DNA of 64,000 nt. Source: Gammaproteobacteria bacterium (GTDB lineage: Bacteria > Pseudomonadota > Gammaproteobacteria > Steroidobacterales > Foliamicaceae). Location: positions 62,001 through 126,000 of the forward strand of contig WTGP01000026.1 in the NCBI GenBank assembly GCA_011523505.1, written 5' to 3'. Each line of letters opens with the position of its first letter. Position 1 is the stretch's first letter. The notes under the pieces are model-generated. The model saw nothing but the letters and a program-made list of their open reading frames with translations, was not told where the DNA came from and did not search any database. Shown piece by piece: positions 1-64,000 of the stretch. Made by a program: the position numbers and the translations under genes.

Positions 1-254
1 TCCGCGAGGTATTCGGCGCGCTGGCGGCCCAGCTTGACCGTCGCGACGCCCAGGACAACCTGGAAGCCGGGCAGGCGCTTAAGAATTCCGGGCTCGAATA
101 CCTGGCTCCGACGTCCGACGAAGTTCTCCGCTGGCGCCAGGCATTCGGTCAAATCTACCCCGAACTGGTGCGTGAAGCGGGGATGTCACGCGACATGCAT
201 GAAGAAATCATGCAGACGCTGCACGATTTCCGCGGCGAATCGGGATCCGGCTGA
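1..254 (+). CDS. dctP: TRAP transporter substrate-binding protein, C-terminal fragment
   Basis: This is the 3' end of a gene cut by the window edge, read in the frame of bases 3, 6 and so on. It ends at TGA 252-254 and gives about 83 residues finishing in ...MHEEIMQTLHDFRGESGSG. The ORF track misses it because no start lies inside the window. It is mostly helical and polar, which fits the C-terminal helices of a DctP-type periplasmic receptor. The assignment rests mainly on context, because the two TRAP membrane subunits follow directly. In that family the receptor binds a carboxylate-type ligand in the periplasm and delivers it to the permease. The ligand cannot be inferred from this fragment. 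Confidence 0.7.
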   Translation, partial: REVFGALAAQLDRRDAQDNLEAGQALKNSGLEYLAPTSDEVLRWRQAFGQIYPELVREAGMSRDMHEEIMQTLHDFRGESGSG

Positions 255-289
255 TCCACGTGCCGCACTGGCGCTGACGCGAGTATCCA

Positions 290-805
290 GTGACGGGCAG
301 GGCGGGAAAGAGGGCCGGGCTGCTGCTGACCGGCCTGCTGGCCACTTTCCTGGGCGCCATGCTCGTTCTGGCGGCGGCGCAGATCCTTTGGCGCAACGTC
401 TTTCGCATGTCGATTCCGTACAGCGAGCAGGTGCTGGAATGGTTGGTGCTCTGGATTGCGTTGCTGGGCGCGATGGCAGCCAGCATCGGCAGCCGCCACA
501 TCACGATAGACGCACTCTCGCAGGTGCTCTCGGAATCGGCCCGCAGATGGGTGGGCGTGGCGGCGCAGTTTTTCGCACTGGTCGCCTGCGTGGCGCTGTT
601 ACTGATCTGCGGGGCCTATTGGCTGGACACCATGAGCTATGGCGAAACCACGCTGGGCGGACTCCCGCGATGGGCATTTGAGGTCATTCTGCCGGTTGCC
701 TTTGCCGTGATGGCGGGCGCCCACCTCGCTCACATGGTTTCGCTGCTGCGGCACGGGCGCCTCGCCGGGGGCGCGGGAACGGCCGTCCCTCCGAAGGCGG
801 ATTGA
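290..805 (+). CDS. dctQ: TRAP transporter small permease subunit (DctQ family)
   Basis: The 171-residue protein has four hydrophobic segments (roughly residues 10-30, 45-65, 88-108 and 125-147), the usual DctQ topology and length. The motif LEWLVLWIALLGAM in the second helix is typical of the family. DctQ helps the large DctM subunit drive sodium-coupled uptake of substrate delivered by the periplasmic receptor. The GTG start at 290 gives the expected N-terminus but has no strong ribosome site; the receptor gene ends 36 bases upstream, so translational coupling is plausible. The dctM gene begins 4 bases after its stop. Confidence 0.9.
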   Translation: MTGRAGKRAGLLLTGLLATFLGAMLVLAAAQILWRNVFRMSIPYSEQVLEWLVLWIALLGAMAASIGSRHITIDALSQVLSESARRWVGVAAQFFALVACVALLLICGAYWLDTMSYGETTLGGLPRWAFEVILPVAFAVMAGAHLAHMVSLLRHGRLAGGAGTAVPPKAD

Positions 806-809
806 ACCC

Positions 810-2063
810 ATGCACTGGCTTGTTCTGGGGTTGCTGGCCATTTTGGGAGTGCCGCTCTTCGCGATCATCGCGGGCGGAGCGATGCTCGGCTACCTGAGCG
901 CAGACATTCCCCTGGCCTCCATCGCCATCGAAATACTGGGCGTGGCGACGCTGCCTGCGCTGGTCGCCATTCCCCTGTTCTGCTTCGCCGGATACGTGCT
1001 GGCGGAGAGCCCGGCGCCGAAGCTGCTGGTGCGCCTGAGCGAAGCCCTGGTGGGGTGGATGCCCGGGGGCCTGGCGGTTTTCGCGTTGGCCGTCTGCGCG
1101 CTGTTCACGGCATTCACGGGCGCGTCCGGCATCACCATCATCGCGATGGGCGCCTTGCTCTATCCGGCGCTGAAACAGGCGCGCTACCCGGAGGGATTTT
1201 CCCTAGGGCTGGTCACCACCGGCGGCAGCCTGGGGCTGCTGTTCGCGCCTTCCCTGCCTTTGATTCTCTACGGCGTCGTCTCCGAAACCCGCATCGACTC
1301 GCTGTTCAGGGCCGGCGTGCTGCCCGGCCTGGCCATGATCGTTCTCCTTGCCGCGTACTGCCTGTGGGTCAACCGCAGCGAACGCCGGCCGCTTTCCAGC
1401 TTCGATTGGCGCGAGGTCGCCGGCGCGGTCAGGGCCGCCGGCTGGGAGCTGCCGTTGCCGGTTATCGTGCTGGGCGGCATCTATTCCGGCTACTTCGCGA
1501 TTTCCGAGGCGGCGGCGGTCACGGCGCTCTACGTCGTGATCGTGGAAGTGTTCATCCGCCGCGCCATTCCGCTTTCGCGCCTGCCGCTGATCATGCGCGA
1601 TTCGATGACGCTGGTGGGCGGGATACTGCTGATCCTGGCCGTATCGCTGGCGTCCACCAACCTGATGATCGACGCCGAGGTGCCCCAGCGGCTGCTGGCG
1701 GTGGTGGGCGAGGTCGTGAGCGGACCCGTGACCTTCATGCTGGCCTTGCTGGTGTTCCTGCTGATCCTGGGCGCTTTCCTGGACATCTTCTCCGCCATCG
1801 TGCTGGTCGTGCCGCTGATCCTCCCGGTCGCGGCCCAGTTCGGCGTGCACCCGGTCCACCTGGGCATCATTTTCCTGGCGACCATGCAGCTGGGTTACCT
1901 TACGCCCCCCGTGGGTCTTAACCTGTTCATTGCGAGCTACCGGTTCGAGCAGCCGATCGTTCGCGTTTACCTGGCCAGCCTGCCGTTTCTGCTGGTGCTC
2001 ATGGCAGCGGTGCTGCTGATCGCATTCTGGCCCTCGCTTTCCCTGTGGATGATCGGAACATGA
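810..2063 (+). CDS. dctM: TRAP transporter large permease subunit (DctM family)
   Basis: A 417-residue, almost wholly hydrophobic protein with about 12 membrane segments, the normal DctM length. The segment AFTGASGITIIAMGALLYPALK and the C-terminal PPVGLNLFI motif are hallmarks of the family. It forms the ion-coupled channel of the TRAP importer together with DctQ. Its TGA overlaps the ATG of the next gene (ATGA at 2060-2063), so the secreted dehydrogenase downstream is probably translated from the same message. The substrate is unknown; the adjoining sorbosone-dehydrogenase-like protein makes a sugar-acid or related polyol derivative possible, but this is only inference. Confidence 0.93.
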   Translation: MHWLVLGLLAILGVPLFAIIAGGAMLGYLSADIPLASIAIEILGVATLPALVAIPLFCFAGYVLAESPAPKLLVRLSEALVGWMPGGLAVFALAVCALFTAFTGASGITIIAMGALLYPALKQARYPEGFSLGLVTTGGSLGLLFAPSLPLILYGVVSETRIDSLFRAGVLPGLAMIVLLAAYCLWVNRSERRPLSSFDWREVAGAVRAAGWELPLPVIVLGGIYSGYFAISEAAAVTALYVVIVEVFIRRAIPLSRLPLIMRDSMTLVGGILLILAVSLASTNLMIDAEVPQRLLAVVGEVVSGPVTFMLALLVFLLILGAFLDIFSAIVLVVPLILPVAAQFGVHPVHLGIIFLATMQLGYLTPPVGLNLFIASYRFEQPIVRVYLASLPFLLVLMAAVLLIAFWPSLSLWMIGT

Positions 2064-3160
2064 TTCGTAAAACAACCCTTGCATTGTGCGCCCCTGCGGT
2101 GCTCGCGTTCGCCGCCGGAGGGGCGCACGCGGACCTTGATTTGCGTGAAATACGCCTGCCGCCGGGCTTCGAGATCGAGGAGTACGTGAGCGGCTTGCGA
2201 AACGCCCGCGGGCTCGCGATCGGCGAGAACGGCACGCTGTTCGTCGGCACCCGCAACGTCGGTAAGGTGTACGCGGTGCGTAATCCGGGCGGACCCGGCC
2301 AGGAGACCATCGAACTGGCCTCGCGCCTGCTCCTGCCCAACGGCGTGGCGGTGCGCGGTTCCTCGCTGTTCGTGGCGGAAGTTCACCGCATTCTGGAATA
2401 CGAGAACATCGAACAGCGGCTCGGGGAGGACATCAGCCCCACGGTGTTTCATGACGGCCTTCCCACCGCCCGGCATCACGGCTGGCGGGCCATGGGCTTT
2501 GCGCCCGACGGCTGGCTGTACGTGGCGGTGGGCGCTCCCTGCAACGTTTGCGACAGCTATGCGACGATCGAGCGTATTCCGGCGCAAGGCGGCGAACGCG
2601 AGGTCTATGCGCGGGGCGTGCGCAACAGCGTGGGTCTGGCCTGGCACCCGGAAACCGGCGAGCTCTGGTTCACGGAAAACGGACGGGACCTGATGGGCGA
2701 CGACATTCCACCGTGCGAGCTGAACCATGCCCCGCGGCCCGGCATGCACTTCGGTTTCCCTTTCTGTCATGGAACGGACATCCCCGAACCTGACGCAAAA
2801 TGGGCGGCGCTGGGCGAATGCGCTTCGGCCACGCCGCCGGCACAGGAACTGGGGCCTCATACCGCGCCGGTGGGCCTCACTTTCTACACCGGCGACGCCT
2901 TTCCCGCCGGATACAAGGGGCGGCTGTTCATCGCCGAGCACGGCAGCTGGAACCGCAGCGAGAAGATCGGCTACCGGGTGATGATGCTGGAGCTCGAGGG
3001 CAATGAAGTCGTGAGCTACGAGCCGTTCGCGGAGGGCTGGCTGCGCGGCGAGGAGACGCTCGGACGGCCGGCTTACGTCATCGAGGATCGCGACGGCAAT
3101 CTGCTGATCAGCGACGACCACCGCGGCGTCGTATACCGCGTCCGCTACACCGGCGCCTGA
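2060..3160 (+). CDS. Exported sorbosone dehydrogenase-like beta-propeller (PQQ-type)
   Basis: I place the start at ATG 2060, which overlaps the dctM stop. The ORF-track start (GTG 2045) would put five extra residues before a clean signal peptide ending near residue 24 (GGAHA). The mature part has the repeating blade pattern of the glucose/sorbosone dehydrogenase family, with LPNGVAV, WHPETGELWFTENGRD and a conserved HFGFPFCHG segment. Members oxidise sugars or aldehydes in the periplasm, often with PQQ. Co-transcription with a TRAP importer suggests that it pre-processes the imported substrate. The family also contains non-catalytic propellers, so the reaction is not certain. Confidence 0.8.
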   Translation: MIRKTTLALCAPAVLAFAAGGAHADLDLREIRLPPGFEIEEYVSGLRNARGLAIGENGTLFVGTRNVGKVYAVRNPGGPGQETIELASRLLLPNGVAVRGSSLFVAEVHRILEYENIEQRLGEDISPTVFHDGLPTARHHGWRAMGFAPDGWLYVAVGAPCNVCDSYATIERIPAQGGEREVYARGVRNSVGLAWHPETGELWFTENGRDLMGDDIPPCELNHAPRPGMHFGFPFCHGTDIPEPDAKWAALGECASATPPAQELGPHTAPVGLTFYTGDAFPAGYKGRLFIAEHGSWNRSEKIGYRVMMLELEGNEVVSYEPFAEGWLRGEETLGRPAYVIEDRDGNLLISDDHRGVVYRVRYTGA

Positions 3161-3210
3161 CGGGGCGTATCCGGTACACTAGGCGCCGCAATTCTGAGGA
3201 GTAAAAGCTC

Positions 3211-5064
3211 ATGATCGGGAAGATATTTCGTGCTATCTGGACGGGTGTCGACGGTTTTCGCAAGGTCATCCACCTGGTCCTGATGATTTTCGTGTTCGTT
3301 TTGATGCTGGCGGCGCTGGGATCGGGCCCGACGGCAGTGAATATCAAGGACGGCACCGTCCTGCTCCTGAATCCCTCGGGCGTGCTGGTGCATGAACTCA
3401 GCGCCGGAGAGCTTGATCTGGAATTGCTGCGCATGAACGACGACCCGCCGCCCGAAACGCTGGTAAGGGACGTGGTGCGGGCGCTTCGGCACGCCGCGGG
3501 AGACGACCGGATCGCGGGCGTGCTGGTGGACATCGACGGCCTGGCCGGCGGCGGCTTCACCAAGTTGCAGGACATCGCCGCGGCGATGCGCGAGTTTCGC
3601 GAGTCGGGCAAACCCATGATCAGCTATTCGAGCTGGTACGGACAAAGCGGCTATCTGCTGGCGTCGCAGGCGGACGAGGTGTTCGTGCACGACTACGGCG
3701 GGGTGGACATCCGGGGCATGGGCCGCTGGCGGATGTACTACGCCGAAATGTTCAAGAAACTCGGCATCGATCCGCACGTGTTCCGGATAGGCGAGTACAA
3801 GTCCTTCGTCGAGCCTTATTTCCGCAACAGCATGTCCGACGAGGACCGGCAGAGCGCCGAGCAGTGGCTGGGCGCGCTTTGGGGCGAGTATCAGCGCGAG
3901 GTTACCGGGGCCCGGGAGCTGGCCGCGGACGCGCTGGACCAGTACGCGGCGAACCTGACCGAGGCCCTGGAGGCCGCCGGGGGCGACCTGGCGCGGGTCA
4001 ACCTCGAGGCCGGCCTGATCGATGCGATACACAACGATGAGACCTTCACGGAATACATGAAGGAGCGCTTCGGCGATTCCGACGACGGCGAATACCACAA
4101 GGTGGGGTTCGCGAACTACCTTACGGTGGCCGACCGCGAGAACCCGCCGTACTCCGACGACGAAAACAAGGTGGGCGTGGTCGTGGTGGCCGGTCCCATC
4201 ATTGACGGCAGCGCCGGTCCCGGCGCCGCCGCCGGCGACAGCATCGCCAAGCTGGTCCGCCATGCCGCCGAGGAGGACGATATCAAGGCGCTGGTTTTGC
4301 AGGTGGACAGCCCCGGAGGCAGCGCGTTCGCGTCCGAAGTGATTTCGGGCGCGGTCGCGACCGTTTCCGCAGCGGGCAAGCCGGTCGTGGTTTCCATGAG
4401 CAGCGTGGCGGCATCCGGCGGTTACTACGTGGCCGCGGAGGCCGACGAAATCTGGGCGTATTCGGGAACCATTACCGGATCGATCGGCGTGGGCGCGGTG
4501 TTCTTTACCGCACCGAAACTGCTGGAGCGCATCGGCTTTACCGAGGACGGCCTGGGAACCACGCCGTTGTCGGAACAGGGGCGCATCGGCGCGGACCTGG
4601 ACGAAGGCCTGCGCCGGCAGGTGGACGCGCAGATCGGCAGGGTCTACGATCGGTTCGTGGGCCACGTATCCCAGGGACGGGGACTGACGTTTGAAGAAGT
4701 GGACGATATCGGCCGCGGCCGCGTCTGGATCGGCTCCGACGCCGCGTCCATCAACCTCGTTGACCATATCGGCACGCTGAAAGACGCGGCCGAGAGCGCC
4801 GCCGGGCTGGCCGGCCTGGAAGAGGGCAATTACAGCGTGGAGCGGATCAATCGCAAGCGCCCGTTCTTCACCGGCCTGAGCGAATTCTTCCAGTTGCGGC
4901 TGGCGAGGCTCCAGCAAAGGCTGGGCATGGGTTCGGAGCCGGACCGGTTCATGGACGCGGTCCAGCAGGCGCGAAAGATATTGAACGCCGAACTGGACCA
5001 ACTCGCGCAGCTCAACGATCCGCGCGGCTTCTACTACCATTGCGGAACCTGCGCCGCCTATTGA
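3211..5064 (+). CDS. sppA: Signal peptide peptidase SppA, 67K tandem type
   Basis: This 617-residue protein has the tandem-domain length of the Escherichia coli-type enzyme. One N-terminal membrane anchor (about residues 20-36) is followed by two SppA/ClpP-fold halves. The split catalytic dyad is visible: Lys197 in RIGEYKSFVEPY of the first half and Ser402 in the AASGGYYVA motif of the second. SppA degrades cleaved signal peptides in the inner membrane from the periplasmic side. A strong GAGGAG ribosome site lies about 12 bases before the ATG. It is followed after 12 bases by an ABC transporter pair but need not work with it. Confidence 0.95.
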   Translation: MIGKIFRAIWTGVDGFRKVIHLVLMIFVFVLMLAALGSGPTAVNIKDGTVLLLNPSGVLVHELSAGELDLELLRMNDDPPPETLVRDVVRALRHAAGDDRIAGVLVDIDGLAGGGFTKLQDIAAAMREFRESGKPMISYSSWYGQSGYLLASQADEVFVHDYGGVDIRGMGRWRMYYAEMFKKLGIDPHVFRIGEYKSFVEPYFRNSMSDEDRQSAEQWLGALWGEYQREVTGARELAADALDQYAANLTEALEAAGGDLARVNLEAGLIDAIHNDETFTEYMKERFGDSDDGEYHKVGFANYLTVADRENPPYSDDENKVGVVVVAGPIIDGSAGPGAAAGDSIAKLVRHAAEEDDIKALVLQVDSPGGSAFASEVISGAVATVSAAGKPVVVSMSSVAASGGYYVAAEADEIWAYSGTITGSIGVGAVFFTAPKLLERIGFTEDGLGTTPLSEQGRIGADLDEGLRRQVDAQIGRVYDRFVGHVSQGRGLTFEEVDDIGRGRVWIGSDAASINLVDHIGTLKDAAESAAGLAGLEEGNYSVERINRKRPFFTGLSEFFQLRLARLQQRLGMGSEPDRFMDAVQQARKILNAELDQLAQLNDPRGFYYHCGTCAAY

Positions 5065-5076
5065 GCAGCGACTGAC

Positions 5077-5820
5077 ATGCTGGTAGCCGACAACGTCACT
5101 TACAGCTACTGGGGACAGGCCCGGCCGGCCGTGGCCCAGGCGAAGTTGCAGGTTGCGCCCGGCACGATCGTCGCGCTGGTTGGCCCCAACGGCGCAGGCA
5201 AGACAACGCTCATCCATTGCCTTGCCGGCCTGTTCGAGCCGGAAGCGGGTTCCGTACGCAGTGAAGATGGCGATGTGCGCGCGGATTTGCGCCGGCACCG
5301 GGCGCGGACCGGGTTTCTCTCCGAGCACTATGGCCTGTATTCCGGGCTGACGGCGCGCCAGAGCATGGAATACGCCGCTCAGTCACGGGCGCGGGCATTC
5401 CCCGAGTTGCTGTTTCCGGCCGCCCGTAGCGAAGCGATCGAACAGGTGGCGGAAGAGTGCATGGTGGCGGACCTTCTGGACATGGAGCTGGACTCGCTTT
5501 CGCGCGGCCAGCGGCAGCTCCTGGCAATCGCCGAGGTGGAGGTTTCCCGTCCTCCGCTGCTGTTGCTTGACGAGCCGGCGTCGGGCCTGGACCCGGACCA
5601 CCGCGAACGACTGGCCGCCAGGCTGGGACAGTTGAGGGAAAGCGGCCGGGCCGTGCTCGTGTCCTCTCACATCCTGGCGGAACTGGAGGAGTACGCGACC
5701 GACCTTGTCGTGATGCAGGAAGGGGCGACGCTGCCCCAACAGAGCGGGTTGGCTCCGGGCAGTCTGCGGGACGTGTATCACCAGGTGCGCGAACAGGCGC
5801 GTGAAATTCCCCATGACTGA
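5077..5820 (+). CDS. ABC transporter ATP-binding protein
   Basis: A 247-residue ATPase with Walker A GPNGAGKT (residues 36-43), signature LSRGQRQL and Walker B LLLLDEPAS followed by the switch histidine in SSHIL. The arrangement is that of CcmA/NatA-like exporters that pair with one hydrophobic partner. The last codons overlap the start of the permease gene (ATG 5813, stop 5818-5820), so the two are almost certainly made as one transporter. The substrate is not predictable. SppA just upstream hints at an envelope-related role, but that is inference. Confidence 0.9.
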   Translation: MLVADNVTYSYWGQARPAVAQAKLQVAPGTIVALVGPNGAGKTTLIHCLAGLFEPEAGSVRSEDGDVRADLRRHRARTGFLSEHYGLYSGLTARQSMEYAAQSRARAFPELLFPAARSEAIEQVAEECMVADLLDMELDSLSRGQRQLLAIAEVEVSRPPLLLLDEPASGLDPDHRERLAARLGQLRESGRAVLVSSHILAELEEYATDLVVMQEGATLPQQSGLAPGSLRDVYHQVREQAREIPHD

Positions 5821-7243
5821 GTTGCTTGCCCGCGTGAATCCGGAACTGCTGCGTGGATGGCGTGCCGAGGCCACCCGATTGCGCCTGGCGATCACGCTGC
5901 TTCTTTCGGCGGGAGTGGCCTGGTGCATCCAACTGGCCTGGGACTGGGGCGCCCTGGGACGTGCGGGAGCTCTTGCATTCGGTGTCCTGAGCCTTGTCGT
6001 TACCCCAATCCGGATCGTCGGCGCCATAGCGGAAGAACACAATCGCCATACCTGGCAGCGTCAGCGCATGAGTGCGCTCAGCCCGGCCCAGTTGATGCTG
6101 GGAAAGGCGTTCGGTTCCACCGGCCTCACGGACCTGGCGGCGCTCTGCGCGCTGGTCTGCTGGGGTCTCGGCGTGTACATGCCGGCGGACAGCTTTCCGT
6201 TGCTTGGCGGGCAGCCCGAGGAGATGATCCGGGAAGTGCAGCGAGTGATTCGCGAAGGCTTCCCGCTGGACGCATGGCTATTGGTTTGCGCGAATATGTT
6301 CGCGCGCTTTCTGGCCCTGGCGCTGGCAATACGAAATTGTGACCGTTCCACGGCGGCTCGCGGCCGGTCGTTCGTCGTTGCCATTCTGCTGTCGCTACTC
6401 CTGACCAGCCCGCTGACAGCGCTGAAGGAGGGACTGACCGGACGGCTGGCGCAGGATATGCCCGACTCGCCAATGTGGTTTGGCTTGCTCCCAATGGACA
6501 ACGACGCCTTTTGGGCGCTCAGCGGGCTTGTGTTCGTCGCGCTGGCCTCCTGCTGGTGCTGGTGTGCGGCCCGCGAAACCCTGAGCGGCGGCCGCTTCGC
6601 AGTCGAAGCCGTTGCGGTCAGCCTCGGCCTGGGGCTGTGGTGGGCCGGCACGGCTTACGCGGCCGGAGCCACAGCAGATTTCGTCTTGATCGAGGCGGGT
6701 TACGGACCCGGGAGGATCGCGACCGCGGCCTTGCTGCTGGTCCTGGTTGCCAGCGCATATCTTTGGGGTGTGGCGGAACGAGTGGACCGCCGCCGGGCGC
6801 GGGAATTTCTCGCCGCGCCGAGTCTCGTCTCCGCTCCGGCCTGGCTGCTGATACTCCTGATGGCGGCCGTCACCGTTGCGGTGCACCTGGTTACAGGGGC
6901 CTTCTCGGAATCCGACGAACTTGGCTACGTGCAGCTCAATTTCTGGGCGGTGGGTCTGCTGGGATTCCTGGTGAGGGACATGGGTATTCTGTTCCTGGTG
7001 CTGGCCGGGCGTGTAAAGCGCTGGCCGGAGCTGGCCGCGCTGGCCTCCTGGCTGGTTCTCGGGCTGTTCCTTCCCGGCGCCCTGGCCGGCGCGGATGCCG
7101 TGGTTGGGGATTTTGAGCTGTACCTGCTGTTCTCGCCCATTTCGATCGAACAATCTACCGGAAGTCTCGTTATTGCGGCGCTTTCGGCCTGGACTCAGGC
7201 TGCCCTGATGGCCGGATGGCTGGTCTGGCGCAGCCGCTCATAG
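5813..7243 (+). CDS. ABC transporter permease-like membrane protein
   Basis: The start is chosen at ATG 5813 (MTELLARVNPELLRGWRAEATRLR), overlapping the ATPase stop. The GTG at 5801 in the ORF track adds only four residues. The 476-residue product has about 10-12 hydrophobic segments and a short cytoplasmic N-terminus like ABC-2-type permeases. No family-specific motif is obvious, so the permease assignment rests on topology and on coupling to the ATP-binding gene. The protein is longer than a simple six-helix ABC-2 subunit, so two permease units may be fused in one chain. Confidence 0.75.
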   Translation: MTELLARVNPELLRGWRAEATRLRLAITLLLSAGVAWCIQLAWDWGALGRAGALAFGVLSLVVTPIRIVGAIAEEHNRHTWQRQRMSALSPAQLMLGKAFGSTGLTDLAALCALVCWGLGVYMPADSFPLLGGQPEEMIREVQRVIREGFPLDAWLLVCANMFARFLALALAIRNCDRSTAARGRSFVVAILLSLLLTSPLTALKEGLTGRLAQDMPDSPMWFGLLPMDNDAFWALSGLVFVALASCWCWCAARETLSGGRFAVEAVAVSLGLGLWWAGTAYAAGATADFVLIEAGYGPGRIATAALLLVLVASAYLWGVAERVDRRRAREFLAAPSLVSAPAWLLILLMAAVTVAVHLVTGAFSESDELGYVQLNFWAVGLLGFLVRDMGILFLVLAGRVKRWPELAALASWLVLGLFLPGALAGADAVVGDFELYLLFSPISIEQSTGSLVIAALSAWTQAALMAGWLVWRSRS

Positions 7244-7256
7244 GGGAGCAGCGAAG

Positions 7257-8087
7257 ATGCCCACGGCTACACGACGAGCATTTGTTGGGGCGGCCATAGC
7301 GGCCGCGGGACTGCAGGGTGCGGGGGCGCATGAGCGTCCTGAGGACAGTGTCCTGTTCGTGCTGGTGCACGGCACCGGCCACGGCGGCTGGTGCTGGAAG
7401 TTCGTTCGCGACATCCTTAATGAACAGGGGCACCGTGTCTACACGCCCACGTTGACCGGCTGCGGCGAACGCTCGCACCTGCTTCATCCCGACATCGGGC
7501 TGGAGCTGCACATACAGGACATCGTGAACGTGCTCGAATGGGAAGAGCTCGAAAACGTGGTGCTGGTGGGTCATTCCTACGCCGGGCTGGTGATTTCCGG
7601 CGTGGCGGACCGGGCCAAGGACCGGCTGCGCCACCTGGTCTATCTGGATGCAATCGTTCCCGGAGACGGAGACAGCCTGCTTTCGGCGCGCCGCGACGCC
7701 AGCGCCGAGGAAGTAGCTGCCAACAAGGAGATCTGGGGCCGAATTGCGCCGGACGGCGAGTATGTCATGGGCTTCTCCGCAACGATGTTCGGAATTCCCC
7801 CGGAGTCATCCAACGCGGCCTGGGTGGAGCGCAGACTCACGCCGCACCCGATCAAGAGCTGGCTGGACCCGGTGAAGTTCGAGAACGGCGGCGAGGAAGG
7901 CGTGCCCTGCACGTTCATCGAATGCACCGAGCCGGCCATGCCGGGCGCCGGCCTCAGCGCCCACGCCCAACACGCCAAAGACCATCCGGGCTGGCGCTAC
8001 GTGGAGCTGAAGACCGGCCACGACGCCATGGTGACGGAACCGCAGGCCTGCGCCGACCTGTTCCTGGCCGCCGCCCGTTCTTCCTGA
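7257..8087 (+). CDS. Alpha/beta hydrolase with N-terminal export signal (copy 1 of tandem pair)
   Basis: A 276-residue alpha/beta hydrolase with the oxyanion motif LVHGTGHGGWCW, nucleophile elbow GHSYAG (Ser107) and late histidine in TGHDAMV, which resembles the hydroxynitrile lyase/esterase (MenH-like, salicylate-esterase) branch. The first 24 residues contain twin arginines and an alanine-rich stretch (TRRAFVGAAIAAAG), so a Tat-type signal is likely. RBS GGGGAGC precedes the ATG. A near-copy of the whole mature domain follows immediately at 8084-8839, an evident tandem duplication. The substrate is unknown. Confidence 0.85.
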   Translation: MPTATRRAFVGAAIAAAGLQGAGAHERPEDSVLFVLVHGTGHGGWCWKFVRDILNEQGHRVYTPTLTGCGERSHLLHPDIGLELHIQDIVNVLEWEELENVVLVGHSYAGLVISGVADRAKDRLRHLVYLDAIVPGDGDSLLSARRDASAEEVAANKEIWGRIAPDGEYVMGFSATMFGIPPESSNAAWVERRLTPHPIKSWLDPVKFENGGEEGVPCTFIECTEPAMPGAGLSAHAQHAKDHPGWRYVELKTGHDAMVTEPQACADLFLAAARSS

Positions 8088-8839
8088 GCCTGGAAACGAT
8101 AACGTTCGTCCTCGTTCACGGCACCGGCCATGGCGGCTGGTGCTGGAAGCTCGTGCGCGACATCCTGGAAGGGCAGGGACATCGCGTCCACACGCCCACG
8201 CTGACCGGCTGCGGCGAACGCTCTCACCTGCTCCGTCCGGACATCGGGCTGGAGACGCACATTACCGACATCGTCAACGTGCTCGAATGGGAAGAGCTGG
8301 ACGACGTGGTGCTGGTCGGCCACTCCTACGGCGGATGCGTCGTTTCCGGTGTGGCGGACCGGGCCAAGGACCGGCTGCGGCACCTCGTGTACCTGGACAC
8401 GGTCATTCTGCGCGATGGCGAAAGCCTGGTCGGCTCACGCCGGCAGATGAGCGATACCGAGGGGGATGCGGATATCGAGCGCCGCCGGAGCATGGCGCCG
8501 GACGGCAAATACATCCTGGCGCGCTCCGGAGAGTTCTACGGAATTCCGCCCGAGCCCGCGGAAATCCTCGGGTGGGTGAACCGTAGGCTGACTCCGCATC
8601 CGCTGAAGAGCTGGCTGGAACCCGTGAAGTTCGAGAACGGCGGCGAACAAGGCATCCCCAGGACCTTCATCCGCTGCACAGACCCGGAAATGCCGTTCAG
8701 CGGAATAAGGGACCACGCGATGTTCGCGAAGGAGCACCCTGAATGGCGGTATGAGGAACTGGCCACCGGTCACGATGCGATGGTGACCGAGCCGCAGGCC
8801 TGCGCCGACCTGTTCCTGGCCGCCGCGCAGTCGTCGTAA
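8084..8839 (+). CDS. Alpha/beta hydrolase, copy 2 of tandem pair, apparent non-canonical CTG start
   Basis: This reading frame repeats copy 1 almost residue for residue: LVHGTGHGGWCWK, TGCGERSHLL, GHSYGG (nucleophile serine about residue 81), TGHDAMV and the ending ACADLFLAA. It lacks the export signal. The homologous part begins right after the stop of copy 1, but no in-frame ATG, GTG or TTG lies near it. The earliest candidates are CTG at 8084, forming a CTGA overlap with the stop of copy 1, or CTG at 8090. Alternatives are a frameshift fusion of the two copies (the frames differ by -1) or a sequence error. The 433-residue ORF in the track is the artefactual upstream extension of this frame through copy 1. 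The catalytic residues are intact, so it looks functional rather than decayed. Confidence 0.65.
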   Translation: MSLETITFVLVHGTGHGGWCWKLVRDILEGQGHRVHTPTLTGCGERSHLLRPDIGLETHITDIVNVLEWEELDDVVLVGHSYGGCVVSGVADRAKDRLRHLVYLDTVILRDGESLVGSRRQMSDTEGDADIERRRSMAPDGKYILARSGEFYGIPPEPAEILGWVNRRLTPHPLKSWLEPVKFENGGEQGIPRTFIRCTDPEMPFSGIRDHAMFAKEHPEWRYEELATGHDAMVTEPQACADLFLAAAQSS

Positions 8840-8858
8840 CCCTCGCGGCGTCCCGCCC
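8840..8858. repeat. Copy 1 of a 19-base intergenic repeat
   Basis: The sequence ccctcgcggcgtcccgccc is the exact reverse complement of bases 22268-22286. Both copies lie between convergent genes and both are followed on the + strand by CCCTCGCTCCC. A shared terminator or REP-like extragenic element is the simplest reading. Confidence 0.7.
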
Positions 8859-8870
8859 TCGCTCCCGTGA

Positions 8871-11800
8871 TTACATGTTGCGGCGGTACTGGCCTCCGAC
8901 CTCGAATAGCGCATCGGTAATCTGCCCGAGGGAGCAGCACCGTACCGCCTCCATCAGGACTTCGAACACGTTCTCGCCCCCCATTACGGCCTGCCTGAGG
9001 CGGTCCAGCATGGCCGGCGCCTCGTCGGCGTGCGCCTCGTGAAACGCGGCCAGGCGGCGAATCTGGCCTTCCTTTTCCTCCTCGGTGGAGCGGGCCAGCG
9101 GGATGGTCGTGGCGGTCTTCTCCTCCGGGTCGTCCCGCAGATAGGTATTGACTCCCACGATCGGCAGGCTGCCGTCGTGCTTGCGCTGCTCGTATTCCAG
9201 CGATTCGTCCTGGATCCGGCCACGCTGGTAGCCGGTCTCCATGGCGCCCAGCACGCCGCCCCGTTCCGAGAGCCGTTCGAATTCCCTCAGCACCTGTTCC
9301 TCGACCAGGTCCGTGAGTTCCTCGATGATGAAGGAACCCTGGTTCGGGTTTTCGCTGCGCGCCAGGCCCCACTCGCGGTTGATGATGAGCTGTATCGCCA
9401 CCGCCCGCCGGACGCTTCCCTCGGTCGGCGTGGTGATGGCTTCGTCGTAGGCGTTGGTGTGCTGGCTGTTGCAGTTGTCGTAGGCGCCGATCAGGGCCTG
9501 CAGAGTCGTGCGGATGTCGTTGAATTCGATTTCCTGCGCATGCAGGGAGCGGCCCGAAGTCTGCACGTGGTATTTCAGCTTCTGGCTGCGCTCGTTGGCG
9601 CCGTAGCGGTCGCGCATGGCCACGGCCCAGATGCGCCGGGCGACCCGTCCGAGCACGGAATATTCGGGATCCATCCCGTTCGAGAAAAAGAACGAGAAAT
9701 TCGGCGCGAACTCGTCAATCTTCATGCCGCGCGCCAGGTAAGCCTCCACGTAGGTAAAGCCGTTAGCCAGGGTGAAGGCCAGTTGGCTGATGGGATTGGC
9801 GCCGGCCTCGGCGATGTGGTAGCCGGAGATGGAAACGGAATAGAAATGCCGGACCTGCTTGCTGATGAAGTACTGCTGGACGTCGCCCATCATCCGCAGG
9901 CTGAACTCGGTCGAGAAAATGCAGGTGTTCTGCCCCTGGTCCTCCTTGAGAATGTCGGCCTGCACCGTGCCGCGCACGCGTTTCAGCGCGTCGGCCCTTA
10001 TTTCCGCGGCTTCTTCCGGACCCGGGGGACGCCCGTTCGCGTCTGCAAACGCATCGAGCTGCTGGTCGATCGCGGTGTTCAGGAACATGGCGAGGATGGT
10101 GGGGGCCGGACCGTTGATGGTCATGGAGACGGAGGTCGACGGGCTGCATAGCTCGAAGCCCCGGTAGAGCACCTTCATGTCCTCCAGCGTGGCGATGGAA
10201 ACGCCGGAATTGCCGACCTTCCCGTAGATGTCCGGGCGGTGCCCGGGGTCGAACCCATAGAGCGTGACCGAATCGAAGGCCGTGGAAAGGCGTTTGGCCT
10301 CGGAGTGCCGCGACAGGTAGTGAAACCGCCGGTTCGTGCGCGCCGGATCGCCCTCGCCGGCGAACATTCGCAGGGGTTCCTCGCCGCTGCGCTTGAAGGG
10401 AAACACGCCGGCCGTGAAGGGAAAGCGCCCCGGCAGGTTTTCGCGCATCAGCCAGCGCAGCAGGTCGCCGTCGTCGCCGTAGCGGGGCAGGGCCACCTTG
10501 CGCATTTCGTTGCCTGACAGCGTCGTGTAGCTCAGCGAAGTGCGGATTTCGCCCCTGGAGGTGACCTGACGGTGCTCCTTGCCCGAATAGGCCGCGCGAA
10601 CGGCCGGCCATTCCTCCAGCAGCGCGCGGCATTCGTCGTCCAGCGCGGCTTCGCGCCGCCGGATGAGCGATCTCAGCCTGGATCCCGTTTTCCCGCCACT
10701 GTCGTCGCCGGCTTCCTCCAGCATGCGCATCGCATCGCCAAGCCTCTGCCGTTCTCTGGCGGTCTTGGCTTGACGCCCGACCCGTTCGTGGAACGCGCGG
10801 ACGGTCTCGGCGATCTCGGCCAGATAGCGGACGCGCGCTCCCGGAATGACGGCGTCGGAGCGGGACGGCGCCCTGGTCTCGACCTCGGGAAGCAGCGCCT
10901 CGCCCCAGCCGTCCAGCGATTCGCCGAGGCCCTTGTCCCGGAGCGCATCCAGAATGCCGTGGAACAGCGCCGTCACTCCGTCGTCGTTGACCCGCGACGC
11001 GATCGCCCCATATACAGGCATCGCCTCCGGTTCGGTCCCGAACGCCTCGCGGTTCCGGATCATCTGCTTTCGGACGTCCCGCAGGGCGTCGGCGGCGCCC
11101 TTGCGGTCGAATTTGTTGATCGCGACGACATCGGCGAAATCCAGCATGTCGATCTTCTCGAGTTGGGTCGCCGCGCCGAATTCCGGCGTCATGACGTAGA
11201 GGCTGGCGTCGGCATGGGACGTGATCGCGGCGTCGCCCTGGCCGATGCCGGAAGTCTCAACGATGATCAGGTCGAACTCCGCGAGTTGGGCGGCGCCGAG
11301 GATCTCGGGCAATGCTGCGGGGATTTCGCGGCCCGAGGCGCGGGTGCCCAGCGATCGCATGAAGATGTGGGGGTGGCCGATCGCGTTCATGCGTATGCGA
11401 TCGCCCAACAGGGCACCGCCGGTCCTGCGGCGGGTCGGGTCCACCGCGATGACCGCGATTCGCAGGCGATTCCCGAAGCAGAGACGGAAGCGCCGCACCA
11501 GTTCGTCGGTGAGCGAGGACTTGCCGGATCCGCCGGTGCCGGTGATGCCCAGGACGGGCGCGGCGCGGGCCGGTTTTGGCCAATCGACGTCACCCGTCAA
11601 ACCGCGCTCGATGCAGGTGATGGCGCGGCTCAGCGCGGCAAAGTCCCCGAGCCGAAGGCGTTCCGGCTCGACCCGCAGCATGTCTTCGGTCAATGCCTTG
11701 CGCGCTTCGCGGAACACGTCAAGCACCATCCCCTTCAGTCCCATCTTCTGGCCGTCGTCGGGCGTGTAGATGCGGGTTATTCCATATTCGTGCAGCTGCC

Positions 11801-12164
11801 GGACCTCTTCCGGGATGATGACGCCGCCGCCGCCGCCGAAGATGCGGATGTGGCCGGCGCCGCGCTCGCGGAGCATGTCCAGCGCGTAACTGAAATACTC
11901 GAGATGGCCACCCTGGTAGGAACTCAGGGCGATCGCGTGCGCGTCCTCGTGGATGGCGGCGGTGACGACTTCCTCCACGGAACGATTGTGGCCGAGGTGG
12001 ACGACTTCGGCGCCAGCGGCCTGGAGCAGGCGCCGTACGACGTTGATGGCGGCGTCATGGCCGTCGAAGAGGCTCGCGGCGGTTACGAATCGAAGCGGGA
12101 ACCGTTTCCTGGTTGAAGCTCGCTCTATGCCTTGTTTCTGGTCGGATTCTGCATGCGTGTCCAT
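8871..12164 (-). CDS. icmF: Fused isobutyryl-CoA mutase with G-protein chaperone (IcmF)
   Basis: A 1097-residue three-part enzyme. The N-terminal B12-binding domain has TAASLFDGHDAAINVV and HLGHNRSV. A MeaB-like GTPase follows with P-loop GTGGSGKSS and ETSGIGQGD. The C-terminal mutase barrel has GKVGNSGVSIATLEDMKVLY and NTCIFSTEFSLRMMGD. IcmF interconverts isobutyryl-CoA and n-butyryl-CoA with adenosylcobalamin and carries its own repair chaperone. The start at 12164 is preferred over the ORF-track start at 12200: it has an AGGCAGGA ribosome site, and the family N-terminus begins shortly after it. The gene stands apart from acyl-CoA metabolism genes here and lies 59 bases beyond the SUF operon on the same strand. 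Confidence 0.95.
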   Translation of the reverse strand: MDTHAESDQKQGIERASTRKRFPLRFVTAASLFDGHDAAINVVRRLLQAAGAEVVHLGHNRSVEEVVTAAIHEDAHAIALSSYQGGHLEYFSYALDMLRERGAGHIRIFGGGGGVIIPEEVRQLHEYGITRIYTPDDGQKMGLKGMVLDVFREARKALTEDMLRVEPERLRLGDFAALSRAITCIERGLTGDVDWPKPARAAPVLGITGTGGSGKSSLTDELVRRFRLCFGNRLRIAVIAVDPTRRRTGGALLGDRIRMNAIGHPHIFMRSLGTRASGREIPAALPEILGAAQLAEFDLIIVETSGIGQGDAAITSHADASLYVMTPEFGAATQLEKIDMLDFADVVAINKFDRKGAADALRDVRKQMIRNREAFGTEPEAMPVYGAIASRVNDDGVTALFHGILDALRDKGLGESLDGWGEALLPEVETRAPSRSDAVIPGARVRYLAEIAETVRAFHERVGRQAKTARERQRLGDAMRMLEEAGDDSGGKTGSRLRSLIRRREAALDDECRALLEEWPAVRAAYSGKEHRQVTSRGEIRTSLSYTTLSGNEMRKVALPRYGDDGDLLRWLMRENLPGRFPFTAGVFPFKRSGEEPLRMFAGEGDPARTNRRFHYLSRHSEAKRLSTAFDSVTLYGFDPGHRPDIYGKVGNSGVSIATLEDMKVLYRGFELCSPSTSVSMTINGPAPTILAMFLNTAIDQQLDAFADANGRPPGPEEAAEIRADALKRVRGTVQADILKEDQGQNTCIFSTEFSLRMMGDVQQYFISKQVRHFYSVSISGYHIAEAGANPISQLAFTLANGFTYVEAYLARGMKIDEFAPNFSFFFSNGMDPEYSVLGRVARRIWAVAMRDRYGANERSQKLKYHVQTSGRSLHAQEIEFNDIRTTLQALIGAYDNCNSQHTNAYDEAITTPTEGSVRRAVAIQLIINREWGLARSENPNQGSFIIEELTDLVEEQVLREFERLSERGGVLGAMETGYQRGRIQDESLEYEQRKHDGSLPIVGVNTYLRDDPEEKTATTIPLARSTEEEKEGQIRRLAAFHEAHADEAPAMLDRLRQAVMGGENVFEVLMEAVRCCSLGQITDALFEVGGQYRRNM

Positions 12165-12223
12165 TTTCCTGCCTTCATATACCCTCCTCAGCGTCCTCAC
12201 ATCACACGCCTATCCTAGCAGGG

Positions 12224-12775
12224 TTACATGAGGCCGGCTTCGAGCTGGGCGGCCTCGGACATCATGCTCTGGTTCCACGGCGGGTCGAAGACGAGTTCGA
12301 CGGCCACGTCCCTGATCGTGGGGATCAGGGCGATCTTCTCGCGCACGTCCTCCACCAGGATTTCGCCCATGCCGCAGCCGGGGGCGGTCAGCGTCATCTC
12401 CACGGCCACGTTCCGGCTGCCGTCGTCGCGCCGTCTGACCTCGCAGGTATAGACCAGGCCGAGGTCAACGATATTGACCGGGATTTCCGGGTCGTAGCAG
12501 GTCTTCATCTGTTCCCACACCAGCGCTTCTACGTCGGAATCGCCGGCGTTGGCCGGCAGTTTCGGCGGCTCTACGGGCTTCTTGCCGAGCGCGTCGGCGT
12601 CGACGCCCGCGATGCGGTACAGCCAGCCGTCCACATATACGGTGAAGCTGCCGCCCAGCGACTGGGTGATGAACACGAGCTGTCCGGCGTGAAGTTGCGC
12701 CTCCTCGCCGGCGGGAATGATGACCGCCTTGCAGTCGCGGGTCAGGGTGACGGGTTCGCTCTGGTCGCCGAACAT
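12224..12775 (-). CDS. sufT: Iron-sulfur cluster assembly protein SufT (DUF59/MIP18 family)
   Basis: A 183-residue protein whose second half is a DUF59 domain: YDPEIPVNIVDLGLVYTCEV, then TLTAPGCGMGEILVEDVR and VFDPPWNQSMM. The N-terminal part (residues 1-80) is the extension characteristic of the SufT group. SufT proteins help mature or deliver Fe-S clusters under high demand. It is the last gene of the suf operon, 5 bases after sufU. The conserved cysteine in APGCGMG is present. Confidence 0.92.
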   Translation of the reverse strand: MFGDQSEPVTLTRDCKAVIIPAGEEAQLHAGQLVFITQSLGGSFTVYVDGWLYRIAGVDADALGKKPVEPPKLPANAGDSDVEALVWEQMKTCYDPEIPVNIVDLGLVYTCEVRRRDDGSRNVAVEMTLTAPGCGMGEILVEDVREKIALIPTIRDVAVELVFDPPWNQSMMSEAAQLEAGLM

Positions 12776-12780
12776 AACGC

Positions 12781-13257
12781 TTACTCGGTGCTCACGGTGT
12801 TCGGATCGCCTTCGAGCGCCGCTGTAAAGGTCTTCCAGGGCAGGGTGACGCAGCGGATCCGCGAAGGGTAGGCGCGAACGCTGCCCAGGGCAACGATTTC
12901 GCCCAGATCGCCCAGTCCGTTCTCGGCCCCGGGCTTGAACGCTTTCAGGACCTGCTCCGCCTGCTGTCTGGCCTGATCCGCGGTCTCGCCATCAATAAGT
13001 TCGGTCATCATCGATGCCGAGGCCAGACAGATGGCGCAGCCCGCCGCCTCGAAGCTGATCTCGGCGATGACCCCCGGGAGCGAGGGCATCCCGTCCTCCT
13101 TTCCGGGTGTGCGCAGATACACGGTGACCTTGTCGCCGCACAGGGGGTTGAATCCTTCGGCCACCCGGTCGGGCTCGTCCATGGCGTGGAAATTTCGTGG
13201 CGAACGACAGTGTTCCAGCACCGTGCGCTGATAGAGGTTTTGCAGTTCGCTGCTCAT
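12781..13257 (-). CDS. sufU: Fe-S assembly scaffold/sulfur-transfer protein SufU
   Basis: A 158-residue IscU-fold protein with the three ligand cysteines in context: NPLCGDKV (with the adjacent Asp), AGCAICLASASMM and IRCVTLPW. The insertion between the second and third cysteines is typical of SufU rather than IscU. SufU is a zinc-dependent sulfur acceptor of the SufS desulfurase. The ATG overlaps the sufS stop by one base (TGATG). Its presence alongside sufBCDS and the absence of sufE in this operon indicate a SufU-type sulfur transfer route. Confidence 0.93.
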   Translation of the reverse strand: MSSELQNLYQRTVLEHCRSPRNFHAMDEPDRVAEGFNPLCGDKVTVYLRTPGKEDGMPSLPGVIAEISFEAAGCAICLASASMMTELIDGETADQARQQAEQVLKAFKPGAENGLGDLGEIVALGSVRAYPSRIRCVTLPWKTFTAALEGDPNTVSTE

Positions 13258-14516
13258 CAGGCCTGGCCCAGCAGCTTGCGCGCGGTCCCGATTCCGGCAA
13301 CAAGACGGTCAACCTCTTCATGGGTGTTGTAGAAGGCGAAAGAGGCACGGGAGGTGCCGGGCACGCCGAAGCGGTCCATCAGCGGCATGGCGCAATGATG
13401 GCCGGCGCGAATGGCGACGCCTTCGTGATCCAGCACGGTGCCGAGGTCATGCGGATGAATGCCGTCGATCACGAACGACACGACCGCGGATTTCGGCGAG
13501 GCCGTGCCGATGATCTTCAGCCCGGGTTCGTCCTGCAAGCGCTCCGTCGCGTACTCCAGCAGGCCGTGCTCCAGCGCCGCGAGACGTTCGAGCCCGTGTC
13601 CGGCGAGGTAGTCCATGGCGGCGCCAAGGCCGACGGCCCCGGAAATATTGGGCGTGCCGGCCTCGAACTTGTGCGGCGGATCGTTGTAGGTGGTGCCGTC
13701 GAAGCGAACTTCGAGGATCATTTCGCCGCCGCCCAGAAACGGCGGCAGATCGTCCAGCCAGGGCTTGCGCGCGTAGAGCGCGCCTATGCCGGTGGGGGCG
13801 TACATCTTGTGGCCCGACAACGCGTAGAAATCGCAGCCCAGCTCCTGCACGTCGAGCGGGATATGCCCGGCGGCCTGGGCGCCGTCGATCAGGATCGGCG
13901 CGCCCGCGCGCCGCGCCAGTTCGCAAATCTCCGCGACCGGGTTGATTACGCCCAGGGCGTTGGACACATGGGTTACCGCCACGAGTCGTGTGTTGCCGCC
14001 GATCAGCCCGGACAGAGCGGCCATGTCGAGCGCGCCCGAGTCCAGGACCGGCGCCACCCGGATTTTCGCGCCGGTGCGTTCGCAGAGCTGCTGCCACGGC
14101 ACGATGTTGGAATGGTGCTCCATGCCCGTGAGCACGATTTCCGAGTCCGCATCCATGCGGCCGTCCATGCAGCGCGCCACCAGGTTGATGGACTCGGTGG
14201 CCCCGCGGGTAAAGACGATCTCGTCGGCGGATAAGGCGTTCAACCAGCCGCGGGTGCGCTCACGCGCTCCCTCGAAGGCCGCGGTCGCTCGGTCGGAACG
14301 GGCATGCACGCCCCGGTGCACGTTGGCGTGCATCTCGACTTCGTAGGTGGTCAGGGCGTCCATGACCGCGCGCGGCCGCTGGGTGGAAGCCGCGTTGTCC
14401 AGGTAGGCGAGGGGCTTGCCGTGCACGGTCGTGGCCAGGCCGGGGAAGTCCGCACGCAGGGTTTGCGCCGACAGCGGTCCGTGGACTGCGGCGAGGCGGG
14501 CGGTGGCGCTGCTCAT
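13257..14516 (-). CDS. sufS: Cysteine desulfurase SufS (class II, PLP)
   Basis: Starting at ATG 14516 gives 419 residues, the normal family length. The extra 131 residues of the ORF track are read-through of sufD in another frame. PLP lysine Lys237 lies in YALSGHKMYAPTG and the catalytic cysteine Cys375 in RAGHHCAMPLM. The cofactor-contact motif TRGATESINLVA is also visible. It removes sulfur from cysteine and hands it to SufU, one base away in the operon. The start lies 6 bases after the sufD stop. Confidence 0.96.
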   Translation of the reverse strand: MSSATARLAAVHGPLSAQTLRADFPGLATTVHGKPLAYLDNAASTQRPRAVMDALTTYEVEMHANVHRGVHARSDRATAAFEGARERTRGWLNALSADEIVFTRGATESINLVARCMDGRMDADSEIVLTGMEHHSNIVPWQQLCERTGAKIRVAPVLDSGALDMAALSGLIGGNTRLVAVTHVSNALGVINPVAEICELARRAGAPILIDGAQAAGHIPLDVQELGCDFYALSGHKMYAPTGIGALYARKPWLDDLPPFLGGGEMILEVRFDGTTYNDPPHKFEAGTPNISGAVGLGAAMDYLAGHGLERLAALEHGLLEYATERLQDEPGLKIIGTASPKSAVVSFVIDGIHPHDLGTVLDHEGVAIRAGHHCAMPLMDRFGVPGTSRASFAFYNTHEEVDRLVAGIGTARKLLGQA

Positions 14517-14521
14517 GGCGT

Positions 14522-15385
14522 TCAGGCCGCCAGCCTTTGCGGCGCAAGATCCCGAAGCGCGCGGCTGAGCATTCCGCCGGCCATTTCCTGCGCCCGGGGC
14601 ATTTCGATGTCGTTGCTGATCGAGGAGGCGAACGCCCGCACCAGCAAGGCCCGGGCCTGATCCGGCGGCAATCCGCGGGTCCTCAGGTAGAACAGCGCCG
14701 CCTCGTCCAGCGCGCCGGTGGCGGCGCCATGGGCGCACTGCACTTCGTCGGCGTAGACCTCCAGTTCCGGGCGAGTCTCCATGCGGGCGGATTCGTCGAG
14801 CAGGAGATTGTCGTTCCGCAGCCGGGCGTCGGCGCCCTGGCCGTCCGGGGAAATCAATATCCTTCCCGCGAAGCCCCCTTTGCTCTCCGCGCCCAGAACG
14901 CAGCGGCACAGGCTTTCGCTCTGGGCGTGACGGGCATGGTGGGCGATTTCCAGGTCCAACTCTGCGCGCCGTCCGGTATCCGCCATCATGAGATGGCCGT
15001 GCCGGAAGCGGGAACGGGCGCCCATCAGGCCGGCGCGCAGCGATTCGCGATCGAGGCTTGCGCCGGAACCCACGCGGACAAATTCGAGCCGCGCCTCCCG
15101 TGCAAGGCGAACCTGCCGGTTGATCTCGATCCGGCCTTCCCCTGAATCGTCCACGACGGCAACGTGGCGCATTCGGGCGCCGCGACCCAGTTCAACGTCA
15201 ACCTCAAGGTGCGCGGCGAAGCCGCCGCGGCCCTCGTGAAGCTCCTCGAGGTCCAGCGCGCTTCCCGGTTCGAGCACGATCCGCAGGGCATACGGTGACG
15301 GAGCGTCGGCGCGGTGGTTCAGGCGCAGGGTCTCGGCGCGCCGCTCCCCGGCCTTCACGACGATATCCATCGCCTTGCCGCTCAC
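14522..15385 (-). CDS. sufD: Fe-S cluster assembly protein SufD, short form
   Basis: A 287-residue member of the SufB/SufD beta-helix family, ending in the conserved region FYLRTRGLPPDQARALLVRAF. Classical SufD is about 420 residues, and the missing part is the N-terminal alpha-helical domain. The GTG at 15385 overlaps the sufC stop as GTGA; ATG 15370 is an alternative. With SufB and SufC it forms the SufBCD complex that builds clusters. No frameshifted remnant of the missing N-terminus is left, because sufC abuts directly, so this is a compact variant rather than a broken gene. Confidence 0.88.
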   Translation of the reverse strand: MSGKAMDIVVKAGERRAETLRLNHRADAPSPYALRIVLEPGSALDLEELHEGRGGFAAHLEVDVELGRGARMRHVAVVDDSGEGRIEINRQVRLAREARLEFVRVGSGASLDRESLRAGLMGARSRFRHGHLMMADTGRRAELDLEIAHHARHAQSESLCRCVLGAESKGGFAGRILISPDGQGADARLRNDNLLLDESARMETRPELEVYADEVQCAHGAATGALDEAALFYLRTRGLPPDQARALLVRAFASSISNDIEMPRAQEMAGGMLSRALRDLAPQRLAA

Positions 15386-16139
15386 GCCGCCTCCCTGAGG
15401 AACGGTTCGTACCCCGAAGCCTCGAGTTCGCTGACCAGTTCGGCGCCTCCGGACCGGGCGATGCGTCCACCGGCCAGCACGTGCACCCTGTCGGGCGAAA
15501 CCAGGTTCAGGATCCGCTCGTAGTGCGTGATCAGCACGAACGCCCGCTGGCCGTCGCGCAGTGCGCGGATCCCCGAGGCGACAACCTTCAGCGCATCGAT
15601 GTCCAGCCCGGAATCGGTCTCGTCCAGTACCGCCAGGCGCGGCTTGAGCACGGCGAGCTGCAGAATTTCGTTGCGCTTCTTCTCCCCTCCGGAGAAGCCT
15701 TCGTTCACGCCGCGCTTGAGCAGCTCGGGCTTGAGTTTCAGCCGCGCCGCCTCCGCGCGGGCCTGCTTCAGGAAAGCCGCGGCGTTGATTTCTTCCCTGC
15801 CCGCCGCCTTGCGCTGCGCGTTCACGGCGGAGCGCAGCAGGTACATATTGCTCACGCCCGGTATTTCCACCGGGTACTGGAAGCCGAGGAAAAGTCCCTT
15901 GCAGGCGCGCTCTTCGGGGCTCATTTCCAGCAGGTCCTCGCCTTCCAGCAGCACGCTGCCGCTGGTGACCCCGTAGCCGTCGCGCCCCGCCAGCGTCTGC
16001 GCCAGCGTGCTCTTGCCGGCGCCGTTCGGCCCCATGATGGCATGCACTTCCCCGGCCCGGACCTCAAGCGACAGGCCGCTCAGTATTTCCTTGCCGTCGA
16101 CGCTGACCCTCAGGTCGCGGATGTCCAGCAGCGGCGCGC

Positions 16140-16143
<4 letters not shown>
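15382..16143 (-). CDS. sufC: Fe-S cluster assembly ATPase SufC
   Basis: A 253-residue ABC-type ATPase with Walker [10 protein letters not shown], family sequence [12 protein letters not shown] and Walker [14 protein letters not shown], all diagnostic for SufC. The segment [16 protein letters not shown] is also SufC-specific. It energises the SufBCD scaffold complex in the cytoplasm. Its ATG overlaps the sufB stop (ATGA), and its own stop overlaps the sufD start. Confidence 0.97.
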
Positions 16144-17593
<1,450 letters not shown>

Positions 17594-17597
<4 letters not shown>

Positions 17598-18052
17598 CGT
17601 CCCATCCTCGCGTTCAGGTCGGCCGACAGCGTGCGGGTCCTGAAGCCGGGAGCGGACCGCCGCAGGTCGCTCAGCGTGACCTCGGTGAGCGCGCCGCGGA
17701 TCGCGCGGTTGATCTGCCGCCAGGCGCCGCCCACGGTACAGAACGATTCCAGTTCGCACTGGCTTTCCGCGTGGCTGCATTCGGTGAGCGCCATCGGTCC
17801 TTCCAGGGCTTCGAGTATCTCCACCGCGTTGATGTCGCGGGCCGCTCGCGCCAAGCGGTATCCGCCCAATGCGCCGCGCTCGGAGCGCACCAGCCCTCGT
17901 CCCGCAAGCTGCTTCAGCAACTTCTGCGCGGTCGGCAGCCTCAGCCGCGTGGCGGCGGCGATTTTCTTGGCCGAAAGCGATCGGCCCTCGGACTGCGCCA
18001 GGCAGCCGAGGATCATGGTCCCGTAGTCCGTAAGCCTGCTGACTCTGAGCAT
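17594..18052 (-). CDS. Rrf2-family Fe-S-responsive regulator of the SUF operon
   Basis: A 152-residue Rrf2 protein: N-terminal winged helix with [14 protein letters not shown], recognition helix [17 protein letters not shown] and the wing [10 protein letters not shown]. Three cysteines at 92, 99 and 105 have near-IscR spacing (IscR 92/98/104), so an Fe-S cofactor is likely. It probably represses its own operon when clusters are plentiful. An AGGAG ribosome site precedes the ATG, and an IscR-type palindrome lies 25-39 bases upstream. It matches the group usually named SUF system regulator. Confidence 0.93.
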
Positions 18053-18076
18053 CTGTGCACGCTCCTGATGGAAACA

Positions 18077-18091
18077 GGACTATTTTAGTCC
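18077..18091. promoter_or_regulatory. IscR-like palindromic operator of the suf operon
   Basis: The 15-base sequence ggactattttagtcc is a perfect inverted repeat (GGACTA-AAA-TAGTCC on the minus strand). Its core GACTAAAATAGTC matches the centre of the known IscR type 1 site. The minus-strand TAAAAT within it could serve as the -10 box, so bound regulator would block polymerase. Assignment of the -10 is inference. Confidence 0.72.
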
Positions 18092-18180
18092 AAAATAAAC
18101 CGAAACCGATACATCGCCGGAAGCATGGGCTTATCGGCTGCCGGGTGGGCCGGCACGTCGGTGGATCGGGTAGAACTTGC

Positions 18181-19641
18181 CTAATTCAAAAGTCGGGTTG
18201 ATTTCGAGCGGATCTCAAAACCACCGTTGAGCGCGGGTTCTACGGAGTAGTGCGCAACGACGGTATCGTTTTCGAGCACGTAAAGCTGTGCCCTTTCCGT
18301 AGCTACGTATAGCGCGTCCTTGTGTTGCAGGATATCGGTGATGACTTCACTGATCGGGTAGATGCGCACATCGCCGGTTTCCATTTCGTATCGAAGCAAG
18401 CCACCGCTATAGTCTGCTCCTTCCGGGTGGCCGGTAAGCCCTATCCAGACCCGGTCGTTCTCGATCAGGATCGCCGACGTGGACCAATCCGCGATTTCCG
18501 GCAGCCTTATGAGTTGGTAGCTGCGACGCTCAATATCGAAGTAACCGAGCGATCCCACTCCGGTCAAACCTTCGCCATCGTAGAAGCTCTTGCCGAACCA
18601 CAGGCGATTTCGGTGGACTGCGAATGCCTCGATCGATTCCAGGATCGTGAAACTGTCGATGTTTCTGGCGTAAGCTGGCTGTGTTTCTGCAAAACGGGAT
18701 CGGTACAGTCCCAGATCTTGCGGTGTGGACTGAGATAGCGGGAACGCTCGATAGGATTCCCCGTCCTGAACGACGATACCGGACAAACGTTCGTAGTGAC
18801 CGCGAGCGTTGTAGTTGTCCAGTGGAAAATCAAATGTCCAAAGCGGAGGTGACGAGGCCGCCTGCACGAAACAACTCGGGTCGGTCTTTGGCGTTATCGA
18901 CGAATCCAGCAGACTCCCTGCGCGGATCGGATTCAGTCTCAAGGTCCGGCATTCAGCTATTGGGCCTGGAATGGTCGCGATAGCCGTCTTGCGCTCGTGT
19001 CCGAAAACCAGTTCCGGCCCTCCCGGAGAGAAACGCGCCACAATGGCCTCTATCCAATCGCGACTGTTCCATAGTCGTTTTGTTGCAAAGTAAACCGCAT
19101 TACCGATTTGCAGCAAGGCACTTTCGCCCAACGGCTCGAATTTCACCTGACCCAATGCTCTCCTGGCATCGGCATCAAAAAACTGCTTGATTGACGTGCA
19201 GTAAATTCCATACATGTCGTCGCAATTCGTTAGAACAACGGAATCTGCATGAATTGCCTCCACCCTGGTAAAGCTAATGTCCCCCTGCTGACGAAGCACG
19301 ATCGGAGGGAAGGCCACCTTCTCCCATCGTGAACCTGGCTCGTCTTTGTCCATGATCGAAAGCACGATCAAATCGTCGTCTCGGTGCAGTTCTGTGGGCC
19401 ACCATTCGGGACGCGGCTCTTTTCGGTGGATCTCGATCGCAATTGCCCGTCCACCGTCCTCCGAAACGGCGGCAAGCTGTTCTACGGTACGCGTATCCGG
19501 GGATTCTTCCGTTTCGGGACGTTGGACTTCAGGCGCCGAAGCCTCCACGGCAGGCAACAAGCCGATCAGGAACGCCAGGACTCCCGTATAAAACGCACGT
19601 ACCGCAGATTTGGTCAAAAATACTGCTGTGCTTCCAAACAT
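18181..19641 (-). CDS. Unrecognised exported protein, possible beta-propeller
   Basis: I start at the ATG at 19641 ([14 protein letters not shown]...), because it gives a signal-peptide-like stretch ([18 protein letters not shown]) and a 486-residue product. The longer ORF to 19800 adds 53 residues with no protein-like character. The mature chain has repeated short beta-like segments such as [25 protein letters not shown] and [24 protein letters not shown], spaced like propeller blades, and ends [18 protein letters not shown] do not recognise the family. Base composition is clearly less GC-rich than the flanking suf genes, which suggests acquisition by transfer. Confidence 0.7.
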
Positions 19642-19793
19642 GCCAAGAGTATAGGCACAACGAATGCAGCCGTGCTTATGGGAGAGAAAGCACAAGCCGC
19701 AGTCCTTCATCAACTCTGCGAAGGACGCTTTGCGCAACACGACCCGCGCGTTTCTGCAGAAACTTGCGGTCCAGCGTGACGATTTGCGAGAGG

Positions 19794-19858
19794 TTGACAA
19801 CGGACCTTTATGTAATAATTGGGGCCATAAGTACCTTTATGAAGAGGAAAAGGTATTA
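19794..19858 (+). promoter_or_regulatory. Promoter/operator region of the GIY-YIG-like/PIN operon
   Basis: TTGACA at 19794-19799 is followed by AT-rich TAATAATT at 19813-19820; the spacing is on the short side. ACCTTTATG occurs twice in direct orientation (19804-19812 and 19833-19841). The second copy also forms an inverted repeat, CATAA(N6)TTATG, at 19827-19841. An AGAGGAAAAGG ribosome site precedes the ATG at 19859. Repeats overlapping a promoter are typical of autoregulated toxin-antitoxin operons; that use here is inferred. Confidence 0.5.
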
Positions 19859-20698
19859 ATGGACCTATTGAACGATCTGATCAAGGACTCTTTTGGGGCC
19901 GCCGCGGCCCGCGAGTTGTGCCGCAGTAGCGGGCTTTTTGAACCGGGCCGGCTGTACAGGCGTATCGAAATCAGCGAGACGCTGCGCAAGGAATTTGTCC
20001 GGCATGGCGGGGATTCCGGCACCACGAACGCGGCCGTGGCTACCGTGCTGAAGAAGTGGCTCCTGACGCGCGCCAGCCCCTTTCGCAGAGAAATGCGGGG
20101 GCGCTATCGGTTCCTGGGTCTTCAGAGAGAGAACAGGGAGTACCCGGGTGCGGGCGTTGGGGGGTCCCCTGTGCGCGATGCTCCCATGGATTACGTGCCG
20201 ACTCCCGAACGTGAAATCGGCGCAGGCCCCTGTGAAGTGTACGCCTGGTGCATGCCCGGGTATGGGGCTACCCGAGACGGCCGCTGGCCGATAAGAATCG
20301 GCAGGGCCGGAACCGAAGGATTCAAGGGCCAGTTGCGCGACTTTCACGAAAACCTTCCGGAACGGCCCCGCTACCTGCTGAGGCTGGGTTGCGCCGACGA
20401 TGCCGAAGCCCGCAGGCGGGAGTCGCTGCTGCATGCCTGGTTCACGGAACGTGGGCAGCAGCGTGAGGAGGCGTCGGGAGATGCATGGTTCCTGACCAAT
20501 CCCGGCCAGATCGACGAAGCGATACAACAACTGATGGAGGGGGAGATGCATGGCCGCGGCATAACTCTTGAGGAAATGGACAAGCTATTTGCGGAAGCGA
20601 CCAAGGACGTTCCGGACGAGGAATGGGCAAACCTGCCCGACGACCTGATCGACCGGCTTGACGAGTATCTGTACGGCGTGGACCGCTACCGCCAATGA
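19859..20698 (+). CDS. GIY-YIG-like (T5orf172/MUG113-type) protein with antitoxin-like tail
   Basis: ATG 19859 gives 279 residues and has a clear ribosome site; the track start at 19664 lies before the promoter. Three parts are visible. Residues 1-90 are helical and basic and may be a winged helix. Residues about 124-215 follow the GIY-YIG superfamily pattern: VYAW, then IRIGRA, an arginine (Arg160), Glu188 in RRRESLLHAWF, and WF at 210-211. Residues 234-273 (ITLEEMDKLFAEATKD...PDDLIDRLDEYLYG) are acidic and helical. The TGA overlaps the ATG of a PIN-domain gene. Whether it is an antitoxin, a nuclease or both is undetermined; family placement is by motif reading only. Confidence 0.68.
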   Translation: MDLLNDLIKDSFGAAAARELCRSSGLFEPGRLYRRIEISETLRKEFVRHGGDSGTTNAAVATVLKKWLLTRASPFRREMRGRYRFLGLQRENREYPGAGVGGSPVRDAPMDYVPTPEREIGAGPCEVYAWCMPGYGATRDGRWPIRIGRAGTEGFKGQLRDFHENLPERPRYLLRLGCADDAEARRRESLLHAWFTERGQQREEASGDAWFLTNPGQIDEAIQQLMEGEMHGRGITLEEMDKLFAEATKDVPDEEWANLPDDLIDRLDEYLYGVDRYRQ

Positions 20699-21156
20699 AG
20701 ACCGTATTCGCTGACACGGCCTATTGGGTAGCCGTATTCCGGCCGCGCGATCAATGGCGCTCCGCGGCCCGGTTTGCGCTGCGGCAGTTGGGACCAGTCA
20801 ATATCGTAACCACCGACGAAGTCCTGACCGAGTTCCTTGCCAGTGCGTCCAGGGGAGGGCCAGAGGTTCGTCTGAGCGCCGTTCGCAGCGTGCGGGAGCT
20901 GCAGAACAATCCCAGAGTGCGAGTCATGCCGCAGTCCAGGGAGTCGTTTTGCAAGGCGCTGGACCGCTACGCGGCGCGTGCCGACAAGAGCTACAGTCTT
21001 CAGGATTGCGTGTCGATGAACGTCATGGAGGATCAGTCGATTACGGATATTCTCACCAGCGACCGCCATTTCGAACAGGAAGGATTTACCGTGCTCATGA
21101 ATCGGGCCAGCGCGCGTTCGAAGTCGGTTCAGGACGACTTCCCAAGGCCGGGATAA
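20695..21156 (+). CDS. PIN-domain ribonuclease (VapC-like toxin candidate)
   Basis: A 153-residue PIN domain with all four acidic residues of the metal site in the expected places: Asp7 (FADTAYW), Glu46 (VLTEFL), Asp104 (YSLQDCVSM) and Asp123 (LTSDRHF). The ending DRHFEQEGFTVLM is a common VapC-type signature. PIN toxins cut RNA, often tRNA or rRNA. It starts inside the stop codon of the GIY-YIG-like gene (ATGA), the tight coupling seen in toxin-antitoxin pairs, but the partner is not a standard VapB. Intact active-site residues argue that it is functional. Confidence 0.85.
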   Translation: MKTVFADTAYWVAVFRPRDQWRSAARFALRQLGPVNIVTTDEVLTEFLASASRGGPEVRLSAVRSVRELQNNPRVRVMPQSRESFCKALDRYAARADKSYSLQDCVSMNVMEDQSITDILTSDRHFEQEGFTVLMNRASARSKSVQDDFPRPG

Positions 21157-21242
21157 TCGCTCACCCGACGGCGAGGTGGCGGCTTCTCCGGGTAAGGAAT
21201 ACACTACACGCCACAAGTGTCCGGACCTTGGGAGATCCACAG

Positions 21243-22259
21243 ATGACGAACGCAAAACTCGCTGAAATCGCACAGGCCATGGTGGCGCCCGGAAAGGGCA
21301 TCCTGGCGGCCGACGAAAGCACTCCAACGATCGGAAAACGCTTTGCGGGCATCGGGGTGGAATCGACCGAGCCGCTACGCCGCGACTACCGCGCCATGCT
21401 GTTTGCCGCACCGGAGGCCGACCAGTACATCAGCGGCGTGATCCTCTTCGACGAAACGTTGCGGCAGACCATGCCGGACGGCGAACCGATACCTCAATAC
21501 CTGGCGGGCCGCGGCATGATTCCCGGAATCAAGGTGGACAAGGGCGCCAAGCCGCTGGCCGGCTGCCCGGGCGAGAAGGTGACGGAAGGGCTGGACGGGT
21601 TGCGTGAGCGGCTGGCGGAGTATCGAAGCCTGGGGGCGCAGTTCGCGAAATGGCGGGCGGTCATCGCCATCGGCGAGGGTGTGCCCAGCGATTGCTGCGT
21701 GCACGCCAACGCCCATGCGCTGGCGCGCTATGCGGCGCTATGCCAGGAGGCCGGCCTGGTGCCCATCGTGGAGCCGGAAGTGCTGATGGACGGGCCGCAC
21801 CCCATTTCGCGCTGCGAGCAGGTGACCGGCGCGGTGCTCGACCAGACCTTCGATGAACTGGAGCGGCACCGGGTGGAACTGGAAGGCATCGTGCTGAAGC
21901 CCAATATGGTCGTCTCCGGAAATGAGTGTCCGGCGCAGGCCGGCGTGGAAGAAGTCGCGGAGGCCACCCTGCGGACCCTGAAGGCGCATGTGCCGGCGGC
22001 GGTGCCGGGCATCGCTTTTCTGTCCGGCGGGCAGTCGGCGGAAGAGGCGACCGCGCACCTGAGCGCCATGAACGCGCGGGGACCGCACCCCTGGCAGGTG
22101 TCCTTCTCCTACGGTCGCGCGCTGCAGGCGCCGGCGCTGGCCGCCTGGCAGGGCAGGGCGGATCAACTGGGCGACGCGCAGCGGGCCTTCGGCGAGCGCG
22201 CCCGGCTAAACGGCCTGGCCCGCACCGGCGACTACCGCCCCGAGCTGGAAGCCGCGTAG
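21243..22259 (+). CDS. Fructose-bisphosphate aldolase, class I
   Basis: The start is ATG 21243 behind a GGGAG ribosome site. The much longer ORF from 20724 reads through the PIN gene in another frame. The 338-residue product matches the eukaryote-like class I aldolases: KGILAADEST near the N-terminus, Schiff-base Lys219 in EGIVLKPNMV, and FLSGGQSAEEAT for phosphate binding. It splits fructose 1,6-bisphosphate in glycolysis or joins trioses in gluconeogenesis. The last residue is not the Tyr found at the animal enzyme's end. A TACACT element at 21199 could be its -10 box. Confidence 0.95.
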   Translation: MTNAKLAEIAQAMVAPGKGILAADESTPTIGKRFAGIGVESTEPLRRDYRAMLFAAPEADQYISGVILFDETLRQTMPDGEPIPQYLAGRGMIPGIKVDKGAKPLAGCPGEKVTEGLDGLRERLAEYRSLGAQFAKWRAVIAIGEGVPSDCCVHANAHALARYAALCQEAGLVPIVEPEVLMDGPHPISRCEQVTGAVLDQTFDELERHRVELEGIVLKPNMVVSGNECPAQAGVEEVAEATLRTLKAHVPAAVPGIAFLSGGQSAEEATAHLSAMNARGPHPWQVSFSYGRALQAPALAAWQGRADQLGDAQRAFGERARLNGLARTGDYRPELEAA

Positions 22260-22267
22260 CGGGGTCA

Positions 22268-22286
22268 GGGCGGGACGCCGCGAGGG
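22268..22286. repeat. Copy 2 of a 19-base intergenic repeat, with hairpin
   Basis: gggcgggacgccgcgaggg here is the exact inverse of 8840-8858. Together with the following bases it makes a 7-base-pair stem GCGAGGG-ACATG-CCCTCGC (22280-22298). It sits between the convergent aldolase and permease genes, 8 bases from the permease stop, which suits a bidirectional terminator or REP-like element. Confidence 0.7.
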
Positions 22287-22306
22287 ACATGCCCTCGCTC
22301 CCTGGA

Positions 22307-23629
22307 TCAGGCTTTCGCGAGGCCGCGCAGCGGTGGTACCAGGTAGTACAGGACCAGGTAAGCCACCATCGAGCCCGCCAGGCCTGACAGCGCCGGCACC
22401 AGCCAATCAGGGGCATTGAAGTAGCTGACCAGTCCCAATGGGTAAGCAATTAGTGCCGCCCAATTGATGAACGGCAAGGCCACTTCGTTATCAGGATCCA
22501 TCTTGCCTCTCGCCACCAAATAATAATGAGCGATAACCGGGCCGATCAGAGGAGGCACAAGCGCCGCCAGTGCAGCAATCCATTCGCCAAAAAACTGGTA
22601 GATCACCAATCCCACGACGGTGCCCAAGAGACCGCAAATGACCGTCATTACTCGTCTGGGACGGCGCATTATGCTGGAAGTCTGAATTACGGGTAGATAC
22701 AGGTTCGCGTCACCCGTTGTCCATAACGCGACGCTCATACCAATCACGCCGAGCCAGGCAATCAATCCTGCCTGTTCGCGCAAATAGGACGTAAAGTCTC
22801 CGTCCCCCCCGTACATGACGCTGCCGAGGGCGCCAACGATCTGGAGAAACCATTGGGCAACTATCAGCACTATGAATGGAATGGCTAGCGCTACCCAGGC
22901 CCTTTTGGCAAAACGCGTGTATTCGGCCATGACAACGGCGCCAACAATCCACGAGCCAATAACCAGATTCGCTCCAGACAGGACGCTCCTGGGCTCGTCC
23001 AAAGCTGCCGCCTTGTCCGATGAAATTGCAAGAAACGCGTCCCATCCTCCGGCTTGGCCAACGTTCAGTTCAATTGTGTACAGTCCCACGCCGACGAGGA
23101 TTACCACGGATGGAATACTGACCCACTCCAGTGCCTTGACCCCGTAGTAGGTAGTAACGGTAAACAGCAATCCGGCCAGTATTGCGACGGCATAGAAGGC
23201 CGGGGAGTCAAAGGACTGCGTCCAGGCAAAGCCGAAGGCGCCTACGACAATTCCTTGCCAGATGATTGTCAATAGCGCAACGAAAAGAACCGGGACGTAA
23301 GCACCAAGTCGACCATATACAAGACGGTAAAGCAAACCGCTGTTGCATGCAGTCTTGTAGCCCATGTAGCCGACAATTGCGCCAATGACAAAGTTGGCCA
23401 GGTTGCCGAAGAAAGATGCCTGGACCGCATCCGGCCAGAAGCTCATCCCCTTGCCAAGCTCGCCGCCGGTCAGCAGGCCGGTCACCAGAAAACCCCAGCC
23501 GAAGGCCAGCGTCAACAGCGGCAGCGTATTGCGCCGTTGCGCGTCGCTGAGCGGCGTCAGCGGGTTGTCGGCGCTTTGCCGCTCCTCCTCGGGCTGCAAG
23601 GTCCACCATTCCCGTAGTCGATTCGCCAT
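22307..23629 (-). CDS. NCS1-family nucleobase permease (CodB-like)
   Basis: A 440-residue protein with about 12 membrane segments. The N-terminal NTLPLLTLAFGWGFLVTG, the GNLANFVIGAIVGYMGYKT region and SVALWTTGDANLYLPVIQTSS are typical of the cytosine/purine/hydantoin (NCS1) transporters. These use ion gradients to import nucleobases or related rings. A GGGG-type ribosome site precedes the ATG at 23629. Codon and base usage is less GC-rich than its neighbours, hinting at separate acquisition. It shares no operon with other nucleobase genes here, although a nucleoside phosphorylase-like gene lies about 10 kb away. Confidence 0.88.
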   Translation of the reverse strand: MANRLREWWTLQPEEERQSADNPLTPLSDAQRRNTLPLLTLAFGWGFLVTGLLTGGELGKGMSFWPDAVQASFFGNLANFVIGAIVGYMGYKTACNSGLLYRLVYGRLGAYVPVLFVALLTIIWQGIVVGAFGFAWTQSFDSPAFYAVAILAGLLFTVTTYYGVKALEWVSIPSVVILVGVGLYTIELNVGQAGGWDAFLAISSDKAAALDEPRSVLSGANLVIGSWIVGAVVMAEYTRFAKRAWVALAIPFIVLIVAQWFLQIVGALGSVMYGGDGDFTSYLREQAGLIAWLGVIGMSVALWTTGDANLYLPVIQTSSIMRRPRRVMTVICGLLGTVVGLVIYQFFGEWIAALAALVPPLIGPVIAHYYLVARGKMDPDNEVALPFINWAALIAYPLGLVSYFNAPDWLVPALSGLAGSMVAYLVLYYLVPPLRGLAKA

Positions 23630-23643
23630 AGTCGGTATCCCCT

Positions 23644-25179
23644 CTATCCCCGTTGCTCCGACGATTCCTCATCGGATTCCTCGTCTCTGTTTTGGCGCCT
23701 GCCGCCGTCCTCGGCCATCATCTCCACTTGCTCCAGGCGCGCCTCGATACGGCTGCGCCGCACGTCGTCTGCATGCTCGGCGGCCTTCAGGGCCAGCTGG
23801 AGCTGGGTGTGCGCGCCGTTCAGGTTGCGGCGCATGAGTTGGTACTCGGCCATGTAGTAGTGCGCATCGGCCGTCTGGCCCGATTCTCCGCTTGCCTGGG
23901 CCAGCAGCCGCATGGTCTCGAGATCGAGCTTGTCGTCCAGCAGATAGTCCATCAGCAGCTCGCGGGCGAGCGGCGCCTGTCCCTCGGCCAGCAGGACTTC
24001 CGCATAGCGATGCCCAAGGCTCACGTTACCGGGGAACAGCGCCAGCGCCTCATCAAAAATCCGCCGTGCCGTGCGGCCGTCTCCCGCAACCGCGTGGGCC
24101 CGTGCAACCGCGATCCGCAACGGGATGGAGTCCGGATAGTCCGTCAGCAGGTTATTCAGAACAGCCATCGCCTCATCGGCGCGTCCCATGCCCAGAAGGG
24201 CCAGGCCCTGACCGTAGAACCTCCCGACATCCGCCTCGGTCTCCGTGAGCGGTTGCGAGCGGAACTGCCGCATGGCTTCTTCCGGGCTGTCACTCCCCAG
24301 CAGCCGGGCCTGGGCGCGGGCCAGGTAGTAGTTGAGGCTGTTGTCGACGTTGCGCATCATGTCCGGTGTGATCCGGGCGCGCGCCTCGGCCATGCGATTG
24401 ACGTTGACGGGATGCGTGCGAAGGATTTCCGGTATCGCCCTTGCGGAAAGCGATTCCGCGCGCGACATCGTCTCGAAGAAAGCGGGCAGGCCGCGCGGAT
24501 CGAAACCGGCTGCGTAGAGCGTGCCTATGCCGATCCGGTCGGCCTCGTGCTCGTGCGCCCGGGTGAAATTGATCTGCTGCTGCTGCGCCATGCCCGTGCC
24601 GGCCATCAGGGCGCCCTGCATGAAGTCGCCGCCGCCGCCCATCAATCCGCCCACCAGCAGGGCGGCGAGCATCGTGGCCATGGTCATGATCGAGGTCCCG
24701 CGCATGGCCTGAATCTGCCGCGAAATGTGATTCTGGGTCACGTGGGCGATCTCGTGGGCGAGAACTCCGGCCAGTTCGCTCTCATTGGCGGTCGCGTCAA
24801 TCAGGCCCGTGTGCACGCCGATGTAGCCTCCCGGCAGCGCAAACGCGTTGATGGATTGGGCCTTGACGACGAAAAAGTGGAACTGGTGGTCGCCGTTCTG
24901 CGCCCGGTAGGCCAGCCGCCGGCCCAGGCTGGATACGTACTCGTTGATTTCCGGATCGGTCACGAGTCGGCCGGCGCTGCGGAACTGCTCGATGACGCTC
25001 AGTGCGATCGCCCGCTCCTGCTCGCGCGTCAGCACCGTGTCGGCCGGGCTGCCCATGTCGGGCAATTCCGCGCCGCCTTGCATCTGCGCGCCCGCCGGCA
25101 GGGTCTGCAAGGTAAAGGCCAGCATGAGCGCTGCGCTGGTCGCGCGCATCAGCGGTCTCGCTGGCGGGGGCGCGTTCAC
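23644..25179 (-). CDS. bepA: BepA-like periplasmic M48 metalloprotease with TPR domain
   Basis: The protein has an N-terminal signal peptide, an M48 protease domain with zinc motif HEIAH (residues 142-146) and the third ligand region HEHEADRIG, then TPR-like helices from about residue 290 to the C-terminus. BepA degrades or helps assemble outer-membrane proteins such as LptD. The start GTG 25179 overlaps the bcp stop (GTGA); ATG 25149 is an alternative and also leaves a good signal peptide. The C-terminus is acidic and charged (NRDEESDEESSEQRG). Linkage to bcp, gcvR and dapA fits the gammaproteobacterial order. Confidence 0.9.
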   Translation of the reverse strand: MNAPPPARPLMRATSAALMLAFTLQTLPAGAQMQGGAELPDMGSPADTVLTREQERAIALSVIEQFRSAGRLVTDPEINEYVSSLGRRLAYRAQNGDHQFHFFVVKAQSINAFALPGGYIGVHTGLIDATANESELAGVLAHEIAHVTQNHISRQIQAMRGTSIMTMATMLAALLVGGLMGGGGDFMQGALMAGTGMAQQQQINFTRAHEHEADRIGIGTLYAAGFDPRGLPAFFETMSRAESLSARAIPEILRTHPVNVNRMAEARARITPDMMRNVDNSLNYYLARAQARLLGSDSPEEAMRQFRSQPLTETEADVGRFYGQGLALLGMGRADEAMAVLNNLLTDYPDSIPLRIAVARAHAVAGDGRTARRIFDEALALFPGNVSLGHRYAEVLLAEGQAPLARELLMDYLLDDKLDLETMRLLAQASGESGQTADAHYYMAEYQLMRRNLNGAHTQLQLALKAAEHADDVRRSRIEARLEQVEMMAEDGGRRQNRDEESDEESSEQRG

Positions 25180-25643
25180 AATTCGCGGACGGCCTCCAGC
25201 ACTTCTTCGGCGTGTCCCTTCACCTTGACCTTGCGCCACTCGCGCCGCAACACGCCCTCTTCGTCGATCAGGAAAGTGCTGCGTTCGATACCCATGTACT
25301 TGCGTCCGTACATGCTCTTTTCCTTGATCACGTCATAGGCCTTGCACAGCGTTTCCTCCGGGTCCGACAGCAGGTGGAACGGAAAGTCCTGCCTGGCGCG
25401 AAAGTTGTCGTGCGAACGAATGGACTCGCGCGAAACGCCCAATATGATCGCGTTGGCGGCCGTGAATTCGTCGTGCATATCGCGAAAATTCTGTCCTTCC
25501 AGCGTGCACCCGGGGGTGCTGTCCTTGGGATAGAAGTAAAGCACCAGTTTGCTGCCCTTGAGATCACCCAGCGTTTGCCGGTCGCCTGCAGTGCTGGCGG
25601 AATCGAAATCCGGCGCCGGCGCGCCCACTTCAGTCGTGCTCAT
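25176..25643 (-). CDS. bcp: Thioredoxin-dependent peroxiredoxin Bcp (PrxQ family)
   Basis: A 155-residue AhpC/TSA-fold protein with peroxidatic Cys46 in PKDSTPGCTLEGQNF. The second cysteine found five residues later in E. coli Bcp is replaced here by Gln (ECxxxxC pattern absent), so a different resolving thiol or a one-Cys mechanism is expected. It reduces hydroperoxides in the cytoplasm. Its stop overlaps the bepA start, and gcvR lies 32 bases upstream on the same strand. Confidence 0.95.
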   Translation of the reverse strand: MSTTEVGAPAPDFDSASTAGDRQTLGDLKGSKLVLYFYPKDSTPGCTLEGQNFRDMHDEFTAANAIILGVSRESIRSHDNFRARQDFPFHLLSDPEETLCKAYDVIKEKSMYGRKYMGIERSTFLIDEEGVLRREWRKVKVKGHAEEVLEAVREL

Positions 25644-25675
25644 TCTGGTCCTCCTTGCGGGTCCTCCATTGCCGC

Positions 25676-26206
25676 CTAGCCGTGTATCGGTTCGATGACC
25701 GCGTCCAGGTTGTTCTTGTCGCAGAAATCATGAAAGTCTTCGCGCAGCACGGCAATGCCCACCTCGCGCGGCACATGCACCTCAAGGCGCACCGCCAGCA
25801 TGGCCGCACCGGTACTAGGAGCATTGTAGCGCCGGGCGTGGACCTCGGCGACGGCCAGCTCGCGCCGGGCAAAGAAACTCACCAGCGCCAGCACGAGGTT
25901 GTCCCGTTCCAGCGCCACCGCCTCCACGTGATAGGGCGCCGCGGGCGCCTGCGGCTCCCGCGAGGCCGTTTCGCTGACGGAAATCTCGCAGCCGGTGCGC
26001 TTGGCATAGCGCTCCAGCGCCGTGCGCACCTTGTTCATAGCATGCCAGTTGCCGTTCACCAGCAGCAGGGCGCCGAAGCTGTTTCCCAGTTGGGTCATGC
26101 GGGCGTCCCGGATGTCTCCGCCCGCCTCGCTGACCACTTCGCTGAGTTCGCGCGCGGACGCCTCTTCCTGCGGGCCCAGGGCCGATATCGCCAGTAATTT
26201 TTCCAT
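25676..26206 (-). CDS. gcvR: GcvR-like ACT-domain regulator
   Basis: A 176-residue protein of two ACT domains: residues 1-75 (LLAISALGPQEEASARELSEVVSEAGGDIRDARMTQLGNSFGALLLV) and about 90-170. This is the glycine cleavage regulator family, which senses glycine and modulates GcvA. Gene order bcp - gcvR - divergent dapA is the same as in E. coli, which strengthens the call. No gcvA is in the window. Only about 45 bases separate it from dapA, so both promoters must share that space. Confidence 0.9.
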   Translation of the reverse strand: MEKLLAISALGPQEEASARELSEVVSEAGGDIRDARMTQLGNSFGALLLVNGNWHAMNKVRTALERYAKRTGCEISVSETASREPQAPAAPYHVEAVALERDNLVLALVSFFARRELAVAEVHARRYNAPSTGAAMLAVRLEVHVPREVGIAVLREDFHDFCDKNNLDAVIEPIHG

Positions 26207-26251
26207 GTTGCGGCTAGCTTACACGCGGGAGCGATAAAATGCCGCGCCGTT

Positions 26252-27127
26252 ATGCGCGGAAGCCTCGTAGCCCTGGTGACGCCCATGGACGCCGCGGGCG
26301 CCGTGGATTATCCGGCCGTGGACCGGCTGATCGACTGGCACGCGGATTCAGGCACTGCCGCCCTGGTCGTGGCCGGAACCACGGGCGAATCGGCAACGCT
26401 GACCCATGACGAGCACGCGGACCTGATTCGCTACGTCGCCGGGCGGGCCGGCGGCAGGATTCCGGTCGTGGCCGGCACCGGATCCAATTCCACGGCGCAG
26501 ACGATCGCCCTTTCGCAGGCCGTGGCCGGCTCCGACATCGTCGCCTGCCTGGTCGTTACGCCGTACTACAACAAGCCCACCCAGGAAGGCATGTTCCGGC
26601 ATTTCACGGCGATTGCGGACGCAGTCGAACAGCCCCTGATCCTCTACAATGTGCCGGGCAGGACAGCGGTGGACCTGTTGCCCGAGACGGTGGGCCGCCT
26701 GGCGGAACATCCCCGGATCGGAGCCTTGAAGGAAGCGACCGGCGAGGTCGAACGGGTGGGACGCTTGAGAGCGCTTTGCGGAGAGAGGTTTGCCTTGTAC
26801 AGCGGCGATGATGCGACGGCGAGGGCCTTTATGCTGGCCGGCGGCGACGGCGTGATTTCGGTGACCGCCAATGTTGCGCCCCGGGCCATGGCGGACATGT
26901 GCGACGCCGCGCTGGCCGGAGACTCCGCGCGCGCCGAGGAACGCGACGCGCCCCTGGCCGCATTGCATGACGCTTTGTTCGTGGAATCCAACCCCATTCC
27001 GGTGAAATGGGCCCTGAATCGCATGAACAGGATCGGCGACGGCATCCGGCTGCCGCTCACCCGGCTGTCCGGGCCGCATCATGCACAGGTGCAGGCTGCG
27101 CTGGACCAGGCGGGAGTGTCGTCATGA
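26252..27127 (+). CDS. dapA: 4-hydroxy-tetrahydrodipicolinate synthase
   Basis: A 291-residue TIM-barrel enzyme with AGTTGESATL, the catalytic tyrosine Tyr132 (LILYNVPGRT) and Schiff-base Lys160 (GALKEATGE). It condenses pyruvate with aspartate semialdehyde in the lysine/diaminopimelate pathway. The N-terminus MRGSLVALVTPM is the standard one. The TGA overlaps the ATG of a small lipoprotein gene (ATGA), the position taken by bamC in E. coli and relatives. Confidence 0.96.
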   Translation: MRGSLVALVTPMDAAGAVDYPAVDRLIDWHADSGTAALVVAGTTGESATLTHDEHADLIRYVAGRAGGRIPVVAGTGSNSTAQTIALSQAVAGSDIVACLVVTPYYNKPTQEGMFRHFTAIADAVEQPLILYNVPGRTAVDLLPETVGRLAEHPRIGALKEATGEVERVGRLRALCGERFALYSGDDATARAFMLAGGDGVISVTANVAPRAMADMCDAALAGDSARAEERDAPLAALHDALFVESNPIPVKWALNRMNRIGDGIRLPLTRLSGPHHAQVQAALDQAGVSS

Positions 27128-27405
27128 GCAAGATGGCGCCTTCGGCCGGACTGGCCGTGCTTGCCCTGGTCCTGCAGGGTTGCGGCGTGGTCGGTGGCGT
27201 GTTCGGCGGCGGCACGCCCCCGTGCGAGATGCCGCAGGAGTACCTGGACGCCGAAGCCGCCAACCCGATGGTTGCGCCCGAGGGGCTGGAGACGCCCCGG
27301 GCTTTCGGAAATCTCGAAATTCCCGAAGGTGAGATACTTGACGGCCAGGCGCGACGGAACAACGGTTCCTGCCTGGAAGAGCCTCCGCGGATCGAACAGC
27401 CCTAG
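27124..27405 (+). CDS. Small lipoprotein at the bamC position, possible minimal BamC
   Basis: Starting at ATG 27124, coupled to dapA, the product is 93 residues with a lipoprotein signal and lipobox LVLQGC. The ORF-track start at 27007 lies inside dapA in another frame. The mature region EYLDAEAANPMVAPEGLETPRAFGNLEIPEG resembles the extended N-terminal segment of BamC that contacts BamD, but the two globular BamC domains are absent. It may therefore be a minimal BamC-like partner of the outer-membrane insertion machine. The position is firm; the homology is an inference from a short segment. Confidence 0.6.
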   Translation: MSKMAPSAGLAVLALVLQGCGVVGGVFGGGTPPCEMPQEYLDAEAANPMVAPEGLETPRAFGNLEIPEGEILDGQARRNNGSCLEEPPRIEQP

Positions 27406-27433
27406 CAGCCAGGCGCGATAATGGCGCATTGCC

Positions 27434-27521
27434 GGAGAGGTGGCCGAGTGGACGAAGGCGCCTGATTGGAGATCAGGTATACGGTCATACCGTATCGTGG
27501 GTTCGAATCCCACCCTCTCCG
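27434..27521 (+). tRNA. tRNA-Ser (anticodon GGA)
   Basis: Acceptor arms GGAGAGG (27434-27440) and CCTCTCC (27514-27520) pair fully, with discriminator G. The anticodon stem CCTGA/TCAGG encloses loop TTGGAGA, anticodon GGA. A long variable arm, as in type II tRNAs, and the GTTCGAATCC T-loop are present. CCA is not encoded. The run GTTTTT directly after the acceptor could end transcription. Confidence 0.95.
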
Positions 27522-27574
27522 TTTTTCCTTATATTGAAAGCATGCGCAAATTCTTCCGCATCCTGTTCCTTGTT

Positions 27575-28561
27575 CTAATTTGGCCGTTCAGTTTCGGGCC
27601 AAAGGAGAAGCGGTGATACGTCGTCGAGCAGGCGGGTAAGCGCTCGGGGGCGGTACTTCTCCAGCAGCGCAAACAGGATGGCGGCCGTTTCGGCGTCGGG
27701 CTGTCCGGACCAGTCCGACGGCCTGAAATGCATCTGGAACGCCGTGAGCACGGCCTGCGTCCGTGGATCGTGCTCGCCGGTCTCGTCCACGTCGTAGCCA
27801 TAGGCACTTAGGGCCCGCTGGATTAGCGCCAGGGTTGGCGGCTGCGCCTCGAAGCGTTCCCGGTACCGGTCCACGGTGTCGTCGTCGTGCCAGGCCCCGA
27901 TGCCGCGTTCGTATAGCCTGCGCCAGGGGAATGTCGGGCCGGGGTCCAGCCTGCGATCGGGCGCAATGTCGGAATGGCCGACAATGTCGGCCGGGTCGAT
28001 GCGGGGATGGCGCTCGAGGATGTCGAGCACGAGTTCGATGACGAGATCGATCTGTTCCGCGTCGAAATCGTAAAATTCGCAGCGATCTTCCGGCGGGTCC
28101 GGTTCAGTGCCCAGGGGCACCGGGGAGCAAGCCGACCGATTCACGATTTCGATGCCGATGGAACTGGCATTGAGTGCGTCGTCGCCGTTCCAATGGCTGC
28201 GTCCGGCATGCCAGGCGCGGTGTTCCTCGTCGACGAGCCGGTATACCCGAAGCCGCCGGTGCGGATAGGTCGGGTCACCGTTTTCCGGAACCAGGTAGTG
28301 CGCGCTGACGGGACGCTCCCCGCGTTCGGTCAGCATGCGCATCGAACGAGCGAAGTCGACACTCGTGAAATGCATGACAAGGTGCTCGATGCGGCTGCTC
28401 TGGTTCTCGGACGCCACATCGACGAAGCGCAGGGGAGTGCAGGCGAGAAGGGCGAACGCGGTCAGGAAAGCAACGGCCGCTGTGCGCGCCAGCGTGACAA
28501 AAGGGTTCGGGTTGCCCGCAGGCAACGTGCCCGGCGTGATCGGCGCAACCGTGCCGATCAC
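27575..28561 (-). CDS. N-acetylmuramoyl-L-alanine amidase, AmiD-like lipoprotein
   Basis: The start is GTG 28561, overlapping the stop of the GST gene (GTGA); no ATG precedes the domain. The 328-residue product has a hydrophobic segment ending in a lipobox-like LLAC (Cys41). An Amidase_2 domain follows, with zinc-ligand contexts LVMHFTS, HWNG...SIGIEIVN and GHSDIAPDRRLDPGP. A C-terminal peptidoglycan-binding domain is present (LIQRALSAYGYDVDETGEHDPRTQAVLTAFQ). It would cleave murein amide bonds from the outer-membrane face. The start codon lies in a 9-base inverted repeat. Confidence 0.88.
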   Translation of the reverse strand: MIGTVAPITPGTLPAGNPNPFVTLARTAAVAFLTAFALLACTPLRFVDVASENQSSRIEHLVMHFTSVDFARSMRMLTERGERPVSAHYLVPENGDPTYPHRRLRVYRLVDEEHRAWHAGRSHWNGDDALNASSIGIEIVNRSACSPVPLGTEPDPPEDRCEFYDFDAEQIDLVIELVLDILERHPRIDPADIVGHSDIAPDRRLDPGPTFPWRRLYERGIGAWHDDDTVDRYRERFEAQPPTLALIQRALSAYGYDVDETGEHDPRTQAVLTAFQMHFRPSDWSGQPDAETAAILFALLEKYRPRALTRLLDDVSPLLLWPETERPN

Positions 28562-28562
28562 T
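28537..28562. repeat. Inverted repeat covering the amidase start codon
   Basis: GTGATCGGC (28537-28545) and GCCGATCAC (28554-28562) are perfect inverse copies separated by 8 bases. On the amidase message the GTG start is in the stem, so folding could limit initiation; coding for VIGTVAPIT may also explain it. Confidence 0.5.
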
Positions 28563-29136
28563 TCCCTTTGGGTCTGAACACCGTCGCCACGATGCCGTCG
28601 AGCCGGTTGCAGCGGTCCATCCAGGCCCGCACGTGTGGAAACGGGCCGTAGTCGATCGCCTGCCCGTGCCGGCCGAGCAGGTACGGGGCAATGGCGAAAT
28701 CCACGATGGACAGCTCGCCTAGGACGAATTCCCGCCCCTTGAGCTGACCGTTGAGGACTCCGATATTGAGTTCGACGTCCTTCTCGGCAGTTTTGCTCTT
28801 GGCGCGCACCGCGATGACCGTATTGATAAGGTGGAACGCCTGCCAGTAGAGCCAGCGGTCGCAGTCCGCCCGTCCACCGGGATCGCTGGGCAGCATGCCG
28901 GTTTCCGGGTGCAGCGTGGCGAGATAGCAGAGGATCGCATTCGACTCCCAAAGGCAGAAATCGCCGTCCACCAACAGCGGAGCCTTGCCCATCGGGTTCA
29001 TGCGCCGATAGGCCTCCGTCCTGTTCTCCTGTTCGCGGAACCCCATCGAGTGGATCTCGACCGGGAGGCCGAAGTGCTTGATGAACGCCTCGACCTTGCG
29101 GTTGTTGGGTGTCGGCGAGAACGAATAGAGCTTCAC
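28558..29136 (-). CDS. Glutathione S-transferase family protein
   Basis: The GTG at 29136 follows a GGAAGA ribosome site and begins VKLYSFSPTPNNRKVEAF, the normal thioredoxin-fold start. The upstream extension in the track is not needed. The 192-residue product has MNPMGKAPLLVDGDFCLWESNAILCYLA (cis-proline and the Glu-Ser glutathione contact) followed by an all-helical C-terminal domain with DFAIAPYL. It belongs to a theta/beta-like bacterial group, and the substrate is unknown. It is coupled to the amidase gene by a four-base overlap. Confidence 0.87.
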   Translation of the reverse strand: MKLYSFSPTPNNRKVEAFIKHFGLPVEIHSMGFREQENRTEAYRRMNPMGKAPLLVDGDFCLWESNAILCYLATLHPETGMLPSDPGGRADCDRWLYWQAFHLINTVIAVRAKSKTAEKDVELNIGVLNGQLKGREFVLGELSIVDFAIAPYLLGRHGQAIDYGPFPHVRAWMDRCNRLDGIVATVFRPKGK

Positions 29137-29156
29137 TCGGAATCTTCCCCCGACTG

Positions 29157-29807
29157 CTAATCGCTGGCGGCCTGCTCTGCGTATTCGGCTCTCCAAGCTT
29201 CCTTTACCTTGCGCGAGCGCTCGATCAAGGGTGTGAACTTATCGTGATCCACGTCCCGCTGGAAGAGCTTTTCGATATAAACCATGGCCGTTATGGGGGA
29301 CTCGGCCCAGTGGATATAGCGCCATCCCTCCGGCTTCTTGCGCATGACCGCGCTCACTCGGACGTCCTCTCCTATCGGGGGGCGGCCCCGCATCTTCATT
29401 TCGAAATGCATGTACCAGGCGGCAATAGCCAGGTCATCGGCGATGATCTTGACTGAAATGTCTCGCATCTCCTCGCGCAGACCTTCCATCACCGGGCTCG
29501 GGAGGGGTGGAGAAAGATAGGCCTTCAGCGGCTCCCAGCCGATGAACCAGCCGTCCTGCTCCTCGGCAAGGTAGAAGGGCACCTCTTCGTCGGGGTCCCA
29601 AAGTTCCAGGACTGTTCGGTAGTCCTGCGAGTTCCATCGTTCCGCGGTCTCGTGAACGAGCGCCTTTACGGCCTCGATATCGTCCTGCTCGGCGGCATGG
29701 GCCGAGTGAATGGCAAGTGCGGTCATGGTCAACGCCACCCCCAATGCAAAATTCGCCCGCAGCGACGCTAACACAGTTGAAGACACAATCACCTCTCTTG
29801 CAGTCAC
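29157..29807 (-). CDS. Exported NTF2-like (SnoaL/DUF4440-type) protein
   Basis: A 216-residue protein with a signal peptide ending at AHA (about residue 38) and an NTF2-like cone fold pattern: VKALVHETAERWNSQDYRTVLELWDPDEEV, ending with GWRYIHWAESP. Such domains occur in ketosteroid-isomerase-like enzymes and in binding proteins. No catalytic residue set is clear, so the function is open. The GTG start shares one base with the stop of the gene before it (TAGTG). Confidence 0.7.
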   Translation of the reverse strand: MTAREVIVSSTVLASLRANFALGVALTMTALAIHSAHAAEQDDIEAVKALVHETAERWNSQDYRTVLELWDPDEEVPFYLAEEQDGWFIGWEPLKAYLSPPLPSPVMEGLREEMRDISVKIIADDLAIAAWYMHFEMKMRGRPPIGEDVRVSAVMRKKPEGWRYIHWAESPITAMVYIEKLFQRDVDHDKFTPLIERSRKVKEAWRAEYAEQAASD

Positions 29808-30514
29808 TAGTACTCCTCATCGTATTCGATCAGGTCGAAATGGGCGTTCATGTATCCGCCCACGGTAATCTTGACGAAAAGGAACCCGTCCGGAGTGCAC
29901 CACACGTCCTCGGTCGGGTGATAATCGAGCAGGAACCGGTAATGGTCGGTTTCGAACGTCCCGGCCGGCACGGTGATCTCTTCGCGCCCTACGTATTCCA
30001 GGTCGAAATCGGTGGTGCACAGGTTGGGTCCGGAGCATCCGTCGTGTTCGCGTGAAGACATCAGCACGCCGCGGCACGGTTGCGGGTTCTGTTTCGAGGA
30101 GTGGATGAAGCGGGCGCAGTGGATCGCGTCGCAGGACACGGGATGCGCTCCAAAGGACAGCGGCGGCGTGGTTAGATCCATGCGCTGGCTCGTGCGTCCG
30201 GTCGTGACATTGACGGCTTCGCACTCGGCTCCGCCGTCCGTGAAACGGAACCAGCCGCTGCCGAGAAACTTGCCGCTCTGGTGCAAACGGACAAAACAGT
30301 CCAGCGGACGGTAATCAGGGTCGGTCGTATAGACCGTTTCCCGCAAGACGGACCGGTCGGCGACCACACCCGGTTCGATTTCGCAATGCGCCCGCAGGGT
30401 GCGCTGGCCGTCCTCGTGGAAGGTGACCGACCACCATTCCCGCCCGAAATCGCGCCGTTCTCCCTCCGGATCAAAAATATAGGCGATTTTGCCTCGTACG
30501 TTTCGATGTTTCAT
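29807..30514 (-). CDS. Conserved protein of unknown function
   Basis: A 235-residue soluble protein without a signal peptide, rich in beta-strand-type sequence and acidic residues. Its C-terminus is SDYHPTEDVW...KITVGGYMNAHFDLIEYDEEY-like. Three cysteines cluster around residues 130-165. It resembles lipid- or ester-related beta-barrel proteins of the DUF3108 kind only in general pattern, and I do not recognise the family. It is translationally linked to the NTF2-like gene, so the two may act together. Confidence 0.62.
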   Translation of the reverse strand: MKHRNVRGKIAYIFDPEGERRDFGREWWSVTFHEDGQRTLRAHCEIEPGVVADRSVLRETVYTTDPDYRPLDCFVRLHQSGKFLGSGWFRFTDGGAECEAVNVTTGRTSQRMDLTTPPLSFGAHPVSCDAIHCARFIHSSKQNPQPCRGVLMSSREHDGCSGPNLCTTDFDLEYVGREEITVPAGTFETDHYRFLLDYHPTEDVWCTPDGFLFVKITVGGYMNAHFDLIEYDEEY

Positions 30515-30610
30515 TCCGCAAACCTAGCACAGTAATGTTGACGGGGCGTGTTTAAGGCATCATGTGAGCTCGCCTCAGGGACTCCCCTCTACCAGATCTC
30601 TCCGGGAAAA

Positions 30611-32542
30611 ATGCGCAAGCGGCAACAGGCACGGTTCGGTGCGGGCATAACGCGGCGCGACTTCGTCAACGGGGTGGCGGCCGGCGCCGGCACCGCTCTC
30701 ACGGCGGGCGCTGCTTCGGCCTATGGGCAGGCGGTATCCGATCCGCTGGTGCTGTCGCTTGGCGACGACTGGTACGGCTACGGCGGGGTCGGACCCTACC
30801 GTCATTCGCACGGCAACTCCCCGGAAGTCGTGGAAGCGGCGCATCGCATTCTCGACGGTCGCTTCCCGGTCGATTTGGACCAGCTGGAATCGGTCGAGGA
30901 ATACGATCTGGCGATCGTGGGGGGAGGGATGGCCGGCCTGGGCGCTGCGCTTGAGTTCTCACTCAGGCGCGGGAACGGTCAGACCTGCATCCTGCTGGAC
31001 AACCATCCCATGATCGGCGGCGAGGCCAAGGAAAACGAGTTCCTGGTGAACGGTGAACGGCTGATTGCGCCGCAGGGAGCGAACGGTTTCTTCGTGCCGG
31101 ATGCGCCGGGCGACTTGAGCGCCGCCCGAGGGGACCCGTATTACTACGCCGAGCTTGGCATTCCGCGGGAGTTCACGTTCGCCTCCTGGCCAGAAGACAA
31201 GAAGCCCCTGCGTTTTTGCCGCGACAACTACGGCTACCTGGTAGTCGGACTGCAACGCAACGCCAGCGTGGGACACTTCTTCGAAGATGGAGGCGGCGGC
31301 GAGGGCTCCTGGGCCGTCGACATGTTCCACAATCGGCTTGCCGACACTCCGCTTGGGGAAGCATCGCGAAAAAGCCTGATGGCGTGGTTCGAGTCCGGCG
31401 CCGCCCGCCGTTTCGATTCGCCGGATCGGGCGCGGCGGGCGCTCGACACGATGTCTTACGAGCAGTTTCTCCGCGACGAACTGGACCTGGGCGAGGAGGG
31501 GATCCGTTACGCGGACCTGTTCCTCGCTTCCGCCTGCGGCCTTGGGAGCGACTGCGTGTCGGCCTATGCCGCATACCAGATGCCCATGCCCGGACTGTTC
31601 GGCCCCATGCCGGACGGCATGCGGCGGGTCTCGTTTCCCGGCGGAAACTCCGGGTTCGTCCGGTACTTTCTCAAGCGGCTGGTCCCGGACTCGATCCGGG
31701 GCGGGTCCAGCTTCGAGGACATCATCACAATGCCGGTGAACACGGCCGCGCTGGACCGGCCGGGCCAGCCGATCCGCATGCGCACGAACGCTACCGCAGT
31801 TCATGTCTCGCATGAAGGCGCCGCGGCAGACGCGGGTTCCGTTGCCGTGATCTACACGCGCAACGGGGGCTACCACGGCATCCGGGCGAAGGCGGTCGTG
31901 ATGGCTACGGGGAACTGGATCAATCGGTTGATCGTGCGCGATATGCCGCCTTCGTACCGGGAGGCCTGCGCAAGCTTCCTGCATGCGCCCTTCCTGGTGG
32001 CCAACGTGGCCCTGACGAATTGGCGCTTTCTCTACCGGCTCGGCATTACCGCCGCGATCTGGGACCGGCAGGAAGACGGATTCGGCTTCACCTGCAATAT
32101 CCGCAACCCGATGCAGGTGGGCGACTACAGGCCGCCGCTTGATCCCGACAAGCCGGCCGTCCTGTCTTTCTATACGCCCTTTCATTCGCCCGGCCTCGAC
32201 CCGAAGGTGCAGGTCACGCTGGGCCGGGCGGAACTGCTCGGCGCCTCCTATCCCGAATACGAGGCACGGATCCACCGTCAGATGATGCGTCTGTTCGCCG
32301 CCGCCGGATTCGAGCCGGCGAAGGATGTTGCGGGCCTCATACTCAATCGCTGGGGGCATGCGTATTCGGTGCCGTATCCCGGGTTTTACGGCGGCGCGAA
32401 CGGCACGGCGCCGCGCGATACGCTTCGGAAGAACTACGGGCGCATCGCGTTCGCGCACTCCGAACTCGACGGCAATCAGCATTACGGGCCGGCCGCCGAC
32501 GAAGGCCGCCGGGCGTACCGTCAATTGGCGGACGCGCTTTGA
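30611..32542 (+). CDS. Tat-exported FAD-dependent oxidoreductase
   Basis: The start is ATG 30611. The track start 63 bases earlier adds a non-signal extension. The 643-residue product has a twin-arginine signal (ITRRDFVNGVAAGAG, RR at 15-16). An FAD-binding Rossmann motif follows at about residues 100-112 (YDLAIVGGGMAGLGAA). The late segment KAVVMATGNWINRLI is typical of flavin amine-oxidase-like or FAD/NAD(P) proteins. It would act as a folded flavoprotein in the periplasm. The substrate is unknown. It lies next to the SDR of the left catabolic arm but on the opposite strand, ending 16 bases from it. Confidence 0.8.
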   Translation: MRKRQQARFGAGITRRDFVNGVAAGAGTALTAGAASAYGQAVSDPLVLSLGDDWYGYGGVGPYRHSHGNSPEVVEAAHRILDGRFPVDLDQLESVEEYDLAIVGGGMAGLGAALEFSLRRGNGQTCILLDNHPMIGGEAKENEFLVNGERLIAPQGANGFFVPDAPGDLSAARGDPYYYAELGIPREFTFASWPEDKKPLRFCRDNYGYLVVGLQRNASVGHFFEDGGGGEGSWAVDMFHNRLADTPLGEASRKSLMAWFESGAARRFDSPDRARRALDTMSYEQFLRDELDLGEEGIRYADLFLASACGLGSDCVSAYAAYQMPMPGLFGPMPDGMRRVSFPGGNSGFVRYFLKRLVPDSIRGGSSFEDIITMPVNTAALDRPGQPIRMRTNATAVHVSHEGAAADAGSVAVIYTRNGGYHGIRAKAVVMATGNWINRLIVRDMPPSYREACASFLHAPFLVANVALTNWRFLYRLGITAAIWDRQEDGFGFTCNIRNPMQVGDYRPPLDPDKPAVLSFYTPFHSPGLDPKVQVTLGRAELLGASYPEYEARIHRQMMRLFAAAGFEPAKDVAGLILNRWGHAYSVPYPGFYGGANGTAPRDTLRKNYGRIAFAHSELDGNQHYGPAADEGRRAYRQLADAL

Positions 32543-32557
32543 GCTGAGCCCGCGTCG

Positions 32558-33313
32558 TCAGACGCGGTCGGATCGGCCGCCGTCCATCGTGATATTGGCG
32601 CCGACGACGAACCGCGCCCGGCGCGAACAGAGGAACACCACCACGTTTGCAATCTCTTGCGGCGTAGCCATGCGGCCCAGCGGGATCTCTTCGGCCTTCC
32701 TGCGAACGTATTCGGGGTCTTCCGCCTCCAGTTGTGCCCAGATCCCGTCTTCGGACCAGGTCGGGCCGGGCGAGACCACATTGACCCGGACGCCGCCGGT
32801 CGCGAGCTCGTGTGAGAGACCCTTGGCGATGTGCGCCAGCGCAGCTTTGGTTGCCCCGTAGGCGTCCCGCTTGCGCGACGTAGCGGCCGAGGTCGAGCCG
32901 ATGACGACAACGGCGGCGTCGCCGGATTCCCGGGCGGAGTCCTCGAGGTGCGGGGCAACGAAATCGACGATGCGGCTCAGCGCGGCGATCTCGACTTGAA
33001 AGTTGCTCTGCCAAGCTTCTTCGGTGTCGCCGGCGGCCATGGCACTGGCGTTGAGCACGAGCAGGTCGAGGCCGCCCAGGCGGGCGATGGCCTGGTCCAG
33101 CCACTCCAGCGTCGAGCCGGATTCCTCCAGGTCCACGGCCGTGCCCTGAACCGCGGCCGAGGAAGCGCTGCCCGACGGCGGCGTGGCGGACAGCGAACGG
33201 GCGCAGTACTCGACACGGCACCCTTCGGAAGCCAGTCCTTCGACGATGGCGCGTCCTATGCCGCGGGAGCCGCCGGTGACGATTGCCCGCGATTGGCCGA
33301 GGTTCAGGTCCAT
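32558..33313 (-). CDS. Short-chain dehydrogenase/reductase (left arm)
   Basis: A 251-residue SDR with TGGSRGIGRA for NAD(P) binding, LNASAMAAG in place of NNAG, active-site Ser (IGSTSA) and YxxxK as YGATKAALA, then VSPGPT. It likely oxidises or reduces a hydroxyl/keto group in the cytoplasm. It is the last gene of the GntR-led minus-strand operon, 36 bases after the nucleoside phosphorylase-like gene. A second SDR lies in the divergent arm, so two separate redox steps may exist in the pathway. Confidence 0.88.
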   Translation of the reverse strand: MDLNLGQSRAIVTGGSRGIGRAIVEGLASEGCRVEYCARSLSATPPSGSASSAAVQGTAVDLEESGSTLEWLDQAIARLGGLDLLVLNASAMAAGDTEEAWQSNFQVEIAALSRIVDFVAPHLEDSARESGDAAVVVIGSTSAATSRKRDAYGATKAALAHIAKGLSHELATGGVRVNVVSPGPTWSEDGIWAQLEAEDPEYVRRKAEEIPLGRMATPQEIANVVVFLCSRRARFVVGANITMDGGRSDRV

Positions 33314-33349
33314 TTCGGTTGTGTCCGGGCGGCCGAGGTCGAGGGCCCC

Positions 33350-34099
33350 TCAGGCCGGATCGACCTGCTTCAGGGCTTCAAGGGCGATGGAGATGAGCGT
33401 GCGCTCGGCTTCGGCGTGCTCCCGCTTGCCGATTTTCTGCTTCCTCAGGCTGTTGACGGTGGATGCGCACATGCTTCCCGCCTTGCAACCCAGGGCCTTG
33501 CCGACCGTAAGAATCGCGGACGTCTCCATGTCGACGGCCAGCACGTCCTGCCCGGCCAGTCGTTCCAGGTTATTGCGAACCCGGTCTTCGGTGTCTTCGT
33601 CCAGCGCGAACATGTCCTGGTAGAAACCGTCGAAACTCGCAAAGGCGCCGACATGGTGGGTGGCCTCGCGCCGCGACGCCGCGCGGGTCAGGGCGCTCAC
33701 CAGCCCGGGATCGGCGCTGGAGTTTCCGGCGCCGTGAGCGTATGCGGAGGACGTGCCTTCGAACGACCTGGCGTTCCGGGCGATGATCATGTCGCCGATG
33801 TTGACGGGAGAGAGCCCGATGCTGGTGCCTATGCGCAGGAATACCGAAGCGCCCAGGTTGGCCAGTTCGTGCAGCACGATCGCGGCGATGGGGGAGCCCA
33901 TCCCGAACGCCGACAAGGTGATCCGTGTGTCCCCGTACATCCCGGTCACGGTAGCGAGCCCGCGGTTGACCGGCATCGCCTCCACGTCGCTCAGGTATTG
34001 ACTGAAACGGGGCACCCGGCCCGGGTCGCCCAGCAGAATGACCCGTTCGGCCACCTGCTCGGCGCTGCATCCGATGTACCAGGCCTTTCGCGAATTCAT
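33350..34099 (-). CDS. Nucleoside phosphorylase family enzyme (uridine/purine phosphorylase-like)
   Basis: A 249-residue PNP/UDP-family protein. VILLGDPGRVPRFSQYL gives the phosphate-binding Gly/Asp-Pro-Gly-Arg motif. IGTSIGLSPVNIGDMIIA is the usual core strand, and VDMETSAILTVGKALG carries the ribose-binding Met-Glu. These enzymes split a nucleoside with phosphate to base and sugar 1-phosphate. It lies six bases after the PfkB kinase gene, which suits a route that handles both the base and the sugar. Substrate class (uridine, inosine, modified nucleoside) cannot be read from the sequence. Confidence 0.87.
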   Translation of the reverse strand: MNSRKAWYIGCSAEQVAERVILLGDPGRVPRFSQYLSDVEAMPVNRGLATVTGMYGDTRITLSAFGMGSPIAAIVLHELANLGASVFLRIGTSIGLSPVNIGDMIIARNARSFEGTSSAYAHGAGNSSADPGLVSALTRAASRREATHHVGAFASFDGFYQDMFALDEDTEDRVRNNLERLAGQDVLAVDMETSAILTVGKALGCKAGSMCASTVNSLRKQKIGKREHAEAERTLISIALEALKQVDPA

Positions 34100-34105
34100 A
34101 TCCCG

Positions 34106-34960
34106 CTACCCATATGAGCGTTCCCGTAACAGCGATGCGGCCGCGTCGATGCCGCTCGCGACAACGGTCCGCAAGTCCGATTCTCCGGCAAGCAGCGCCG
34201 CCAGGCAGCCGCCCGCCAAAGTATCGCCGGCGCCCGAGGCATCGTCGAAGGACAGGGGTTCCACGTCCACCCGAACCGTGATGCCGTCCCATTCCGCCTG
34301 GACGGCATCGCCACCGGCGGTTTCCACGATCACGGGCCGGCGGTGCCCAGGAGTTGCCGCCAGCCCTTCATCGACCCACTCGCGCTCCTGGCGATTGCAA
34401 AAGATGTAGTCGGCGCGCGCGGCCAGCGCCGTGCGAAGTTCGATCGGATACGAGAGCGGATCGTTTTTCATGACCCATGCCACCTTGCAATCGCCGTCGA
34501 TCAGGTCCAACGCCTCGCGGGCGATCCCGGGAGGCCCCACGGTGACGCACAACAAATCGGCGGCCGCGATTACCTCCTTCTGCCGGCCGGTCAGCGTCTC
34601 CCGTCCCAGCATGCCCGGATCGAACAGGCAGCCGCAACTGCCGTCCTGCTGGTAAATCATGAAACACACGGGCGTGTTGCCCGGCTTAATCGTCGCGATC
34701 GCTTCCACGCCGACGCCGTCGCCTTCGGCCCAGGAAGTGAACAGCTCGCCGTGATGATCCGCGCCCACCCAGGTCACGACGGAAACTTCAATGCCTTCCC
34801 TGGCGATCGGGCGGGCCACATAAAGCGGGCAACCGCCCGGGCGGGGAAAGGCGTCGGCGGGGCGCTGCCGGATCATGACCGTGCGGTCACCCGAAAAAAA
34901 ACCGTCGAGCACCGCGGGAAAGTCGATCGACGCATATCCGATCACCGCCACCCTGTTCAC
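34106..34960 (-). CDS. PfkB-family sugar or nucleoside kinase
   Basis: A 284-residue ribokinase-fold protein with the C-terminal PfkB signature DDASGAGDTLAGGCLAA (catalytic Asp in GAGD) and an N-terminal YASIDFPAVLDGFFSGD. It phosphorylates a sugar, nucleoside or related alcohol using ATP. Its start overlaps the isochorismatase-like gene by four bases and its stop is six bases from the nucleoside phosphorylase gene. The pairing with a phosphorylase suggests a nucleoside or ribosyl substrate, but this is inferred. Confidence 0.87.
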   Translation of the reverse strand: MNRVAVIGYASIDFPAVLDGFFSGDRTVMIRQRPADAFPRPGGCPLYVARPIAREGIEVSVVTWVGADHHGELFTSWAEGDGVGVEAIATIKPGNTPVCFMIYQQDGSCGCLFDPGMLGRETLTGRQKEVIAAADLLCVTVGPPGIAREALDLIDGDCKVAWVMKNDPLSYPIELRTALAARADYIFCNRQEREWVDEGLAATPGHRRPVIVETAGGDAVQAEWDGITVRVDVEPLSFDDASGAGDTLAGGCLAALLAGESDLRTVVASGIDAAASLLRERSYG

Positions 34961-35532
34961 GACAGCAGCCTGACGCCCTCTTCAAGCGGCACGACCCAGC
35001 CCAGGTAGCGTTCGATGTCCTCCAGCGATGCGTCCGCCAGGTGCGGGCGATTGGAGTTGACGGCGTCGCGCACGACGTGGCAGCGATACCCCAGCGAGAA
35101 AGCATCCTGAACCGTCGCCCGCACGCACACGTTTGCCTTGACGCCGCCGATTACAAGTGTTCCTACGTTGAGTTCGCGCAGCAGCAGGTCAAGGTCGGTG
35201 GCCTGAAATGCGCTCATGCGCCGTTTCGGCAGCAGGATTTCGCCCTGGCCCCGGGGCGAGAAGCCCTCGACCAACTGCGAATCGAATTCGCCGTCCACAC
35301 AATGGACCGGGAGCTTGGCCTGCTCGAAGTCGGTCAGCCCGGGCCGGTGCCGCTCGGCTACGAAAATGACGGGGCGTTGCGCATTTCTGGCGCTTCGAAG
35401 CAACGCCCGCAGAGCGGGGAGCAACTCGGCGCTTTCGGAATAGTAGTTCTGACCGTCTTCATGAAAGAAGGAATTCTGCAGGTCGATGAGCAACAGCGCG
35501 ACGGCTGTGGCGTTTCCCATGTGCTCGCTCAC
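34957..35532 (-). CDS. Isochorismatase-family cysteine hydrolase
   Basis: A 191-residue cysteine hydrolase with the Asp-Lys-Cys triad: Asp17 in LLLIDLQNSF, Lys103 in LLPKRRMSAFQ and Cys136 in GGVKANVCVRATVQDAF. Relatives hydrolyse isochorismate, nicotinamide, carbamates or ureido compounds. GTG 35532 overlaps the GntR stop (GTGA); ATG 35520 is an alternative. Within a nucleoside-type operon it could cleave an amide or ureido group on the released base. That role is inference. Confidence 0.88.
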   Translation of the reverse strand: MSEHMGNATAVALLLIDLQNSFFHEDGQNYYSESAELLPALRALLRSARNAQRPVIFVAERHRPGLTDFEQAKLPVHCVDGEFDSQLVEGFSPRGQGEILLPKRRMSAFQATDLDLLLRELNVGTLVIGGVKANVCVRATVQDAFSLGYRCHVVRDAVNSNRPHLADASLEDIERYLGWVVPLEEGVRLLS

Positions 35533-36323
35533 GAAGACTTGCGCGGGTCGTTCGGCTCTCTTTCATGGTACAGCACCGACAGCGGATTCGAGCGCACCAG
35601 GCGAGCGTCGTACGTATAGCAATCCTGAAGATAGACGGCTTCGATCAGCTCGATGAGATTGCCTCTTTGATCGAAGCTCTTTCGATGCACGAGCATTACC
35701 GCGGACGGCAGCTCGATGCCAAGCTGTTCGGCTTCCTTGTCGGTGGCCAGACGGACGTTGATGGTTTCGTCGGCATGGTCAATCTCGAGTCCGGCTTCAT
35801 CGAAGGTCTTGTAAAGCGAGAAATCCGAATCCGCCACGCGGCTGTCAGGTCCTGTCAGCGCCGCCACGTCCGCGGCAATGCGCATGGGCACGAGCGCCGT
35901 ATGTATGGCCCACGGCAGGCCATCGACATAGCGGATTCGCTCCAGCAGCAATGCCGGCTCGTCGCAGCCGTACTGCAGGGCCTCGCTACGGTCAAGCTGC
36001 CGCTGTTCCATCAGGCGGTGCGAAGGGACCCGTCCCTGGCGCCGCACGGTTTCCGAGAAACCGCGCAGGTAGCCGGGAGAGCGGTGCAGGGCAGGGCGCG
36101 ACACGAAGGTTCCCACGCCCTGGCGACGCTGCAGCAGCCCTTCGGCGAGCAACACGTCGATGGCCTTTACGACCGTGCCCCGGCTCACGCCGAACTTGAG
36201 GCAGAGTTGCGCCTCGCTGGGCAACAGGTCGCCCGGCACCCATCTGCCCGCGCGAATGCCGTCACGAAGCTCATCGGCCAGGACCGCGTAGCGCGGTTTT
36301 CCTGCGTTCCGGTGTGGGGTCAT
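35529..36323 (-). CDS. GntR-family regulator with UTRA domain (HutC subfamily)
   Basis: The start is ATG 36323 rather than the TTG at 36359. The 264-residue product has an N-terminal GntR winged helix (LPSEAQLCLKFGVSRGTVVKAIDVLLAEGLLQRRQGVGTFV). A UTRA ligand-binding domain follows from about residue 95 to the end (LLLERIRYVDGLPWAIHT...LIEAVYLQD). UTRA proteins sense small ligands, often sugar phosphates or amino-acid breakdown products. It heads the minus-strand operon and faces a TonB receptor gene across a 140-base region with a palindromic operator, so it probably controls both arms. Confidence 0.92.
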   Translation of the reverse strand: MTPHRNAGKPRYAVLADELRDGIRAGRWVPGDLLPSEAQLCLKFGVSRGTVVKAIDVLLAEGLLQRRQGVGTFVSRPALHRSPGYLRGFSETVRRQGRVPSHRLMEQRQLDRSEALQYGCDEPALLLERIRYVDGLPWAIHTALVPMRIAADVAALTGPDSRVADSDFSLYKTFDEAGLEIDHADETINVRLATDKEAEQLGIELPSAVMLVHRKSFDQRGNLIELIEAVYLQDCYTYDARLVRSNPLSVLYHEREPNDPRKSS

Positions 36324-36367
36324 CGGGAGTATTCCTCGTGTGGAACTGCGATTGTGCAAATGACTAC

Positions 36368-36396
36368 TTGACTAGTCAACTGAATCATTATATTTT
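36368..36396 (+). promoter_or_regulatory. Divergent promoter with palindromic GntR operator
   Basis: TTGACTAGTCAA (36368-36379) is a perfect 12-base palindrome. Its left half TTGACT works as a -35 box for the TonB receptor gene, 17 bases before TATTTT (36391-36396). On the minus strand the same palindrome gives TTGACT followed 17 bases later by CACAAT before gntR. A GntR dimer here would block both promoters. Confidence 0.6.
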
Positions 36397-36463
36397 CATT
36401 CCGTACCGGTGCTTCAATTGCTGTCGGGTCATGCGATAAATCCATCCATCAAGGGGACACGCC

Positions 36464-38746
36464 ATGCGAAAGATTTTATTGATCCTTACCGCCGTCTCGA
36501 TCCCATTCCTGATTGCGGACATCACGGTTGCACAGGAATCAACTGCGGTTCTCGAAGAGATCGTCGTCACCGCCCAGAAGCGTGAGGAGTCGCTTTCCGA
36601 CGTGGGCATTGCGGTGGACGTGATCAGCGGTGACCGGTTGCGTGAGGCCGGCGCCCTGTCGCTGATCGAAGTCGGACGGTTCTCTCCGGGCCTCAACATA
36701 CAGACGCCGTTCGGGGAATTCGGCTATCCGCTGATCGCGATACGCGGCGTGAACACCGACGGCTTCATCGAAACGCTGCCTCAGTCCACCGGCGTCTATG
36801 CCGACGGAGTCTATGTCTCGCAACCGCCCATGCAGGCTTTTCGGTTGCTCGATCTGGAACGTATGGAGGTATTGAAAGGGCCGCAGGGAACCATTTACGG
36901 GCGCAATACCATCGCCGGAGCCATCAATCTCATCTCCAGGCGTCCCACTTTCGAGCCGGAAGGATATGCGACCGTGGGATTCGGCCGCTACAGCAGGGCA
37001 TCGTTCGAGGGGGCCTACGGCGGCCCGATCTCGGACACGGCAGCCGGGCGGATTGCCGTGAAGTACCTGCGGCAGACGGACAGCCCCCTCACCAACCTGG
37101 ATCCGAATCTGGACGATGGTGGCGAACTCGATCAACTGATGGCGCGCGGGTCCCTGTTGTTTCGGCCGAACGATGATGTCGAGTTGCTGGTGCGGTTCTA
37201 CGCCGGGCGCGACGATTCGGACGTCTGGCCCTGGGCGGCCATCCCTGCGGGTCAGGACACGGATGGGGACGGCATTCCGGACCAGGTCTGCCCCGAATAT
37301 GCGCGCGGGGACGTTGCCGCGGCCCAGGTGAATTGTCTTGCCAGGGACCCGTTCGTCAGCGGTAACACGTTCAACGATACGGACGGAGATCCATACACGA
37401 TCAACCAGAATGCGATCGGTAACCACGGATACCGGTCAAGCGGCATTTCCGCGGAATTGAACTGGAGTCTCAGCCGGATGACCCTGACCTCGGTGACCGG
37501 TTTCGACGATTTCGAACGGCACGACATACTGGACGAGGACGCCGGGCCGACCGTGGCCCTGGACGATGTCCGGAAATCCGACGTGTCGCAGTTCTCGCAG
37601 GAAGTGCGGCTTGCATCCGACGCCGGCGACGGAATGCAGTGGCTGGCGGGGATTTACTATTCTTCCGACGAGATGGAAGGCGATCCCTCCTTCGATTCGG
37701 GCGGCCGCCAGGATTACTCGACTCTGGAAACCGACACTCTCGGCGTGTTCGGGCAGATCGAATACCCCCTTGCCGACAATCTGGCCCTGACCGTGGGCGG
37801 CCGGTGGACCGACGTGCAACGCGATTTCGACTATCGAACGACCGGTTTCTTCGCCTCCGCCGAACTCAAGGCCGGTGCGAGCAGTTCGTTTTCGGACAGC
37901 GACTATTCCGCCCGGGTGGCGCTGGATTGGAACTACAACGACAACACACTGATCTACGCCAGCATTTCCCGTGGATTCAACGCCGGCACCTTCAACAGCC
38001 AGTTCCTGGCGACCGTCGACAACCTGGAGCCGACAAAATCGGAATCGCTGACCGCCTATGAGGTCGGTCTCAAATCGACATTTGCCGGCGGGCGGGCGAG
38101 CGTCGAGGCTGCCGTCTACTACTACGACGCCACCGATCCGCAGGTGGTCGCCGTTGAACCCCTGAGTCTTATATCGGCCAATTTCCTCATCAATGCCGAT
38201 GACTCGAAGATGCAGGGCGGTGAGATTCAGCTTCGCGCACTTGCCGCGGACTGGCTGGAACTCAGCTTCGGCGCGGCGTACATCGACAGCGAATACGGCA
38301 ACCTGGTGACTTCCGTGGCCGGGACGGGCACGGGCAGCCCGTACCCGGACAATGCCCCGGTGTTCGGATCCACCCTCGCGGACCTCACCGGCAACCGCAT
38401 TCCGAACACGCCCGAATTGAGCATCAATTCATCGGCCACGGTCGAATGGCCCGTAACTGACGGGTGGCGCTTCATCGGCCAGCTGGACTTTCTGTGGGAA
38501 GACGACATACCGCGGGATCTCCGCGCCTCGCCGGCTTTGTTCACGGAATCCCATATCGACGTGGACCTGCGATTGGCCTTGCGGTCCGCGGACGACAAAT
38601 GGGATGCCGCGTTCTGGGTGCGTAACCTGACGGATGAGACTTACCTCACCGAAGCGTACGAAGTGCTCGGATTCGGCTTCTACATCGCGGCCGGCAACTA
38701 CAGCTATCCCAGGACCTTCGGGCTCGAACTGACCCGAAATTTCTAG
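36464..38746 (+). CDS. TonB-dependent outer-membrane receptor (right arm)
   Basis: A 760-residue receptor with a signal peptide ending near residue 24, the TonB box-like EEIVVTAQKREESLSDV, a plug with GVNTDGFIETLPQSTGVYADGVYV and LKGPQGTIYGRNTIAGAINLIS, and a 22-strand-type barrel ending in F (LELTRNF). It is the IroN/proteobacterial organic-substrate type rather than an evident siderophore receptor. It brings the unknown substrate across the outer membrane. It is transcribed away from gntR from the shared palindromic promoter. Insert loops carry DTDGDGIPDQV-like calcium-type motifs. Confidence 0.92.
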   Translation: MRKILLILTAVSIPFLIADITVAQESTAVLEEIVVTAQKREESLSDVGIAVDVISGDRLREAGALSLIEVGRFSPGLNIQTPFGEFGYPLIAIRGVNTDGFIETLPQSTGVYADGVYVSQPPMQAFRLLDLERMEVLKGPQGTIYGRNTIAGAINLISRRPTFEPEGYATVGFGRYSRASFEGAYGGPISDTAAGRIAVKYLRQTDSPLTNLDPNLDDGGELDQLMARGSLLFRPNDDVELLVRFYAGRDDSDVWPWAAIPAGQDTDGDGIPDQVCPEYARGDVAAAQVNCLARDPFVSGNTFNDTDGDPYTINQNAIGNHGYRSSGISAELNWSLSRMTLTSVTGFDDFERHDILDEDAGPTVALDDVRKSDVSQFSQEVRLASDAGDGMQWLAGIYYSSDEMEGDPSFDSGGRQDYSTLETDTLGVFGQIEYPLADNLALTVGGRWTDVQRDFDYRTTGFFASAELKAGASSSFSDSDYSARVALDWNYNDNTLIYASISRGFNAGTFNSQFLATVDNLEPTKSESLTAYEVGLKSTFAGGRASVEAAVYYYDATDPQVVAVEPLSLISANFLINADDSKMQGGEIQLRALAADWLELSFGAAYIDSEYGNLVTSVAGTGTGSPYPDNAPVFGSTLADLTGNRIPNTPELSINSSATVEWPVTDGWRFIGQLDFLWEDDIPRDLRASPALFTESHIDVDLRLALRSADDKWDAAFWVRNLTDETYLTEAYEVLGFGFYIAAGNYSYPRTFGLELTRNF

Positions 38747-38781
38747 GCCGGGGGCACGAAGCACCAGAGGGAACGCCTGCC

Positions 38782-39246
38782 ATGCCGGAGGAAAAGCCGA
38801 AAGTCGCGATTTCGATCATCACGCTGGGCGTTGACGACGTCGAGCGCTCGGTGCGGTTCTACACCTCGTTCGGCTGGGAAATGTCGCCGGACTCCGACCC
38901 GGCCATGTGCACCTTCATCAATACGCCTTCGACGGTTCTTGGGCTGGTCGGGTACGAGTTCCTGGCCAACGACGCGCTGCTGAAGGCCAAGCCCCGCGCG
39001 CAATACCAGGGCTTCACCCTGGCCGTGAACGGCTCGTCTCCCGAGGAGGTGGACGCGATATTCGAGAACGCCATACGCAACGGCGGCACCGCGCATCAGC
39101 AACCGCAATGGAAGGACTGGGGCGGGTACGACGGCTATTCCGGCTATTTCCTCGATCCGGACGGTTACCCCTGGGAAGTCGCCTACGCCCCGTTTCTCGA
39201 ACTTACCGACGATGGCCGGCTGATGCCCAAGTCCGCGTCCGAATAA
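38782..39246 (+). CDS. VOC-superfamily (glyoxalase-like) protein
   Basis: A 154-residue single-unit VOC protein: ISIITLGVDDVERSVRFYTSFGWEM at the start and GYFLDPDGYPWEVAYAPF at the end, giving the paired beta-alpha-beta-beta-beta modules. One likely metal ligand, Glu in WEVAY, is visible, but the partner His is not obvious. It may be an isomerase, a lyase or a binding protein. It lies 35 bases after the TonB receptor and 16 bases before an SDR, so it belongs to the right arm. Confidence 0.85.
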   Translation: MPEEKPKVAISIITLGVDDVERSVRFYTSFGWEMSPDSDPAMCTFINTPSTVLGLVGYEFLANDALLKAKPRAQYQGFTLAVNGSSPEEVDAIFENAIRNGGTAHQQPQWKDWGGYDGYSGYFLDPDGYPWEVAYAPFLELTDDGRLMPKSASE

Positions 39247-39262
39247 GGGGAATTGCGCAGGC

Positions 39263-40003
39263 GTGGCAACGGAGACCTCTCGCGGACTGGCGATCGTCAC
39301 CGGCGCCAGCCGCGGCATCGGACGCGCGCTGGCGATCGGACTGGCTGAGGCCGGTTACGGGCTGGCGCTGGTGGCGCGCGACGAGGGCGCGCTCAACGGC
39401 GTGCGGGCGGAGATTCAAGACGTCGATCCGGGCATTGCCGCGAGTTGCCATTCGCTCGACGTCACCGACGCGGCGGCGGTCCGCAAACTCGTTTCCTCGC
39501 TGGCGTCCGAACACGATGCGATCGACGTTCTGATCAATAGCGCCGGCCAATTCCGGCCCGGCAGCATTGAAGCGGAGGTCGAGGACCTGGAAACGGTTGT
39601 GGACACCAACCTGAAAGGCGCGTTCCTGATGCTGAAGGCGGTGGTGCCCGTGATGAAGGCGCAAAAACGCGGCCACATCATCAATCTGTCGTCGATTGCG
39701 GGGAAGTGGGGCTACGCGGGATATGGCGTATATGCTGCATCCAAGTTCGCTTTGCAGGGCCTGTCGGAAAGCCTGTACAAGGAGATGCTGGAGCACGGCG
39801 TGAAGGTGACGGCGATCTGTCCCAACTGGGTCGCGACGGAAATGGCCGTCGCCGCCGGCGGAACCCTGCCTCCGGAAGACATGAATCAGCTTGACGATCT
39901 GGTCGGGACGGTGTCGTGGCTCTTGAGCCTTTCAAAGGCCGCCTGTCCCCGCGAAGTGGTGATCGATTGCATGGGGCATCCGTATGACAGGAATACGCAA
40001 TGA
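39263..40003 (+). CDS. Short-chain dehydrogenase/reductase (right arm)
   Basis: A 246-residue classical SDR: TGASRGIGRALAIGLAEAGYGLALV (NADP-type), INSAGQFRPG, IINLSSIAGKWGYAGYGVYAASKFALQGL (Ser and YxxxK) and CPNWVATEMA. It starts at GTG 39263 behind AAGGGG, and its stop overlaps the MFS gene start (ATGA). It would carry out one redox step of the right-arm pathway. Confidence 0.9.
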   Translation: MATETSRGLAIVTGASRGIGRALAIGLAEAGYGLALVARDEGALNGVRAEIQDVDPGIAASCHSLDVTDAAAVRKLVSSLASEHDAIDVLINSAGQFRPGSIEAEVEDLETVVDTNLKGAFLMLKAVVPVMKAQKRGHIINLSSIAGKWGYAGYGVYAASKFALQGLSESLYKEMLEHGVKVTAICPNWVATEMAVAAGGTLPPEDMNQLDDLVGTVSWLLSLSKAACPREVVIDCMGHPYDRNTQ

Positions 40004-41130
40004 AAGTGGACAACCGTAATTTCGCCGGCGCGCTGGGCATCTACACGATCGGGGGCCTGTTCTGGGCGTTCCTGCCGTTCTTCGTGGGACTGAAGGTGTC
40101 GACCGGCGGGTTCAGCCAGACGCAGGCCGGCTCGCTCGGTTCCGCCTACCTGATCGGTTTTTCGGTCGCATCCATGACCGCGCTGTGGTGGGCGGGGCGT
40201 TTCAACTGGCGGAAACTGGCCGCGGTCATGGCCGCCGTCGTGATCGCCGCGCTGCTATTGCTGGCGAGGGTCGAAGGCTTTGGAATGAGCCTCATGATCG
40301 TTCCCGTCGTGGGGCTCATGATGGGCGCGTTCTGGACGGTCGCGTACCGGATATTCAGCGGCTCGGCGAACCCGGAACGTGCCTTCTCGATCGGAATCGT
40401 GGTGTCGTACAGCGCGCTCGCGCTGGTGACCTTCGTCATCGGCGAGTACGTGGTCGCCGACTTCGGGCTGAGCGGTTCCAGCTATGTGCTGGGCGGCGTC
40501 GTCCTCTTGCTGGCGCTATCGGCGCTGCTGCTGCCGCGCGCCCTGGCATCGGGCGGCGAAGACTCCGGCCAGGCCTCGTATCGTCCGTCCATGCCTGTGG
40601 CCCTGGCGCTGCTCGCGATCCTGGGCACCAGCTTCGGCTTTGCGGCCGTGTGGGCCTTTACCGAGAGAATCGGCATCGACGCGGGGTTCAATACGTCGCA
40701 GATCAGCCCCGTCATCGCGTCCAACCTGCTGGCGTCGGCGGGCGGTTCGGTGCTCGCGACCCTGCTGGGGATGCGGGTCGGACGCATGCTGCCGCTGTTC
40801 GTTGGAATGCTCGCGATCCTGGTGTCCATCGTCAGCCTGGCCGCGGTGGACAGTTTTTCGACCTATGCGGCCGCGGTCGCCGGCCTGGGTCTCTCCATAG
40901 GCTTCGTGATGCCCTACCAGATGGGTTATCTCGCTGCGTTGGATCGCGACAACCGTTTCGTGCTGCTGATTGCCGCCGCGCAGGGCATAGGCTCCGCCGC
41001 CGGGCCGTTTGCCGGAGGCGCCGCGGCGGACGCGGGCGGATACCGGTTGCTGGTGATCGTGGCCGGCGCCGTCGTTGCCGCGAGCATGCTGGCCATACTG
41101 ATTTCATCAAGGGTGAAGAACGAATCATGA
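40000..41130 (+). CDS. MFS transporter
   Basis: A 376-residue protein with about 11-12 membrane segments and the two-fold MFS layout; the second half begins near residue 205 after a short charged loop. The motif FGTSFGFAAVWAFTERIG occurs in the second half. Coupling to the SDR before it and the SIS gene after it (both ATGA) indicates that it moves the operon's substrate or product across the inner membrane. Direction and substrate cannot be told from sequence. Confidence 0.88.
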   Translation: MKVDNRNFAGALGIYTIGGLFWAFLPFFVGLKVSTGGFSQTQAGSLGSAYLIGFSVASMTALWWAGRFNWRKLAAVMAAVVIAALLLLARVEGFGMSLMIVPVVGLMMGAFWTVAYRIFSGSANPERAFSIGIVVSYSALALVTFVIGEYVVADFGLSGSSYVLGGVVLLLALSALLLPRALASGGEDSGQASYRPSMPVALALLAILGTSFGFAAVWAFTERIGIDAGFNTSQISPVIASNLLASAGGSVLATLLGMRVGRMLPLFVGMLAILVSIVSLAAVDSFSTYAAAVAGLGLSIGFVMPYQMGYLAALDRDNRFVLLIAAAQGIGSAAGPFAGGAAADAGGYRLLVIVAGAVVAASMLAILISSRVKNES

Positions 41131-41891
41131 GCATTATTCAGGACTACCGGCGATTGCTGGAAGAGAAGCTGGCCCTCGTTTTCGACAACCAGGAAGATAC
41201 GATCGACAGCGCGGCGGAGATCTGCGCCGCCAGCATCGGCAAGGGCAAGCTCGTGTTTACCTTCGGAACGGGCCATGGCTCGTTCGCCGCGCTGGAGATG
41301 TTCCCGCGCACCGGCACCGCGGTCGGGTTCCGGCCGATTGTCGAGAGCACGATGATTTCGTTTCATCGGGTGCTGGGCGACATGGGCGCGAGGCAATACC
41401 GGTTCATTCACGCCCAGGAAGGCTACGGGAAGGCGATACTGTCCTCGCATCAGACCGACCCGGATGACGCGATGCTGATCTTCTCGCATTCTGGAATCAA
41501 TGCCGTGACCATGGACATTGCCGTCGGCGCCAGGGAGATCGGGATGAAGGTCATCGGCGTAACCAGCGTCCCGCATTCCTCGCAAGTCCCGTCCCGGCAT
41601 TCTTCCGGCAAGCGCCTGTTCGAAGCGGCCGATGTCGTTATCGATACCGGCGCCCCGCTGGGCGATGCCGGCATTTCCATAGACGGCCTGGAAGGCAGCG
41701 TCGGCGCCACCTCGACCAGCGTTGCCATTGCGGTGGGACAGGCCATCAACGCCGCCACGGTGGAAAAGCTGGTGGAGCGTGGCGCGCAGCCGATGATCAT
41801 GGTCAGCCCGAACACCACCGAGAAAGCCAGGGCGAACCAGCTCAACGATCTGAACTACGAGGAGTTGTGGCGACGCTTGTCCTCGCGGTAA
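41127..41891 (+). CDS. SIS-domain phosphosugar-binding/isomerase protein
   Basis: The start ATG 41127 overlaps the MFS stop; the 568-residue track ORF reads through the MFS gene in another frame. The 254-residue product has a SIS fold: GKGKLVFTFGTGHGSFAALEMF, DAMLIFSHSGINAVTMDIAVGAREIGMKVIGVTS, with the Ser/Thr-rich loops that hold phosphate. It belongs to the UPF0309-like sugar isomerase group. Together with a PfkB kinase and a nucleoside phosphorylase in the divergent arm, this suggests handling of a phosphorylated sugar. Confidence 0.87.
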   Translation: MSIIQDYRRLLEEKLALVFDNQEDTIDSAAEICAASIGKGKLVFTFGTGHGSFAALEMFPRTGTAVGFRPIVESTMISFHRVLGDMGARQYRFIHAQEGYGKAILSSHQTDPDDAMLIFSHSGINAVTMDIAVGAREIGMKVIGVTSVPHSSQVPSRHSSGKRLFEAADVVIDTGAPLGDAGISIDGLEGSVGATSTSVAIAVGQAINAATVEKLVERGAQPMIMVSPNTTEKARANQLNDLNYEELWRRLSSR

Positions 41892-41901
41892 TCTCCCGCG
41901 A

Positions 41902-43365
41902 ATGCCACCGTCACTAAAGTGTCTGCCCTTCTACGGGGGCGAATTTCACGCCCCGGCGTCCGATGAGTGGCACGTTGTAGCAGATCCCGCGGACGGTTCG
42001 CGGGTCGGGCGCTGTGCGCTTGCGAACGCCGCGGACATTGACCGGGCCGTCGGCCATGCGTTGCGGGCCAAATCCGCCTGGGCGGACATGCACGCCGATG
42101 CGCGCGCCGCGATCCTTCATCGTGCGGCGGACCGAGTCGAAGCGCGGACCGACGAGATCGCGGAACTCCTTACAAGGGAGCAGGGCAAGCCGCTTTGCGA
42201 CAGCCGCAAGGAGATCGGCTTCGGGGTCCAGGTGATCCGCTATTACGCCGAGGAAGGCCGGCGCAAGTTCGGTTCGCTGCGGCCTTCGTCGCTGCCGAAC
42301 GTCAAGAACGTGGTTTCGTATTTCCCGGTCGGCGTAGTCGGTGCAATCGTGCCCTGGAACTACCCCGTGGACCTGTACTGCTGGAAGGTTGCGCCGGCGC
42401 TGGCGGCCGGCTGCCCGATCGTCGTCAAGCCGCCGCACGAGACGCCGTTCGCCATTGCCGTGGTGCTGGAGTGCTTCGTGGAGGCGGGCGTGCCTTCGGG
42501 CGTGCTGGCCAACGTGCCGGGCACCGGGCCCGAGGCCGGCGCCGCGCTTGCCCGCCACCCGGCCGTCGCCTGCATTTCCGCAACCGCCTCGGTTGCGGCC
42601 GGACAGGACATCATGCGAAACGCGGCCGGCAATCTGAAACGGCTGTCGCTGGAACTGGGCGGGCACTCCCCGTTCATCGTGCTGCCGGATGCGGACATCG
42701 AAGCGGCGGCCAAGGCCGCCATGCGCCGTTCGTTCTCCAACATGGGACAGATCTGCATCACGGTGAACCGCGTCCTCACCCACCCGGACGTCCATTCGCC
42801 GTTCGTGGACGCGCTGGTCGCGGAAACGGAAACGATCGAACTTGGTCCCGGCCTCGACCCCGGCAGGCTGTACGGTCCGGTCACGACGGCCTCGGTGATC
42901 GAGCGCTCGCAGCTCCACATCGACGACGCGGTTTCCAAAGGCGCCAGGGTCATCATCGGCGGCGGCCGCGCCGCAAGCAACAAGCTGGACAAGGGCCTGT
43001 TCTTTCAGCCTACGCTGCTCGATGGCGCGCCGCTCGACAGCCTTCCAATGACCGAGGAAACCTACGGGCCGGTGGCCGCCATCAGAAGTTGCGCGTCGCT
43101 GGATGAGTTGCTGGCCGTGTCGAACAGCCTCAACTTCGGGCTCGCCGCCTACGTCTACTCCGAGAACCTGGAGCTGGCCTGGGCCTTGGCGGACCGCCTG
43201 GAATTCGGGGCCGTGGGCATCAACGTGTCCGACACTTCGGAACTCCAGGCGCCGTTCGGCGGCTGGAAGCTCAGCGGTTTCGGTCGGGAGCTCGGGCCGG
43301 AGGGCCTGGACGCGTTTCTTGAGCCCAAACATGTCAAGATGCGAGTGAACCCGCTGGGTTCCTGA
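41902..43365 (+). CDS. NAD(P)-dependent aldehyde dehydrogenase
   Basis: A 487-residue ALDH-superfamily enzyme with the fold signatures PWNYPVDLYCWKVAPALAAGCPIVVKP, catalytic Glu in LSLELGGHSPF and catalytic Cys in FSNMGQICITVNRV. The end FGGWKLSGFGRELGPEGL is normal. It resembles succinate-semialdehyde or gamma-aminobutyraldehyde-type enzymes. It would oxidise an aldehyde intermediate of the right-arm pathway to an acid. It starts 10 bases after the SIS gene. Confidence 0.92.
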   Translation: MPPSLKCLPFYGGEFHAPASDEWHVVADPADGSRVGRCALANAADIDRAVGHALRAKSAWADMHADARAAILHRAADRVEARTDEIAELLTREQGKPLCDSRKEIGFGVQVIRYYAEEGRRKFGSLRPSSLPNVKNVVSYFPVGVVGAIVPWNYPVDLYCWKVAPALAAGCPIVVKPPHETPFAIAVVLECFVEAGVPSGVLANVPGTGPEAGAALARHPAVACISATASVAAGQDIMRNAAGNLKRLSLELGGHSPFIVLPDADIEAAAKAAMRRSFSNMGQICITVNRVLTHPDVHSPFVDALVAETETIELGPGLDPGRLYGPVTTASVIERSQLHIDDAVSKGARVIIGGGRAASNKLDKGLFFQPTLLDGAPLDSLPMTEETYGPVAAIRSCASLDELLAVSNSLNFGLAAYVYSENLELAWALADRLEFGAVGINVSDTSELQAPFGGWKLSGFGRELGPEGLDAFLEPKHVKMRVNPLGS

Positions 43366-43383
43366 TCCCAGGGAGGAGTATTA

Positions 43384-44331
43384 GTGAGCATTCACCCGGA
43401 ACTGCTGCCGTTTCGCGATCAATTCCCGACACTGGAATTGACCGGCGAAAACCTTGTGCAGACGCGCGGGGAACTGAACCGTATGACGCTGGAAACGGCG
43501 GCGACGATAGAGGGATTCGATCACGTCGATGTCGCGGACAGGCAGATCGACGGTCCCTCCCCCGGCCAGTCACTCAGGCTCCGGCTGTATTCAAGCGGCA
43601 GTTCACCGGGCTTGCGGCCGTGTATTTTGTGGATTCACGGCGGCGGCTACATCCTCGGCTGTCCCGAGATGGACGAGCAGCTTCTTTGTCGCAAGGCCGA
43701 CGAGCTGGGCTGCCTTGTCGTGGCCGTCGATTACCGCCTGGCGCCCGAGCATCCGTACCCGGCGGCCCTGGACGATTGCGATGCGGCCCTGGGCTGGATT
43801 CTGGAGAATGCCTCGGTGCTGGGCGTGGACACGAGCACGCTTGTGCTGGGCGGGGCCAGTGCCGGCGGGGGCCTTGCGGCGGCGCTGGCGCTTCGCGCGC
43901 GGGACCGCCGGCCCGGCGCGATCACCTTTCAGTGCCTCATCTATCCCATGCTCGATTACCGTACGGGCTCCGCGGAGGCGGAAAGCGCAAGGGATTACTG
44001 GCTGTGGGGCGCCGATCACAACCGCTTCGCCTGGAGCGCCTACCTCGGTCCTAACGACATGACTCACGGCGTCCCGCCGTTGGCCTCGCCGGCGATGGCC
44101 AAACGGCTTGACGGCCTGCCGCCCACTTACCTGTGCATCGGCGACCAGGACCTCTTCTACGAGGAAGATATCGACTACGCGCGGCGCCTCCGCGACAGCG
44201 GAGTGGCGGTAGAACTCGAAGTCGTCCCCGGAGCGCCGCACGGGTTCGACAAATTGCCCGCGCCCTTGTCCGAACAATCCCTGCAGCGCCGTTTCAGGGC
44301 GCTTTCCCGGCACTTCTCGGCGCAATCCTGA
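43384..44331 (+). CDS. HSL-family alpha/beta hydrolase
   Basis: A 315-residue hormone-sensitive-lipase-type esterase: HGGG oxyanion motif at 85-88 (IHGGGYILG), GASAG elbow with Ser159, acid in GDQDLFYEED and His in PGAPHGFDK. GTG 43384 follows the strong GGGAGGAG ribosome site. It would hydrolyse a small ester or acyl group on the substrate. It sits between the aldehyde dehydrogenase and the quinoprotein gene with gaps of only 18 and 12 bases. Confidence 0.92.
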   Translation: MSIHPELLPFRDQFPTLELTGENLVQTRGELNRMTLETAATIEGFDHVDVADRQIDGPSPGQSLRLRLYSSGSSPGLRPCILWIHGGGYILGCPEMDEQLLCRKADELGCLVVAVDYRLAPEHPYPAALDDCDAALGWILENASVLGVDTSTLVLGGASAGGGLAAALALRARDRRPGAITFQCLIYPMLDYRTGSAEAESARDYWLWGADHNRFAWSAYLGPNDMTHGVPPLASPAMAKRLDGLPPTYLCIGDQDLFYEEDIDYARRLRDSGVAVELEVVPGAPHGFDKLPAPLSEQSLQRRFRALSRHFSAQS

Positions 44332-44343
44332 ATCGAGGGAAAG

Positions 44344-46350
44344 ATGCGCAATCTTCCGCACAACCGGCTGCCGTTGATGCTGGCGATACTGGCAGCCGCC
44401 CTGCTCGCCGGCTGTGGGGATAACGGCAGGCAGCCGTTCGAGGCGCGCCCCGTCGTTGAGGATCCGGGCTGGCCCACGTACGCGGGCGCGGAAGGGGGAA
44501 CGCGCTATTCGCCGCTGAACCAGATCAACCGCTCCAACGTGGAGGACCTGGAAATCGCCTGGACCTACAACACGGGTCACCTGGATCTCGCGCCGCAGTT
44601 GCGGCCGATGGTGGGCTTTCAGGTGACTCCCATTCTCCTGCCGGACGAGGCCGGGCGGCACCTGGTGTTGTGCGATCCATTGAACCGGATCATGGCGCTG
44701 GACCCGGAGACTGGAGAAGAACGCTGGCGGTTCGATCCCGAGATCGATCTAAGACCGTTCGCCGGGCGCTTCAACTGCCGTGGCGTGACGCACTGGCGCG
44801 ACCCCGAGGCCGCCGAAGCGGACGCTTGCGCGCACCGTCTCATTCTGGCCACCAACGACCGCCGCCTCGTCGCCGTCGATGCGCGTACCGGCCAGCCTTG
44901 CGCGGAGTTCGGCGAAGACGGGTTTGTTGACGTAACGCCGATCATTCTCGAACTGCAGCCGGCCAACCAGCTCCTCACCATGCAGCTGAATTCCCCGGCC
45001 GCGGTGGTCAACGGCGTCATCGTCATCGGCGGGACCGCCGACAAGTTCAAGGACGCCAGTTCCATGAACGGCGCCGTGCGGGCCTTCAGCGCCCGGACCG
45101 GCGAGCACCTGTGGACCTTCGACACGCTGATCCGCGAACCGGCGGACGATCCCGAGAGCAGCGCCTGGCATGTCGGCGGCGCCAACGCCTGGATCAACAT
45201 GACCTGGGACAGCGAACGCGACCTGGTCTTCATCCCCACCGCCAGTCCCGCGCCGAATTTCTACGGCGGCAAGCGTCCGGGCAACAACCTCTATGCGAAC
45301 TCCGTCATTGTTCTTCGCGCCGCCACCGGGGAACTGGTCTGGCACTACCAGGTCCTGCATCACGACCTTTGGGACTGGGACCTCCCGACCAATCCCATAC
45401 TGGCGGAGATCACGCGTGACGGCGAGAAGGTCCCGGTTGCGATGCAACTGACCAAGCAGGGAATGATCTTCACCTTCCACCGCTATACCGGCGAGCCTTT
45501 CTTCGGGATCGAGGAGCGTCCGGTTCCGACCGACGGCATGCCCGAGGACGACGTTTCGCCCACGCAGCCGTTTCCGGTCAGACCGCCGCCGCTGGTCAAG
45601 CACGGGATCGGCCCGGAAGACGCCTGGGGGTTGACGCCCTATGACCGGAACAAGTGCCGCGAACTGATCGAGTCGATGCGCTACGGTCCGATCTACACGC
45701 CGCCGACCACGGAGTTCACGCTGATGATGCCGAACGTGGGCGGAGGCATGAACTGGGGCGGGGGCGCCTTCGACCCGAACAGCAACATCCTGGTTACGCC
45801 GGTGGGCGAGTCGCCTTATTCGCTGCGCCTGGTGCCCAACGCGGACATGGATCCGGAAGCGGCCGGAGCGCCGATGGCGGGGCTGCCGACCGGACCGCCC
45901 GGATACATTGAAGGAACCGACTACGGTCTCGAGCAGGGCCCCCTGTTCTCGCCCTTCATGATGCCGTGCACGGCGCCGCCCTGGGGCAAGCTGGTGGCCG
46001 TGGACATGGCCGCGGGCGAGATCCTCTGGGAAGTTCCGCTTGGACTCGTCGACAAGCTGTCGCCGGTCCCCATACCGCTGCGCTGGGGCACGCCGTTCGC
46101 CGGCGGGCCGATCGCTACCGGGGGCGGCCTGGTCTTTATCGGCGCCACCGCCGACGAGCGCTTCCGCGCCTACGACACCGAATCCGGCGAATTGCTCTGG
46201 GAGATCGAAGGCCCGACATCCGCCAACGCCACGCCGATGACCTATATGGCCGGCGGCAGGCAATACGTCGTTGTCGCCACCGGAGGGCACAACTGGGTCT
46301 ATCCCTTCAAGAAAGGCGACTCGCTGATCGCCTACAGCCTCCCCGATTGA
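44344..46350 (+). CDS. PQQ-dependent dehydrogenase, outer-membrane or periplasmic lipoprotein
   Basis: A 668-residue quinoprotein with signal and lipobox LLAGCG. Propeller blades include YSPLNQINRSNVEDLEIAWTYNTG, HHDLWDWDLPTNPILAEI and GGGMNWGGGAFDPNSN, all typical of the glucose/quinate/alcohol PQQ family. It lacks the N-terminal membrane domain of E. coli Gcd and the haem domain of quinohaemoproteins, so it must pass electrons to a separate acceptor. It may oxidise the substrate in the periplasm before uptake. PQQ synthesis genes are not in the window. Confidence 0.92.
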   Translation: MRNLPHNRLPLMLAILAAALLAGCGDNGRQPFEARPVVEDPGWPTYAGAEGGTRYSPLNQINRSNVEDLEIAWTYNTGHLDLAPQLRPMVGFQVTPILLPDEAGRHLVLCDPLNRIMALDPETGEERWRFDPEIDLRPFAGRFNCRGVTHWRDPEAAEADACAHRLILATNDRRLVAVDARTGQPCAEFGEDGFVDVTPIILELQPANQLLTMQLNSPAAVVNGVIVIGGTADKFKDASSMNGAVRAFSARTGEHLWTFDTLIREPADDPESSAWHVGGANAWINMTWDSERDLVFIPTASPAPNFYGGKRPGNNLYANSVIVLRAATGELVWHYQVLHHDLWDWDLPTNPILAEITRDGEKVPVAMQLTKQGMIFTFHRYTGEPFFGIEERPVPTDGMPEDDVSPTQPFPVRPPPLVKHGIGPEDAWGLTPYDRNKCRELIESMRYGPIYTPPTTEFTLMMPNVGGGMNWGGGAFDPNSNILVTPVGESPYSLRLVPNADMDPEAAGAPMAGLPTGPPGYIEGTDYGLEQGPLFSPFMMPCTAPPWGKLVAVDMAAGEILWEVPLGLVDKLSPVPIPLRWGTPFAGGPIATGGGLVFIGATADERFRAYDTESGELLWEIEGPTSANATPMTYMAGGRQYVVVATGGHNWVYPFKKGDSLIAYSLPD

Positions 46351-46355
46351 CGCGC

Positions 46356-47015
46356 ATGAAAGCGGAATTCTGGCTGAACAAATGGGAATCGGGGGAGATT
46401 GCGTTCCACCAGGAATCCATCAACGAGTCGTTACAGGAACATTGGCCGTCGGTGCGGGCGCCGGCCGGCGGCGCGGTTTTCGTTCCGCTGTGCGGCAAGT
46501 CGCTGGACATGCGCTGGCTGGCGGAGCAGGGCCACCCGGTCGTTGGACTGGAAGTGAGCGCGCTGGCCTGCGACGCGTTTTTCGATGAGCTTGAAGCCAG
46601 ACCGGTCATCGAAGAGGCCGGGGCCTTTCGTTGCTACAGCGCCGGCTGCTACCGCATCCTCCAAGGCGATTTCTTCACCGCGACGGCCACGGACCTGGGC
46701 GAGATTGCGGCCTTCTACGACCGTGCGGCGCTGGTCGCCATGCCGCCGGACCTGCAGCCGAAATACATGCGCCAGTTGACGAGCCTGCTGCCGCCGGGCT
46801 CGGTTGGGCTGATCAACAGTCTCGAATATCCGCCGGAGGTCATGGAGGGGCCGCCATTTTCCATTGGCGAAACACAGCTCCGCGAACTGCTTGGGCCCCG
46901 TTGCCGGCTAAGCCGTCTTGCGGCCCGCGAAATCAATACCGAGGGAACCAGCCTGGAACAAAAGGGCCTGGTTGGTCTCGCCGAAACCGCGTACCGCGTG
47001 CAAATCGGCGATTGA
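46356..47015 (+). CDS. tpm: Thiopurine S-methyltransferase family protein
   Basis: The start is ATG 46356, five bases after the quinoprotein stop; the longer track ORF lies inside that gene. The 219-residue product has the TPMT signatures FWLNKWESGEIAFHQ, VFVPLCGKSLDMRWLAEQGHPVVGLEVS and LINSLEYP. Members transfer a methyl group from SAM to thiol or selenium/tellurium compounds. As the last gene of the right arm it might detoxify a sulfur-bearing product, but it could equally be a bystander gene. Confidence 0.92.
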   Translation: MKAEFWLNKWESGEIAFHQESINESLQEHWPSVRAPAGGAVFVPLCGKSLDMRWLAEQGHPVVGLEVSALACDAFFDELEARPVIEEAGAFRCYSAGCYRILQGDFFTATATDLGEIAAFYDRAALVAMPPDLQPKYMRQLTSLLPPGSVGLINSLEYPPEVMEGPPFSIGETQLRELLGPRCRLSRLAAREINTEGTSLEQKGLVGLAETAYRVQIGD

Positions 47016-47030
47016 GCGCTAGCCGTCGCG

Positions 47031-48647
47031 CTACAGCTGATCCGTCAGCATCGTGTCTTCCGGGAAGCTCACTTCATACTGGTGGGCGATCCGCCAGCGC
47101 TCGCCGGGTTCCAGCGTCTTCCGCCAGACAATCACGCCCGGGCGTTCGTCGATGTTCTCCTCGTCCGGTTTCGTGGCGCTGCGCGGAACCGACACCTCGA
47201 TACGTTCGTCGCGGGAGACCGGATAGTAGTCGACCACTTCAACGGTCGTTGGCCTGGAATGACGGTTGACGACCTCGAAAAGGAAATCGGCCAGCTGTGT
47301 ATTGCGCGAAGTGAGGAAGCCTTCGCTGCCTTTCCCGCCTCCCTGATCCGTGGCGCTTACCTCGACCTGCCGGTCCGGTCCCATGGGAAGCACGGCCTCG
47401 GCGCCGGGAAGCAGATCCGGCAGTAGCGCCAGACCGGCGAAGGCGCCGTCGACGAAGACACGCATGGGCCCGCCCAATAGCGGCGTCTCGCTGTCGTGTG
47501 TGTATCTCGCGCTGAGAAACGCACGCGCGTTTTGGCGAGGTGTGGTTCGCGTCACCAGGGAAACACCCACGCGATACTCCGCAAGCGGCACGCCCTGGGC
47601 CTGATCGGCGACATTGGAAATACTAGTGCGTTCGGATGCCCGGTAGAGGACCGCATACCTGCCGGAAGGCAACCGGGCCGATGAGACCACAACATCTTCC
47701 ATCATCTGGGCCGCCTCGAACCTCCGCTCGGCTCTGGGCAGGGCCATCCTTGCGCCCATCCGGGGTTCGTAAAGATCGAGAAACCGGCTGTCCTGCTCGG
47801 GCGCCTGCATAGCGCCGCCGGGATTACTGGTGGACAGCGTCAATTCGACGTCATTCCAGTCTTCGCTGGAAGTCTGGCTGACTTGCGCCTCGTGCGTAAG
47901 CCGCAGACGATTGGCCTCCGTGTCGAGATAGGCCGCATAGGACGAACTCCAGCTCGCCTGCCGCTGGAAGTAGGTGACACGCAGGTTGGATTCCAGCGAA
48001 GATTCCGAATCCAGGGAGATCCGCAACACAGCGGAATCCTCCCGGCGATCCCGCTTGTTCTCCAGTTCGCGCTCCAGCATCGACAGTTCCGCCTCCTGAT
48101 CGCGACGCGACTTGCGGGCATTGCGGATCTTCTCCATTGCCGCGCCTGCGCCGCTGCCGATCGAATCCATCGCCTGCTGCCAGGACGCGACATCGGCCTG
48201 GCCCGATACCGCCTCGCGGCGTTCCCGGCCCGCGGAATCCTGTACGAGTCCTTCGAGGAACTTCAACTGGAATTCCGCTATGGCGATTTCATCGTCGATT
48301 GCCTCGATTGCGTCGTTCACTTCCGTAATGGCGGCCTGCAGGCGACGAACTTCCGCGTCGTAGGCATCGCGCTGTTCCCGCACGTCCAGCCGTATGGATC
48401 GCACCTCGACCGTCTCATCCTCGACCATGGCGGTCAGGCGGCCCAGGTCGATATCGCCCGGGAAGCCTTCCAGCAGCACGCTGTTGGCGCCCGGCGTCAG
48501 GGAAACGCGCGCAACCCGGGTCACATCCGCGCCGCGCGGGTAAACGGTCACCGCGTCGATGCGCGATTCAAGCGCCTGCGCCAGTGGCGCGGCCAGTAGA
48601 GATGTTGCCAGGAGGGTGGCGGCGATGGCCGGATTCTTGAATCTCAT
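47031..48647 (-). CDS. MuiA-like exported protein with DUF4139 domain
   Basis: The start is ATG 48647, behind GGGAGA and with a signal peptide ending near ALA (residue 26). The track extension is not protein-like. The 538-residue product has the N-terminal DUF4140-type segment (VTVYPRGADVTRVARVSLTPGANSVLLEGFP) and a coiled coil of about residues 90-200. A C-terminal DUF4139 beta-domain follows (WSSSYAAYLDTEANRLRLTHEAQVSQ...). This is the mucoidy-inhibitor A family, function unclear. It ends the TonB module and is transcribed with it. Confidence 0.88.
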   Translation of the reverse strand: MRFKNPAIAATLLATSLLAAPLAQALESRIDAVTVYPRGADVTRVARVSLTPGANSVLLEGFPGDIDLGRLTAMVEDETVEVRSIRLDVREQRDAYDAEVRRLQAAITEVNDAIEAIDDEIAIAEFQLKFLEGLVQDSAGRERREAVSGQADVASWQQAMDSIGSGAGAAMEKIRNARKSRRDQEAELSMLERELENKRDRREDSAVLRISLDSESSLESNLRVTYFQRQASWSSSYAAYLDTEANRLRLTHEAQVSQTSSEDWNDVELTLSTSNPGGAMQAPEQDSRFLDLYEPRMGARMALPRAERRFEAAQMMEDVVVSSARLPSGRYAVLYRASERTSISNVADQAQGVPLAEYRVGVSLVTRTTPRQNARAFLSARYTHDSETPLLGGPMRVFVDGAFAGLALLPDLLPGAEAVLPMGPDRQVEVSATDQGGGKGSEGFLTSRNTQLADFLFEVVNRHSRPTTVEVVDYYPVSRDERIEVSVPRSATKPDEENIDERPGVIVWRKTLEPGERWRIAHQYEVSFPEDTMLTDQL

Positions 48648-48708
48648 TGGTATATCTCCCGCTGCGGTGCGCCTGGCCCTCGATGGGGTTCCGCCGTTTG
48701 CTCTTGCC

Positions 48709-49524
48709 TTACAGGGCCTGCAGCGAAAACGAAACGGGGAAGTCCACGCGAATCTCATCTTCAGTCATTGATGCCGGAAAGGCCGGCAAGGGTTGCGCGC
48801 GCTCCAGCATTCGCAACACCGCGGCGTCCAGCGCCTCCGAACCGGAACTCTTGCTGATCCGGAAGTCCTTGACGCTGCCGTCGCGCAGAATGATCAGCGT
48901 GAGCGTGGCCGTGCCTTCCTCGCGGGCGCGGCGCGCGGCCATGGGGTAGTGCTTGTAGCGATTCACCTGTGCGGCCAGGGTCGCCGCGTATGCCGCCTGC
49001 CGGCCTCTCGAACCGCCCGCGCCGGGGGAATCTCCCGCGCCGGAACCCCGGCGTCTCTGTGTGACGGCGTCATCGCCGGTGCTGCCGCCGGTCGACGGCG
49101 CCGCCGCCTGAACCCCGGTTTGCGGTCCGAGCGCGGGAGCGTCGGTGACGGGTTCCACTGTCTGCGGTTGCTCCACCACCGGGACGGTTTCCTCGACGGT
49201 ATTGGTCTGCACCGCCACTTCGGTAACCTGCTGCGGCGTATCCGGGACCGTCGGCGGGGGCTGGAATTCGGTCTGTACAGGCTCCGGGGGCTGTGGCTCG
49301 GGAGGCTGTTCCACGGGCAGTTGCATCGTTTCGGCTGCATCCGCAGTTGCCAGCGATTCGCCCATGTCGCCCAGCATACCCAGGCCGATCTCGATTCCGC
49401 CCTGGCCCTCGCCGGCCGCGCCGTAGGGATTCAGGCCCATATATCCCACCACCAGCAACAGATGCGCGGCAAACGCCACACTTACGGCAACGCTCCAATG
49501 CAGCATCTTTCGCTGGGGATGCAT
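48709..49524 (-). CDS. tonB: TonB-family energy transducer
   Basis: A 271-residue protein with one N-terminal membrane helix (WSVAVSVAFAAHLLLVVGY), a proline/glutamine-rich periplasmic linker (EQPPEPQPPEPVQ), and a TonB C-terminal domain (YPMAARRAREEGTATLTLIILRDGSVKDFRISKSSG). It spans the periplasm and energises outer-membrane receptors. The ExbD genes lie just upstream, so the set is a self-contained TonB-ExbBD system. The linker also carries Gly/Ser-rich segments. Confidence 0.92.
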   Translation of the reverse strand: MHPQRKMLHWSVAVSVAFAAHLLLVVGYMGLNPYGAAGEGQGGIEIGLGMLGDMGESLATADAAETMQLPVEQPPEPQPPEPVQTEFQPPPTVPDTPQQVTEVAVQTNTVEETVPVVEQPQTVEPVTDAPALGPQTGVQAAAPSTGGSTGDDAVTQRRRGSGAGDSPGAGGSRGRQAAYAATLAAQVNRYKHYPMAARRAREEGTATLTLIILRDGSVKDFRISKSSGSEALDAAVLRMLERAQPLPAFPASMTEDEIRVDFPVSFSLQAL

Positions 49525-49529
49525 GCGGT

Positions 49530-49958
49530 TCAGCCGGGTGACGCAACCCCCAGCGCTTCGGTCGCCAGCGAAACGCGCAACAGGCCGGCGGTCCGCAGCC
49601 GGGCAAGAACCAGCCTCAGCTCGGTGGCCGGCAGCGTGGCATCGGCCTTGACCAGCACCCGCACACTTTGGGGGTCGGCGGCTGCCTCGAGAATGCGGCG
49701 GATTTCACCGGCCAGTTGCTCGCGCCGCAGCGGCCGGTCGTTCAGGTAAAGGGACTGTTGCGCGGTAATCAGCAGCGTGGCCGCGTAGTCGCCCTGGACC
49801 TCGAGGCTCAAAGAGTCCGGCGGGTCGAGCCGGACCGCGTCCGAGCGCTCGATCTGCCCCAGGATCATGAAAAACGCCAGCATCAGGAACACCACGTTGA
49901 TCAGCGGAATCATGCTGTTTTCCTGGGCTTGCGGTTTGCGCTGCCTGTAGAGGTTCAC
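49530..49958 (-). CDS. exbD: ExbD/TolR-family protein (second copy)
   Basis: A 142-residue protein with one N-terminal membrane helix carrying the key residues NSMIPLINVVFLMLAFFM; the proton-bearing Asp of ExbD is here replaced by Asn (PLINVVF instead of PLIDVVF). A periplasmic domain follows. It is adjacent to a second ExbD with the normal Asp, so the pair may assemble as a heteromer. It is 6 bases upstream of tonB on the same strand. Confidence 0.9.
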   Translation of the reverse strand: MNLYRQRKPQAQENSMIPLINVVFLMLAFFMILGQIERSDAVRLDPPDSLSLEVQGDYAATLLITAQQSLYLNDRPLRREQLAGEIRRILEAAADPQSVRVLVKADATLPATELRLVLARLRTAGLLRVSLATEALGVASPG

Positions 49959-50353
49959 GATGTTTCCCCCATCAGGGACAGGTTCCTGGCACCGGCCATG
50001 TTCAGGCGGTCCAGCAGTGTGACCAGGGCCTGGCTGCTTACGCCCGGCGCCGTGTCGAGGGCGTAGGGGGCCGCCGGATCTGTCGCAACCAGGCTTTGAA
50101 GCGCCTCAGGATCCGAGCCCGGGTATTGAAGCCCCTCGAACGTGAACGACCCGTCTTCGGACTCCAGGCGAATGATCCTGACCTGCTGGGCCGAGGGTTC
50201 CGCGTCGGGGGTGGGGAAGTCCACGGGAATTTCCCGCGCCCGAATCAGGCTGGTGGAAAGCATGAAGAACAGCAGCAGAATGAAGACGACGTCGATCAGC
50301 GGGACCATGCTGATGGCGCGTTTGCGCCGCCGAACCAGGTGGTCAAGCCGCAT
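49955..50353 (-). CDS. exbD: ExbD/TolR-family protein (first copy)
   Basis: A 132-residue ExbD with the normal helix SMVPLIDVVFILLLFFMLSTS, including the proton-carrying Asp, and a short periplasmic domain. It overlaps the exbB end by 11 bases and the second exbD start by four. It converts proton flow through ExbB into movement of TonB. Confidence 0.93.
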   Translation of the reverse strand: MRLDHLVRRRKRAISMVPLIDVVFILLLFFMLSTSLIRAREIPVDFPTPDAEPSAQQVRIIRLESEDGSFTFEGLQYPGSDPEALQSLVATDPAAPYALDTAPGVSSQALVTLLDRLNMAGARNLSLMGETS

Positions 50354-51032
50354 GCGACCCCGACGTGGATGGTTCGGCCGTGTCCTGGGCGCCCCGGCTG
50401 TTGTAGAGCGTGAACACCTGGGTGACGGCGTCGTTGATCTGCTCCGACACCCGCTGGGTCTTGCGGTCCATCCAGTTGTAGGCGGCCATCACCGGGATCG
50501 CGATGGCCAGCCCCATCGCGGTCGTCAGCAACGCTTGCCAGATCCCTCCGGAAAGCACCGAGGGATCCACCTGGCTGCCTGCGACCTCCATGGCGCGAAA
50601 GGCGGCGATCATGCCCAGTACGGTGCCCAGCAGGCCAAGAAGCGGAGTCAGAGTGCCGATCACCTCCAGCGCCGGCAGTTGGGCGCGCAGACCGTTCAGC
50701 TTTGCCAGGGCGATGCGCTCCAGTTCCTCCCTGAGCGTCGCCTGGTGCGCGTTCCCCTTGGCCAGCTCGCGCATGGCCAGAGCGACGATCTCCGAACTGA
50801 ATCGGTCGGTCTTGAGCATGCGCCAGGCCTCTTCATGCCGACCTTGCCGCCAGGTCGTAAGGGCCTTCGGCAGCTCCTCGTTGTGCTCGGGCCTCAGCTG
50901 GAAAAACTGCCAGAGCTTCATCAGCAGAATACTGAGCGCGGCGATGGAGATGGCGAGCAAAATCCACACCACCGGCCCGCCCGTTTCCAGAAACGCGGCA
51001 AGCCGCCCCAGACTGCCCTCGGCCCCGTTCAT
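50343..51032 (-). CDS. exbB: ExbB/TolQ-family proton channel protein
   Basis: A 229-residue protein with three hydrophobic segments: residues 15-35 (WILLAISIAALSILLMKLW), about 120-142 (VIGTLTPLLGLLGTVLGMIAAF) and 160-180 (LLTTAMGLAIAIPVMAAYN). The second and third contain the family's conserved Gly/Thr/Pro residues. It forms the ring that works with ExbD and TonB at the inner membrane. It is the first of the ExbBDD-TonB genes and lies 69 bases after the TonB receptor gene. Confidence 0.93.
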   Translation of the reverse strand: MNGAEGSLGRLAAFLETGGPVVWILLAISIAALSILLMKLWQFFQLRPEHNEELPKALTTWRQGRHEEAWRMLKTDRFSSEIVALAMRELAKGNAHQATLREELERIALAKLNGLRAQLPALEVIGTLTPLLGLLGTVLGMIAAFRAMEVAGSQVDPSVLSGGIWQALLTTAMGLAIAIPVMAAYNWMDRKTQRVSEQINDAVTQVFTLYNSRGAQDTAEPSTSGSHAA

Positions 51033-51101
51033 GGCGCTGGGAGTGAGTTATTCTCGCGCGCCGGGGCCACGCAGAGAAGCAAGAAACCGTTCATCCGTCC
51101 T

Positions 51102-53648
51102 TTAGAAGTAGCGCATCCCTACTTCCATCCAGAACCGCCGCCCTTGGGTGTTTAAACGCCTCATTTGCCTTACGGCTATTGGGCGAGTTTGTGTGTCCAC
51201 GACCCGGTCAAGTAGATTGTGAATCTCGAAGCGGGCGTAGACTTCCGATCCATTGGTCAATGGACGGGTCCATTGAATGCGCGAGTTGATCGTAAACAGG
51301 CTGCCGAACTCGTGATCTTCATAGACGTCATAACGCACGCCCGTATCCGGGCTCGTGTAATCCTCACCGAAATCTACGGCAACAGTTCCACCACGGCGGA
51401 TGACGTAGAAATTTGACCAGGTGAGTCCCCAACCGGGAATCGCCGTTACGGAATTCAACCGAAAGCTCAACGGTATGTTGTAGTCCCACGCAGGGAGTTC
51501 TTCAGGAGGAATCAATTGATCCTTGTAATAGATCAGGTCGGTTTCCAGTTCTTCATCGTAGCTGTCGTCGTCGTAGCGATTACTTTCCGAGTCGCGCCAG
51601 CCCAGACCCATCGTAAAACGTGTTTCCGTCGGACCGAGGACCAGTGGTGTGCTGTTGGTCAATTCCAAAGTGGCGCTCCGCGTCGAACTCCGGCCTTCGT
51701 TGTTGTAGTAGTAAAGCCCGTCGTCCTCGCGCCGCCGGGATACGCCCTTGCGGCTCTCGCGCGTCAGCAACTGCAATTTGCCCTCGAAAGGACCAATTCT
51801 TTGACGCCAACCCAGTGATATCTCGTCAGAATATGGCGTGTCCAAATCCAGAAGGCCACTGCGATTGTCAAATGTCCGGTGCGTACATTGCGGAAACTCA
51901 GGTCTGGAGCAAGGCCTCTCCTGGCCGGGCCGACCGGAAAATCGCGTGAGGTATGAGTAGATTTCCCGCCAGCCGTAAATTGCTTCGTTCAATTGGTAGC
52001 GAAAGAAGCTCCTGCCGTAATAGCGGCTGGCACCTGCGGTGAGTTCTCCACTGCCTTCTTCAAAAGGCGACCAAGCCACACTGACGCGCGGCGAGACATC
52101 AAAGTTTTCCAGGAAACTGCCCCAATCGCCGCGCAGTCCCAGATTGACCTGCAGGTTGCCGAGATCGATTTTGTCTTCAGCGTAGATCGAAAGTTGGTTG
52201 TAATCCAGATCAACCTTGCCCGCGTAAAAGAACTGAAGCGCGCCGTACCTTTCATCTCCTGTATCGCTCTCCCCGCTTCCGTCCTGGTCCACACAACCAA
52301 GGCCTGGCCTGCGGACGTCTATGATGCAGTCGTAGCGCTCAAAGGTAATGTCTTCCGGGCGTTCGTAGTAGGTGCTCGTGTTGCGATACTCACCCCCAAC
52401 CGTGATGGTATGTTCACGACCAGCCAGATTGATGGGATCAAGGCTCCATTTCGGCTTGAGGGCGATGCGGGTTTGCTGTTGATTCATGTCCCCGAAGGCG
52501 CCTTCATACTGGAGTTCCGTGCGCTCATAGGCTTCGTGGGCGGTGAAGTAACTTGTTTCGCTGTCGAGTGAGTCGGAAGTTAGATCAACACTGAGTTTCA
52601 GGTCCAATACCCCTGTGGCTACGGGTCTGTCCAGATCCACGGTGAATCCGTAGCTCTGGTGATCCTTCTTGAATGCGCCGGTGTAGTTTGTGCCCGTTAT
52701 GCCATCGTGCCGGCGGTTTGCGTACCGAAAAGAAAGTCCGGCATTGGTGTTGCCCAACCTGGTGTCCAGGCGGCCCATCAGATTGTCGATATGGTCTTCA
52801 TATTCGACCATCCGCACGATGTCCGTTAGTCCCACCTCATATTCTTGGGTGAAACGGGACTGGCGCCGCGTTAGTCCCAGCGTAAGCCCGAGATTCTCGC
52901 CAAGGCCCTGTTGCATACTGATACCGAAGTTGGTTTTCTGGTAGTCGGGTGTATAAACAGCGTTAATGCGGTCATTGGCGGTAATGTCGTCTTCGGAGAC
53001 ATGAAACCTTTCCCACTCATCCCGCTGCATGCCGAAATGCCAGGAAAACGTATCTTCTCCCTGGTATGACTTGACTTGGGCTGAAACCACCCCGCCTGTG
53101 AAGCCCCCGAACTCCACCGGGATATTGCTGTCGTACACCTCCACTTTGTCGAGCAATTCGACATCCAGGTAGTAGCCCTGCGGTGAGCTCCCATTGATCG
53201 GGGCAAAAAGGCTGGGAATACTGAAGACATCGCCGGTGTGATTACTGTTCAAGAGCCGTTTCGCAATCGCGGGATCAATGTCGCTGGTCGTGTCCGCGCC
53301 ATCGATGAGGAATAGATTCTGGTAGTACAACTGGCCATGAATCGAGATTTCGTCGGGTCGGAGCGTCCCTGTGCCGACACCAAGATCGGCGGTACGAGAG
53401 AAGTCCACTGCGGGGTTCATGCGCAGCAGGTCGGCCAGGTCGCCCTGTCCGGTGGGCATGGTTTCGATGAACTCGGCGTTGTATTCGCTGCGACCCTGCT
53501 GAACGCGCAGCTCGGGTGCTTCGACTTCGATGGGCACAACCAGGGCCTCTTCCTCCTCCTCTTCAGCCTCGGAGTCCTGCGCCAGGACGGGTTGTGCGGC
53601 CAACGAAAGCAAGGCCAGGCAAAGGGCCGATCGTTTGAGTATGTCCAT
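51102..53648 (-). CDS. TonB-dependent receptor linked to the MauG/TonB module
   Basis: The start is ATG 53648, with ribosome site AGGGGG; the GTG at 53669 overlaps the upstream stop and is an alternative. The 848-residue receptor has a signal peptide to about residue 24 and an acidic run (EAEEEEEEALVVP). The plug carries MPTGQGDLADLLRMNPAVDFSRTAD and the FLIDGADTTSDID region, and the barrel ends in F. A TonB box is not conspicuous. Less GC-rich codons than its neighbours suggest acquisition. The ligand is unknown, but linkage to its own TonB-ExbBDD and a di-heme peroxidase is unusual. Confidence 0.9.
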   Translation of the reverse strand: MDILKRSALCLALLSLAAQPVLAQDSEAEEEEEEALVVPIEVEAPELRVQQGRSEYNAEFIETMPTGQGDLADLLRMNPAVDFSRTADLGVGTGTLRPDEISIHGQLYYQNLFLIDGADTTSDIDPAIAKRLLNSNHTGDVFSIPSLFAPINGSSPQGYYLDVELLDKVEVYDSNIPVEFGGFTGGVVSAQVKSYQGEDTFSWHFGMQRDEWERFHVSEDDITANDRINAVYTPDYQKTNFGISMQQGLGENLGLTLGLTRRQSRFTQEYEVGLTDIVRMVEYEDHIDNLMGRLDTRLGNTNAGLSFRYANRRHDGITGTNYTGAFKKDHQSYGFTVDLDRPVATGVLDLKLSVDLTSDSLDSETSYFTAHEAYERTELQYEGAFGDMNQQQTRIALKPKWSLDPINLAGREHTITVGGEYRNTSTYYERPEDITFERYDCIIDVRRPGLGCVDQDGSGESDTGDERYGALQFFYAGKVDLDYNQLSIYAEDKIDLGNLQVNLGLRGDWGSFLENFDVSPRVSVAWSPFEEGSGELTAGASRYYGRSFFRYQLNEAIYGWREIYSYLTRFSGRPGQERPCSRPEFPQCTHRTFDNRSGLLDLDTPYSDEISLGWRQRIGPFEGKLQLLTRESRKGVSRRREDDGLYYYNNEGRSSTRSATLELTNSTPLVLGPTETRFTMGLGWRDSESNRYDDDSYDEELETDLIYYKDQLIPPEELPAWDYNIPLSFRLNSVTAIPGWGLTWSNFYVIRRGGTVAVDFGEDYTSPDTGVRYDVYEDHEFGSLFTINSRIQWTRPLTNGSEVYARFEIHNLLDRVVDTQTRPIAVRQMRRLNTQGRRFWMEVGMRYF

Positions 53649-53665
53649 GGTGTGCCCCCTCATGG

Positions 53666-54817
53666 TCACGGGGTTCGGATAGTCCCCGCGGGTAGTAATT
53701 CTGTTGTGCCGCCGGAATCGGATGCGGACTCGGCCAGGCCGGGCAGGGCGGGTGGTTCGACGAATGCCGGGCGCCGGCCTATGGCGCCGAGAAATGCTTC
53801 GAGTGCCTCGATCTCGTGGTCGTCCAGATCGAGAGGCCGGATCAGCAGCGATAGTTTGGGGGCGCCGGGCCGCGCCCGAGCGCCGACCGGGATGCCTCGG
53901 TTATACATGCGCAGGATGCCCGTGAAATCGTCGAACAGCCCGTTGTGCATCCAGGGTCCTGTGTGCCGTACGTCGCGTAGCGTCGGCGTTCGGAACTTGC
54001 CGCGGTCTTCGGGGTTACCGGTAACGTCGTACCTCCCAAGGTCCTCGAACCGCCTTCCATAGTAACTCAGGCCCGTGTGGTGAAACTGCCCGTCGGAAAA
54101 GCGCGGGCCGTTGTGGCAGTTCATGCATCGCGCGCGGGTGCGGAAAAGATGCAGGCCCTGGATTTCCTGGTTGGTCAGGCGCCTGTAGTCCCCCTGCGCG
54201 AAGCGGTCGAAGCGGCTCGTCGATGAAACGATGGAGCGGACGAAGGAGGCGATGGCCCTGGCGATTCGCTCCCCGGTCACGCCGGGCGAGCCGAACGCTT
54301 CTTCAAATGCCTGAAGATAGCGTTGCGTACCGCGAATCCTCGCGATGACCTGTTCCAGGTCGGCATTCATTTCCGCTGGACTCTGGATCGGCTGAAGCGC
54401 GAGGTCGAGCAGGCCATCCGCCCGGCCGTCCCAGAACAGGCGGTCGAAGTAGGCCGCGTTGAGAAGGGTCATGGCGTTTCGCCGTCCGGCGCGCCGGTCA
54501 TGGCCCGCGGCGACGCGCCTGCCGTCGCCCCAGCCGAGCTGTGGGTCGTGGCAACTGATGCATGCAAGCTGGCCGGAGCCCGAAAGGCGGGGATCGAAGA
54601 AAAGCAGCTTGCCCAGTTCTTCGCTTTCGGGCGTGTGCCATGCAACGGGCGGCAGGGCGGGCAGGGGGGCGATGTCCTCGGCCTGCACGCCGTCGTCCAC
54701 GACAAAGGCCGGCCATTCGGATGGCGGACGACGGTATTTCTCCGCCAGGTCAGCGGGCTCTTCCGCCCTCGCGCCGTTCAGCATGAGCGCGCAAACCAGC
54801 AACAGTATCAGCGCCAT
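53666..54817 (-). CDS. Di-heme cytochrome c peroxidase / MauG-family protein
   Basis: A 383-residue exported protein with a signal peptide ending near ARA-EE (residue 18) and two c-type haem sites, CISCH (86-90) and CMNCH (231-235). GRRNAMTLLNAAYFDRLFWDGRADGLLDLALQPIQSP and KFRTPTLRDVRHTGPWMHNGLF are classic bacterial peroxidase/MauG segments. MauG-type members oxidise tryptophan or tyrosine side chains; peroxidase members reduce H2O2. Its stop overlaps the alternative start of the receptor gene, so they are co-translated. Which of the two activities applies cannot be decided here. Confidence 0.92.
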   Translation of the reverse strand: MALILLLVCALMLNGARAEEPADLAEKYRRPPSEWPAFVVDDGVQAEDIAPLPALPPVAWHTPESEELGKLLFFDPRLSGSGQLACISCHDPQLGWGDGRRVAAGHDRRAGRRNAMTLLNAAYFDRLFWDGRADGLLDLALQPIQSPAEMNADLEQVIARIRGTQRYLQAFEEAFGSPGVTGERIARAIASFVRSIVSSTSRFDRFAQGDYRRLTNQEIQGLHLFRTRARCMNCHNGPRFSDGQFHHTGLSYYGRRFEDLGRYDVTGNPEDRGKFRTPTLRDVRHTGPWMHNGLFDDFTGILRMYNRGIPVGARARPGAPKLSLLIRPLDLDDHEIEALEAFLGAIGRRPAFVEPPALPGLAESASDSGGTTELLPAGTIRTP

Positions 54818-54947
54818 CCCGCCCGCAATCGTAAATCATCGCCCCGTTATCCGGCCGTAAGGTTCGCGTAACCGATACGATGCAAAATACGAAACGAGGC
54901 AGGAAGGTGAGAATCAAACCTTCAGCATGATTTTGGGAGAAGTTCAG

Positions 54948-56936
54948 ATGCGCAGATTCCACACACTGATCGTTACCGCGGCGCTTGCCTTTGCTGGCGC
55001 GGCGCACGCCGACGAGATGAGTTTTCCGAAATTGACGCCTGCGGCCATTCCTGGCGCGCCCGGTCTCAGTGAGCCGTTCCTGGTGATGGCCGGCGACGGC
55101 CCGGTGCTCACCGAAAAGCACGGGCTGGCAGCGCCGGCGCTGTGGGACTGGGACGGCGACGGCAGGCGCGACCTGCTGGTGGGTGAGTTCGAGACCAACA
55201 GTTCAGACTTCCCCATGGGCGCGGACGGATCAACGATTCGTGTCTATCTGAACGTGGGGACCGATTCAAACCCGCAGTTCACCGAGGAATTCCAGTGGGC
55301 GCGCGATACCGAAGGCACCATCATGGAAGTCCCGCAATGGTGCTGCATCGGCTTTACGCCGATGTTCTACGACCTGGACGACGACGGCTACAAGGACATG
55401 ATCACCGGCCAGTATCACCCGGGCGAGGTCACGTGGTTCCGTGGCAGCGCCGAGGGGTTCCTGCCCGGCGAGAAGCTCCCGCAGGAGGGCGACCCGGCGG
55501 CAGACGCCAATCCGGCCTTCGATGCGGAGCGGGTGAAATTTGATGCCACGTTCCAACCCTATCCCGGCGAGCCTGGAGACATAGGAACGTTTGAGTACTG
55601 GGTATACAGTTCCGCGACCTTCGGCGACCTGGACGATGACGGCGACTACGACCTGATCGTCGGCGGCAGCGGTGGACTGCGGGTTAGCGAGAACATCGGC
55701 GGTCCAAAGAATCCAAGCTTCGGCGTTCGCGAGCTGCTGCTGGACGTCAATGGTCAGCCCTTGCAAACCCGCTCTTATACGCAAAGCGAGGTCCAGTACA
55801 TGCAGACGGGCATGCGCATGGCGCCGTCCGGCGACGGCAAGCCCAACCCGCTGGCGGTGGACTGGGATCAGGACGGCGTTCTCGATCTGCTGGTGACCGA
55901 TTCGTACCGCGCCTCCAACAGCCGGGCCGTTTCCTTCTTCCGCGGCGTGAAGACGCCGGATGGACATCGCTTTGAGCCGGGCATCGACCTGTTGCCGGCC
56001 GAGAGAGGCGCCAAGGCCATCCCGGGCAGCGGCCAGCGGGTCTATGTGGACGACTGGAACGCCGATGGCGTGAACGACCTGATCATCGGCGCCAGCGTAG
56101 CCACGGTGAATGACGGCGAATTCAGCGATGAGCTGTCCTGGGAGTGGGAGGACGTGAACAAGGTTGAAAGCGCCGGCAAGGATCCGGGACTGTATCCTCC
56201 GAGACCTCGCCCCACGCTGGAATCCCAGCGCGCCATGTACCAGGAAATCGCCGCCGACCGTGCCGCCGAAGGGATCACTATTCAGGTCCCCACCGATGAA
56301 GAGTTGATGCAACAGCTGTCGATGCAGCAGGAGTGGTGGGACAAGGACATCGGCAGACTCTACGATGCGGGCAGGGAGCACTGGCTCACCATGCGGCACC
56401 AGGGACGCATTTACGTGATGCTGGGGAGTCGCGGCGCCGAACAGGATGCGATGATTGCGTCGAAAGCTCCGGTAAACAGGGAAACGGCAAGCGACGGCGA
56501 GTTGCGGACCGCTGATTCGGAAACCGATAACGTGGCGTTATCCCCGGTTTCGATCCGGGTCGAACCCCTTACGATTCTGGAGCCGGGAAGAAGCGTGGAC
56601 ATCGAGGTTCAGCTCGACATGATGGACGGCTGGTACGTTTATGCGCCTACCGGACGGAACGTCGGACAGGGCATGAAGGAAACCAGCGTGCTTTTTTCAT
56701 TGCCTGATGGCCTGAAGGGGGCCGGCGCGGTCCGGATGCCGCCCTACGGGTTCAAGGGCTCGTACGACATTTTTTCAGGCAAGGGAGTCACCTGGGCGAA
56801 GCCGATAGAAGCGATGGCGGGAACCTTGCCCGGGCTCTATGAAGTGAATACCGAGGTGACTTACCAGACTTGCAAGGATGACATCTGTTTGTTGCCGCAG
56901 ACGGAAACCGTCGTTTCGCGGGTGCTGGTGCAGTAG
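54948..56936 (+). CDS. Exported FG-GAP/VCBS repeat protein with C-terminal DsbD-alpha-like domain
   Basis: The start is ATG 54948 behind GGGAGA; the ORF-track start at 54927 adds seven residues before the signal peptide (ending AHA). The 662-residue product has at least four calcium-type repeats: DWDGDGRRDLLVG, DLDDDGYKDMITG, DLDDDGDYDLIVGG and DWNADGVNDLIIGA. The last 130 residues resemble the DsbD alpha-type corrector domain, with a YQTCKDDICLLP cysteine pair. It likely works in the periplasm or on the surface. The fusion is unusual. It runs opposite to the haem-protein gene, sharing about 130 bases of upstream sequence with it. Confidence 0.82.
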   Translation: MRRFHTLIVTAALAFAGAAHADEMSFPKLTPAAIPGAPGLSEPFLVMAGDGPVLTEKHGLAAPALWDWDGDGRRDLLVGEFETNSSDFPMGADGSTIRVYLNVGTDSNPQFTEEFQWARDTEGTIMEVPQWCCIGFTPMFYDLDDDGYKDMITGQYHPGEVTWFRGSAEGFLPGEKLPQEGDPAADANPAFDAERVKFDATFQPYPGEPGDIGTFEYWVYSSATFGDLDDDGDYDLIVGGSGGLRVSENIGGPKNPSFGVRELLLDVNGQPLQTRSYTQSEVQYMQTGMRMAPSGDGKPNPLAVDWDQDGVLDLLVTDSYRASNSRAVSFFRGVKTPDGHRFEPGIDLLPAERGAKAIPGSGQRVYVDDWNADGVNDLIIGASVATVNDGEFSDELSWEWEDVNKVESAGKDPGLYPPRPRPTLESQRAMYQEIAADRAAEGITIQVPTDEELMQQLSMQQEWWDKDIGRLYDAGREHWLTMRHQGRIYVMLGSRGAEQDAMIASKAPVNRETASDGELRTADSETDNVALSPVSIRVEPLTILEPGRSVDIEVQLDMMDGWYVYAPTGRNVGQGMKETSVLFSLPDGLKGAGAVRMPPYGFKGSYDIFSGKGVTWAKPIEAMAGTLPGLYEVNTEVTYQTCKDDICLLPQTETVVSRVLVQ

Positions 56937-56946
56937 TGGATCCGGG

Positions 56947-58323
56947 CTAGAACTGCAGGGCGAAGGTAGCGCCGCCGCCCTTCTGGTTGGCGGCTTTCAC
57001 GCTGCCGCCGTGCAGGGCCATGATGGAACGGGTGATGGCAAGGCCCAGGCCGTGCCCGGGCCGATTGGGCGGGTTCTTGGCGAACGGCTGAAAGATGCTG
57101 TCCAGCTCTTGCGCCGGGATGCCGGGGCCCTCGTCCCGCACCGTGATGTTCCTGTCCCGGCTCACCTGCACCAGGAGACGCTGGCCGGTGTCGCTGAACG
57201 AAAGCGCATTGTCCACCAGGTTGGCCAGCGCGATCTGGAGAAGATACTCGTCACCACGCACTTCGACCGGCTGCCCGTCCGCATCCAGGTCGATTTCCAC
57301 GCCCTTGCCGATCACCAGCGGCGCCCGTTCTGTCACGACGCTCTTCGCAATGGAGACGAGATCCACGGCTTCCGAAGGCGTGCCCTGGTTCCGCACGCTC
57401 ATCAGGCGCAACAGCTGATCCACCAGCCTGGACATTCGGCGCAGATCGTCCTTCAGTTCCTCCTTGTCCTCCCCCTCCGGCAGGTTCTCGACGCGCGTAC
57501 GGACTATGGCCAGTGGCGTGCGCAATTCGTGGGCGGCTGCCGCGAGGAAAAAGGCCTGCTCCTCATTGGCCTTGTCGATTTTCCGAATCATTTGGTTGAT
57601 CGCCCTTACCATGGGCAGAATCTCCGTTGGCATGCCGGTCTCCGGCAGGACGTGGCTGGGAGCCTGGGGATCCAGCGAGTGAGCAATACCGGCCAGACGC
57701 CGCAATGAGCGGACCAGTAAGAGAATCAGGCACAGGGCTCCCAGAAATATTGCGCCGCCGACCGCCAGGAGTCTCTGCGAACCCATCCAGAAGACGATGG
57801 GTTCCGCGCCTCTGAGCAAACCGGTCGCCTTTGCGATGGGCGTCTCGATCCCACCGATTTCCAGGTACCACGCCTCTCCGTCCCGGAGGCCCGTCCGGAT
57901 CAGGGCGCGGCTTGCGCCTTCATCGATCCGGACAAACGAAGAACCGAACTGTTCCTCGACGTTGGCGCCCGACGCCAGTTGCGGAAAGTCCGATGCTCCC
58001 TCCCACCTCGGTTCCTCTCCTATCCGAATTTCCTCGCCGCCGCGCCGCATGTACAGGCGAAAGCTGCTGTTGGCCGCTGCCGCAGACTGGACGTCCTCCG
58101 ATTCCGCAATCGTGCCCAGGGGTATTTTCGGATCACTGGCCAATGCGTCCCAAACAGGGCGCAGGACGAGAGCTTCGGTGCGTTCCACGGGATCCCTTTG
58201 CATCTCCATGAACGGCAGGAAAACGAAATAGGCCAGCGCCAGCAGCAACAAAGCGCTGGAAAGCAGCGTTATCTGTCCCACGAGGGAACGGTGGACAGGC
58301 GGTATGCGCCATTTTCCGCTCAT
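56947..58323 (-). CDS. Two-component sensor histidine kinase
   Basis: A 458-residue kinase with two membrane helices (about 15-35 and 175-195) flanking a periplasmic sensor of some 140 residues, a HAMP region, H-box AAAAHELRTPLAIV, N-box LANLVDNALSFSD and G-boxes RDEGPGIP and GHGLGLAITRS. It senses an envelope signal and phosphorylates the regulator. Its ATG overlaps the regulator stop (ATGA). It converges on the FG-GAP gene, with only 10 bases between stops. Confidence 0.95.
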   Translation of the reverse strand: MSGKWRIPPVHRSLVGQITLLSSALLLLALAYFVFLPFMEMQRDPVERTEALVLRPVWDALASDPKIPLGTIAESEDVQSAAAANSSFRLYMRRGGEEIRIGEEPRWEGASDFPQLASGANVEEQFGSSFVRIDEGASRALIRTGLRDGEAWYLEIGGIETPIAKATGLLRGAEPIVFWMGSQRLLAVGGAIFLGALCLILLLVRSLRRLAGIAHSLDPQAPSHVLPETGMPTEILPMVRAINQMIRKIDKANEEQAFFLAAAAHELRTPLAIVRTRVENLPEGEDKEELKDDLRRMSRLVDQLLRLMSVRNQGTPSEAVDLVSIAKSVVTERAPLVIGKGVEIDLDADGQPVEVRGDEYLLQIALANLVDNALSFSDTGQRLLVQVSRDRNITVRDEGPGIPAQELDSIFQPFAKNPPNRPGHGLGLAITRSIMALHGGSVKAANQKGGGATFALQF

Positions 58324-58994
58324 GACTCTTCCCTCAGCATGTAGCCCACGCCGCGCACGGTGTGGATCCGAACGCCGCAGCCGCGGGCGGCAAGCGTCTT
58401 GCGCAAGCGGGACATGTGCGCCTCCAGGGTGTTGGACTCGTATTGCTCGTCGTAGCCGTACATGGAATTCTCCAGCGTGTCGCGTCCCACCACGCGGTTT
58501 GCGCCGTGCATCAACTCCTCGAGTATGACCATTTCACGCCGCGGCAGGATCATCGCTTCCGCATCGACATAGAAGTTGCGCGTATCGCAGTCCAGGCGCA
58601 AGGAGCCGATTTCAAGCACCCGTCCGACTTCCGGAGTGGGGCGTCGTTCGGCAGCTCTTATCCGGGCCAGCAACTCTTCCGGTTCGAATGGCTTGACCAT
58701 GTAGTCGTCGGCGCCCAGATCCAGCCCTTCGACTCGCTCCTGCAATTCTCCGAGCGCGGAAAGCACGAGGAACTTGCAGGCATGATCATGCTTCTGGGCG
58801 AAACGAATCAACTCGATACCGTCGCCATCGGGCAGCCGCCGATCCAGGAGAACGACCTCGTATCCGCTGCCCAGGAGTGCGGAGCGGGCCACCGCCAGGT
58901 TCTCCGCGATATCAACGATGTAGTTGTGGCGCCGCAACAGGCGTTGCGTGACTTTCGCCAGCTCCGGGTCGTCTTCAACCAGCAGGATCTTCAT
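58320..58994 (-). CDS. OmpR/PhoB-family response regulator
   Basis: The start is ATG 58994 (MKILLVEDDPELAK); the 568-residue ORF in the track adds out-of-context sequence from the opposite gene. The 224-residue product has a receiver domain with phospho-acceptor Asp in VVLLDRRLPDGDG and Lys in YMVKPFEPEELL, and a C-terminal winged helix (LRKTLAARGCGVRIHTVRGVGYML). It overlaps the kinase gene. Its targets are unknown; the FG-GAP protein and the TonB module are the nearest candidates. Confidence 0.95.
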   Translation of the reverse strand: MKILLVEDDPELAKVTQRLLRRHNYIVDIAENLAVARSALLGSGYEVVLLDRRLPDGDGIELIRFAQKHDHACKFLVLSALGELQERVEGLDLGADDYMVKPFEPEELLARIRAAERRPTPEVGRVLEIGSLRLDCDTRNFYVDAEAMILPRREMVILEELMHGANRVVGRDTLENSMYGYDEQYESNTLEAHMSRLRKTLAARGCGVRIHTVRGVGYMLREES

Positions 58995-59096
58995 GACATT
59001 AGGATCGCGCCCTTTGATTATCCCAACCTTACGCGACGCACTGCCTGAGGTGCGGTGCAAAGTACAATGCCCCGGCGCAGGAATCGGGCCGAATCG

Positions 59097-59810
59097 ATGA
59101 CGAAAGTACTTGTTATCCGCAACGTAAGCTATGAAACCGAAGGCATGCTGGAAGCACTCCTTCGCGATCAGGGGCTTACGCTGGACATCGTCGATTTTCA
59201 GCAGGACCCTTCCGCCGAGCCGCGTCTCGACGGGTACGGCGGTCTGGTGGTCATGGGCGGCCCGATGGGCGCCAACGATACCGATCGTTTCCCGTTCCTG
59301 CTCGAGGTGGAGCGCCTCTGCTCGGAAGCGATGGAACGTTCCGTTCCCCTTGTGGGCGTGTGCCTCGGCGCACAGATCATGGCCAAGGTGCTGGGCAGCG
59401 AGGTGTATCCCAACCCAGTGCGCGAAGTGGGCTGGTACGACCTTACGACGACGGAGGGGGGCGCGAGCGACGCGCTGTTCTCGGAACTGGACCCGATTGA
59501 GGTAGTCCTGCAGTGGCACGGCGACACATTCGACCTGCCCAAGGACGCCGTCCTGCTGGCGTCGTCGCCGGATTGCGTCAACCAGGCATTTCGTTACGGC
59601 GAAAACGGCTACGCGGTGCAGTTTCACCTCGAAATCCTGGAATCCATGATCCGGGAATGGGTCCGGAGGGACGCGGCGCGCGGGTGGCTGGGCGAGGAAG
59701 GCCGCATCAGCGCCCCACGCATTCTTGCCGACACGGACACCTACATGAGCCGCTCGGAAGAACTGGGCCGGCGTGTCTATACGCGTTTTGCCCGCATGAT
59801 CGCCGCCTGA
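59097..59810 (+). CDS. Class I glutamine amidotransferase-like protein
   Basis: The start is ATG 59097. The track start at 59055 adds 14 residues without homology. The 237-residue product has the amidotransferase core: GGPMGAND, nucleophile Cys in LVGVCLGAQIMAKVLG, and the His-x-Glu pair in VQFHLEI. It resembles the GMP-synthase-like (GuaA N-domain) hydrolases that release ammonia from glutamine or cleave gamma-glutamyl amides. It is the first gene of a four-gene plus-strand operon. Confidence 0.9.
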   Translation: MTKVLVIRNVSYETEGMLEALLRDQGLTLDIVDFQQDPSAEPRLDGYGGLVVMGGPMGANDTDRFPFLLEVERLCSEAMERSVPLVGVCLGAQIMAKVLGSEVYPNPVREVGWYDLTTTEGGASDALFSELDPIEVVLQWHGDTFDLPKDAVLLASSPDCVNQAFRYGENGYAVQFHLEILESMIREWVRRDAARGWLGEEGRISAPRILADTDTYMSRSEELGRRVYTRFARMIAA

Positions 59811-59829
59811 GACCGGCCGGGGCGGGGTC

Positions 59830-61098
59830 ATGCATGTCCTGATCGTCGGTTGCGGCGTCATCGGCGTCAGTACCGCCTGGTATCTTGCCCGGGGCGGCGC
59901 CACGGTTACGGTCGTGGAGCGCAGGGAGGGACCGTCCCTGGAGACCAGCTTCGCCAATGGCAGCATGCTCACTCCGAGCCTTTCCGCACCCTGGAATTCA
60001 CCGGGCGTGTGGCTGACGGTTCTCAAGTATCTCGGCCGCGAGGAGGCGGCGTTGCTGGTCCGGCTGGCCGCATTCCCCGCACTGTTGGCCTGGAGCTACC
60101 GGTTTCTGCGGAACAGCCGGCCCGACCGCCACGAGGTCAGCTTTAGAAAGAATCTTAAACTATGTAATTATTCCATTGAAATAATGGCGGAAATACGATC
60201 CGAAACCGCTATCGAATACGAGGCTGCCCTCGCCGGTGTTATGGAAGTCTGCCGGGATGAGGCGGCAATGAGACGCGGGCGGGAGCATTCCGCCACACTC
60301 GCGACCCACCGGGTGCCGGTGGAGGAATTGGGCGCCGAGGCGGTGGTGGATATGGAACCGGCCCTGGAGGCGATTCAGCATGAACTGGCCGGCGGATTCT
60401 TTTATCCGGCCGATGAAGTAGGGGACGCCTACAAGTTCAGTTGCCGTCTGCAAGCGCAGGCGGAACGCCGTGGCGCCGCCTTCCGCTTCGGTGAATCGGT
60501 GGAGCGTTTGCTGACGCACAGTGGGCGCTTGCGGGGTGTACGCTTGCGCGGTGGCGAGGAGATTGAAGCCGATCAGATCGTGGTGGCCGCCGGCAGCTAT
60601 ACGCCGGGGCTGGTGCGGCCGCTGGGCGTTCGCGTGCCGGTTTGTCCGGCCAAGGGTTACTCGCTCACCGCGCCCATGCCGGAAGGATTGCCCGTACCGG
60701 GTCACGCAGTGCTGGACGACCGTTACAAGGCCGGCGTAGTGCCGCTGGGCGGCCGTCGGATCCGGGTCGGGGGAACGGTGGAGTTCACCGGCTTCAACCT
60801 GGAGCTTTCGTCCAGGCGCGTAGCAAACCTTCGCAGGCTGCTGGCCGGCGTGCTGCCCCGGCACGCCGAGCGTATTCCCGTTGACGAAATGCGGCCCTGG
60901 TGCGGCCTACGCCCGGCCTCGCCCGATGGCGTGCCGATCCTGGGCGCCGGCGGCATGGACGGATTGTCCCTGGCGACCGGGCATGGCCACCTGGGCTGGT
61001 CAATGGCGGCAGGAACGGGCAAGGCGCTGGCGCAGCAACTGCTGGGCGGGCGCCGGGATTTTCCGCTCGCCGGATATGAACTGTCGAGGTTCGGCTGA
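59830..61098 (+). CDS. D-amino acid dehydrogenase-like FAD oxidoreductase (DadA family)
   Basis: A 422-residue DadA-type flavoprotein: HVLIVGCGVIGVSTAWYLARGGATVTVVER (FAD), GSMLTPSLSAPWNSPGV, and MRPWCGLRPASPDGVPILG near the end. It oxidises a D-amino acid (or related amine) to the keto acid and ammonia, passing electrons to the membrane. Its stop shares one base with the next gene's ATG. An unusually AT-rich patch lies at about 60140-60205 within the gene. Confidence 0.9.
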   Translation: MHVLIVGCGVIGVSTAWYLARGGATVTVVERREGPSLETSFANGSMLTPSLSAPWNSPGVWLTVLKYLGREEAALLVRLAAFPALLAWSYRFLRNSRPDRHEVSFRKNLKLCNYSIEIMAEIRSETAIEYEAALAGVMEVCRDEAAMRRGREHSATLATHRVPVEELGAEAVVDMEPALEAIQHELAGGFFYPADEVGDAYKFSCRLQAQAERRGAAFRFGESVERLLTHSGRLRGVRLRGGEEIEADQIVVAAGSYTPGLVRPLGVRVPVCPAKGYSLTAPMPEGLPVPGHAVLDDRYKAGVVPLGGRRIRVGGTVEFTGFNLELSSRRVANLRRLLAGVLPRHAERIPVDEMRPWCGLRPASPDGVPILGAGGMDGLSLATGHGHLGWSMAAGTGKALAQQLLGGRRDFPLAGYELSRFG

Positions 61099-62267
61099 TG
61101 TCGCGCAAACTCGATCGCTGCTACAACCTTGAGGACCTGCGCAAGCGGGCGCGCAAACGCCTGCCCGCGCCCATGTATCACTACATGCGCGGAGGCGCCG
61201 ACGACGAGTGGTCGCTCAACAACAACACCGCGGCATTCGACCGCTACGAGCTGCTTCCGCGCTACCTGGTCAACGTGGAGAAGATCGACGCGGGGGTCAC
61301 CGTGCTGGGCCAGGAGCTCGAGTGGCCGCTGTTCCTCTCGCCCACCGGGATGTCGCGCATCTTTCATCACGAAGGCGAGATCGGCGCGGCCAGGGCGGCG
61401 CACCGCTCGGGCACGATGTATTCGCTGTCCACCCTGGGTTCGACGAGCATCGAGGACGTGGCGGCGGCCAGCGACGGACCGCGGATGTTCCAGATCTACG
61501 TGCTGAGGGACCCGGGGCTGAACCGGGAGTTCATCGAGCGTTGCAGGGAAGCGAAGTATTCCGCGCTGTGCCTCACGGTGGACGTGCCCGTGGGCGGCAA
61601 TCGCGAACGGGATTTCCACACGGGCATGACGGTGCCGCCGAAGCTGACCTTCATGAGCAAGCTCGACGTGGCGCGGCACGTGAGTTGGACGTATCGCTAC
61701 CTCACCTCGGGCGAGGCCGAAATGGCCAATTTCGCCCACCGCATACGCGATACGGAGGACACCAACCTGATGAGCTATGTCGGGCGCCAGTTCGACATGA
61801 CGGTGGACTGGGACGATGCCGCGCGCATGATCGAACAATGGGGCGGGCCCTTTGCCATCAAGGGGGTGATGTGCGCGGAGGACGCGCGCCGCTCGGTGGA
61901 GGCGGGCGCCAGCGCGGTCATGCTGTCGAATCACGGCGGGCGGCAGCTGGACGGCGCGCCCGCTCCGGTCGATCTGGTGCGCGAGGTCCGCGACGCCATC
62001 GGCGACGCCGCGGAGGTGATCGTTGACGGCGGAGTGCGGCGGGGAACGCACGTCCTGAAAGCCCTGGCGCTGGGCGCGACCGCATGTTCCACGGGCCGCG
62101 GCTATCTGTATGGCCTGGGGGCGGGCGGCGAGGCCGGCGTTGACCGGGCCCTGAAAATTCTTCGTGACGAGGTGGAGAGAGATCTGGCCCTGCTGGGCTG
62201 TGTGCGCGCCCGCGATCTCGACGGGCGTTTCGTGCGGGAGGTCGGACATCAAGGAGCAAGGAAATGA
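61098..62267 (+). CDS. FMN-dependent alpha-hydroxy acid oxidase/dehydrogenase (LldD-like)
   Basis: A 389-residue TIM-barrel FMN enzyme with PTGMSRIFHHEGEIGAARAAHRSGTMYSLSTLGSTSIEDVA, catalytic His/Arg region LSNHGGRQLDGAPAPVD and FMN phosphate segment DGGVRRGTHVLKALALGA. It oxidises a 2-hydroxy acid to a keto acid. The operon position with a D-amino acid dehydrogenase and a dehydratase suggests convergent routes to keto acids. It overlaps the dehydratase start by four bases. Confidence 0.92.
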   Translation: MSRKLDRCYNLEDLRKRARKRLPAPMYHYMRGGADDEWSLNNNTAAFDRYELLPRYLVNVEKIDAGVTVLGQELEWPLFLSPTGMSRIFHHEGEIGAARAAHRSGTMYSLSTLGSTSIEDVAAASDGPRMFQIYVLRDPGLNREFIERCREAKYSALCLTVDVPVGGNRERDFHTGMTVPPKLTFMSKLDVARHVSWTYRYLTSGEAEMANFAHRIRDTEDTNLMSYVGRQFDMTVDWDDAARMIEQWGGPFAIKGVMCAEDARRSVEAGASAVMLSNHGGRQLDGAPAPVDLVREVRDAIGDAAEVIVDGGVRRGTHVLKALALGATACSTGRGYLYGLGAGGEAGVDRALKILRDEVERDLALLGCVRARDLDGRFVREVGHQGARK

Positions 62268-63238
62268 CTGTTCAAGACCCCCCCTCACTTGCCGAGATTC
62301 GCGCCTACCGGGAAGTTGTCAGAGACCGTATCGTGCGCACGCCCGTACACGAATGGCGCGGCACGGAGGTCAGCAGACGCGCGCCGGACATGCGCATATC
62401 GATCAAGTTCGAGCTGTTGCAGATGACCGGCACTTTCAAGGCCAGGGGCGCGCTGGCCTGGATGCTGTCCCTGCCCGAGGAAAAGATAAGAAAAGGCGTT
62501 ACGGCCGTCAGCGCCGGTAATCACGCCGTTGCCGTTTCCTGGGCGGCGCATGTGATGGGCGCGCCGGCCCACGTCGTGATCATTTCTCCCGCCAACCCGG
62601 CGCGGATCCAACAGGCGAGGGCCTGGGGCGCGAAAGTGGAACTGATCGACAACGCGGAAGCCGCCTTTCAACGGGTCCTGAACATCGAGAGGGAGGATGG
62701 GAAGACGCTGGTCCATCCGTTCGAGGGACGTTCGATCGCCATCGGCACGGGCGCGCTGGGAATGGAGTGGCTGGAGCAGGCGCCGGACCTGGACGCGCTG
62801 GTGATCCCGATCGGCGGAGGAGGGCTGATCGCCGGTGTGGGCGCGGCCGTCAAGCGAATTCGTCCGGAGATCGCCGTGTACGGGGCGGAGCCTTTTGGCG
62901 CCGATTCGATGTTCCAGAGCCTGACCCGCAACGAGCCAGTTCAGGCGAAGCGGGTGGATTCTATTGCGGACAGCCTGCGGGCGCCCAACGCTCGCGAGTA
63001 CAGCTTTGATCTGGCACGACGCCACATGGACGATCTCGGCCGGGTCGGCGACGATGAGATCCGCGAGGCGATGCGGCTGATTCTGCGGGAACTGAAGATG
63101 ATGGTGGAGCCCGCCTGTGCGACCGCGACCGCCGCGGCCCTCGGACCGTTGCGCGAACGCCTGGAGGGCAAGCACGTGGGCGTGCTGCTGTGCGGATCCA
63201 ACATCGACCTGGCCACCTTCAGCCGCCTGATCAACTGA
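62264..63238 (+). CDS. PLP-dependent threonine/serine dehydratase family enzyme
   Basis: A 324-residue fold-type II PLP enzyme: catalytic Lys in QMTGTFKARGALAWM, phosphate loop PIGGGGLIAGVGAAVK, and SAGNHAVAVSWAAHVMG. There is no ACT regulatory domain, so it is of the catabolic or racemase-like type. It would deaminate a hydroxy-amino acid such as threonine or serine, or racemise it. It overlaps the hydroxy-acid oxidase by ATGA. Confidence 0.92.
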   Translation: MTVQDPPSLAEIRAYREVVRDRIVRTPVHEWRGTEVSRRAPDMRISIKFELLQMTGTFKARGALAWMLSLPEEKIRKGVTAVSAGNHAVAVSWAAHVMGAPAHVVIISPANPARIQQARAWGAKVELIDNAEAAFQRVLNIEREDGKTLVHPFEGRSIAIGTGALGMEWLEQAPDLDALVIPIGGGGLIAGVGAAVKRIRPEIAVYGAEPFGADSMFQSLTRNEPVQAKRVDSIADSLRAPNAREYSFDLARRHMDDLGRVGDDEIREAMRLILRELKMMVEPACATATAAALGPLRERLEGKHVGVLLCGSNIDLATFSRLIN

Positions 63239-63244
63239 CGGAGG

Positions 63245-63265
63245 GGTGAGGGCGTTCCGCTCACC
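63245..63265. terminator. Hairpin between convergent genes
   Basis: GGTGAG (63245-63250) and CTCACC (63260-63265) form a 6-base-pair stem around a 9-base loop between the dehydratase (+) and the phosphatase-like gene (-). No T-run follows, so a terminator role is only possible. Confidence 0.3.
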
Positions 63266-63303
63266 AACCCCCACCGGCGCTTCGATTTCGCCGTTCTTCG
63301 CCC

Positions 63304-63822
63304 TCAGTAATTAAGGACGAGGGTTCGCGGCTGACCGAATGAGGGCAGGCTGATGAGGTGAATTCGTCCCGGTCCGAATTCCGCCAGGTCCAGCGCGGCG
63401 GCGTCCCATTCGGCCAGCAGCGCCGAAGCCAGTTTCGTGCCGGCCACGATTATCACGATTTTTCCGCGGTGCTGCCGGGCCAGCCCGCGAGCGAAGGCGG
63501 CGGGGTCCTCGATCAGCACGTCGGTAATGGGCTGATCGAGGCGTTCGGATAGCACGCGGACCGTTTCACGCTCGGGCTCTCCGCCGGCGCTGAAGATGCC
63601 GGCCAACAGGTCGGGGGCGGCAAGATCGCCCGCGAGCCGGCTGAGCGCCTCGGCGCGGGCCCGGCCGGCGTTGCTGAGCGAGGCGGAGTCGCCGTCCTGA
63701 CGCTCGGCGGATGTCACGAGCAGCACCGTTGTAGTGGCCTCACTGTCCTGCAGTTGCCAGACGACGATCAGCACGCCCGCCAGAAAAACGGCTGCCAGCA
63801 GGTTGCGGTAGCGCGGGCGCAT
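63304..63822 (-). CDS. Membrane-anchored histidine phosphatase-fold protein lacking catalytic histidines
   Basis: Starting at ATG 63822 gives 172 residues with one N-terminal membrane segment (LLAAVFLAGVLIVVW). The soluble part follows the phosphoglycerate-mutase/SixA pattern: VLLVTSAERQDGDSASLSNAGRARAEAL, RETVRVLSE, IIVAGTKLASALL. The catalytic RHG/RHA is replaced by TSA and the second His by Thr (GTK instead of GHS), so it is probably inactive as a phosphatase. It may bind a ligand or partner. It faces a 110-base divergent region before the next gene. Confidence 0.75.
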   Translation of the reverse strand: MRPRYRNLLAAVFLAGVLIVVWQLQDSEATTTVLLVTSAERQDGDSASLSNAGRARAEALSRLAGDLAAPDLLAGIFSAGGEPERETVRVLSERLDQPITDVLIEDPAAFARGLARQHRGKIVIIVAGTKLASALLAEWDAAALDLAEFGPGRIHLISLPSFGQPRTLVLNY

Positions 63823-63931
63823 CAATTCCCACTAAGGTCGGCAAGCGACATGGCCTCGATAGTACTACTGCGATCTGCGTAAAATAAAGTCTGTTGACGA
63901 CACCCTTTCGCGCATGTGAGGCGAGTTACAA

Positions 63932-64000
63932 GTGGACATCTTCAGCTTTTTCTTCGACAACGTGGGCGCGCTTTTCGCGCTCGCCTTTGTGCTGTTCAAC
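63932..64000 (+). CDS. Start of an uncharacterised membrane-associated gene (truncated by window)
   Basis: GTG 63932 follows GAGGCGAG at a good distance and opens 23 codons, MDIFSFFFDNVGALFALAFVLFN, running to the window edge. The segment is hydrophobic and looks like a membrane anchor. The upstream GTAAAATAAAG at about 63877 may hold its -10 box. The family cannot be recognised from so short a piece. Confidence 0.6.
   Translation, partial: MDIFSFFFDNVGALFALAFVLFN

Follow-up and report, generated by a model that had tools for sequence, protein, structure and literature searches.

The locus described here, which lies in a window of 64,000 nucleotides (the whole stretch of DNA that was analysed), probably forms a self-contained regulon for the catabolism of a nucleoside-type substrate, and a scheme of its steps is proposed below. 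All fourteen genes named in an earlier note on this DNA were found with their named families, in two divergent arms around one GntR/UTRA gene. The left arm, on the minus strand, comprises the HutC-type GntR/UTRA regulator (35529..36359, probable start 36323), an isochorismatase-like cysteine amidohydrolase termed Icm (34957..35532, PF00857), a PfkB-family sugar kinase with an invariant GAGD motif (34106..34960, PF00294), a nucleoside phosphorylase of a separate clade termed NP (33350..34099, PF01048) and, as its last gene, the dehydrogenase SDR1 (32558..33313, PF13561). The right arm, on the plus strand, carries a TonB-dependent receptor (36464..38746, PF00593 and PF07715), an accessory VOC-superfamily protein (38782..39246, PF00903), the accessory dehydrogenase SDR2 (39263..40003, PF00106), an MFS transporter (40000..41130, PF07690), a SIS protein of the PRK02947/UPF0309 family (41127..41891, NF002805) and an aldehyde dehydrogenase, ALDH (41902..43365, PF00171), the last gene of the conserved cassette, followed by an HSL esterase (43384-44331), a PQQ lipoprotein (44344-46350) and a TPMT methyltransferase (46356-47015). 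The genes are as tightly spaced as had been claimed, with intra-arm gaps from 4-base overlaps up to 36 bases; only the divergent region is longer, measuring 104 bases up to the GntR start as listed and 140 up to the probable one. The extent given earlier holds for the fourteen genes and not for its start at 30611, which falls inside a separate convergent gene absent from that account, encoding a DAO-type FAD oxidoreductase (30548-32542). Searching the literature for this combination of genes turned up no relevant work, in agreement with the view that no pathway with this gene set has been described.

The two arms are inherited and lost together. Comparison by blastn has shown that genome G005, of the same genus, is without exactly the window interval 32551-43381 as one piece, which corresponds to both arms from SDR1 to ALDH (11 genes); window 30617-32550 matches positions 5123-7055 of L129 and window 43382 onward matches L129 from 7147 onward, and the flanking oxidoreductase, HSL esterase, PQQ lipoprotein and TPMT genes are retained. 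Both arms are absent in G001 too. In rhizobia and actinobacteria, genes from both arms share one operon, and this, along with the joint loss and a common operator motif, upholds the reading of the arms as one unit; arms standing apart under different regulators were looked for in relatives and not found. The neighbourhood search suggested in the earlier note recovered the core gene set from dozens of loci in distant genomes, so the gene arrangement is not due to chance. This six-gene core (GntR, isochorismatase-like hydrolase, PfkB, nucleoside phosphorylase, SIS protein and ALDH) is linked across proteobacteria and actinobacteria; its genes stand together without exception in the 45 distinct loci long enough to show it, ALDH follows SIS in every locus extending far enough, and the distance matrices between genes correlate (r 0.65-0.95). 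Within one rhizobial family, 299 genomes were sampled and 28 of them carried a close SIS homologue. The cassette is common to two phyla and has apparently been transferred between them. SDR1 occurs in Woeseia (57%) and in every sampled member of the genus whose left arm is intact; it was seen only in the window's order and was not at that position in the other sampled loci. A VOC homologue (60% identical) is the first gene after the operator in Nocardioides L031.

The earlier proposal of a full fourteen-gene pathway on one substrate, running through outer-membrane import, periplasmic PQQ oxidation, ester cleavage, phosphorolysis and methyl transfer, draws on the HSL, PQQ and TPMT genes trailing ALDH at 5-18-base gaps and on HSL following ALDH also in Woeseia (52%) and G004. 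However, HSL-PQQ-TPMT stand without the regulon in G001 and G005 and were seen in no locus outside the order, and G006, a relative with the regulon, has lost VOC, keeps SDR2 as a 148-base remnant and has PQQ lost or replaced. The proposal is hence very unlikely to be correct; periplasmic PQQ oxidation and methyl transfer do not belong to the conserved pathway, and ester cleavage probably does not either.

Regulation appears to act through a single operator motif. The motif TTGWCYRGWCAA adjoins the regulator gene in 45 of 48 distinct loci, with 50 sites against about 0.35 expected (the scan covered 51 loci, from which the three repeats L091, L092 and L094, equal to L021, L022 and L027, were removed). 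It is present beside the regulator in every group, with one copy per arm in Rudaea, and the loci of Rudaea and Pseudomonadales carry the palindrome at each separate transcription unit. In the window, the operator candidate is the perfect palindrome TTGACTAGTCAA (36368..36379), the only match in the window and its genome; exact TTGACTAGTCAA has no occurrence elsewhere in any of the 15 genomes that carry it. It overlaps the predicted -35 boxes of both divergent promoter candidates, TTGACT-17-TATTTT for the right arm (36368..36396, plus strand) and TTGACT-17-CACAAT for the left arm (36351..36379, minus strand). The consensus scan gave 3 promoter-like sites in 18 kb against 3.1 expected by chance and by itself proves nothing, and the case for the two candidates comes from their position over the conserved operator and not from the scan score. 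The position of the left-arm candidate in turn indicates that GntR probably starts at ATG 36323 and not at TTG 36359. A terminator scan gave no excess over chance. The regulator scores 68.6 bits for PF00392 (cut-off 27) and 76.2 bits for PF07702 (cut-off 23.8), which places it in the GntR/UTRA family. Like the HutC-type repressors it combines this domain architecture with a short palindromic promoter site, whereas its site TTGWCYRGWCAA and the set of genes in its regulon are particular to this locus. The UTRA protein may thus act as a repressor which would occupy TTGACTAGTCAA, masking the -35 boxes of both promoters, and would be released on binding of the substrate or an intermediate.

NP belongs to the nucleoside phosphorylase superfamily (PF01048, 115 bits vs 25.1). 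Its phosphate-site motifs GD..R, RGL and R.GT are invariant or nearly so and its ribose residues (DME) are invariant, and the usual base-binding residues are missing. The structure model (pLDDT 93.6; one row from a plasmid record was excluded from the input rows of the structure runs) has uridine phosphorylases as its top fold matches. In uridine phosphorylase, Gln166 and Arg168 bind uracil and His8 binds O5'; in NP the positions of Gln166 and Arg168 are replaced and that of His8 is an invariant Tyr8. DeoD purine nucleoside phosphorylase has a catalytic Asp204, which aligns with an invariant Val215 in NP. These fold matches, together with TIGR01718 as the best NCBIfam match, would suit ordinary nucleoside salvage by a redundant uridine or purine operon, but the score of 138.4 bits is far under the cut-off of 280.3 bits for uridine phosphorylase, NP lacks the base residues that are catalytic in uridine and purine phosphorylases, and five fixed enzymes with a private regulator exceed the needs of salvage. 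NP was accordingly rejected as a canonical uridine or purine phosphorylase, and a salvage operon is quite improbable.

The transport genes bear on the class of the substrate. The TonB receptor and MFS carrier are conserved together in Woeseia, Sphingomonas, Rudaea and other gammaproteobacteria, and it is reasonable to infer that the substrate is imported across the outer membrane. Homologous operons of rhizobia and most actinobacteria, including Leucobacter and Thermocrispum, carry a nucleoside-type BMP ABC transporter, whose binding protein has PnrA/TmpC and BmpD among its solved relatives; BmpD binds adenosine and inosine (PMC7093131). The window's locus has no BMP-type binding protein, and in it and its relatives such systems are replaced by the TonB receptor and MFS carrier. 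In Nocardioides, a CUT2 ABC system of the sugar type takes their place, which may point to a more sugar-like substrate. A non-nucleoside N- or O-glycoside, with NP serving as a glycoside phosphorylase, would fit this system as well as the missing uracil and purine residues and the Tyr in place of the O5' histidine; it is nevertheless unlikely, since most homologous operons carry the BMP-family nucleoside transporter and the DME ribose residues of NP are invariant. The nucleoside-like substrate considered in the earlier note is the likely one. After uptake through the TonB receptor and MFS carrier, or the BMP-type system in other taxa, NP would use phosphate to split the substrate into a base and a pentose-1-phosphate.

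For the base, Icm is the candidate enzyme. Its D17, K103, C136, H62, E70 and H77 are invariant and position 60 is D or E; aligned with SpNic it keeps the Asp/Lys/Cys triad and the candidate zinc ligands D/E60, H62, E70 and H77, with a one-residue gap needed before E70. The model (pLDDT 91.7) resembles RutB, biuret hydrolase and nicotinamidase in fold. Icm thus shares the catalytic triad and candidate zinc ligands of the zinc nicotinamidases SpNic and PncA, but it scores 47.4 bits against the cut-off of 174 of the nicotinamidase model NF008623 (PRK11609), is equally near to RutB and biuret hydrolases in fold and is always found in this operon. It may act as a zinc-type amidohydrolase deamidating the freed base, an N-heteroaromatic carboxamide. 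Because it keeps the nicotinamidase catalytic and zinc residues, nicotinamide riboside is our best single guess for the substrate, although dedicated catabolism of this or a close N-heteroaromatic carboxamide nucleoside is put forward only tentatively. With such a substrate, NP would cleave the glycosidic bond of a cationic base, for which no base-protonating residue is needed; the freed ring nitrogen would bind the amidohydrolase zinc with release of ammonia, and a new SIS-type isomerase together with ALDH would channel the phosphorylated pentose into metabolism along a route undescribed in bacteria. Nicotinamide salvage is weakened as a role, as no NAPRTase match was found in G000, Woeseia, Rudaea or Nocardioides.

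On the sugar side of the proposed regulon, PfkB would phosphorylate the sugar phosphate, which the SIS protein would isomerise, and ALDH would oxidise an aldehyde derived from the isomerised product. PfkB scores 54.8 bits against the cut-off of 330 of the ribose-1-phosphate kinase model NF053626, too low for it to be assigned to that family. The SIS protein belongs to the PRK02947/UPF0309 family (NF002805, 257.8 bits vs cut-off 135), and sugar-phosphate isomerisation by it is a reasonable inference. It shares its family and most active-site positions with NagS (Streptomyces SCO4393), a GlcNAc-6-phosphate dehydratase with His53, Arg64, Glu94 and Asp179 as essential residues (PMC12680351). H53, R64, S119, S121, D179 and N228 of NagS are kept, whereas E94 is an invariant His, with a four-residue alignment gap (an insertion) nearby, the phosphate-binding S54 is Gly, and the setting is nucleoside-type and not that of an amino sugar. 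The replacement of Glu94 led us to reject its assignment to NagS itself. A NagS-like dehydratase whose product, a 3-deoxy-2-oxo aldehyde phosphate, ALDH would oxidise to a 2-keto-3-deoxy acid phosphate, would account for ALDH always following SIS and for the retained residues, but the same two replacements make this variant of our scheme rather improbable.

The closest described arrangement is the archaeal non-carboxylating pentose bisphosphate pathway, found in halophiles, in which one operon encodes a uridine-phosphorylase-like enzyme (urdpase), a PfkB kinase acting on ribose-1-phosphate and an isomerase, and channels the ribose of nucleosides into central metabolism; it differs in having an R15P isomerase instead of SIS, and its description includes no amidohydrolase, ALDH or UTRA regulator (PMC9700705). 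A carboxylating, Rubisco-linked route was rejected, as PF00016 was not found in G000 or in six of nine other operon-bearing genomes. Phosphopentomutase is absent in G000 and present in four of nine other operon-bearing genomes checked, so the cassette is not a mere stand-in for that enzyme. Its presence in rhizobial and Woeseia genomes means that plain ribose-1-phosphate would need no PfkB, SIS or ALDH, and the substrate sugar may be unusual. The operon holds no aldolase or phosphatase; a class II aldolase occurs in nine of ten genomes, and none was seen linked to the operon.

Our study describes a compact, probably catabolic unit that seems to carry its own switch, whose five enzymes can be assayed jointly and for which culturable hosts exist. 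If the sugar branch is as proposed, it would represent a bacterial use of nucleoside sugars by-passing phosphopentomutase, and the SIS protein would add a new activity to a family in which one dehydratase has been characterised.

The genes for GntR, Icm (an isochorismatase-like hydrolase), PfkB, NP (a nucleoside phosphorylase), SIS and ALDH were found together in 45 of 48 distinct loci including the window (51 sequences, in which L091, L092 and L094 repeat L021, L022 and L027), and the three loci lacking the full core (L011, L013 and L021) are contigs ending within the operon. The locus search used the SIS protein as probe, which matched 28 loci in named genomes and two more on rhizobial plasmids; within one rhizobial family, 28 of 299 genomes gave SIS matches. 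In the annotated A. vitis plasmid copy the order is GntR, BMP binding protein, ATPase, two permeases, Icm, kinase, NP, SIS and ALDH, which mixes the genes of the two arms seen in the window; the genes of both arms therefore form a single operon elsewhere, in keeping with the earlier note's treatment of the arms as one unit. Pairwise distances of the six core proteins are correlated (r 0.65-0.95), a descriptive value because the Mantel shuffles take no account of relatedness. A tree built from the six genes places Sphingomonas and Rudaea with the gammaproteobacteria, and the whole group uses a TonB receptor and MFS transporter, a placement which fits horizontal transfer with transporter exchange. 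Two loci (L016, 12306-17955; L035, 12281-17930) have a second, divergent BMP-type ABC transporter immediately after the operon, encoded on the opposite strand. A distant SIS relative on a Martelella plasmid (L040, 7947-8738) has nagA, a ROK kinase gene and genes for a sugar ABC transporter in its vicinity, a setting consistent with amino-sugar roles for other SIS-family branches.

All fourteen genes proposed for the window are in place with the families as named, and the intra-arm gaps range from 4-base overlaps up to 36 bases. The proposed start at 30611, on the other hand, falls within an additional convergent gene, an FAD oxidoreductase (30548-32542) outside the unit. A 235-aa protein at 29807-30514 has no Pfam match and at most four copies per genome in the genus.

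The boundary of the unit is given by natural absences. SIS is absent from two same-genus genomes, G001 and G005. G005 matches window 30617-32550 and, after 92 bases, 43382 onward, so that the missing stretch is 32551-43381, exactly SDR1 to ALDH. In G001 both arms are absent and the boundary is less sharp, since 0.9 kb at the site stays unmatched. HSL, PQQ and TPMT are still present in both genomes, as a separate trio. The relative G006 carries the cassette with deletions of VOC and of most of SDR2, of which a 148-base remnant survives, and other genes replace PQQ. Therefore PQQ and TPMT, which had been counted as pathway parts, are, together with the FAD oxidoreductase, neighbours rather than members. 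The replacement in G006 consists of two ORFs between HSL and TPMT (L108, 13350-15374); the first reads by eye like a DNA methyltransferase, and the pair is possibly an inserted restriction-modification pair. The PQQ lipoprotein (44344-46350) is closest to membrane-bound PQQ dehydrogenases at 592 bits, below the TIGR03074 cut-off of 833. Membership of HSL is borderline, as it follows ALDH in Woeseia and in genome G004 whereas it is kept where the cassette is absent. The cassette in G004 has a different right neighbour from that in the window: SIS-ALDH-HSL (L011, 3522-5290) has directly after it a gene related to the GATase-like one at window 59055. VOC is an accessory gene; a homologue with 60% identity is the first gene after the operator in Nocardioides.

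The operator candidate TTGACTAGTCAA is a palindrome at 36368-36379 and the sole match in the window with two mismatches allowed. Its exact form, chosen on the window sequence ahead of the scan of other loci, is present in 16 of the 28 loci located through SIS; counting this form and not degenerate ones, 15 of 20 genomes carry one to three copies, every copy at this locus. The consensus TTGWCYRGWCAA occurs in 45 of the 48 distinct loci, with 50 sites where a first-order Markov model predicts about 0.35, a ratio which flatters the motif because the consensus came from these same loci. It is missing from L011 and L021, which do not contain the regulator region, and from L023, which has TGACTAGTCGACTAGTCA upstream of the regulator instead. 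Rudaea has one palindrome copy per arm and a Pseudomonadales locus has three copies. The window palindrome gives TTGACT on each strand, and a weak -10 accompanies each at a 17-base spacing. The promoter scan by itself yielded hits at chance level, so the promoter assignment rests on the conserved site; candidate promoters there would imply a GntR start at ATG 36323.

NP belongs to PF01048, and its AlphaFold model (pLDDT 93.6) has uridine phosphorylases as closest folds. The residues for the phosphate site and ribose are invariant, the uracil residues are not conserved, and Val stands at the Asp204 position of purine phosphorylase and Tyr at that of the O5' histidine. With phosphate and ribose residues kept and base residues changed, NP probably acts as a phosphorylase whose base specificity is different. 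PfkB is a generic kinase with ribose-1-phosphate kinase among its weak matches, and ALDH is generic. Icm has counterparts of the catalytic triad (D17, K103 and C136) and the four zinc ligands (D/E60, H62, E70 and H77) of SpNic (PMC6271260), all invariant except position 60, the alignment of E70 requiring a one-residue gap. For the Icm model, Foldseek placed nicotinamidases no higher than RutB and biuret hydrolases. The SIS score exceeds the cut-off of PRK02947, the family of the GlcNAc-6-phosphate dehydratase NagS (PMC12680351). However, an invariant His replaces the essential Glu94 of NagS, which favours isomerisation over dehydration.

From sequence and predicted structure we infer all functions of a pathway in which the substrate would be imported and phosphorolysed, the amide of the base hydrolysed, the sugar phosphorylated and then isomerised, and an aldehyde oxidised. 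Nicotinamide riboside as the substrate would agree with the amidase residues retained in Icm and with an NP devoid of base-protonating residues, but the NAPRTase match is missing in 4 of 10 operon-bearing genomes, the window's own among them, so the base would not be salvageable there. For the proposed phosphorolytic pathway, the nearest described system found, in literature covering few subscription journals, comes from archaea, in which one operon encodes urdpase, a PfkB kinase and R15P isomerase (PMC9700705). The window's own genome, Sphingomonas, Rudaea, Nocardioides and Thermocrispum lack phosphopentomutase, and Leucobacter gives only a sub-threshold match to it; the enzyme is present in Woeseia and all three rhizobial genomes checked. 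Thus, the operon is more than a substitute for this enzyme; there is something special about either the sugar or the route it takes.
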